In this document: positions 1 to 28,510 of the stretch, piece after piece
Layout: each line of letters starts with the position of its first letter
Position numbering within the stretch: position 1 is the stretch's first letter
IMG/VR virus record: IMGVR_UViG_3300035698_020119
Location: 1-28,510 of that record
Length of the DNA: 28,510 nucleotides
Strand: one strand, 5' to 3'
Origin: a virus
Program-made: the position numbers and the translations under genes
Notes under the pieces: generated by a model
The model's database searches: none
Told to the model about the DNA's origin: nothing
The model's input: the letters and a program-made list of their open reading frames with translations, nothing else

Positions 1-2
1 AA

Positions 3-281
3 ATCATCCTTATAATGGATGATGATGAAAAATATATTTTTCCGTGATCAGCGGAAAAATTATGTATCTATAAAGATATAAAAATCTTTTCAATTCTCAT
101 AAAAAATAAATATGAGGATTTTGAAAATATTGAAACTATTGAAAATGTTTTCAATAATAAAGGTCGATTTTACAAAGAAATAACATTCTATACTAATCAA
201 GGAAATATCCTTATTATAAAGAAGTACTCGTCGTGGGACGAGCTTCAAATTGAAAAATATAGTTACATAGAAATAATATAG
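3..281 (+). CDS. Hypothetical protein, 5' end possibly cut by window edge
   Basis: Open reading frame without TAA/TAG from the left edge to a TAG at 279-281; one in-frame TGA (45-47) reads as Gly. The first ATG is at 15 (MDDDEKYIFPG), giving 88 residues, but the frame is open to nt 3, so the gene may start outside the window. The protein is charged and rich in Ile, Lys and Glu, without membrane segments or a motif I recognise. Its C-terminal part contains KKYSSWDELQIEKY. A perfect 9-bp inverted repeat (36-60) lies inside the first codons. It is the first of four plus-strand genes that converge on the late region. Function unknown. Confidence 0.6.
36..60 (+). repeat. Inverted repeat / hairpin near the left edge
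   Basis: Perfect 9-bp arms ATTTTTCCG (36-44) and CGGAAAAAT (52-60) around a 7-nt loop. It overlaps the start of the leftmost ORF, so it could be a structured start region, or the terminator of a gene left of the window if the ORF really starts later. No T-tract follows on the plus strand. Confidence 0.45.
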
Positions 282-290
282 TTTTATAAT
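262..290 (+). promoter_or_regulatory. Candidate sigma70-like promoter
   Basis: A consensus -10 box TATAAT (285-290) lies 15 nt before the ATG at 306, with a weak -35 GTTACA (262-267) at 17-nt spacing. In such AT-rich DNA a TATAAT can occur by chance; the spacing and position just before a gene are the only support. Confidence 0.3.
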
Positions 291-305
291 CTAATCTAAA
301 AAATA

Positions 306-632
306 ATGACAAATTTAAAAAATCTGACACCTCATTCAATTAATATTGTTGGAGAAAATGGGGAAAACATTCAGACAATAGAGTCTGAATGAAATTTAAG
401 ATTATCCACAGAAATAGTGGATGATTGAATGATAGGAGACATTCCTATCAACAAAACAAAATACTTAGAATGTCTTTTACCTGAAGAGGTAGAAGATACT
501 ATGTATATTGTTTCAATTTTTATTGCTCAATATGCAAAAGAGCAATGAAGAAAAGATTTTTTAATCCCTTGAGAATTAGTAAGGGATGAAAAATGAATAA
601 TAATAGGATGTAAATTCCTATCAAAAATATAA
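306..632 (+). CDS. Conserved small phage protein of unknown function (108 aa)
   Basis: Code-25 ORF with four in-frame TGA codons read as Gly. Its architecture matches a very widespread phage family of unknown function: an N-terminal NLTPHSINIV strand, a middle segment with a short IVDDGMIGDIPI turn, then YIVSIFIAQYAKEQGRKDF and a C-terminal LVRDEKGIIIGCKFL. The Gly in FLIPGELVRDEKG is a TGA, which supports the glycine reading. Usual family length is about 100-120 residues, so this looks complete. The start is the first ATG after a candidate -10 box, with an A-rich run but no Shine-Dalgarno. A terminator hairpin follows 8 nt downstream. Confidence 0.75.
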
Positions 633-640
633 ATAAATCG

Positions 641-673
641 AACCCTTTGGACTAGTTCAAGGGGTTACTTTTA
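641..673 (+). terminator. Intrinsic terminator after the 306-632 gene
   Basis: Stem AACCCTTTGG (641-650) pairs with TCAAGGGGTT (657-666), 10 bp with two G-U pairs and a 6-nt loop, followed by ACTTTTATTT. It sits 8 nt after the stop codon and before the next gene, so it probably ends or attenuates transcription here. Confidence 0.6.
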
Positions 674-696
674 TTTATATAATAACAAAAACAAAA

Positions 697-933
697 ATGA
701 TAAACAAAACATCACAAATCTTTTTCAACTTAATTACTGAATTTGATGGATTAACTCAAGAACTTGATTCATTACGACAAGAAGAAGATCAAGAAACTAA
801 TACTACTATTCAAAACAATATTCTTTTAGAAAGTTACAACACACGGACTAAAAGAACTAAAGTATTAGATGAAATTATTTCTTCATCTATTTCAGAAATT
901 TTATTATTAAATCAAAATAATAATGATGAATAA
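697..933 (+). CDS. Hypothetical helical protein (78 aa)
   Basis: ATG to TAA, readable in either genetic code because it has a single glycine (GGA) and no TGA. The protein is acidic and polar, rich in Glu, Asn, Leu and Ser, with predicted helical stretches (DGLTQELDSLRQEEDQE) that could form a coiled coil. The ATG is preceded by an A-rich run (AACAAAAACAAAA) and no Shine-Dalgarno. Its end overlaps the next ORF by 11 nt, suggesting translational coupling. No family recognised. Confidence 0.6.
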   Translation: MINKTSQIFFNLITEFDGLTQELDSLRQEEDQETNTTIQNNILLESYNTRTKRTKVLDEIISSSISEILLLNQNNNDE

Positions 934-1402
934 TGGAATATTAAAAAAAATGGAGTCGTTTTTATTAATAGAAACGACTTTCCTCTATATAATATTTTTA
1001 ATTAATAAGGATTTAATTATTAAACCTTTATATAATTTAATATTTATAGAAATGAATGGGTTAATATTTAAATCATTACTTCTTTTTACTATTTTTTATA
1101 ATTTATATTATAATAAAATATATATAAAAAATATCATAATAAATATTATAAAAAATATATATTTATTTTTAAAAAATATTTTTAATAAAAAAGAAAAAAT
1201 TGTTAATCATATTATAAAAAATAAATGATTATCACAAATTGAAGGTAGAAATTTTTGATTATCAATTGAAGAACATAAATTGATAATTCATTATTTTAAA
1301 ATGAGTTGATTATTAAAAAAATGAAGATGCAATAAAAATGTAATTGATTGAACGAAAGAACAATTGATAAATGTTTTGGATAAGTTGCCCTCCCCTTTTT
1401 AA
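923..1402 (+). CDS. Membrane protein of unknown function (159 aa)
   Basis: In code 25 this ORF runs through six TGA codons to a TAA at 1400-1402; a standard-code reading stops at 1228 and loses the C-terminal third. The N-terminal half is strongly hydrophobic, with two likely membrane segments (LLIETTFLYIIFLI and GLIFKSLLLFTIFYNLYY) and then a basic, Ile/Asn/Lys-rich stretch. The C-terminal 60 residues are soluble and charged (SQIEGRNFGLSIEEHKLIIH, then LLKKGRCNKNVIDGTKEQL). Two adjacent ATGs (923, 926) are possible starts. It overlaps the preceding gene and ends before a convergent terminator. Role unknown; a membrane anchor or lysis-related role cannot be excluded. Confidence 0.6.
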
Positions 1403-1427
1403 AATATATCACTTATTTTATAATCTC

Positions 1428-1459
1428 AAAATCCCTATATTATAGGGGTTTTATTTTTT
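1428..1459. terminator. Bidirectional intrinsic terminator at the convergent junction
   Basis: AAAATCCCTAT (1428-1438) pairs with ATAGGGGTTTT (1442-1452), 11 bp with one G-U and a 3-nt loop, followed on the plus strand by a T-rich tract. The stem's own A-run gives TTTT on the minus strand. It lies between the plus-strand unit ending at 1402 and the minus-strand late region ending at 1523. Confidence 0.7.
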
Positions 1460-1493
1460 AAACTTTTTTTAAACTATATTTTAAACTATATTT

Positions 1494-1525
1494 AAACTTA
1501 TACTAATTTGGTATAAGTTTTTTTA
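1494..1525. terminator. Terminator hairpin directly downstream of the endolysin gene
   Basis: A perfect 10-bp stem, AAACTTATAC (1494-1503) with GTATAAGTTT (1511-1520) and a 7-nt loop, starts 2 nt beyond the endolysin stop codon. On the plus strand it is followed by TTTT. On the minus strand a weaker TTTAAATATAG follows. The gap 1462-1493 also holds two copies of AAACTATATTT. Confidence 0.6.
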
Positions 1526-2077
1526 TTTCTCTCATCTTATATATTTGGCTATCTCATTTAATCTTTTTCTTATTTCATTATGTTCAACCCTATTCCAAAA
1601 GTATTTGCAAACTAGTTCTAGCATATCATATATTTTTCATTCTATTCTTTTCTTATTAATTTTTGACATACTAAATCTAAATCACGGACAACTCTTATAT
1701 GAAACGACTTCATTATGTCACATTATTTTTATATTAGGATACTTTGTTTTTAATTCCTTGATTAATATGATTAAACTATCATACTGCTCATCGTTTGGAT
1801 TTTCTTTATCAAAGTTACCACATAAACAGACTCAAATACTTTTTTGATTAATACCTCGATTTCCTGCATGATATCAAACCTCTTTTAAAGGTCTTGTTTT
1901 AATAACCTTACCTTTTCCTCAAATTACATAATGATAAGCTATATGGTATCAATATCAATTAGCTTTTGGATGCAGTCTTTCTTTATGAGTTCTATTAAAC
2001 GATTGTAAAGATTTTTCTATACTAATATCCTTACTTGTCAAACTGTGGTGGATTATTAAATATTTTATTCATCTCAT
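1523..2077 (-). CDS. N-acetylmuramoyl-L-alanine amidase endolysin
   Basis: An Amidase_2/PGRP-fold protein of 184 residues that should cut the amide bond between MurNAc and L-Ala and release progeny. The motifs line up with T7 lysozyme: YLIIHHS (His10 as zinc ligand), the substrate-pocket segment HIAYHYVIGG (Tyr48), HAGNRGINQKSIGVCLCG, and MGHNEVVSYKSCPGF with His121 and Cys130 as the other zinc ligands and Lys128. The Gly in this last PGF, and several others, are TGA codons. There is no signal peptide, so export would rely on the holin upstream. It is the last gene of the late region, followed by a hairpin. The C-terminal 40 residues are a basic helix beyond the catalytic domain. Confidence 0.93.
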
Positions 2078-2098
2078 ATTATTTTATTAAATAATAAA

Positions 2099-2398
2099 TT
2101 ATTTATTAATATTTTTTTGAATTTGAATAAGCATTCATTCTATATTAACTAATTTTGTTTTTATTTCTACCATATTTAAATCTGTTTTATGTAATTTTTC
2201 TATATTATCATTTATTCATTCTTGAAGTTTCTCATATTTGTCTAATAAATGAGTATGTCTTGTTTCCAATCTAGTAAGTTGATAACATATATCTTTATAA
2301 ACACTAACACCTTGAAAAACAAATCAAATTATAAAAAATAATAATCAAACTATTGTTCATACTTTTATATGTAAGCTATATTCTCTTAAAGTTTTCAT
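2099..2398 (-). CDS. Small membrane-anchored coiled-coil protein of lysis cassette (99 aa)
   Basis: One N-terminal membrane segment (residues about 12-32, GTIVGLLFFIIGFVFQGVSV) is followed by about 60 residues of heptad-like helix (LTRLETRHTHLLDKYEKLQE and on). Its ATG overlaps the stop of the holin-like gene (TAATG), and the endolysin starts 22 nt after its end. The topology of a single N-terminal anchor with a periplasmic or cytoplasmic coiled coil fits a spanin-like or holin-accessory protein, or an XhlA-like protein in the opposite order. The sequence does not decide among these. Confidence 0.65.
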
Positions 2399-2634
2399 TA
2401 TTTCTTTTTATTTCTAAAACTCGCCCTTGAATTTCTTAACATCTTTTCCAATCAAGATGATAATGGAATTAAGAATGCAATTATAATTGCATTTATATTT
2501 ATTATTTGTCATGTACTTAAAAAAGAAATTAATTCAGTTATAAATAATAAACACATACTCATTATTCAAATATTTAATGCTCTTGCTAATGCAGGATTAG
2601 TCTTTGATATTTTTCATAATATTGCTATATTCAT
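2398..2634 (-). CDS. Holin-like protein (78 aa)
   Basis: Code-25 ORF with TGA at Gly7 and elsewhere. It has two clear hydrophobic segments, about residues 21-40 (GIMSMCLLFITELISFLS) and 46-60 (NINAIIIAFLIPLSSGL), separated by a short turn and ending in a strongly basic tail (RNSRASFRNKKK). Size, two membrane spans, basic C-terminus and position just before a coiled-coil membrane protein and an amidase are all typical of a phage holin. The ATG at 2634 lies inside the 3' end of the preceding gene (38-nt overlap), so translation is probably coupled. Confidence 0.75.
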
Positions 2635-2824
2635 CTTTATTATATAAATTATTTAAAAGATTCTGTTTAATAGTTGTATTAATAAATGCTAACTCATTAT
2701 TGATAGTTTGAGCTTCTTTAAAACTATTGATACTTAGTAATTCAAATAATAAATTACTTAAATGATTTTCAATAGTTCTTAATTGCCTTAAACTTAATGA
2801 ATCATAATTTATTTTATCCAACAT
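2597..2824 (-). CDS. Hypothetical helical protein (75 aa)
   Basis: An ATG start abuts the stop codon of the upstream gene (TAA then ATG at 2824). The product is all-helical by composition, with Leu/Asn-rich amphipathic stretches (LRQLRTIENHLSNLLFELL), and contains no glycine at all, so it reads the same in code 11 and code 25. It overlaps the holin gene start by 38 nt. The tight packing between a tail-associated gene and the holin suggests a real gene. No family recognised; a lysis-timing or tail-accessory role would be speculation. Confidence 0.65.
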   Translation of the reverse strand: MLDKINYDSLSLRQLRTIENHLSNLLFELLSINSFKEAQTINNELAFINTTIKQNLLNNLYNKDEYSNIMKNIKD

Positions 2825-3301
2825 TTAACAATCAATTGAATTACTAAAACTTTCTAAAGATTTTATTTTTCAATATAATCAAGCTCTATTCATTTTAGAA
2901 TCATCTGATAAATCAAATTCAATTTGATATTCATCTAATAAATGTTCTTTTTTATCAGTAGTATAAACATCTAATTCAACCTCAGTTCTAAAATATTTAT
3001 TAAATTCTGTTGCTGTTGTACTTATATTTAACATATAACATAAATAATTAATTCATTCAATTTCTTCTTCAACATAATACGGATGAACTGGATACTTTGT
3101 TTCGTATGCTTCATTTACTTTTGCATCAAATAATATTAAAGAATCAGGAATTGATTCTCATTTTTCAATAGTTGTTTCAATTAAATTTGTTTCACTCTTT
3201 ACCTCTTCTTTTATAACGTCATAACTATTTATTGATCAAATTTTTATATAAGCGTCTTTTGCCTCAAGTCCTTTATAGTTGTAATCTTTTTTTAATGCCA
3301 T
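2825..3301 (-). CDS. Tail-module accessory protein (158 aa)
   Basis: This resembles a widespread siphophage family found at the distal end of tail modules. Features are an N-terminal MALKKDYNYKGLEAKDAYIK, a middle of alternating strands that ends EVELDVYTT, and a C-terminal AGLYGKIKSLESFSNSIDC that matches the family's usual ending of an aromatic-K-Leu-x-x-Phe helix and terminal Asp-Cys. Its exact role in that family is not established; baseplate or adsorption accessory is the usual guess. It is immediately followed by the 75-residue gene with no gap and lies between the adsorption-protein block and the lysis genes. Confidence 0.6.
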
Positions 3302-3326
3302 TGTGTATTTTTAAAATATAAAATAT

Positions 3327-3692
3327 TTATTCTTTTATTAACCAATCTAATGAAATAAAAAACTGTGGACTGATTGTACAATTTTTTAAATCCCCAATAG
3401 TTAAATTTATTCACTTAATTTTTATCGTCTTTAATGTTAAATCCTTAATATTTGTTAAATATTCTTCCATATTCTCTTGTTTTACTTTGTATTTTCCTTT
3501 TATTTTTTCATCTTCTTCTCATAATTCTTTTATTAATTTAAATCTTACTTCTTCATAAACATCTAATTCATTTTGTATCTCTTTTATTAATTTACTAATT
3601 TCAAAACTTTTTTTAATTTCCAATCATTTCATACTTTTTAATTCTAATAATTGTTCTACTGATTCGATTAATTGTTTTAATGTTATTTCCAT
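3327..3692 (-). CDS. Helical phage protein, DUF1617-like (121 aa)
   Basis: The first 75 residues are a long charged helix pair (LKQLIESVEQLLELKSMKGL; FKLIKELGEEDEKIKGKYKV). A short beta/turn part follows and ends with LKNCTISPQFFISLDWLIKE. This pattern, with helical N-terminus, a KYKV turn, then a terminal segment about picking strands and a final aromatic-rich helix, resembles small phage proteins of the DUF1617 type found between tail and lysis genes. The match is by eye and the function is unknown. Start is the first ATG, with no Shine-Dalgarno. Separated from the LamG gene by a 64-nt AT-only spacer. Confidence 0.55.
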
Positions 3693-3756
3693 TTGCTTGT
3701 TTAATTATTATATAAATATTTTCATATTAACTATTTTTATATTTTTTTCAATAATA

Positions 3757-5112
3757 TTAATTATATGTATTATATAAAGTTGTTATTTCAGTTTGTGTTA
3801 ATGCTCTGCCTGAGTAGTATTTTACGTCTGATAGTGAGCCTTCGTAAGTTATTAAGTTTCCCCCATCGTAAAATAAAGAACTTATACTTACATATGTTAA
3901 ATTCGACAAATCATTGAACCAATCTGATCCTGCTGACCTCGATTGTACAACAGAGTCAATATACATCTTCATAGTTGTCCCATCTTGAGTAATCACTACA
4001 TTATGCCAATTTCCGTCATTAACAACATCATCCCCAAGAATATTTGAAGTTATACTAGCACCTGTTTCACCTACCACGTTGACTTGAAATGCTCCAGGGT
4101 TGATTTGAATATTTAACACATTGTGAGTAGTACTCCCCTCTGCAATAGAAAACATAAAACCAGAGTCAGTTGTATTAAACCACAAACTAATACTCCCCTT
4201 AGTGTCATTCCCATAATCAGTAATAAAATCACTAGAGCTTAAATTAACAAAATCACTAGTACCATTAAAACTCATAGCCTTATCAGCTTGTCCCTTTCTG
4301 TCTGTTGTAAATGTTGTTCAAGTTAAAGTTCAATCATTTCAATTTGGTGTTTTATCTCATATTACCGTAGCCGATTTTAAACTTTCTTGACTAAGACTCC
4401 AATCACCAACTAATCATTTGCTTAAACTTCAAGCCTTAAAACTTCATGGATAAGTTTCATATAAAGTTGTTATTTCAGTTTGACTCAATGCTCTATCATA
4501 AACTCTTGCATCATCAATATCTCATTCATAATAATACGTTACTGTTGTAAATCTTCAAAAAGCCATTCAACCTGTAATGTTTGCCGTTTTTGTTGTATCT
4601 GTAAGAGCCAAAACTCAATCAACAAAAGTTTCTCAAGTAGTCGTTGCACTCGTATATCTATAAACTATATGATGCCAACCAATTGCCGATAGTCCTGTAT
4701 TGATTGTATTTCAATATAATCATGCTTGAATTAATCAAGCATTAGTTCCAATATAAGCCGACTCGTTTGGATTCGCTCAATCTCATAAAGTAAACCCTCA
4801 ATACCTTGCTGCTGTATTTGTTCAACTCATCCATACTGACATAGTAAAGTCTGTATTTCAATTGATTGGGTTTCAAGTAATTAAAACAAAATCACTTGTT
4901 CAATTAAAAGTTAATGCTTTATTAGTTTGTCCCTTTCTATCTGTTGTGAATGTAGTTCAAGTTAAAGTTCAATCATTTCAATTTGGTGTTTTATCTCATA
5001 TTACCGTAGCCGATTTTAAACTTTCTTGACTAAGACTCCAATTACCAACTAATCATTTGCTTAAACTTCATGCTTTTAGATTTGATGTTCATGTATTTAA
5101 TTTTATTGTCAT
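3757..5112 (-). CDS. Tail/adsorption protein with two LamG (concanavalin-like) domains
   Basis: 451 residues with two tandem laminin-G/concanavalin-A-like lectin modules, each introduced by the same 49-residue lead (SLSKGLVG..WSLSQESLKS, then a TTFTTDRKGQ..KA stretch). Module 1 spans about residues 65-225 and module 2 about 280-451. Each contains the WHHIVY / NWHNVVIT strand and ends RAL(S/T)QTEITTLY. LamG modules usually bind glycans, so host-surface recognition is likely. Module 2 (3757-4275) uses no TGA for its 16 glycines, whereas the rest of the gene uses TGA for about 29 of 38. This points to a module imported from a standard-code source. A standard-code reading would recover only module 2 as a 172-residue ORF. 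Confidence 0.85.
4285..4431 (-). repeat. 147-bp direct repeat, copy 1 (lead of LamG module 2)
   Basis: Near-identical to 4924-5070, in the same frame and offset 639 nt (213 codons). It encodes the lead segment before LamG module 2 (SLSKGLVGDWSLSQESLKSA and on). Only a handful of substitutions separate the copies, so the duplication is recent or maintained by gene conversion. Confidence 0.85.
4924..5070 (-). repeat. 147-bp direct repeat, copy 2 (lead of LamG module 1)
   Basis: Partner of 4285-4431. The two copies flank LamG module 1, so recombination between them would delete or swap exactly one lectin module. A shorter match of about 23 nt also recurs at the module ends (around 3775 and 4462). 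Confidence 0.85.
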
Positions 5113-5129
5113 TAATTTTTTTTAATTAA

Positions 5130-5789
5130 TTAAATTCTATTTAAATGAACGTTTGAATGTTTTATTGTCATATTTGTAGCGTCTGTTGTTCATTCTACAG
5201 TAAGATATACACAATCTCAATCTTCTAATGCTACTAATCAAGAAGATCATGCACTTCATAAATCATTTTGTATAGCAACTTTTCTTTCTGCCACAAATTC
5301 ATCTAACGCCAATTCATTTTTACTTAACTCTATTTTAAAGTTTTTATTATTAGCTGCCGATAAAAAACTTATACTAAAACTTATACTAAATTTTCATCCA
5401 TGTCAAGCGTCTATTGTTAAACAAGTTCATCTCTGCCAAAACCCTGTATCAGATGCACTATTATAAGTTATATCATCACAATCAAAAGTATTTACATCTA
5501 TTACAGTAACAGCTGTCCTTCCTGCGTGAGCTGTATCTCACATTCAATTTAAAGTTATATACTGTCCTGTTGTTAATCAATGAGTTCCGTCTGTACATCT
5601 TAAAACTCATCAATTATCAGCTGTATCTGTTATAGCTCAATTTGCACTTGCCAAAAAAGTCACTCAATCTTGAAAAGATCATTCAAGAAATTCTTGTACT
5701 GCGTGATATTCATCAACTAAATTAATTGTTGTAGCTACGGCACTATTATATATATACATTGATCATTCACAATGTGAGTGATGTGTCAT
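5130..5789 (-). CDS. C1q-like jelly-roll tail protein (219 aa)
   Basis: The N-terminal half carries small beta-structured tail-fibre sequence (FLASANGAITDTADNG; GQYITLNGMGDTAHAGRTAV). The C-terminal ~90 residues read like the phage C1q/TNF-like jelly roll: GKFSISFSISFLSAANNKNF, then the xxRKVAIQNDL strand, a VALEDGDCVYLTVEG strand and a terminal VHLNRI. Such domains trimerise and form receptor-binding tips. About twenty in-frame TGA codons are read as Gly. The gene lies 18 nt upstream of the LamG gene and directly after the large fibre gene, inside the adsorption block. The ATG follows AACAATAAAA, a recurrent A-rich start context here. Confidence 0.7.
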
Positions 5790-5807
5790 TTTTATTGTTT
5801 TATTAAA

Positions 5808-7760
5808 TTAAAATATAAACCATCAAGTTCAATCAGACTCTAAACTAAGAGTATCATAATCTCAAGCGATTACCGCTGTTGCAGCTCAACTTATTGTCTC
5901 ACCTCATTCAGTATCAATAGTAATATTATTACTGCTTGCATTTCATCAAGTATCAACAATATGTATTGTTCTTCAAGCTGTTATTTGTGCTGTTGGAAGT
6001 GTTAAACTTGTCACCGCTGCTGTAGCTGTATATGAAACATTCAAGAAATAATCATCTAAAGTTATATCATAAGTTGCTGCTCCTACATCTGTTACGTTAT
6101 GTATCTGTCATCAGAAAGTAGTTATATAAGTTTGAGTTGCTTCCGTAATTCTTAAACACTCAATACCTCAAGCTATCAAACTTAATTGATCATCTGCCGC
6201 ACTTCAAACTCAAGTATCAGAATCGGTTATTCAAGGAACTATATTAGGATTTGTTGCCGATTTGTTTTCATGTAATAATGCCGATTGATTTCAATTTGTT
6301 GATCATAATGTTGTTGAACTTATTTGCCATGTACTTGTTCAAGCTATTGAAATTCTCAAAGAATCATCAGTCGATTCATAAAATCAAGTATCTCAATCTC
6401 AGAAAGCAAAAGTTGGAAAGGCTTCAACTCAAAAGGTTCAACTAGGATCAACAATCATTTGTAAAGTATCTACTCATCAAGCTCAATCGCTCAAAGCTTT
6501 CAACTTCATTATGTTAGTTGAATTTACCATAAAACTATAACTTTCTTCTGTTCAGTCTGATGCACTTGAAGAAACAGGCATATTAACCATTGTAACCGCT
6601 CCACTATCTTCCTCAAATTCAAAAGTTCATAGGTTTGTTAATGCCGCTCCGACTTCTATTTCATCACTTGTAGTTCATTTGAATCAATTTAAAACTCAAG
6701 TTCAAGCATTATCAACTCGTCTAATTCGTCAATCATTTATTAATTGAATAATTTCTGCATATAAATTAGTTCAATATATATTATCCCAATAACTCGCAGA
6801 ACTTCAAAGATTTCAAGTCGTATTCATTATAATATCATCTCAAGCCGTTTTTGGTGAAATTTCAGTTCAAGTCCTATCAAATAAATCTTCGATTAATACT
6901 GCTGCATCTACATATCAAGTAGTTGCAATTGTTGTATTATTAGTTCAAGGAGCTTGTGTTGCTCAAGTTGTAAGAGTATTTACCGTTCAATTTAAATCTC
7001 AACTAAATGTTGTTGCTCATACACTTGTCAATCAACTAGGTGTTAAGGTAGTACTTATTACTCAACTTCAATCAGTTTGTAATATTCAATTTAAAGTATT
7101 AAGTTCTGAAAAAATATAACTTCATTTTGTTCCGTCGCTTGTAGTTTGAAAAGTTAAATCATCTCAAGAGGCTGTTCATCAAATTGCTGTTTGTCAACCG
7201 ACTCTTCAAGCTAAATGAAATTTAGCCGTATCAACTTCAGCAATTGCAGCTTGTACATTACTTGCAATAATTAATCAAGCAGGAGTAAAAGCTACATCGT
7301 CTGCCTCAACTGCTTCAATAGCTATCCAAGCAGATCAATCTCGTATATAATTTTGAGACTCTCAAACATCTAAAGTAATAGTTTTTACTGAATCAATTAT
7401 ATCAATTGAATTTGTTGAAGTATCATTATTTACTATAAGAAATTTTTTTATATTTGTTGCGTCTGTCGGTGCTTGTAATGTCTGACTATTTCAGGCTCAA
7501 GTTAATGTAATTATTACTCAATCATAGCTATCAATATTTGTTGTACTAGTCGCAACATTTAAAGCTGGATCAGTTACGTTTGTAAAATCTGTACTTGAAC
7601 TTCCTCATAATTTAACGTAAGCAGATCAGTTCCAAATATATAATCTACTAGTCGTTTCATCAATATAAATTATTCATTCATTTCAAGTTGCAGGAAATCA
7701 TGCAAGATTTGTATAAAATGCAATTTGTTGTCTTTTTGATAAACTTATTTTTCAAAACAT
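5808..7760 (-). CDS. Large tail fibre protein (650 aa)
   Basis: One continuous code-25 ORF with dozens of TGA codons. It begins with a compact domain (LAGFPATGNEGIIYIDETTS, LYIWNGSAYVKLG) typical of fibre-attachment regions, then has repetitive Thr/Asn/Gly beta strands, including LNGTVNTLTTGATQAPGTNN and ATTGYVD, common in phage fibres. Around residues 500-540 it carries a conserved fibre element (NPNIVPGITDSDTG, then ADDQLSLIAGGIECLRITE). The last 55 residues (GRTIHIVDTGGNASSNNITI, ending GTGWFIF) are a classic C-terminal fibre domain. Role: host attachment. It starts 11 nt after the end of the small upstream gene, on the ATG at 7760. Confidence 0.88.
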
Positions 7761-7771
7761 TTTTTTAAAAG

Positions 7772-8062
7772 TTATATAGTTAAAATTCTTACATCAGTTC
7801 AAGCAGTATCACTTATTAAACTAATATTCTGTAACTCTGATAAATCAAAACTTACAGACTCTCAGTATTCTACTGGAAAACCTCAAGCAACAGTTGATGC
7901 AATTTTTGTACTTTCTAAATAAATTACAGTTCAAGAAGTAATGTTTTTAATAATTAATCCTTTTTCAGCAGGATAATTTGCTTTTTCATCTATTGCACTT
8001 TGTTGTGCTTGAGTAAGTTCATCATATAAAAATACTGTTGCAACTCAAATAGTTAATTTCAT
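7772..8062 (-). CDS. Small virion-type protein between tail fibres (96 aa)
   Basis: The sequence has an N-terminal strand (LTIGVATVFL), a helix (ELTQAQQSAIDEKANYPAEK), then strand-rich remainder (GLIIKNITSGTVIYLEST; SVSFDLSELQNISLISDTAG). The last part resembles small beta-sandwich virion proteins that accompany fibres in siphophages. No domain can be named with confidence. It sits 11 nt upstream of the large fibre gene and 127 nt downstream of the Gly-rich protein, so it may be co-translated with the fibre. Four glycine codons are TGA. Confidence 0.6.
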
Positions 8063-8189
8063 ATTATTTTATTTATAAATTAAAATATTTTTATATTTTT
8101 TTATCATTTAAATTAAGGATTCATTGTAAACTTTTTTTAAATTAAACAGTTTTTACTTTTTTAGTTAATATTATTATATTAATTTAATC

Positions 8190-9692
8190 TTACCAAAAAA
8201 ATTCAGTATTTTTTACTATAAGACCTCAAGCTGTTGCACCTGCCGCTCATCATGCTCATCAAGTATTAGTTGATCATGTTAATGCAGCTCCTCCTCAACC
8301 TCAACCTCAAGCTCCTAGTCATCAAGCTGCATTTCAAACTTGTCAATTTCAGGTTGAATCTCAGTCTCAAGCTGCTCAACCAACTCATCAAGCAAAAAAT
8401 CTCCCTGCTCATCAAGCACCACCTCAAGCCGATGCACTTGTTGATCCTGTACTTGTTGTGTCTCAACCTGCACCTCATGCTCATCAAGCACTATTTATAG
8501 TACCAGCCTCGGAAGTTAATGTTCCATATATTATTATAGCCATTCAACCTGCTCAACCTCAACCTCAACCAGATCAAAAACTTGTTCAATCTATTCAAGC
8601 AACTCAATCGTCTCCTCTTACATCTATTATACCTGTAAAATTTAAAGCTCCTCAACATTCTATTATTACACAACCTCATCAAGCTCCTCATTTTGATCAA
8701 CCTCAATCTCAATCTCAACCTGTCCCTCATCAACTTCAACATCATACTATTATATTTTTACTGTATATATCTCATACTGTTTCATTATATAAATTACTAT
8801 TTGAATATAATACTCAAGCTATTCAAGCCGTTCAGACAATCGTGTCAACTCAATCTCAACCTTTATGATCATTGTCATCAATTATTCTAAATCAATTTAT
8901 TCAGTCCCCCGCTCATTTTCATTTCATATCTACCGTATCACTTATTGTCACATCTCCTTGACTTTTTAATATCAAAATTGTTCAATTATTTGCTTCATTT
9001 GATATTGTTAAACTATTACTAGCTATATTAATACTTGTATAATTTTTTACTACTACATTCTCTGAGCTAGCATCTATATTCACAGTTCCTCAACTAGTAT
9101 CCAAAGCTCAATCAGATCAATCTCATGGAGTAGGTTCTGCATTTGTAATCTCATCATCAACATATTTCTTATTAGTAAGTTTTTTATCTCAAGTCGGTGC
9201 TGCATTGGTAGTAGTTTCGGCTCAATCATCATCAAAAGTTTTTACTCATCAAACCGATTCGGCTCATGTAAGATGAACCACAACCGAATCGTCCGCTTTG
9301 TCTGTTTCTAATCTTTCCAACTCTGTTCAGAAATCTTCTCGATTTTCATTTGTTAAATATTGATAAATATAATCATCAGCATCAAAAGCTTGTGCTGTTG
9401 TTGTTTGAGTTGAAACTGAATCGCTAATTGGACAAGTTCAATAACCTCTTCATCAAGTACAAGTTAAAACATCTCAACTTCTACTTACAACTTTTATTAT
9501 TTCTCTTTTTGCCACGGCTGTCGTCGGATCAGTCGGTGTTGTATATTGTATTGCTGTTATTAAAAAAGATCAACTTGCGGGAAATAATGCACCTTGTCAA
9601 GATTTCAAGGTTATTGTTGTACTAATAGTAGTTATTCAACTATTTAATTGTCAAGTTGCATTATTTTCCGAAGAAAAATTAAGTAATGTCAT
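8190..9692 (-). CDS. Tail protein with C-terminal glycine-rich domain (500 aa)
   Basis: The N-terminal part (about residues 1-190) is fibre-like: LLNFSSENNATGQLNSG, VVSRSGDVLTCTGGRGYGT, HLTGAESVGGVKTF and NKKYVDDEI are typical of phage tail/fibre attachment proteins. From about residue 310 to the end it is glycine-rich, with stretches such as GCGSGGGTGGDGDGGGSKG and GSGGGGGGAGGMAIIIYGTL, ending NTEFFW. Such poly-Gly II sandwiches are known in phage adhesins such as the T-even gp38 tip. About 75 of its codons are TGA, including runs of TGA-GGT-TGA. These are the densest TGA codons in the window and the clearest evidence for glycine. Under code 11 it is only fragments. Start is the ATG at 9692 after AAATAAAA. 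Confidence 0.88.
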
Positions 9693-9766
9693 TTTTATTT
9701 AAATTATTTTATAAAATTCTGTAATTTTAGAAAGTTTATAATTTATTCCTATTCATATCTCTCAAT

Positions 9767-10045
9767 TTATCATACTGTTGTTTTTAAATTGTAAAAATCA
9801 GTCAACTCTTGTGTTTTCTTAATTTCTTCTTTTTTAATCTCTACCCACTCATAAAAATCTTTATTTATAAATTTATCTTTAAATTCTTGTTCATCTAATA
9901 CGATAACTCATTTAGGTAATTCATAGCTATCATCTGATTTTCAATACATTCTTCATGTTTCATTATTATAATAGTATCCTCAATCATCTATATAATCAGG
10001 TGTTTTTCCATTATCTAATTTATACTCTATAATTATTTTAGTCAT
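9767..10045 (-). CDS. Hypothetical protein (92 aa)
   Basis: The protein opens with a beta strand (TKIIIEYKL), has a Tyr/Gly-rich middle (DYIDDGGYYYNNETGRMYGK) and ends in a charged helix. Six TGA codons give Gly. It overlaps the preceding gene's stop by 8 nt and is separated from the Gly-rich protein by a 74-nt AT spacer. The Tyr-rich YYYN-TGRMYG pattern suggests a small structural or baseplate-type protein, but no family is recognised. Confidence 0.6.
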
Positions 10046-10712
10046 TGTTTAATAATTTATTTATAAAGATTTTATCTACTTTTGTTGATTCTTCTAATTT
10101 ATTAGTATCAATTTTTCAATTATCAAGAAAATCATTTATTATATTCTTAGATCATTCTAATAATGTTTCATCTTTTGACATTTTAACAGCCTCAACTACT
10201 CATTTACTTACTCCTGTTAATCTTTGTATTAATTCTCATTTAGCTTGATTGCTTAAATTCCATTCCCAATATAAAGGTTCTTCTTCTTGATACTGTTTAT
10301 TTGTTATATTGCCTTTATTGTTTTTTATTATTTGATTTCTACATTTTTCATATAAATCTACTTCATGCATTTTTGCTTTTATATCAATCTCTTGTCAACT
10401 CATATTGTTTTCTATTTCAGCTATATCTAAATCAGAATCTTCTTTATTTTTATCTATTCTTTCTTTTTTCCTTTTATTTCTTTCATATTCAATCATCATT
10501 CTTTTAAGTTCAGATAAAGCAAATCTGTATTGCCTCATAAGAAAGTGGTATTGATGAGCAGGAAAATTTCATTCTTTTTTAATTGTAAATTTCTCTATAG
10601 AAAAATCACTTTTTAATTGAGCCATTTCAAGAAACTCTCAATGTAATTCTTTTAATAAAGAATTTAAAGTTTTTCAATTTTTATCTGAATTAATTTCTTT
10701 TAAATTAAACAT
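10038..10712 (-). CDS. Hypothetical helical protein (224 aa)
   Basis: Largely alpha-helical and charged. It includes a His/aromatic segment (NFPAHQYHFLMRQYRFALSE), a basic helix (LKRMMIEYERNKRKKERIDK), an acidic stretch and YQEEEPLYWEWNLSNQAKGE near residue 150. A helical C-terminus follows. There is no membrane segment or signal peptide. It lies among the adsorption genes between the kelch-type protein and a small protein, with an 8-nt overlap downstream and 16-nt gap upstream. A tail-fibre assembly or chaperone role is possible from location only. I do not recognise the family. Confidence 0.6.
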
Positions 10713-10728
10713 TATATTTTATTAATAA

Positions 10729-11637
10729 TTAAACTCAAACTCATGAACTCCTATTTACTGTTAAATCTCATCTATCTAATGAGTTTCAACTCGTTGTTGT
10801 AATATCTATATAATCAATTACATTTAAATATCCTGAAGTATATCATCAACCAAAAAATCAATATGTTGTTCAAGATATTCAAGTAAGGTATCTTTTAGTT
10901 TCTTGTAAATTTCACTTATCTAAAGCGTTTCAAGTTGTAGTAGTAACATCTATATAATCAATTACATTTGAATTACTTGAAATAAGTCATCAACCAAAAA
11001 ATCAATATGTTGTTCATGTAATTCAACATGATCAATATCTAGCTAATGTTAAATTTCATTTATCAGAAGCGTTTCAACTCGTTGAAGTAACATCAATATA
11101 ATCTACTACATCTGAAACAGCCGAAACATATCATCAACCAAAATATCAATATGTCCCTCAAAATACTCATCAAGTTAAATGTCTTCTTGCTACAGACAAA
11201 TCTCACTTGTCTGTAGCATTTCAACTCGTTGAAGTTATATCTATATAATCTACTATATTAGTATTTGTTGCAGATGCATATCCTCAACCAAAAAATCAAT
11301 ATGTTGTTCACGATACTCAACCCAATAAACTTCTAGCTACTGTTAAATTTCATTTATCAGAAGCGTTTCAACTCGTTGAAGTTATATCTATATAATCTAT
11401 TACATCTGAATCGCTTCAAGTTGTTCAACCTCCAAAAAATCAATATGTTGTTCAATATGCTCATCATAAATTACTCCTAGATATTGATAAATCTCACTTG
11501 TCTGTTGCATTTCAACTCGTTGAAGTAACATCAATATAATCAATTACATTACTTACTGATCATGTAGTTCATCCTCAAAAAAATCAATATTCTGGAGTAA
11601 CTACTCAAAATATATATGGATTAATTATAAAATTCAT
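10729..11637 (-). CDS. Kelch-like six-bladed beta-propeller tail protein (302 aa)
   Basis: Six imperfect repeats of 47-50 residues follow the pattern YGFFGGG, a variable loop, NVIDYIDIT-TSGNA-DKGDL, then AR and a variable loop with GTTYG. A GG turn, a DYID strand and a basic-aromatic AR turn match the kelch/galactose-oxidase-type propeller signature. Closely similar repeats (FGGG, IDY, GNATDFGDLT, R) are frequent in marine phage tail proteins. Six blades fit a closed propeller, so the protein probably binds receptor or forms a distal fibre knob. Most of the repeat glycines are TGA. The start overlaps the upstream stop by one base (TAATG). Confidence 0.85.
10729..11637 (-). repeat. Six tandem coding repeats, period 141-150 nt
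   Basis: The segment TCAACCAAAAAATCAATATG (plus-strand reading) and related versions recur at spacings of 144, 144, 150, 141 and about 150 nt (anchor positions 10846, 10990, 11134, 11284, 11425, about 11575). The spacing is a multiple of 3 and matches the propeller blades. Spacers and repeats are both coding, so this is not CRISPR. Confidence 0.9.
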
Positions 11638-12986
11638 TATATTGTTTTGTAACCAATTAAATAAACTTTCAATCAAGTTTCATCAGCTCCTCATGATATT
11701 ACATCAATATCTATTTTTATTTCTGAATCATCAGCCAAACTTGCATCACTTATTACTGCTGCATCTGTTGCTGTTGTACTTGTTAATTCTGTTGCATCTA
11801 TTGTTAATTTTGTACTTAATATTGTTGTTCATGCTTCATTTATATCAACTGTAGTAACTCAGGAAACAGATCAAGCTCATGTTAAACTTGCCCTTACTGC
11901 TGTTAATGTAAAAGCATAAGGCATTCTAAATGTTACTTTTGCCGTTCAAGTTGTTAATGCTGTAGTTTCATCTGAAATAGCCAATATAATACTTTCTATA
12001 TCATCAGTCCGTTCAGGTGCTGTTGCTCAAGTATTCATTCTTATTTTTTGTCCTGCTGTTCATTTAGCAACTCTTGCTAGTTTATTTGAAGTTCTATAAT
12101 ATATATCTCAATCAGCATCACTTCATAAAGTCATCGTTACATCTGCCAATACTGCTCAAGTTCATAACCCTCAAGTTGTTATTGTTCAGATTGTTGTTAG
12201 ATTAGCACATGTTGTAATACTAGCTTGAGTTGCTTGTGTTGTTGCTGTATCAGGTGCAAGTCAAGTAATTGTACTTACTGTTCAAGCCGATCAACTACAA
12301 TTTCAAGTTACATTTCCTGTTAATGGTCAAGCAAATCATGTTGCCGTTAATATAGCTGTACTTGAATTAAATGTTAATCAAGCGTTTGTTTTAGGTCATA
12401 AATCTCATGTTGCTGCTGTGAAAAATGAAACAAAACAAGTTGTATCAATTGCCTCATTTGCTACAGTAATAGCTGTAGGTGTTCATCATCATCATCAAGC
12501 TGCCCAACTTAATACTCAATCTCAAGCTGCATCAGTCAATACTTCTCAAGCTCAAGCTACTGCCAAAGGTAGAGTTAATGTATAACTTCAACTTGTTACT
12601 CATGAATTAATTATTACAGTATTTGCATTTGTTGAATTATATAAAGTTATTCATCATATATTTGTACTTGCTGTTCATAATACCAAAGAACTTGCTGCTG
12701 TAAATGTTCATACTGTTCATTCTATTGTTGATGCATTATTTATAGCTCAGAATCAACTTGTTATTGATCAAGTATCTAATGCTCATACTGTTAATATATT
12801 TGCACTTCAAGCCCATGTTGAAAGTGCTGTATTTTCAACAAGGTTTAAACTCATTCAAGACTTAACTTCTGTAAGAGTTGCTTTCTTCCAAACATTAGCC
12901 GCAGCACTATCAGCAATTAAAAATAAATCAGCTCATACTAATATAGATTTTGCTATTGCCTCAGTCGGAAATATTTTATCTACCAT
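11637..12986 (-). CDS. Tail fibre protein (449 aa)
   Basis: The N-terminal portion is repetitive fibre sequence (NASTIEGTVGTFTAASSLVL; NVTGNCSGSAGTVST) with a SGSYTLTLPLAVAGAGEVLT strand typical of phage fibres. The middle has TLGSDADGDIYYRTSNKLA and RVAKGTAGQKIRMNTGAT. The C-terminal ~130 residues (TFRMPYAFTLTAVRASLTGA, VDINEAGTTILSTKLTID, ending GLKVYLIGYKTI) match a C-terminal fibre domain common in marine phages. TGA at many Gly positions. It starts at the ATG 12986 (AAATAAAAATG) just after the tail hub gene and its stop overlaps the kelch gene start (TAATG). Confidence 0.88.
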
Positions 12987-12995
12987 TTTTATTTT

Positions 12996-14141
12996 TTAAT
13001 AATAAATTTTTATTTGATCTCAATCTGTATTTACAATATTATCTCAGTCTGTATTTAATAAATATGCCTCATCATATACTAAAGTTGATGTTTCTATCTT
13101 AGGTGTTCATACAACTTCCTCTCAAAAAGACAAATATTCATCTAAATATAAAACTACTTTATTTGAAGAATATCATAATCTTATTATTTGCATATTATTA
13201 TTACTAGAACTATTGAAATAAGATAAATTTAATATTTTTACAGTATTTCAAGGATTTATTGTAACAAAATCATATTTATCATTTAAAGTAATTGTATTTT
13301 TATTTTTAAAATCTTTATTTTCTTGTATAAAATTATCTCAAAATTCATTTGCTGTTGAATTAGTTACTAATCTAGTATTTTGTGTACTCTTTTCTTTATA
13401 TCAATAAGTTGTTATACTTGTCATATCATTATATTCAGCATTTCAGCTTTTCCGTTTTAAATATAAATTATTAATTATATTTTCGCTATTTTCTTCTAAA
13501 GTTATTCTTTCAATATCTTTTTGAAAAGTTAATGTATGACTTGATGTTATTGGTTTTAATTTAAAATAAACTTGTCAATCTGCTCATATAAACCAATAAA
13601 AGTTAGTCGTACTCTGAATTAATTTAATTGCATTATATGCAGTAGTATAATCAAAATCCACAGTAACAGAAGTTCCATAATTATCAATATTACCTCAAGT
13701 ATAACTTAATCGACCTCAAGTATATAAAGTATTAAAATAATCAATAATATTTTTTATTATATCTGCAGGTTCACCTCATTCCAAAAATGTATAATCTGTT
13801 CAAGACTTATATATTATATTATTTAATAAAGTTACTAATCATAAACAATTTAATTTAATAGTTTCTGAATTTGTATCTGCTAATCTAATAATTTTTGAAA
13901 TCATTCAAGTATATATTAAATTTCAAGTTTTATTATTTTCATCAAATTCATATATTTTTATAAAATCTGATAGATTAAAATTTGTATTTCAAAACTTTAA
14001 ATCTAAATCAATATCAATATTACTTTGTCATCAGTTTAAATTATTAGTAAACTCAATAGAACTCATAATTTTATCAGGATTTATTACTCATTGCAACACT
14101 CCCAATTGATTATAATATTTAATTTGGTGTTGTTTAATCAT
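12996..14141 (-). CDS. Tail hub / tail-associated protein (381 aa)
   Basis: Position between Dit and the fibres, and fold pattern, point to the siphophage tail hub (Tal-like, gp27-type). The N-terminal ~120 residues are beta-rich (INPDKIMSSIEFTNNLNGGQ; YEFDENNKTGNLIYTGMISK), typical of hub domain 1. Next are LEGGEPADIIKNIIDYFNTL and DFDYTTAYNAIKLIQSTTNF YWFIGADGQVYFKL, a motif seen in hub domain proteins. The remainder includes EENSENIINNLYLKRKSGN and an OB-like segment (TINPGNTVKILNLSY). No C-terminal hydrolase is present. The start ATG (14141) overlaps the Dit stop by one base (TAATG). Confidence 0.78.
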
Positions 14142-14968
14142 TATAAATAAGTTTTTTTATGTAAAATAACTATATCAACATCAAAAGTTCAATCAACTGT
14201 AAAATCTATTGAATTAACTCATGGGTTTAATCGTCTAAACACTCAACTATAATCTACTGCTGTTCAGTTTAAAGTAACTTCTTTTGTTTCTCAATCTAAA
14301 ATTAAAACATCACTATTTGAAATATTTTCATCTATTGTCATTGTATATCAATCAATATCAAAAGTTACTTCTGTTACAGAAACTAATCAAGTATTAAATC
14401 AAAATTGTACCCTATCATCTGCTTTATAACTTCAATAATTAGTAACTTCAATTGTTCAACTAATTATTTGACTCAAAAATTCATCAGACTGATATGATTT
14501 TACTTGCCGATGCGGATCAATTGTTGAAAAAGTTAACTCTATTTCTTGTACAAAAGTTATATTGTAATATTGTCTATTAAATATTAAAGAAGTTACACTA
14601 GCTAGACAACTTCTAATTGTTCAATTTACATTTATATCAAGATCTCATTCAGTTTTATATATATTTTCTTTGAAATCATCAATTAAATCATTTAATTCAG
14701 TAATTGAATTATGACTTAAAGATATTTGTAAAACAATTTCTTTTGACCTAAAAAAATGACCAAGAACTCAACCTCAATCTAGCAAAGGTTTGTTAAAAGT
14801 TGACCATTCTATACTTCATAAATCATCATAGTTAATATTTCTTAATCTAATGGTCGAACCATTGTTTAAACTATATCAATCAAAAACAAAATCATCTTGC
14901 GTTCAAGTTCATACCAAGATTGTTCATCAATTAAGTGTAGATCAATTTAATGTTTTTTGATTTAACAT
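14141..14968 (-). CDS. Distal tail protein (Dit)
   Basis: 275 residues. The N-terminal domain has the Dit-type beginnings of LRNINYDDLGSIEWSTFNKP and DGGGVLGHFFRSKEIVLQIS, then a helix LNDLIDDFKENIYKTEGDLD followed by IDPHRQ. The C-terminal galectin-like part ends FRRLNPGVNSIDFTVDG, the family's usual L-x-x-G-x-N-x-I sequence with that Gly encoded by TGA. Dit forms the hexameric ring joining the tail tube to hub and fibres. The gene lies right after the tape measure gene (8-nt gap). ATG at 14968. Confidence 0.88.
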
Positions 14969-14976
14969 AGATAAAA

Positions 14977-17754
14977 TTAATTAATATTAAAATCTCTTTT
15001 TAATTGTATTTTTCTAGCCAATAATTCAGCAATTCTATTAATATCAGCCTCTTCTCTAATTGTAACATTTCACATATTTATATTAATACTTTGAGAATTA
15101 CTTATTTGATTATTTGGAACGATATTTCAATTATTTTTTGGTACAAATAATTCAGGTCACTTCTCTCAAACAATGTACGGCGATCATCAACTTACAGGTC
15201 ATCAATTAGCTTTAAACTCTGTTCAAACTTTATTTAATTTTTTTACATCGTCACGAGTTCAACTTGAAGTATTTCATCAAAAAAATTTATTTAAACTTTG
15301 CATAGCCTCAATTTGTCTTAATATAGCTTGTCTTTTTGCCTCCATTGCTGTAATGAATACATTTTTTTCGTTTTCAATTTCCTCTAATCTAATATTATAT
15401 TGTTCAGTTTCTAATATTTTTTGTGCTTCTAACTCAATCATTTTAATATTATAGGCATCTGTTTCTAAATCTTTTTTTATTCTTAAAGCCTCAATTTCTT
15501 TATAAACAGTATCAATTTTTTCATTTTTTTCTTTTTGTAATTCATCAAGTTTTCATTGGGTTTCTAATTCAATTTTTTTAACTTTTGATAATGCATCGTA
15601 AATTTCCATTTCATCTAGCTTACTTCAAAGTATATCCTCAGCCAATTGTTTCTCCTCGTTTAATTTAGATATTCTTTCAGTATCTAATACTCATCACTCT
15701 TCTTCTTTTGCTTTTGCCTCAATTTCTTGTATCTCTTGTAAAATATCTTTTCTTCTCTGGAAAATTTGATTTAAACTATCTTGTTTTGTTTCATCAACTG
15801 CTTCATTAAATTCTTTTTTTATATCTCATATTTTTTCAAATAATCAATTCATTTTTTCCTTAATTGCATCAATAGTTTCTATAAACTTTTCTTTAAATCA
15901 TCACATTTTATCATTAATTTTTTGTATATTTTCAGTATATTTATCTTTTAATTTAACCGCCTCCTCTCATAATTTAGTAATTGCTTCTTTTGATTCCATT
16001 CATTTTTCAGCTAATCTTTTTATTTTATCAACAATTTTTCAAATTTCTTGATCAGCAACTTTTCTCATATCTTCTAATTTTTTTGTTATATTTTTTATTT
16101 CCTCAGCTGTTTTTTTTGCTCATCAACTTACTCATCATAAACTTACCTCTATTTCTTGAACACTTGTATTTGTTTTTTTTACACCTTTTTCTAAATTAAT
16201 AAAATAATTATCAATTGTATTATTTTGCGTTTCTAATTCAGCACCTAAATTAACCCATGCTCACTTCAATCAAGATAAATCAGACATTAATCAACCAGTA
16301 AAATCAGACCAATCTTTACTTAATCATTCACTTACATTCATTTCACTAAATCAACTTGAAGTCATTTTCCTCATTCAATCTCAAATCGTATCTAAACTAA
16401 ATCATAATTTTGATAATCATTTATTAATTAAAACTATAAATTGATTAATTTTAGAAATTCAATCAACAACGGCATTTTGAAAAAATACAACAATTTTCTC
16501 TCACATAACTTTGAATAAATCTCAAACCGCCATGACCATAATTTTCATTAATTCAAATCAATGATTCTTTAAAAATTTAAATCCGTCCATAATTCATTTT
16601 ATAATTATAACATCTATTTTTAATAAAGTATAGAAAGCTGTTCAAACTGCTTTTAATCCTGCTATCATTCATTGTAAAATTTTCGCAAAAGTCCACCCCC
16701 ATTTAATAGCTGTTTTTGAATTTCCAAACATTCGCGTTGTTAATGATGAAAATAATGATCATGCAAATTTTAAAACTTCTAAAATTACTGAACCAAACAT
16801 CTTAAAAGCCTCTATAACTAAATAAGTTGTTGCCTGTACAGTTCACATTACTTCATCACTTTCCAAGAAAGTTTTTATTAAATTAGAAATTTCACCTATC
16901 AATGGTACTATTTCTTTGAGAAACATTTTCATTGCAGGCGTTAAACTCTCACTCATAGCCTCCTTAACATCTTTAATGACTGCAGCAAGTTTTGCCTGTT
17001 GTCTTATAAGACTTCAAGCTCATAACCTATACGCTTCTTGTGCGTCAGTTGATTTTTCTAAAATTTGTTTTTGAATATCAAGAGCTTTCGCTTGTTGCAA
17101 AGTTTTTCAAGTTAATTCTGCTATTTGTGCAATTCTAGCATTAAAAATAGGAGAAGATTGGTCAATTACTATTCACATTTGCTTTAATTGTTCAACCTCT
17201 CATAATAATGCTTTTGATAATATTTCGGAAGTTTCTGCTGCGGTATATTGTCAATTACTCCATTCTGATAATGCTCAAGAAAGAGTTGTCATTTCAGTAG
17301 CCATTTTAGCGGATTCCTCTCTTGTAAATTTCATAGGAATAAGAATATCTGCAATATTAGTTGTAGCTTTTATAAATTCATTATTTGTTAAACCCATTGA
17401 AGAAGCAATTGAATTTGCTGTTTCTTCTACTTGTCATCTAAACTCTCATAATACAATATCAGCTTTATTATTAACTAATTCTAACTCTGTAGCAAGTCTT
17501 CATAATTCCACTCAAAAAGAAATTATTTGATGAACGGCAAAAGCTCAAGCAACTGCAACCCCTAAACTTTTCATACTAGTTGACATAGATTTAGTTAAAT
17601 CTTGAGTTTTTACTGACATATCTTTTAATTCTTTTGTTGCGTTTCAAGTCTGTTTTTTAATATTACCTAAATCCTTAGACACTTTTTGCAGGTCTTTACT
17701 CATCTTGTTTTTCGCCTCTAACAAAAGATTAATTTTATAATCAGTACTTGCCAA
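14977..17754 (-). CDS. Tape measure protein (925 aa)
   Basis: Longest gene in the window. The N-terminus is coiled coil (EAKNKMSKDLQKVSKDL), then a membrane-like helix near residue 70 (SMKSLGVAVAGAFAVHQIIS) and the conserved segment FGVELGRLATELELVNNKAD and TGKTLQQAKALDIQKQILEK. Long hydrophobic helices occupy the middle, then charged coiled coils. The end (NMNVTIREEADINRIAELLA) is the usual tape-measure C-terminus. It sets tail length and acts in genome delivery. A TAA lies 4 codons upstream of the first plausible start, so initiation is probably TTG at 17754 (LASTDYKINLLLEAKNK); the first ATG (17703) would drop 17 residues of that conserved start. Length predicts a tail of about 140 nm by the 1.5 angstrom per residue rule. 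Confidence 0.92.
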
Positions 17755-17776
17755 AATAATATTTTAAAAAATAAAT

Positions 17777-18323
17777 TTATTTTCTTTTTAAATTGGATTT
17801 TCTTCTTTGTTCATCTCTTTGTTGTTCAAGTCTTTCATTTTTTCGTTCTAGCATTAACATATCGTAATGTAATGCTAATATATTTTCATCTTGTCTATCA
17901 ATTTCAGATTGTGTACAATGATATAATTCTTTTATAAGTAAATAATCTCTATGCTCTTTTGATATTCATACATTTCATTTAAATGCTTTTTTAAAAGATT
18001 TTAAAATATTATTATTATTGACTGGGATTTTTTATATCTTGAACTTTTTTCAAAATTAAATCGTATTCTATCATACTTAAATTATCAATTTCTTTTTCTT
18101 CAATATTAGTCAACATTTTAACTAAATAATCATTTCAAAATTGCATTTTAATAGGATCAATACTAAAATCAATTTCACCTTTCTCATTCGAAGAAGAATT
18201 ACAATTTGTAAAAATAATTTCATTATATCCCCTGTCAATTTTTCTAGTATAAACTTTTTTAAATATTATTTCTTTTCAAGATGATAATATAATTTTATTT
18301 GTATCTTCTTTATTCTCAATCAT
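17777..18323 (-). CDS. Tail assembly chaperone, frameshift-extended form (gpGT-like)
   Basis: Inferred joined product: residues from the 18323 ATG continue through codon CCC (18026-18024), shift +1 (skipping 18023), and run 18022-17777 to TAA, giving about 181 residues. The downstream part (open 18031-17777) has no ATG until its last third, yet encodes sensible protein: SFKKAFKGNVGISKEHRDYL, then YHCTQSEIDRQDENILALHY and LMLERKNERLEQQRDEQRRK. This resembles the C-terminal T domain of lambda gpGT-type chaperones, and the location between major tail and tape measure genes is where such frameshifts occur. Frame alternatives: +1 at CCC-A or -2 at A-runs just before. Confidence 0.65.
18015..18323 (-). 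CDS. Tail assembly chaperone, short form (gpG-like, 102 aa)
   Basis: ATG at 18323 to TAA at 18015. N-terminal beta part (IILSSGKEIIFKKVYTRKI; GYNEIIFTNCNSS) followed by helices (MQFGNDYLVKMLTNIEEKEI and LSMIEYDLILKKVQDIKNPS), the arrangement of siphophage tail assembly chaperones that coat the tape measure protein before tube polymerisation. It lies directly upstream of the tape measure gene. The frame ends AAT CCC AGT CAA TAA, which overlaps an ORF in the +1 frame encoding the extension domain. Confidence 0.8.
18021..18034 (-). other. Probable programmed frameshift site
   Basis: Minus-strand sequence ATAAAAAATCCCAGTC. In the chaperone frame this reads ATA AAA AAT CCC AGT CAA TAA. Moving P-site tRNA from CCC to CCA (+1) or slipping back 2 nt on the A6 run would both enter the downstream frame, just before the in-frame stop at 18015. 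CCC-N +1 sites are known in other phage tail chaperones. Confidence 0.5.
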
Positions 18324-18329
18324 AGGTTT

Positions 18330-18406
18330 GCTTGTTTAAAATTTAAAAATTAGCTTGTTTAAATTGATTAAGGGATATATTCTAAACAAGCAAAGAATAT
18401 ACCCCC
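18330..18406 (-). other. Stem-loop region with repeated AAACAAGC between chaperone and upstream gene
   Basis: A stem (18372-18383 with 18394-18405: eight bp next to the loop, an A-C mismatch, then three G-C pairs) with loop AAACAAGCAA lies 10 nt after the stop of the upstream gene. GCTTGTTT occurs at about 18330 and 18352 on the plus strand, and its complement AAACAAGC lies in the stem's loop, so alternative pairings are possible. No good T-tract follows on the minus strand. Possible attenuator or mRNA processing/stability element that sets the ratio of tail proteins. Confidence 0.4.
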
Positions 18407-18415
18407 TTATTTGTT

Positions 18416-19195
18416 TTATCCTGTATAAGCATTAATATAATGTACTACTCAATCAACCGTTATTTTTATTTTTTTAGCTGTTCATGCTGTTTCAGCTGTA
18501 TCACTTATCATAGCCGAACAAGTATCAAATTCTATAAATGCAACTGCCGCAGGTGTTCTAAAATACATTACTTGATCAAGTGCTGTAGTTCAATTTTCTG
18601 TTCAATATATTAATTGATAACTTCCTGTGATTGCACTATCAAGATGAGTATCTAACCAACAAGATGCAACATGAGTTGCTGTAATTGCTTGTCAACCCTC
18701 TTCGATTAATCAATATAATCAAGCCATAAATGAACTACCTGTTAATGTACCCTCTGATCTTGCTTGACCATAAGCTCCAATTAAAGTACCTCAAGTTAAT
18801 GTAAATGTTGCATCTAATACCGCTGTATTTAAACTTCATGTTAATGATGCTGTACCTGTTGCACTTATTTTACAATCATTATATACTCAATATTGTGCTC
18901 AGCTTGTATTTACTGACTCGTATTTATATTCGTTATTAATTGCAGAAGTTGAGTCGTGATTATGCATTTTTAAAGATTTTTGTGCACTATCATTATCATT
19001 TCTATAAATTTGTCAAATTACTTTTTGATTAACATTTAGATCAGTAACAAATTCAAAATCTGAATCTTGATTTACTAATTCTCTCCCTTTTCAATCTTCA
19101 CAACTAATTATCTGATTAACTAAAATTGTTTCAGAAATTCAATTTAAAACTTCTACTCAAGTTTTACTTTCTGATCATCCATTTTTTATAAGCAT
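18416..19195 (-). CDS. Virion protein, decoration/minor-tail type (259 aa)
   Basis: An N-terminal short region resembles nothing I can name. Central and C-terminal parts are beta-rich (ISATGTASLTGSLNTAVLDA; GGTLIGAYGQARSEGTLTGS) followed by the segment FMAGLYGLIEEGGQAITATH, ISxx CWLDTHLD, and a C-terminal KKIKITVDGVVHYINAYTG. That last strand, with K-I-K-I/V-TxDGxxHYI-x-AY, matches the end of phage virion proteins of the head-decoration/structural type, though here it sits between the major tail protein and the chaperone. It may be a second tube or tail-surface protein. About 17 Gly codons are TGA. Confidence 0.65.
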
Positions 19196-19224
19196 TTTAA
19201 TTTTTTTTATATATATAAATAAAT

Positions 19225-20427
19225 TTAATATCAAGTTGCATTATCGTTTAATAATAATACTTCTATTTGTGCAGAAGTATCAACATCGTATTGTCATGAG
19301 TATCACATAGTTTGCTTAATTATATCATTTGCCGAATCTGTTTTTGTCCATTCTTTAAATCATACTTTCATAAAATCAATAAACATTGAAGGAAAAATTT
19401 GACTAGCTACTAAAGCGGTTACATCATCATTTATTAATTCAAATCTAGTAGCTTTTTTATCGCTATCAATTACATAATTTCTCAAAGTAACTGAATTATA
19501 TAATGCTTCAAAATCTCATTCAGTTGTAAATTGTTGATTATGTAGACTATCAATGTCAGTACTTCAAAAACATTGTATATCAGTAAGATTTTTATTAATT
19601 GCTAATCTAAAGTTTTGCATACATACGGCTGTCGCTGCATTCAAAGCTCATTCAGTTGCTGCAAAATATACATTTGAATCCATTGCTCTAAATGGATTTT
19701 CAGCAGAATAACTAGGTATTTGAGCAGATGCTGTTGCCATTTGTTGTCCCCAATATTCAGCAGAAAATTTTACATAATCCCCAACTTCAGCGGATAATTC
19801 CAAAGTATTCACCATTCAATAAGTTGATGAAACTGCTCCAACTGGATCATCATCATATAAAGTGTATGTTTGATGACTATTATCATTATTTCTACTAAAG
19901 AAATGTCATTTAACTGCAGAAGTTGCTGTAACTCAAACAGTTGCTGTCCGTGTTCAATTTGTCACCGTATCAGCATTTCATAAAGTTCAACTTGTTGTTG
20001 AAACAAAATAATAAGTTGTCAGTGTTCCTCATAAACTTAATATTTTTTTAATTTCTCAAATCCATGTTTCACTTGCAGGAGCTCAAACATAAGCTATATC
20101 TCATCTTGCAGGAGTTCATCACGACGGACTAGGAAGTGTTATACATTGAACTTGATCATAACTTCATAATGCTCAATATAATAAATGTCAAATAAAATCA
20201 TCTCTTGTAATTCCTCATAAAGTAATCTTTGAAAAGTTTTTAGTAGTTGCAGAATCATAAACTTCATCAATTACTCAATATCAACTTGCATCTATTGCTT
20301 CCTCAAATTCAGGTATTAATACTCAAGTTTCTTTTGGAATCCGTACATCAGCGACTGCTATTGTTCAAGCTGTTGACTCTTTTCATAATCAAACTGCGGA
20401 TAATCTTCATATATGTTCGTTTGCCAT
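19225..20427 (-). CDS. Major tail tube protein (400 aa)
   Basis: 400 residues, starting MANEHIGRLSAVGLGKESTA and continuing VADVRIPKETG, the beginning of siphophage tail tube proteins that polymerise into hexameric rings around the tape measure. A conserved stretch HFFSRNNDNSHQTYTLYDDD, then TLELSAEVGDYVKFSAEYWG, is typical. C-terminal half has GDFEALYNSVTLRNYVIDSD and ASQIFPSMFIDFMKVGFKEW. Its length suggests an added surface domain. An AAAAGGAAAATG start provides a weak Shine-Dalgarno. Located upstream of the decoration-type protein and chaperone, as expected. Confidence 0.85.
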
Positions 20428-20454
20428 TTTCCTTTTAATTTAAATAATAAAATA

Positions 20455-20640
20455 TTAAATTATTTTTTTCTTGTAATTTTTAATCATTTTTAATTTTTTT
20501 AAAGCATCTTTTATATTTTTTGCTTTTATATTTATTCATTCTTTTGGAAATGAAAAATTTTTCAAACCTTTTAAATTATCTTCAATTTTTTCTTCTTCAA
20601 TTTCATTGATAATTTTATCATCTTTTTCTATTTGGTTCAT
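20455..20640 (-). CDS. Small hypothetical protein next to major tail gene (61 aa)
   Basis: Highly basic and acidic, with an acidic helix (EKDDKIINEIEEEKIEDNL), a short LKNFSFPKEGINIKAKNIKD motif and a Lys-rich end. The F-x-P-xxG-INI-KA-NIKDALKKLK element resembles small phage proteins found between tail terminator and major tail protein genes. This is one of the few genes with a clear Shine-Dalgarno, AAAGGTGAG 6 nt before ATG (20640). The only TGA is at Gly of KEGINI. Function unknown. Confidence 0.65.
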
Positions 20641-20655
20641 ACAATCTCACCTTTT
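20641..20655 (-). promoter_or_regulatory. Clear Shine-Dalgarno site (AGGTGAG)
   Basis: Minus-strand AAAGGTGAGATTGT immediately precedes the ATG at 20640. Most other starts in this window lack such a site and instead carry an A-rich run such as AAATAAAA just before ATG, so this one stands out. Confidence 0.6.
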
Positions 20656-20685
20656 TTTAATCATTATATTTTTTTATAAAATAAA

Positions 20686-21126
20686 TTATTTATTTTCAAT
20701 TCAATTAAATTTACAAGTAATTTCAAATACGCGTATTGGTTCTTGAGTATCTGCCCAACCAAATATATAATCAAAAGTTAAATCTAGTGTACTTCAATTT
20801 CATACCGTTCGCGTAATTGTTGAAATATCTTTCAATCTTTCTAAAACTAAATCAGCCAATTCTCTTATATTATTTTCTGCTGTTGAAATTCAATCTTGAA
20901 TTGAATCTATTACTCTAACCGAATAATTAAAACTAATTCAATTACAACAACTATCAAGTATCTCTTCCGTTCAATTTGTAGGAGTTATTATAATTGCAGG
21001 CATGTTTATTCATCATTCTATTTTAACATCATAATTATATACATTTCAAACCCTTGAATCTGTATTTTTTACTTTCAACATTTCTGTATTTATAGTATCT
21101 CATATTTCTTTGAAACTTCGTGTCAT
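20686..21126 (-). CDS. Tail terminator / tail completion protein (146 aa)
   Basis: Sits in the neck module between the gp10-like protein and the tail tube gene, the place for the tail terminator. Content fits: N-terminal helix (SFKEIGDTINTEMLKVKNTD), the strand AIIITPTNGTEEILDSC, then NYSVRVIDSIQDG and the helix ENNIRELADLVLERLKD, ending with a strand pair TFDYIFGWADTQEPIRVFEI. The I-R-E-L-A-D-x-V-L-E-R-L helix and final strand are typical of terminator proteins of the lambda gpU-like/HK97 gp9-like type. It completes the tail tube and joins it to the head. Start ATG 21126 follows an AT run. Confidence 0.65.
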
Positions 21127-21150
21127 TAATTAGTTTTAATTATTAAATTC

Positions 21151-21498
21151 TTATCATAATTTTAATTTGATTACTTTATTAAATATATCTCAAATTTTAT
21201 TAATATTTTCAGTATAAGCTCTTTTTAAATAAAATTTTCTATCAGGATTTTTCTTGTTTTCGTATTCTCTTCTTCTAGAATAAATAACTGGACTTCAAAT
21301 CGTAGTTGTTAATTTATTTAATCTTGTTAAATCACTTGTGATACTTCTTCTTAAAGTTCAAGTTAAATAAGGAGCATTTATTTTAGCTTGATTTTGTATC
21401 ATTATAGTAGTTTGTAATAATCCTTTTTCTATTCATTCTATTAATGCTCCCTCAAGTGGAGTCGCTCTTTTTAAATTATAACTTATTTCTAATTTCAT
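21151..21498 (-). CDS. HK97 gp10-like head-tail protein (115 aa)
   Basis: The hallmark APYLTGTLRRSITSDLTR lies at residues 42-59, matching the P-x-x-TG-x-LRRSI motif of the HK97 gp10 family, with the invariant Gly47 encoded by TGA, not tryptophan. The rest is a helix (ALIEGIEKGLLQTTIMIQNQ) before and a short basic part with REYENKKNPDRKFYLKRAYT after it. These proteins take part in head-tail joining/tail completion. Usual length is about 100-150, so it is complete. Start ATG at 21498, end 25 nt before the tail terminator gene. Confidence 0.85.
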
Positions 21499-21512
21499 AT
21501 TAATAATTTATT

Positions 21513-21809
21513 TTATAAACCGTCAGATTTTTGAATATATATTATATTATAATCAGATATTATTCCCTCTCGTTCTTTTGTTTCTTTTACTATATAAGTA
21601 ATAGAATCAACAATTATTTTATCTCAATTTTTTATTCAGTCATATTCAGTATATAGTTTTTTATAATCATACATAGTTGATCAATCAAATCAATCTCAAG
21701 CACTTATTGGTTGTATAGTACATTTAAATGTTCATATTAATCAATAACTTGCAACATTTTTAACACTTCTATTTCTTGTATATAATGTTCAAGTTGATTT
21801 ATAAAACAT
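21513..21809 (-). CDS. Head closure / stopper protein (98 aa)
   Basis: Small beta-barrel protein (YKSTGTLYTRNRSVKNVASY; FKCTIQPISAG), with EYDGIKNGDKIIVDSITYIV and KETKEREGIISDYNIIYIQK at the end, typical of SPP1 gp16/HK97 gp7-like head-closure ('stopper') proteins. Located between the connector and the gp10-like gene, the canonical position. It overlaps the connector stop by 11 nt. Five or six TGA-Gly codons. Confidence 0.72.
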
Positions 21810-22620
21810 TTATTTTTTTATAAAAATTAAATAAATTTTGAAAATTTGTGTAATCATTTTCATCTCGTCATCAAAATGTAATACTTTCATCTCATAATCT
21901 GTAAGATTTTATTCAAGTTGATTTTCTTTTATTATAATATCAACTAATTAATAACATTTGTAATTGAATTATATCATTAGGTATTGTATCATTAACTCAA
22001 CCTTGAGTATTATTTAAACTGCTTTCTGTTCAAGTAAAAGTTTCTGAAACATAACTTGCCGTAATATTAAAAGTATCAGTTGCAACTCAAGATATTGTAT
22101 AAGTTCAGTCATAATTTACGGTTCAAGATAATGTTATACTATTTCAATCAGCATAAGTATTAGCTGTTAATGGTATTCAAACAATTCAATCTCAATTATT
22201 AATTGCCACAGCATTATCTAGTAAAGCATCATTATCCCTATTATATCAACTAGTATAAATATAATCAACATAATTAAAATCTAAATCGGTTAAATAATCT
22301 GAGATATCTTTTATAATAATTTTTCTATTATTAACTATTTTATAATCAGTATTCAAAACTCAAGTATATGAAGTTCAATTAATAGATACCATTGCAGTTA
22401 CTGGTCGATTTTTTACCCGACAAGCTCAATCAGTATATAAATAACTTAAATCAATAACCTCTGTATAATTAGCTTGATTAAAACTATCTATTTTTAAAAT
22501 TCTATTCAATAAATAATAATTTGATATTAATAACTGATTTAAAATATCATCTGTTGATGATCAAGTTATTCATAAATAAATTTTTAAATCTGATAATTTA
22601 GTATAATTTAATATAGTCAT
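21799..22620 (-). CDS. Head-tail connector (adaptor) with inserted beta domain (273 aa)
   Basis: The N-terminal 75 residues resemble the gp6/gp15-type adaptor: LNYTKLSDLKIYLGITGSST, then DDILNQLLISNYYLLNRILK. It is followed by a beta-rich region (GACRVKNRPVTAMVSINGTS) and C-terminal NDIIQLQMLLISGYYNKRKS and a final helix (NFQNLFNFYKKINVL). An additional ~55-residue segment (GDGIVGIPLTANTYADGNSI, then TLSGTVNYDGTYTISGVATD, TFNITASYVSETFTGTE) is a small Ig-like domain seen in other phage connectors, probably decorating the neck. Overlaps the stopper gene by 11 nt. Confidence 0.72.
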
Positions 22621-22636
22621 TATTATTTTTTATTAA

Positions 22637-22984
22637 TTAATTTGTTTCTTTATTAATTTTATCTGCTCTCTCTTCTTTAATTTTTTTTAGTAATTCATTT
22701 TTTTTCCAACCAGTAAAAGGTTTTTTTCAAAACTTTTCTTCATATTCTTTTCTTAAAGTTTTTAAATTTGATTTTTCAACTAATACTTTTATATCTCAAA
22801 TTTGATTTATTTTTACAACTATTTTATATAAATTTTTATATCCTCTAATAAGATTTCTTCAATCTCTTTCTAAAATTTCAAAAGTTTCTCAAGGTTTGAT
22901 ATATTTTTTTCAATTAATAGTAGTTGTTAATAAAGTTTGTTTTGAAATATTTTTTACTAAAGATAAATTTTTTTGATATTTCAT
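22637..22984 (-). CDS. Small head-region protein with HeH/LEM-like C-terminus (115 aa)
   Basis: The N-terminal 60 residues are basic with short strands (TINGKKYIKPGETFEILERD; NLYKIVVKINQIGDIKVL). The C-terminal 40 residues end EYEEKFGKKPFTGWKKNELL KKIKEE, matching the G-K-K-P-x-x-GW-K-x-x-EL-x-x-KI helix-extended-helix motif common at the C-terminus of phage proteins next to major capsid genes, where it may bind DNA or another protein. The Gly before KKPF is TGA. Location between capsid and connector. Exact role unknown. Confidence 0.62.
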
Positions 22985-23010
22985 ATTGTATTTTAAAATA
23001 ATAAATTAAT

Positions 23011-23042
23011 TTATTGGAGGATCTTTTAAAACCCCCCAATAA
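23011..23042 (-). terminator. Hairpin after the major capsid gene
   Basis: On the minus strand TTATTGGGGG (23042-23033) pairs with CCTCCAATAA (23020-23011), 10 bp with one G-U pair, around a 12-nt loop. It lies 8 nt beyond the capsid gene stop (23050). The following tract AATTAATTT is only weakly U-rich, so partial termination that leaves capsid mRNA more abundant than downstream genes is the most likely role. Confidence 0.6.
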
Positions 23043-23049
23043 TAATTGT

Positions 23050-24156
23050 TTATATAGTAACATTAATTCACATTCATGCTGTTTTTCAAAGTCAAGCCTT
23101 ATCATAAGCAAGAGCCATTCAAAATTCCATTGTAGCATAAAGTACAATACCTTTTCAAGGTACTTTGTAAGGCTCAATTTCTAGTGCTTGTCAGAATCCA
23201 AATTGAAAAGTCGGTTTGTAAACTAATCAGAATGATCAGTAACTATTTCAAGTTGAAGTGTGTACCAATCAAGTTGCTAATGCTAATGCAGGCCAATCTC
23301 TTTGAACAGTTGCATCAATTCAGAATATTTTTGCCAATACTCATTTTTGAATAGTTGCAGCAGGTCAAAATTTATCTACTGTAAGAACTGCATCAAGTAA
23401 CATAGCTTTATTATAAACATTTGCAGGCAAAATCCATAAAAGATTCTGTAAATCTGCTTGATAACCAGAATCTAATTTTCCTAAAACTGAAATAAAATCT
23501 CATTCAGATAATGTTCCAATATCAACTGTATTTGTATCTGCTAAAACCATATCTCTCATTCAATTATTATTTTCTAGGTAATAATTTCAAGAAGGTGTTC
23601 AACCGTCATCATTAACATTATTAGAAGTAGTAGAATCAGCATTCATAAATAATGCATCAATTGTTCTTCCTGCACTTTTATTTATTCTATCTCTTACAAT
23701 ATTTTCTAATGCCATAGGTGCATAATTTAATTCTCTTTTTGAAATAGCAACTTTTAAAATGAACATACCTTGAGTAATAGTGATTTCTCAAGTTTCAGGT
23801 CATTCATTAGCAGGTGTTGCAGGAGTTGGTGCTCAAGTTGTCCATTCAGAATTTCAAGAAAATAAATCAGCTTCTCAAACTATTGGTAATGTTACTGATT
23901 TTCAAAGATTAGTTCAATGATAACCAGGTAACATATTAAATAAAATTGAATACTGAGGGATCAAATCAAGCATAGGGTCTAATTGTAACTCATCAGGAAC
24001 AAGTTCCTCTCAAAAACCTGTATTAGTTGTATGCATAACTTCATTCGTTTTTGTTTCCATTTCTACTTGTTTTTCTTCTTCTTTAAGAAATTTTTCTGTA
24101 TCTTGTCAACATAATTCTTTTGATCTTTTAATTGCTTCTAATAATCTTTTATCCAT
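23050..24156 (-). CDS. Major capsid protein, HK97 fold (368 aa)
   Basis: The N-terminal ~42 residues are charged helix (KRSKELCGQDTEKFLKEEEK), a short scaffold-like delta arm. Then TGFGEELVPDELQLDPMLD starts the mature-type HK97 fold, followed by KSVTLPIVGEADLFSGNSE, GMFILKVAISKRELNYAPM (E-loop/spine region), DALFMNADSTTSNNVND, LGKLDSGYQADLQNLLWILP and the A-domain end QFGFGQALEIEPYKVPGKG with IVLYATMEFGMALA. Highly abundant protein; TGA used for many of its glycines. Directly downstream of the protease in the usual portal-protease-capsid order. ATG at 24156 preceded by an A-rich run. Confidence 0.92.
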
Positions 24157-24175
24157 TGTTAAAATTTTTTATAAA

Positions 24176-25171
24176 TTAAATATTTTTTAACTTTTTAGTT
24201 AAATTAGTATATGGTGTTGTTTTTACAACTGGTTTTTCAAAATTATATCAAGTTTTTACTACTACTTTATCAATTCAATTTTTCATATCATTAAACTGTT
24301 TTAAAATAGTATTAAATTGCTCAACAATTTCTATTAGTGTTTTTTCTAATCATTCAATTTCTTCCTTTTGTAAATCAAATTTTTCAGAAAATTCTTTTAT
24401 TATAGAATCGTTTTTATTTCAAAACTCTTTTATAATTTCTTTTATATTAATTTTGTCTTCTTCAACGATATTTTTTTCATTACCGTTTTCTGTAACTTCA
24501 TCAGAATTTTCAGAATCTTGACTTCAATTATCATTTTCTTTTACTACTTCTTTAATTTCTTCTTCTTTTTCTTTTTCCTCTTCTTTAATTTCTTCTTCCT
24601 CTTCTTCTTCCACATCTTTAATTTCTTTAATTTCTTTAATTTTATTTTCTTTGATACAATTCTCTATTGATTTAACCAAAGCATAAGGATTAGCAGGAAC
24701 AGAAACTAAACTTATTTCATATAAATCTAAATCTTTTATTGTGTATTCATATTCCACAAGTTCTCAATTTTTAATTATTTCTTTAACATCTAAATCTTTT
24801 ATTATATATCATATAGAAAATGTTTTTAAAACACCGTTTTTTAGTGCAGAAAAAATTCAATCTTGATCTTCTGTGATGTTAGCCTTAATATATAACCCTC
24901 TAGGTTTTATACTTGCTTCTGTTACAGTTCAAATTGGTTTGTCTCTTTTATGTTGTAATAAAATTATTGGATTTTTCATATACAAATTTAATGCAGATTC
25001 AAAAGCCTTTGGGTTTACTATATCATTTGTTCTGTCTTTATCCTTAGTACTTGCCCACCCCTCTATCTCAATTCAAGTAGTTTCTCAATTATCACCTTTA
25101 ATTTCTTTAATAGATTTTTTTTCGCATGTAATTTGAAAGAAATCTTTATCTTTTTTTAGTAATTTTTTCAT
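24176..25171 (-). CDS. Prohead protease with C-terminal scaffold-like domain (331 aa)
   Basis: HK97-type (U35/S78) capsid maturation protease. Residues about 30-165 carry the motifs: GWASTKDKDRTNDIV, ILLQHKRDKPIG with catalytic His74, KTFSIGYIIKD with Ser119 (its Gly121 is TGA), and DLYEISLVSVPANPYAL with the acidic residue Glu152. Beyond about residue 180 comes a very acidic low-complexity stretch of E/K-I-K-E repeats, then a coiled coil (LQKEEIEGLEKTLIEIVEQF). This half should act as the internal scaffold and be degraded during maturation, so the protein combines protease and scaffold, with no separate scaffolding gene seen. Confidence 0.88.
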
Positions 25172-25193
25172 ACTTTATATTTAAAATTTAAAA

Positions 25194-26009
25194 TTATAAT
25201 ATTTTGTATAACATTGTACATCTACACCTTACTCAAGTTGGTGCAAATCAACTGTTTGTAGCTTGATAAAAATAATCAATATCTTTTCGTCATTTATTTT
25301 CGTTTTCTGTATGTTCAGGACGCACTCTTGCATCTTGCACGGTTTGCCATTTCTTTTCTACCTGTCATCAAGCATCTTTATATTTTTTCATTGGTAACCA
25401 GTTCCCATATTCATAAGCCTGTCCCATTTCAGTAACTGCTATTAATTGTGCTCTATTTTTATCAAACAATACACTATTTATTTTTACTATTTCATCCCTT
25501 AATTCTCAATATGTCCAATTTTTATCATATCATTCTTTTATCTTCTCAATTATTTTTAATTTAGTTGTCCTGCTTATACTTCATTTATAATCACTTAAGT
25601 GTTGTACTCAAAATATTTCTTTATATTCTAATCATGCATTACTATTATATATTATTCAATTTTTTTGTAACTTCTCTTTATTTTTATTATATGACCTTTT
25701 ATATCATTTATCAGTTATCTTTTTTATTTGATTTTTCAATTTCTCAATCATCTTATAAACACCCATTTTTGACCAAAATCATCATAAAGGTTCTCAAGTG
25801 GTATCAGGTGGAAGTTCTTTTTCAAAATTTAATGATTGTTGTATATTTATAAGATAATTATAAGACTGTAATACTTTATTTGGATTATTAAATAATTGTT
25901 TTAAATTTCTTAATAAATATTTTTCTTGTTTTCTAAAAGAAGTAACCATTATGTTTTGCATACGTACCTCATTTCTTAATATTCTTCTATAGTTTGCTGG
26001 TATCGGCAT
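25194..26009 (-). CDS. Mu gpF-like minor head protein (271 aa)
   Basis: An N-terminal helical part (MPIPANYRRILRNEVRMQNI; FNNPNKVLQSYNYLINIQQS) is followed by YKEIFGVQHLSDYKGSISRT and the Mu gpF/SPP1 gp7 signature at residues about 221-265: KKWQTVQDARVRPEHTENEN, then a variable piece and GFAPTGVRCRCTMLY, i.e. W-x-T-x-x-D-x-R-V-x-x-x-H followed by C-R-C. In this family it is a minor head protein bound to the portal, required for DNA delivery. Several glycines are TGA. The HNH fragment overlaps its first 23 nt. Confidence 0.88.
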
Positions 26010-26540
26010 CTTTATTATATTTCCAAATAAATCATCAAGCTGTTTTTCTTTTTCATTTACAGACTTTACAAATATGACTATTATTTATTCCTATTTTTCT
26101 TTCTACATCATTCATACTATTCCAAATTTTAATTAATTTTCATTCTTTTGTATATTGAATAATTTTCTTAGATAAATGATTATTTATTCAAAGTCTTCAT
26201 AACATATTTGGTTTTCTTCATAATTCTTTAAAAGAATGTAAATGATTTTCTGAATAAGTATTCCATTCTAAATTATCAACTTTATTATCTTCTTTATATG
26301 ATTTATTGTTCTTTTATTTTCTTTATTTTTTATAAAAGCTTTTCAAACTAATCTATGAATTAATGTTTTTATACTTTTTCAATTTTTACATAAATCAATT
26401 TGTAAATATCATGATGTACATTTTAAAGATTTCAATATTTTTCAACAATGTCATTTTCTAGTTAAACTATATACATTTCATAAATTAGATACTTTATACA
26501 ATCATTCATATCATTTTATATCTTTTCGTATTTCTTTCAT
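25987..26540 (-). pseudogene. Frameshifted HNH homing endonuclease (NUMOD4-HNH-NUMOD1)
   Basis: Two frames make one endonuclease. The first frame (26540-26268) gives KEIRKDIKGYEGLYKVSNLG and NVYSL, a NUMOD4 domain, then LIHRLVGKAFIKNKENKRTI NHI, the start of the HNH. A shift at about 26293 (sequence after NHI reads KKIIKLII then TAG) breaks it. The other frame (26292-25987) continues DNLEWNTYSENHLHSFKELG, the second half of the HNH, then KKIIQYTKEGKLIKIWNSMN and HICKVCKGKRKTAGGFIWKY, a NUMOD1-type DNA-binding end. A one- or two-base deletion explains it. The 3' end runs into the gpF gene. Free-standing, between the portal and minor head genes. Confidence 0.8.
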
Positions 26541-26632
26541 ATTTTTATAGTAATAGTATAAAACATATATTAATGGAAGGAACAATATCTATTACATATT
26601 ATCCCAATTACGCCGCTAAGCAACCTTTTTTT
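26541..26632 (-). other. Untranslated gap between portal and homing endonuclease
   Basis: 92 nt without an ORF. It begins at the portal stop (A9 run), then holds the GC-richest short segment nearby (GGTTGCTTAGCGGCGTAATT). Such a spacer could be part of an old intron or the insertion edge of the endonuclease, but no group I intron core or splice element was recognised. Confidence 0.35.
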
Positions 26633-27868
26633 TTATTCATTAAAATCAATTATAGGTTCGATTCAAACTTCTTCCAATAAAACTAAACTACTTTTTATTA
26701 ATGGAATATTACTATTTTCAGAGTTGAAAGGATCTTGTCATCTTTCTTCTCTTACTTCATCAATAGTTTTTAATCAAGATTCAATGTCAAGTCTTTGATT
26801 TATTATAATAGTTTCTGTATCTTCTGTTGATTCTCAATTAGATTTTAAAGTATATTTATCATATATTTGTGGGAAAAATTTAGCTGTTAAACTATTCATA
26901 ACAAAATTAAAATCCTTTTCGTATGGTCTTATTGTTCATTCAATATATTCTGATTTTAATTCTTTTCAATTAGCAAAATTAACATTATCAACATATCATA
27001 AAATAGATTTAGGAACTCAAAAGGTTGCAGCAACTTTTTCAGTTGTCAATTTCCTTTGATTAATAAATTCCATATCTCTTTGTGAAACACTTAACACCTT
27101 AATATCTTTAATTCATCAAGCAATCATTGTTTTATGAGCATTATTTGTTCATTTATACTCTCTTTCAAATTGTTCTTTAGCATTTTTCATTTCTTCATCT
27201 GACAAATTATCGTCTAACATTAATATTGAATTTGGAATAGCGTTGTTTTCAAAAAATTTATAATTACTTTGTGAACTTTTTAAATCACTTAAAGCATCTC
27301 GTATAATTCAATACATTAATCCCATTCAATTACTTGCATTATCAATATCTTTTTCAAATTGAAAATAACATAATTCATCTTTTGAATAAGTTTTACTTTT
27401 ATGTCATGAATATTGTCTAAATCAAGTAATATTTCAATTAGTATCATATAATTTACTCATTGATCTGCTATCTAATATTTGTAATCAATTAGATTTTTTT
27501 GTGAAAGGATTAATTGTTGATATTATATAAACTTCTCAACTAATTAAATATTGTTTAAAAAATTCTTTTTTAAATCAAAATAATGTTGGATCAGAATATA
27601 TAGCAATAATATTCTTTTTTTCTTCTGGAGAAATTTCAACAATATTTTCTTTTTTATCATAAATATCAATTCCATTTTTTGCTACTGCTAATGAAATCTT
27701 ATTAATTGATTGTCTTATATCAGCATTTTTTTTATATAATTCAAAAAACACTTGTAAATTAATTACAACTGTTTCTGAACTCCGATCACCATAGGAAATA
27801 TAATTATCATTATAACTTTTTTTTAAAGGATTTTTTGAAATTTTTATATCGTATCAAAAGATTTTCAT
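26633..27868 (-). CDS. Portal protein (411 aa)
   Basis: HK97-type portal (PF04860-like), the dodecameric DNA gateway at the capsid vertex. Segments that identify it: VFFELYKKNADIRQSINKI near the N-terminus, FKKEFFKQYLISGEVYII, SKDELCYFQFEKDIDNASN GMG, LMLDDNLSDEEMKNAKEQFE, and the conserved QRKLTTEKVAATFGVPKSIL GYVDNVNFANGKE with a helix running to FVMN. The Gly in FGVP is TGA. C-terminus INQRLDIESGLKTIDEVREE RGQDPF is typical too. Start ATG at 27868 follows a candidate promoter and terminator, so it begins a head transcription unit. Confidence 0.92.
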
Positions 27869-27897
27869 TTAATATTTTTATAAAAATAATTAATCTT

Positions 27898-27925
27898 CTT
27901 ATACTGTTTTTTTAAAAAAATGCAA
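27898..27925 (-). promoter_or_regulatory. Candidate promoter for the head-gene unit
   Basis: On the minus strand TTGCAT (27925-27920), a 16-nt A/T-tract spacer, then TATAAG (27903-27898), ending 29 nt before the portal ATG. It lies immediately downstream of a strong terminator. Close to a sigma70-type consensus, although AT richness makes chance matches common. Confidence 0.5.
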
Positions 27926-27935
27926 ACAATAAAAA

Positions 27936-27964
27936 AAAGGCTAAAAAATAGCCTTTCTTTTTTT
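27936..27964. terminator. Strong intrinsic terminator between small acidic gene and portal
   Basis: AAAGGCTA (27936-27943) pairs with TAGCCTTT (27949-27956), an 8-bp perfect stem with a 5-nt A loop (five T on the minus strand). It is followed by a T8 run on the minus strand (27938-27931) and by CTTTTTTTT on the plus strand, so it should work in both directions. Confidence 0.8.
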
Positions 27965-28015
27965 TATACTCTACATACAGTAATAACCGATTAAACTCCT
28001 ATCAATAAGCCAATT

Positions 28016-28345
28016 TTATTTTTCAACTTCTTCAACTTCCTCAACTTCTTTTTCTCAAAAGATTTTTACTTCAGGCAAATTATCAATATCTTCAATTTTT
28101 TTAGGTAAAACAATTTCTGTCTTTATGTTTGTATTTGCTTCGTCCATAATATCAACTCCTGCATTAAAAATAGTTACTTGTTTTTCAATTTCTTGTTCAA
28201 TTCATTTAATTTGTCATTGTAGTTTTCTAATAGATGCTAATCAATTATTCATAAGAACCAACCATTCTTTTGAATTAACATTTCTTATAATTTCTTCTGT
28301 ATAACTGAAATTTAATTCATCTACCTTTTTATAGTTTTTCCTCAT
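28016..28345 (-). CDS. Hypothetical acidic protein between terminase and portal (109 aa)
   Basis: The N-terminus is basic (RKNYKKVDELNFSYTEEI), the middle is a helix with QGQIKGIEQEIEKQ, and the end is acidic (EVEEVEEVEK). All Gly in the middle helix are TGA. No membrane segment. A small helical protein in this place can be a head or terminase-accessory protein, but no family is recognised. It is followed by the strong terminator and preceded by the terminase gene with a 25-nt gap. Confidence 0.6.
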
Positions 28346-28370
28346 ATTATTTAATATTAATTATAAAACT

Positions 28371-28510
28371 TTAACTACTACTAATACTTCCAAAATATAC
28401 TCATTTCTTTTTCTTCTTAGCTAGTTTCATTATTCATCAATATCTAACTGCATCTATACAATTATGAACATGTAATCATTCAACATAATAACAATATTCT
28501 CATTCAATTT
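28371..28510 (-). CDS. Terminase large subunit, C-terminal end (partial)
   Basis: Only the last 45 or so codons lie in the window; the gene continues past the right edge. The frame gives IEGEYCYYVEGLHVHNCIDA VRYG, which matches the nuclease-domain end of phage large terminases (D/N-H-x-x-D-A-x-RYG), and ends in a Lys-rich tail and SISSS. The position upstream of the portal supports this. The reading needs TGA as Gly at several codons, including the one in VRYGG. The protein packages DNA into the prohead with ATP. Confidence 0.7.

Follow-up and report, generated by a model that had tools for sequence, protein, structure and literature searches.

The window, meaning the whole 28.5-kb stretch of DNA analysed here, is a fragment of an HK97-type siphophage genome that covers the structural and lysis part. 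In this phage TGA is most probably read as glycine and both CGA and CGG as tryptophan, the remaining sense codons being standard so far as tested, and decoding is attributed to a predicted host among the Absconditabacteria; we put the probability of this reading at about 0.93. At the level of sequence comparison, the codon meanings are shown by alignment columns in relatives, and for TGA also by columns in standard-code homologues. The window is a member of a phage family known from environmental sequence that uses one common code. The host, which would be one of the Absconditabacteria, would supply a glycyl tRNA(UCA) for TGA and tryptophanyl tRNAs for CGA and CGG, and would not terminate at UGA.

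The portal, prohead protease, capsid, tail tube, tape measure and Dit genes are present in the order of HK97-type siphophages (Table 1). The window stops upstream of the portal gene and shows no large terminase; in the loci L001 and L003 a large terminase lies beside the portal gene. The major capsid protein has 47-63% identity (best segment) to 16 loci, and a PDB search with the prohead protease returned no match. The NUMOD4 region is now split over two frames (26268-26585 and 25987-26205).

Table 1. Features of the window, with positions, strand and the match or property on which each is based.
Feature	Position	Strand	Basis
Portal protein	26633..27868	-	Pfam Phage_portal 2.1e-40; 61-63% identity to two recoded relatives
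HNH homing endonuclease region (NUMOD4)	25987..26585	-	Pfam NUMOD4 2.6e-12
Mu gpF-like head morphogenesis protein	25194..26009	-	Pfam Phage_Mu_F 1.4e-11
Prohead protease (Peptidase_S78)	24176..25171	-	Pfam 3.4e-17
Major capsid protein, HK97 type	23050..24156	-	Pfam Phage_capsid 6.9e-6
gp6-like head-tail connector	21799..22620	-	Pfam Phage_connect_1 1.4e-7
Tail completion / Neck1 protein (gp10-like)	21151..21498	-	phrog_5 3.6e-10
Tail tube protein	19225..20427	-	Pfam Phage_tube_2 7.5e-10
Tape measure protein, 925 aa	14977..17754	-	phrog_1538 3.6e-10
Distal tail protein (Dit)	14141..14968	-	Pfam SPP1_Dit 5.7e-6
Tail/baseplate protein	5808..7802	-	phrog_20556 1.1e-11
Tail adhesin, two LamG modules	3757..5112	-	Pfam Laminin_G_3 6.9e-24
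Second LamG module core, TGA-free	3808..4245	-	15 Gly codons, none TGA
N-acetylmuramoyl-L-alanine amidase (endolysin)	1523..2077	-	Pfam Amidase_2 9.1e-27
Plus-strand gene of unknown function	306..632	+	phrog_21731 2.5e-17; 5 in-frame TGA

TGA supplies 633 of the 815 Gly codons in a set of 37 hand-picked genes, two of which (10729-11880 and 11637-12986) share 244 bases. It occurs in frame in 33 of the 34 minus-strand genes, much as the preliminary description had claimed for that strand, and in two of the three plus-strand genes; the 37 genes end in TAA (35) or TAG (2). Coverage of the window by open frames, counted as stop-to-stop frames that are 100 codons or longer rather than as Prodigal genes, rises from 0.19 with three stops to 0.89 with TAA and TAG only, which fits the alternatively coded Absconditabacteria phages as they appear in excerpts of PMC10746230. 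At 47 window sites aligned with standard-code homologues, Gly scored +12.5 nats and Trp -35.7, with a glycine majority at 15, and 196 window sites compared with the recoded phage family gave Gly +166.6 and Trp -148.5 nats. For all recoded genomes against standard-code homologues the values were +448 for Gly and -514 for Trp at 729 sites, some antisense frames included. When only partners from the recoded family were scored, Ser came out ahead for TGA (38.4, against 26.0 for Gly). Masking explains this, since a conserved Gly position carries TGA in both partners and is masked out; standard-code partners and the larger family return Gly. A tailed phage reading TGA as Gly is fully supported by these alignments. 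The glycine assignment of the preliminary description has therefore held, in codon counts and in alignments to homologues, and the Gly residues it singled out in PYLTGTLRRSI, FSIGY, LNPGVNSI, FGVP and CPGF are all five encoded by TGA.

The same columns decide against TGA as Trp (code 4), known from hosts of the Mycoplasma type and from TGA-recoded phages. Code 4 likewise leaves the frames open; the earlier statement that this code cuts the genes was mistaken, since TGA is Trp in table 4 and the genes stay uncut. However, the TGA columns strongly disfavour Trp within the family, and the sites are Gly in standard-code homologues, so that code 4 is rejected and retains practically no probability.

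Tryptophan had been described as encoded by TGG, which is true of only part of it, as about 25 of the 72 Trp codons of the window are CGA or CGG. Opposite the relative G003, 19 CGA/CGG sites of the window face W at 8, L at 2, and R, K, D and S at 1 each, whereas the other Arg codons face W at 0 and R at 67 of 118 sites (Fisher p = 3e-8); TGG faces W at 16 of 23. Window CGA alone, compared with the family at 12 sites, scored W +14.3 and R -6.0, and window CGG could be read against relatives at 6 sites only (W at 2, F at 2, S and R at 1 each). Several genes contribute to this pattern. In the portal gene, which has 20 TGA (Gly), CGA at codon 190 corresponds to TGG Trp in both close relatives, and CGG at codon 29 to F and Y. 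Three CGA/CGG codons in the gp6-like connector stand opposite W, Y and F of G003, and two CGG in the tail tube gene, one adjoining an alignment gap, stand opposite TGG Trp of G003, as does the CGA at 7343 in the motif [CGA]DGSAW of the tail/baseplate gene, which contains 66 TGA. At 26528, in the NUMOD4 motif, the residue opposite CGA is W in both standard-code homologues.

The family gives the same picture on a larger scale. In a pool of 11 recoded representatives, from which pairs above 90% identity were dropped, CGA faced W at 97 of 170 sites and R at 2 (log-likelihood W +278, R -116), and CGG faced W at 31 of 70 and R at 1 (W +89, R -47). Omitted from the pool were L024, L026, L027, L028 and L035 as presumed near-copies, a status demonstrated for L028 (against G009) only, and L034, L037, L056, L057 and L071 as short or doubtful. 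CGT and CGC stay Arg in the family (200 and 58 sites); the window itself has very few of them. In the control, 40 standard-code loci masked alike, CGA faced R at 182 of 363 sites and W at 1, and CGG faced R at 52 of 103 and W at 2. These 40 were drawn from the 79 loci L039-L117 by requiring a length of 8 kb or more and a three-stop coverage of 0.75 or more, with recoded loci excluded. Single genomes are uneven: CGA faced W at 0 of 3 sites in G010, CGG at 0 of 4 in G004 and 1 of 7 in G011, G003 and G001 had no aligned CGA site in the representative test, and in L028 and L029 CGA scores Tyr slightly above Trp.

When the 61 sense codons and TGA were all tested, only CGA, CGG and TGA differed from table 11. 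In this form of the test a codon in the partner can support its own meaning, and when the test was repeated with the same codon omitted on the partner side, 56 of 62 codons matched table 11, the exceptions being TGA, CGA, CGG, ATG, TGG and CAA. ATG and TGG are unable to match in the stricter form because they have no synonyms, and CAA was nearly level between E (400.4) and Q (398.1). Against the window's own standard-code homologues, which are few, just three CGA sites are readable, with majorities W, D and E, and no CGG site. A pooled standard-code test, which takes in antisense frames, lends weak support to CGA as Trp: W is best but negative (-2.5, against -14.6 for R), and the majority residue is K at 7 and W at 6 of 38 sites.

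The proposal of code 25 in the preliminary description thus stands for TGA as Gly and falls as a full code, since NCBI table 25 is incomplete where CGA and CGG are also Trp. Plain code 25, with CGA and CGG still Arg in a host from the Gracilibacteria or Absconditabacteria, agrees with the published description of the alternatively coded phages of these hosts, as given in part of PMC10746230, and with the scarcity of CGN codons in the window (29 of 8,976 codons). Nevertheless it is rejected here, as the columns at CGA/CGG give Trp rather than Arg in both window and family, and the same procedure gives Arg for standard-code phages; it could be rescued only by alignments that mislead one-sidedly, which we consider very improbable.

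Exactly this three-codon code has been reported for Absconditabacteria (PMC8629427, and also PMC13092985, both in the portions used here), and the host prediction accordingly points to that group. The earlier choice between Absconditabacteria and Gracilibacteria is narrowed towards the former by CGA and CGG as Trp, with Gracilibacteria disfavoured. The code could be correct and the host still belong to the Gracilibacteria, or to some undescribed lineage in which the same three codons have changed, because some Gracilibacteria may read CGG as Trp and because no host link was found: a portal-alignment scan of genome contigs gave, among the matches listed, only one Planctomycetota contig, with standard coding. 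However, the Gracilibacteria in question may read CGG alone as Trp, CGA as Trp is reported in the excerpted PMC8629427 for Absconditabacteria only, and CGA taken by itself points to Trp in the window; we regard a different host as unlikely, with a small but real chance. Recoding by the phage itself in a standard-code host, with TGA delaying late genes, is described for other TGA/TAG-recoded phages (PMC10746230, in part). The preliminary description had suggested looking for a tRNA-Gly(UCA), and tRNA searches, which covered every kind, gave no gene in the window, in G003 or in the 20 records searched (controls positive in 14 of 14); likewise 19 records yielded no RF-1 family release factor (controls positive in 10 of 14). 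Because several relatives, like the window, are incomplete, a tRNA gene may sit in a part that is missing. TGA also occurs in two of the three plus-strand genes, and two sense codons are changed as well; self-recoding through phage tRNAs or release factors, for which these searches returned nothing, therefore seems to us highly improbable. Because neither was found in the records searched, decoding by an Absconditabacteria host is something we infer. Integrases are present in 6 of 13 records.

The tail adhesin bears on how genes enter this family. Its two LamG modules are flanked by near-identical arms (203 nt at 90% and 45 nt at 87%). The core of the first has 14 TGA among 19 Gly codons, against 0 of 15 in the second, which belongs to a stretch of 17 successive Gly codons lacking TGA; 0 of 20,000 shuffles matched this stretch. 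The second core was probably imported recently from a standard-code source, and a receptor-binding domain seems to have crossed the code barrier. We think it reasonably likely that the family needs a host with the three-codon code and that imports adapt codon by codon, the LamG core having newly crossed. A family with this dependence would make no correct proteins in standard-code cells or in code-25 cells where CGA is Arg, and since incoming genes must adapt codon by codon, their TGA and CGA/CGG counts would serve as an import clock. If the reading is true, table-25 gene callers put Arg for about one third of the Trp of the window, the code itself is a sharper host label than 'code 25', and the recoded phage family offers an independent gene set for testing the Absconditabacteria reassignment.

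A literature search of open PMC papers found no report of phages reading CGA/CGG as Trp. No INPHARED phage matched the window capsid at E 1e-5 or, by megablast, the first 25 kb of the window. Standard-code HK97-type siphophages (most of L039-L117) have terminases 46-52% identical to that of G003, and the window portal is only 21-24% identical to standard-code portals; unlike the window, these siphophages keep TGA as stop and, in the 40 tested, CGA/CGG as Arg. The four recoded rows of the terminase tree fall to the same side of a branch (92/85), but long branches meet at that point, and a single origin is therefore only suggested. The code-25 phages of Absconditabacteria and Gracilibacteria (PMC10746230, mBio 2023, as excerpted) likewise have dense in-frame TGA as Gly and were drawn from IMG/VR, the collection that also holds the relatives of the window. 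Their genes were called with table 25, whereas the present analysis shows Trp for two sense codons; the main text of that paper contains none of the terms CGA, CGG and Shulgina. The code in PMC8629427 (eLife 2021, in part) was described for bacteria, phages of Absconditabacteria being absent from the portions used here, and the sense-changed phages of that study read AGG as Met, unlike the window. Like the window family, the Absconditabacteria described there read TGA as Gly, CGA and CGG as Trp, and CGT and CGC as Arg, and they share with the window a very low G+C and AGA as the main Arg codon.

The 28,510 bases of the window are the whole virus record, with a G+C content of 25.9%, and 89% of them lie in stop-to-stop frames of 100 codons or more when only TAA and TAG are stops, versus 19% with three stops. 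From right to left, the minus strand carries portal, an HNH endonuclease region, a Mu gpF-like protein, prohead protease, HK97-type capsid, head-tail connector, neck protein, tail tube, tape measure, Dit, tail proteins, a LamG adhesin, and amidase. No terminase was seen in the window, yet it adjoins the portal gene in two related loci (L001 and L003), and the window is therefore taken for a fragment. In L003, an HNH/NUMOD homing endonuclease is intact and lies at another site, after the Mu gpF gene. L003 also has a terminase without the intein-like insert of L001.

Features located in the window and in related virus records
Feature	Location	Strand	Details
Tail adhesin	window 3757-5112	-	two tandem LamG modules between near-identical arms (203 nt at 90%, 45 nt at 87%)
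Second LamG core	window 3808-4245		TGA at 0/15 Gly codons
Glycine-rich FGGG-repeat protein	window 10691-11549	-	direct repeats, mostly 144 nt apart; 54 TGA in gene
HNH/NUMOD homing endonuclease	window 25987-26585	-	split over two frames
Large terminase	L001:827-2422		broken by intein-like insert (Pfam Intein_splicing 7.5e-6, under its cut-off)
RtcB RNA ligase	L003:2994-4262		encoded by phage relative G003 (Pfam 3.7e-109)
Diversity-generating retroelement	L123:10300-12342 (G009)		variable repeat at tail gene end, template repeat, reverse transcriptase

In 37 hand-picked window genes, TGA makes up 633 of 815 glycine codons (78%) and the stops are TAA (35) or TAG (2). The preliminary description had assigned TGA to glycine, and all five glycines that it named are indeed TGA codons. 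The assignment also held when the window, with TGA masked, was aligned to standard-code proteins under BLOSUM62 scoring (14 matches in 67 loci): 47 window sites gave Gly +12.5, Trp -35.7, and Arg -13.9 nats. Against the recoded family, the environmental phages akin to the window by capsid, 196 sites gave Gly +166.6 and Trp -148.5. With the relatives G003 and L001 as sole partners, Ser scored higher than Gly, because conserved glycine positions carry TGA in both partners and were hence masked. By these alignments, TGA is read as glycine in the window.

Two arginine codons also depart from the standard code. When the contexts of CGN codons were set side by side, many CGA and CGG codons of the window were matched by Trp (TGG) in L001 or L003, as in VIWDALSD of the portal and ADVWIPK of the tail tube. 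The window and G003 (the complete record to which L003 belongs) form 21 reciprocal-best pairs, in which coding-strand columns were then counted with TGA, CGA, and CGG masked in both partners. The 19 CGA/CGG sites faced W 8, F 3, Y 2, L 2, and K, D, S, and R once each, versus W 0, R 67, and K 22 at 118 AGA, AGG, CGT, and CGC sites; window TGG faced W at 16 of 23 sites. For Trp, CGA/CGG sites differ from the other Arg codons (Fisher p = 3e-8) and not clearly from TGG (p = 0.12). The NUMOD4 motif offers a check from outside the family: its CGA at 26528 faces Trp in both standard-code homologues found. On this comparative evidence, CGA and CGG are read as tryptophan in the window.

Capsid alignment gave 16 loci in viral contigs, and L003 and 14 of the 15 others are TGA-recoded by the threshold applied; the remaining locus, L037, holds 168 bases of capsid only, its coverage going from 0.66 to 0.92. 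Among 11 family representatives (pairs above 90% identity dropped), CGA had a majority of W at 97 and R at 2 of 170 sites (W +278.4, R -116.2) and CGG of W at 31 and R at 1 of 70 (W +88.7, R -46.5), while R stood at 157/200 CGT and 43/58 CGC sites. With identical masking of CGA and CGG in 40 standard-code loci of terminase kin as control, CGA gave R at 182 and W at 1 of 363 sites, and CGG R at 52 and W at 2 of 103. Over 61 sense codons and TGA, the departures from table 11 were exactly CGA, CGG, and TGA. A partner may vouch for its own codon in this test; in a rerun without such vouching, 56 of 62 codons match table 11 and the three remain clear departures, CAA is a near tie between Glu and Gln, and ATG and TGG were unable to match because they have no synonyms. 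Individual records vary: Trp stands at 0/3 CGA sites in G010 and at 0/4 and 1/7 CGG sites in G004 and G011, no aligned CGA sites occurred in G003 or G001 in the 11-representative test, and Tyr scored slightly higher than Trp for CGA in L028 and L029. A pooled standard-code test, antisense frames included, preferred Trp for CGA (-2.5 versus Arg -14.6), the score not being positive. Judged from aligned codons, the whole family has the same code as the window. One member, G016 (L130-L131), has a low TGA share of Gly (64 TGA versus 120 GGA in its locus L036), with CGA as Trp, and may have come to this code more recently.

Neither the window nor G003, L001, or 14 further loci yielded a tRNA; an Rfam tRNA search of 20 records gave 0 matches (control 14/14), and a search of 19 records for RF-1 family proteins was likewise negative (control 10/14). 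From these searches, which are not final as several records are fragments, the family phages seem to depend on a host in which TGA already means Gly and CGA/CGG mean Trp. The available text of PMC8629427 assigns this set to Absconditabacteria, with CGG = Trp possibly extending to some Gracilibacteria and tRNA(UCG) and tRNA(CCG) as decoders, and that of PMC13092985 restates the code for Absconditabacterales. Because the phages seem to need a host with this published code, a member of the Absconditabacteria is the most likely host. Some of the family may be temperate, as suggested by integrases in 6 of 13 records. The 64-kb record G009 (L122-L125) contains two related phages arranged head to tail, and portal, capsid, and integrase occur in both; it represents tandem prophages or an assembly joint. 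Template adenines lie at 17 of 21 mismatches in its retroelement; RVT_1 matches are also present in G008 and G015.

One domain of the adhesin may have crossed the code barrier. TGA accounts for 14 of 19 Gly codons in its first LamG core, whereas the second sits in a TGA-free run of 17 Gly codons (codons 274-451); such runs reached at most 10 when the 815 Gly codons were shuffled 20,000 times. Third-position G+C is 0.25 at codons 283-451 versus 0.13-0.16 elsewhere in the gene. This core differs from the rest of the genome in being TGA-free, which suggests that it is a putative receptor-binding core recently imported from a standard-code source. Six matches in INPHARED, from Synechococcus and Vibrio phages, are ~30% identical, and no donor was identified.

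Reassignment of a sense codon in phages is not new in itself, because two phage assemblies with AGG = Met are described in the available part of PMC8629427. A literature search limited to open PMC papers found none on a phage in which CGA/CGG mean Trp. Published phages of Absconditabacteria and Gracilibacteria with TGA = Gly were taken from IMG/VR and GVD through spacer matches (PMC10746230), a set that may include members of the window's family. The main text of that paper does not contain the terms CGA and CGG, whereas in the phages aligned here both codons correspond to tryptophan.

What the first reader, a model, noticed from the sequence alone, without database searches (positions are those of the whole stretch)
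3757..4275. LamG lectin module with no TGA codons inside a TGA-rich gene: likely import from a standard-code source
The C-terminal LamG module has 16 glycines, all GGN, over 172 codons, so it stays open even in the standard code. In the rest of the same gene about 29 of 38 glycines are TGA. Its base composition is also less AT-biased. The edges coincide with repeated lead and tail sequences that also flank module 1. The simplest explanation is recent domain acquisition from a phage or host using the standard code, inserted by homology at the shared flanks. It would show that adsorption domains cross the code barrier.
Basis: partly seen in the sequence, partly recalled or inferred. Interest (0 to 1): 0.82.

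Follow-up and report, generated by a model that had tools for sequence, protein, structure and literature searches.

The report
Imported lectin domain in recoded phage
A phage that reads the stop codon TGA as glycine carries one recently acquired sugar-binding-type domain in a tail-adhesin gene that never uses TGA, so it very probably came from a genome that does not use the recoded codon, and the piece works unchanged under both codes.

Summary
In the code-25 gene 3757-5112(-), 29 of the first 38 glycines are TGA, but the last LamG module has 16 GGN and no TGA (17 GGN in a row counting codon 274). The longest such run elsewhere in the window is 5, and 20,000 shuffles never exceed 10. Its other codons are also the most atypical in the window (GC3 0.26 against about 0.11).

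The foreign piece spans about 3808-4317: a whole beta-sandwich between a native N-terminal lead and a native C-terminal helix with a TAA stop. GGN/TGA states are at equilibrium between this phage and a sister with 57% protein identity. The import is therefore much younger than that split.

Import is well supported. "Standard-code source" is likely but not proven. All detectable relatives are about 30% identical, and a top hit in a standard-code phage proves nothing, because the TGA-rich module 1 gives the same result. Code-25 hosts, and relatives of this very phage, use TGA for anywhere from about 15% to nearly all glycines, so a TGA-poor code-25 donor remains possible. The underlying kinds (receptor-binding domain shuffling; code-11-compatible phages of code-25 hosts) are published. 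What looks new is the datable domain-level case.

The parts
3757..5112 (-). Code-25 CDS, 451 aa: two-LamG tail adhesin / receptor-binding-type protein
   Evidence: PF13385 6.9e-24, two domains; phrog_8510 virion structural protein 6.2e-18 and phrog_24534 tail fiber protein 4.9e-5 over residues 276-430
4885..5070 (-). Lead 1 (codons 15-76), N-terminal part of LamG module 1, TGA-rich
   Evidence: repeat D1; codon alignment
4447..4884 (-). LamG module 1 body and tail (codons 77-222); TGA-rich (15 TGA / 5 GGN over codons 72-222), mildly atypical codons
4318..4431 (-). Lead 2, near-identical to lead 1 (codons 228-265 vs 15-52, 1/114 nt differ); native TGA-coded
3808..4317 (-). Imported-looking LamG beta-sandwich (codons 266-435): 17 GGN, 0 TGA, GC3 about 0.25; left boundary between 4317 and 4263
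3757..3807 (-). Native-looking C-terminal tail (codons 436-451, alpha-helix in the model) and TAA stop; 33/36 nt identical to the tail of module 1 over codons 436-447

Best explanation
The gene encodes a two-domain LamG (concanavalin-A-like jelly-roll) protein at the 3' end of the tail module of a code-25 siphophage of Gracilibacteria-type hosts, most likely a receptor-binding or adhesion protein that docks the virion to surface glycans (function inferred). Its last beta-sandwich was recently replaced by a piece from a genome that does not use TGA for glycine: a standard-code phage or bacterium, or a 'code-11-compatible' phage in the same host. The exchange used homology at the conserved LamG ends, so the native lead, the native C-terminal helix and the native TAA stop were kept (exchange mechanism inferred). 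The segment is translated identically in both codes because GGN is glycine in each, so no code barrier exists in this direction. The reverse transfer of the TGA-rich module 1 would be truncated.
For: Shown: 0 TGA in 16-17 Gly against 79% elsewhere, with the run exceeding all 20,000 shuffles. Independent non-glycine codon anomaly and GC3, the extreme of the window. Sharp step in lead identity exactly after the last TGA, and native-coded tail. The crossovers fall outside the main predicted beta-sandwich body (model residues 39-208 are the imported part, C-terminal helix 213-222 native). At Gly sites conserved between this phage and sister G001, GGN in one is TGA in the other in 73-74% of cases (27/37, 29/39), near the 79% equilibrium, so a vertically inherited module would be mostly TGA; the import is younger than about 0.2-0.4 of the split age. 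The LamG gene is absent from G001, so the slot is accessory. 41 of 41 LamG domains from code-25 DNA contain TGA; mean chance of 0/16 from such donors is 1.4%. Non-glycine codons fit standard-code LamG phage contigs of about 32-39% GC best. Published: 34 of 38 spacer-linked Gracilibacteria phages over 20 kb are not clearly alternatively coded (PMC10746230), a donor pool inside the same hosts.
Against: No donor found: best relatives are about 30% identical over the domain. Code-25 hosts and phages with low TGA use exist. The high GGG share (6 of 15) fits no fetched source especially well. One gene in one contig; read coverage is not available.
Confidence: 0.74

Rival explanations
1. Recent import, but from a code-25 phage or host that uses TGA rarely, so no code boundary was crossed.
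For: TGA/Gly is 0.15-0.19 in phage relatives L211-L213 (60% identical tail protein, GC 0.37; TGA opposite conserved Gly) and 0.16-0.28 in RF2-lacking genomes G198, G272, G117. LamG domains with 1/12 or 1/11 TGA occur in code-25 DNA.
Against: Chance of 0/16 is at most 7% for the lowest-TGA relative, 0.7% averaged over relatives and 1.4% over code-25 LamG domains. Non-glycine codons of L211-L213 fit the module worse than standard-code LamG contigs (nonGly -136 to -143 vs about -122). No PF13385 match in the L211-L213 records.
Confidence: 0.18
2. Assembly chimera: the near-identical 114-nt leads let the assembler join a different variant.
For: Lead copies are 1/114 different, long enough to confuse short-read assembly.
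Against: Any variant sharing the lead k-mers would itself be a TGA-using phage joined to a TGA-free module, so the import would merely move to another genome. The right junction shares only 33/36 nt, no long exact match, and the frame stays open through lead, module and tail into a native TAA.
Confidence: 0.04
3. In-place change: selection or gene conversion removed TGA from this domain (for example for translation efficiency or for standalone expression from ATG codon 280 in a standard-code cell).
For: The 172-codon ORF from ATG 4275 is open in the standard code.
Against: Non-glycine codons and GC3 are shifted too, glycines use the otherwise rare GGG and GGC (8 of 15), and body DNA is unrelated to module 1. 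No other gene of the window shows it.
Confidence: 0.04

Closest known systems
Domain mosaicism of phage receptor-binding proteins (Smug et al. 2023, PMC10684548)
   Same: Recent swapping of a binding domain inside a tail adhesin while the scaffold stays
   Different: Here the swapped piece carries the mark of a source that does not use the recipient's recoded codon
Code-11-compatible phages of Gracilibacteria/Absconditabacteria (Liu et al. 2023, PMC10746230)
   Same: TGA-free coding that is valid under both codes inside code-25 hosts; a likely donor pool
   Different: There whole genomes are TGA-free; here one domain inside a TGA-dense gene. LamG and tail fibres are not mentioned in that paper
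Laminin_G_3 / ConA-like lectin domains of cyanophage structural proteins (S-PM2, ACG-2014h)
   Same: Same fold and family; best full-length annotated phage hits to module 2 (tblastn 1e-10, 30%; BFVD matches)
   Different: Standard-code cyanophages; low identity; no evidence of direct descent

Membership tests
Laminin_G_3 (PF13385), ConA-like lectin superfamily | Profile match above the curated cut-off over the full domain | tested here: met
   44.7 bits vs 27.6, profile 2-150/151
Laminin_G_3 (PF13385), ConA-like lectin superfamily | Jelly-roll beta-sandwich fold | tested here: met
   AF2 pLDDT 79.7, pTM 0.82; Foldseek hits to LNS/LG domains and phage ConA-like proteins
Laminin_G_3 (PF13385), ConA-like lectin superfamily | Glycan or receptor binding | not testable with these tools
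   needs binding assay
Phage tail adhesin / receptor-binding protein | Encoded downstream of tape measure and Dit, before lysis genes | tested here: met
   tape measure 14977-17754, Dit 14141-14968, amidase 1523-2077
Phage tail adhesin / receptor-binding protein | Presence in the virion tail and role in adsorption | not testable with these tools
   inferred from position and PHROG matches only
Code 25 (TGA = glycine) genome | Dense in-frame TGA at glycine positions; open frames only with TGA read | tested here: met
   ORF coverage 0.09 in code 11 vs 0.82 in code 25; 7.2 TGA per 100 codons; TGA aligned with Gly in relatives
Horizontal import from a standard-code genome | Foreign codon signature against neighbours | tested here: met
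Horizontal import from a standard-code genome | A closely related donor sequence in a standard-code genome | tested here: inconclusive
   only about 30% relatives found; the TGA-rich module 1 gives the same kind of hits

The most novel reading that the evidence does not exclude
A code-25 phage replaced its terminal lectin sandwich by recombining with a standard-code (or code-11-compatible) phage in a shared host. This would be a datable, one-way passage of an adsorption domain across a genetic-code boundary, with the GGN-to-TGA conversion acting as a molecular clock for such imports.
Probability: 0.45. Interest if true: 0.7.

Novelty: new variant of a known kind. Interest (0 to 1): 0.5.

Why it matters
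Alternative codes are often discussed as barriers to gene flow. Here the barrier is directional: GGN-coded DNA enters a TGA=Gly genome freely, while TGA-rich genes cannot go back. Because conserved Gly sites between related code-25 phages are already randomised between GGN and TGA, a TGA-free stretch marks a recent arrival. That gives a simple scan for imported host-recognition domains in recoded phages and Gracilibacteria, and a lead to which standard-code phages share their cells.

Tried and rejected
Top-hit test for the donor: rejected as non-diagnostic, because TGA-rich module 1 also hits standard-code sequences best.

Pattern scan for TGA-coded LamG in viral contigs: 24 matches; none of those loci is TGA-dense, so taken as chance.

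80 LamG viral loci: none is TGA-dense, but the search patterns seem to back-translate Gly as GGN, so that count is biased and not used as proof.

P(0/16) against the phage's own TGA rate only rules out vertical descent, not every code-25 donor. This led to the survey of low-TGA genomes.

G158:C20 LamG without TGA (L245): the neighbouring frames on that contig also nearly lack TGA, so it is treated as standard-coded or contaminating DNA and left out of the 41 code-25 domains.

Portal and capsid scans for sister phages gave only G001; the tail-protein scan (window 20000-20424) gave 30 loci.

Clostridial neurotoxin binding domains among fold hits (12-18% identity) share only the lectin fold; no functional reading is drawn.

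Full report
What is there. The window is part of a siphophage genome read with TGA as glycine: ORF coverage is 0.09 under code 11 and 0.82 under code 25. Reading the minus strand, it runs portal, head protease, major capsid, minor tail protein, tape measure, Dit, further tail-region proteins, a two-LamG protein (3757-5112), then small unknown proteins and an amidase. The LamG protein matches Laminin_G_3 twice and PHROG virion structural and tail-fibre families. It is absent from the largely collinear sister phage G001 (63% identical capsid), so it sits in a variable slot. Adhesin function is inferred from fold, position and these family matches, not shown.

The observation. Every count in the finding holds: 16 GGN and no TGA in 3757-4275, 29 TGA of 38 Gly before it. 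A run of 17 GGN glycines is far outside chance, and a separate anomaly in all other codons and in GC3 supports it. Composition is shifted at codon positions 1 and 3.

Edges. Aligning the two leads codon by codon shows 1 difference in 114 nt up to codon 265 and 14 in 72 nt after it. The last TGA is codon 265. On the right, similarity with module 1 resumes at codon 436 and holds through the C-terminal helix, with 16 of 16 third positions A or T. In the AlphaFold2 model (pLDDT 79.7, pTM 0.82) the atypical piece is residues 39-208, the whole beta-sandwich after the first two short strands. The native parts are the N-terminal lead and the C-terminal helix. Comparison with phage relatives shows that the lead (GLVGxW..., GNDGT, FNGTSDFV) is the ordinary N-terminus of LamG domains. 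The 'flanks' are therefore domain ends that can serve as homology arms.

Age. Across 21 aligned genes of this phage and G001 (57% identity), sites that are glycine in both show TGA/TGA 151, TGA/GGN 29, GGN/TGA 27, GGN/GGN 10. A GGN site in one phage is TGA in the other 73-74% of the time, close to the 79% equilibrium. Under a simple two-state model, no change in 16 sites puts the import at less than about 0.2 (at most 0.4) of the age of the split. This is a rough estimate that assumes equal rates.

Source. The domain's relatives are cyanophage and other viral LamG proteins at about 30% identity, Patescibacteria adhesins at the same level, and one standard-code phage at 42% over about half the domain. 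Two peptide-pattern scans of 2.9 million viral contigs gave nothing closer than short local matches. TGA-rich module 1 also hits standard-code sequences best, so hits of this kind cannot reveal the donor.

Could a code-25 donor give 0/16? TGA use varies widely. In Gracilibacteria-type genomes, stretches range from 5-9% (G022, where TGA sits at conserved LamG glycines, though that bin also has a full-length RF2) through 16-28% in G198, G272 and G117, which have only the lower-scoring RF1-type match with TGA inside it, to about 90%. Among 30 relatives of this phage's minor tail protein, 25 are code 25 with TGA/Gly 0.15-0.88; five form a separate standard-code clade. Averaged over 41 code-25 LamG domains the chance of 0/16 is 1.4%, and over the 25 phage relatives 0.7%, with a maximum of 7%. 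Non-glycine codons fit standard-code contigs of about 32-39% GC best, better than L211-L213. I therefore put about 0.74 on a TGA-free source and 0.18 on a TGA-poor code-25 source.

Known background. Liu et al. 2023 (PMC10746230) report that most spacer-linked Gracilibacteria phages are compatible with the standard code, and argue there is no fundamental barrier. The Codetta screen (eLife 2021, PMC8629427) confirms TGA=Gly in this group. Smug et al. 2023 (PMC10684548; [quoted passage not shown] The present case joins these lines at the scale of a single domain, but rests on one gene in one contig.

Verdict. Observation confirmed; recent import well supported; standard-code origin probable, not proven; mechanism (homologous exchange at LamG ends in a shared host) inferred.

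Noticed in passing
L210-L239 (relatives of the minor tail protein at window 19225-20427): One phage tail-protein family spans standard-code members (L228-L232, GC 0.45-0.59) and code-25 members whose TGA share of glycine ranges from 0.15 to 0.88, with nearest relatives of the window differing from 0.32 to 0.83: a natural series for studying code change in phages.
   Followed up: partly
L187, L188 (genome G022): Giant LamG adhesin frames carry sparse in-frame TGA (5-9% of Gly) at conserved glycine positions while most neighbouring genes have none, and the same bin holds a full-length RF2: chimeric bin or intermediate stage of reassignment.
   Followed up: partly
window 4447-4884: Module 1 of the same gene is mildly codon-atypical (GC3 in the top 5% of windows, codon score in the lowest 8%) with 15/20 TGA: possibly an older import already converted to TGA.
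   Followed up: no
window 4318-4431 and 4957-5070: The two leads differ by 1 nt in 114, a very recent duplication or gene conversion inside the adhesin gene.
   Followed up: partly
window 18416-19234: Second-longest GGN-only run (5 glycines) and a lower TGA share (16/27) in an otherwise TGA-rich region.
   Followed up: no
window 10729-11700: Protein of repeated YGFFGGG...DYIDVTSTSGNA.DKG units, looking like a Kelch-type repeat tail protein, overlapping the end of the next upstream ORF in another frame; no supporting family match.
   Followed up: no

Follow-up and report, generated by a model that had tools for sequence, protein, structure and literature searches.

A tail assembly chaperone gene in code-25 phages with a predicted +1 frameshift at a conserved sense-codon site

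The chaperone locus and its two frames

The DNA analyzed here, hereafter the window, is the whole 28,510-nucleotide stretch of the IMG/VR virus record IMGVR_UViG_3300035698_020119. In genetic code 25, where UGA encodes glycine, 86% of it is covered by open reading frames (ORFs) of 100 aa or more, vs. 5% in code 11, in agreement with the code 25 assigned in an earlier note that was made from the sequence alone. Between the tail tube and tape measure genes, the position expected of a tail assembly chaperone, the window carries a short ORF (G) and a second, overlapping frame (T), arranged as follows:

14977 to 17754, minus strand: tape measure protein with a TTG start (phrog_1538 tail length tape measure protein, E 3.8e-10)
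17777 to 18031, minus strand: T-like downstream frame, +1 with respect to G, 84 aa
17777 to 18323, minus strand: predicted 181-aa G-T fusion, translated with CCCA as a single step and containing ..DIKNPVNNNNILKS..
18015 to 18323, minus strand: G-like tail assembly chaperone ORF, zero-frame product of 102 aa in code 25
18015 to 18017, minus strand: zero-frame stop UAA, with two codons between CCC and UAA
18021 to 18026, minus strand: predicted +1 shift site CCC_AGU (P-site CCC 18026-18024, A-site AGU 18023-18021)
18027 to 18033, minus strand: the sequence A_AAA_AAU, including an A6 run at 18033-18028
19225 to 20427, minus strand: tail tube protein, upstream of G (Pfam Phage_tube_2, E 7.5e-10; 72% identical to that of the relative L032)

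On the minus strand the G ORF (18323-18015) terminates with GAT ATA AAA AAT CCC AGT CAA TAA, and the last five of these codons are those that the earlier note had read at its end. Counted from the start of G to the stop of T, the locus measures 547 nt, i.e., 3n+1, which places T in the +1 frame. The description of the downstream ORF (18031-17777) as a +1 frame devoid of a start codon in its first two thirds was likewise found to be correct, the first ATG, GTG or TTG occurring no earlier than residue 57 of 84, as was its location directly before the tape measure gene, identified by its phrog_1538 match and separated from the end of the T frame by 23 nt. A canonical -1 site of the X_XXY_YYZ type was considered for the window and rejected: A_AAA_AAU is present, but reading in the -1 frame ends after 8 codons without leading to T. 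A 272-aa ORF (18416-19234, minus strand) sits between the tail tube gene and G in the window, and no homologue of it was retrieved by tblastn among the loci collected at that stage; in L032 the tube gene adjoins G directly, with no such ORF in between.

Taken alone, the window G protein matched no Pfam entry and no other family convincingly. Its homologues did: Phage_TAC_7 (PF10109) was matched by 27 of 31 (best E 4.3e-7, the curated cut-off not being displayed for these matches) and phrog_166 tail protein by 26 of the 31, and the identity as a tail chaperone assumed in the earlier note holds through these family members. The AF2 model of the window G (pLDDT 88; G and T were modeled as separate chains) had as its best viral fold match the annotated tail assembly chaperone of ‘Caudovirales sp. 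gcode 4’ (TM 0.74/0.79, 37% identity), while a PDB fold search with the same model returned no match. No convincing match to the T domain was obtained in Pfam or PHROGs, and its model, which consists of helices, is of modest confidence (pLDDT 72).

Relatives carrying both halves

Searches of IMG/VR seeded with the tape measure protein and the G protein found no relatives, probably because the patterns were back-translated in the standard code, glycine being here mostly encoded by TGA. A tape-measure motif scan with TGA-coded glycines yielded 44 loci, 19 of which match both the window G and the window T by tblastn, and two further scans on T-domain motifs brought to 62 the number of other loci in which profile search recognized both halves, nearly all of them in code 25 and some of them near-copies. 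All these scans ignored the junction, so the junction statistics given below are not circular. Among GenBank phages no relative of G or T was found by tblastn at E 0.01, a search in which TGA-rich genes are penalized.

At every locus having both halves, G and T are out of frame and never fused, an arrangement far above chance. This bears on the possibility, named in the earlier note as one that would refute the frameshift, that a sequencing or assembly indel split a single gene. The window does contain, elsewhere, a homing-endonuclease gene broken in frame, and the record may thus carry an indel; however, the out-of-frame halves recur in 62 other loci from many metagenomes with no fused locus among them, which refutes an indel merging both ORFs for the family and leaves it hardly conceivable as the explanation here. 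The broken gene itself, of HNH type, lies at 25987-26585 (minus strand) between the portal and head-morphogenesis genes; its first part ends near 26270 and the remainder is in another frame, through natural decay or a one-base error of the record.

The comparison of the locus with related phages, which the earlier note had recommended, showed that the downstream frame is conserved. T is 37-62% identical to the window sequence across 29 relatives, 12 positions are invariant in 30 members, and dN/dS over the whole T domain was below 1 in all 12 pairs considered (range 0.05 to 0.48), with one close pair reaching about 1 when the calculation was restricted to the first 25 T codons. The T frame is under purifying selection. 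When 18 conceptual G-T fusions were aligned, no gap appeared at the junction, and the conservation of T started at the slip site. Translation of T from a start of its own, which the earlier note had likewise listed as a refuting observation if met in related genomes, could appeal to the ATG, GTG or TTG codons that some relatives do contain within the open T frame; nevertheless, the window and eight relatives (L007, L011, L032, L051, L056, L063, L067, and L074) have none ahead of the conserved T motif, and T is conserved right from the slip site, so that such a start is exceedingly improbable. Together with the G homologues, these loci thus carry a conserved out-of-frame extension lacking its own start.

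Several observations were made alongside. L005 and L042 are both located on IMGVR_UViG_3300028832_000146 (64439 bases), which holds two different tail modules of the G/T family, each with its own CCC_AGU junction, and represents either two adjacent phages or a chimeric assembly. T-like domains (e.g., IEYIDYRLIKDLYHCSPDELD) occur in two apparently standard-coded phages, L118 (11102-11329) and L122 (10654-11238; 59% G+C), in neither of which the G profile detected a G partner. L002, a relative (portal 58-63% identical), encodes at 827-2422 a large terminase with an apparent intein-like insert (GDMRVNTPKGLVRIDKLSVGD ... VYDLEIDNEHCYYVEGLHVHNC). The only genome match for the G/T family was L078, a code-25 phage contig binned into a 2.2-Mb goat-colon MAG (RGIG2002); as no tRNA-Gly(UCA) was seen among 30 of the 53 tRNA matches of this MAG, the contig was probably mis-binned.

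The junction and the predicted slip

In the first set of 27 distinct +1 junctions, the overlap invariably contains, toward its end, CCC_AGY (22 sequences) or GGG_AGU (5), and three later loci (L040, L117, and L125) have CCC_AGY as well. The exception is L111, a code-25 member whose +1 junction at the end of G is CCC_UGA, with UGA read as glycine. Overall, 30 of 31 distinct +1 members carry CCC_AGY or GGG_AGU, and the conserved CCC-N that had been proposed as a check is found, in some members with GGG in place of CCC, unlike the A6 run, which most relatives do not keep at the same codon. The zero frame runs into its stop at the first to third codon past AGY, leaving one to three codons between CCC or GGG and the stop, as in AAA ATA CCC AGT AAA TAG, AAA ACT CCC AGT AAA TAG, AAA TCT CCC AGC AAA AAG TAA, AAA AAT GGG AGT AAC TAA, and AAG TAT GGG AGT AAA TAA. 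CCC and GGG were swapped three times on the tree with the XXX_A rule kept.

Seventeen of the 27 junction sequences, less than 80% identical to each other at the nucleotide level, were used as representatives. Besides CCC or GGG, the only invariant letters within 20 nt are AA at -6/-5 and AG at +3/+4. No conserved Shine-Dalgarno-like element was detected upstream in these representatives, and the downstream RNA folds no better than shuffled sequences in 16 of the 17, under a pseudoknot-free folding model. A conserved AGY also preserves the first residue of T as Val or Ala, and part of the AGY conservation may hence be due to the T protein itself.

Enumeration of every possible P-site codon within the permissible overlap of each sequence showed that CCC_A or GGG_A is the sole +1 re-pairing common to all 27 overlaps, which strongly supports the +1 slip at CCC-A predicted in the earlier note. 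A +1 slip two codons upstream, on AAA_A, would give K-I-P-V and is quite unlikely: 25 of the 27 overlaps do allow AAA to re-pair perfectly on AAA, yet this option is missing immediately before the site in L051 (AAA TCT), L072 (AAG TAT), and L074 (AAG ACT), and it leaves unexplained the invariance of a codon that accounts for 2% of proline codons and swaps only to GGG. The -2 slip on the A6 run that the earlier note had offered as an alternative would lead into the same +1 frame but add one residue (K-N-I-P-V), tRNA-Asn moving from AAU to AAA, and phage Mu does use -2 (PMC5009743). This re-pairing, however, requires AAA AAT, which only five rows have (the window, L032, L049, L068, and L077); most relatives have AAA ATA, AAA ACT, AAA TCT, AAG TAT or AAG ACT before the site, 11 of 27 rows are without any -2 re-pairing in the permissible overlap, and CCC/GGG_AGY is kept in 27 of 27 regardless, which makes a -2 slip very unlikely and leaves that alternative unsupported. 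Relatives keep XXX_AGY without a comparable A run, and transcriptional slippage, for which the A6 of the window might have argued, is accordingly implausible in the extreme.

CCC makes up 35 of 1578 proline codons (2.2%) in the long ORFs of the +1 phages and 2 of 127 in the window ORFs, and in the 70,838 codons of those long ORFs CCC followed by AGY occurs nowhere else, while GGG followed by AGY occurs twice. AGU, instead, accounts for 40% of serine codons in the window (217 of 539) and for 21 per thousand codons in the +1 phages. Serine is commonly encoded by AGU or AGC, so the site is not explained by rarity of its A-site codon, and codon usage gives no indication of a rare or slow A-site codon of the hungry-codon (Ty) type. 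What the site offers is a rare CCC in the P site, able to re-pair on the overlapping +1 codon (CCC_A to CCA), in front of a sense codon, with no stop in the A site and, under the pseudoknot-free model, no conserved downstream structure. No tRNA genes were found on the phage loci examined.

In light of these results, it is highly probable that the window contains a G/G-T tail assembly chaperone gene, read in code 25, in which tRNA-Pro slips +1 from CCC to CCA. The majority of ribosomes would terminate at UAA and release G, while in a minority, with peptidyl-tRNA-Pro on the rare CCC and AGU still undecoded, the tRNA would re-pair one base downstream on CCA and reading would continue in the +1 frame to give G-T (..KNP|VNNNN..). 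We infer that the slipping tRNA is tRNA-Pro(UGG), in analogy with model experiments. On a synthetic mRNA, AUG-CCC-AGU-U, Escherichia coli tRNA-Pro(UGG) slips +1, yielding Pro-Val rather than Pro-Ser, which that study ascribes to an unstable U34-C3 pair giving way to U34-A4; it also reports, for a CCC-A reporter, 1.5% +1 frameshifting with both tRNA-Pro species and 4.2% without tRNA-Pro(GGG) (PMC8324841). We extend this reasoning to GGG, where a U34 tRNA-Gly(UCC) would become perfectly paired by moving to GGA. In lambda, G binds the tape measure protein and G-T recruits tube subunits (PMC5009743); by analogy with gpG/gpGT, the G of the window may coat the tape measure protein and its G-T may recruit tail tube subunits.

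The same T domain is reached by predicted -1 slips in sister lineages, with heptamers assigned by inspection:

A_AAA_AAC: L013 and L041, probably also L113 and L120
U_UUG_GGU: L053, L059, and L070
A_AAC_CCC or C_CCC_CCN: L043, L058, L061, L064, L069, L075, and L114
A_AAA_AAG: L121
CCC_CUG, of less clear mechanism: L037, L054, and L119

A canonical X_XXY_YYZ leading to T is thus found in L013 and L053, whereas the CCC_CUG of L037, L054, and L119 is a non-canonical heptamer on which A-site re-pairing would fail. Five changes in the predicted direction of the shift are required on a 50-row tree, three of them being forced by well-supported branches, and a single change sufficed on a smaller 35-row tree, so the number depends on sampling. 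L114 (AAC CCC AAA, -1) stands next to L032 (AAT CCC AGT, +1) on the tree, in a weakly supported pairing.

These patterns allow a broader reading, which is possible although somewhat doubtful. As UGA encodes glycine in code-25 phages and CCC_UGA would provide no pausing stop, the shift may have come to use a minimal sense site without stimulators, CCC/GGG_AGY; this could work since host U34 tRNAs would mainly read CCC (and GGG) and pair perfectly one base further on, and the direction might flip between +1 and -1 around the same codon in the course of evolution.

Comparison with known systems

Tailed phages are known to reach G-T by -1, -2 or +1 shifts, +1 being a known minority type, and the archaeal virus HSTV-2 likely uses a +1 tail chaperone shift (PMC5009743); the training set of actinophage frameshifts of PRFect includes 350 forward cases (PMC10885494). 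The earlier note had described the type of shift as unusual: its reading as +1 stands, but the direction is less unusual than it had supposed. Both +1 tail-chaperone shifts and slips on CCC are thus already known. What appears to be new is a predicted, stop-independent XXX_AGY sense-codon site with no visible stimulators, a swap rule for the P-site codon, a reversible direction, and the occurrence in recoded phages, to which the identity with the synthetic CCC-AGU mRNA used in published cryo-EM studies of +1 slippage can be added (PMC8324841). The words ‘frameshift’ and ‘chaperone’ are absent from the main text of the paper on phages of Absconditabacteria and Gracilibacteria (PMC10746230), and no frameshift site in phages of code-25 bacteria was found described in the open-access literature; as the search covered open-access literature only, priority is not proven.

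The 62 loci constitute a natural experiment, in which a homologous gene pair, with much the same proline codon, is accompanied by predicted slips in both directions and by P-site swaps that obey a re-pairing rule, and the CCC-AGU model mRNA of ribosome structural studies gains in them a counterpart from nature. In practice, T will escape gene callers in these phages.

The arrangement resembles lambda gpG/gpGT and its P2/Mu-type equivalents in its position between tube and tape measure genes, its short Phage_TAC_7 G, and a T in another frame near the end of G, but lambda shifts by -1 and Mu by -2, while the family of the window is predicted to shift by +1 at CCC/GGG_AGY. With HSTV-2 and the actinophages it would share access to the second half by +1, and it differs from them in that the phages are recoded and one site motif is conserved. 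The Listeria phages PSA, A118, and A500 shift +1 at CCC_UGA in the tail shaft gene and, in PSA, also at CCC_UCC in the capsid gene. These sites share with the one predicted here a rarely used CCC as the +1 slip codon, in genes for structural proteins of low-GC phages. A stop codon is part of the Listeria tail site and a pseudoknot accompanies the capsid site, whereas the A-site codon is here a sense codon and no structure was seen; the CCC_UGA of L111 has the very letters of the Listeria tail-shaft site, but its UGA is glycine and no stop. A further likeness is with the synthetic mRNA, which the CCC_AGU of the window matches in all six nucleotides and in the predicted residues, Pro-Val vs. Pro-Ser; that construct was designed for laboratory work with E. 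coli and, in the cited passages, is not presented as a natural programmed site (PMC8324841).
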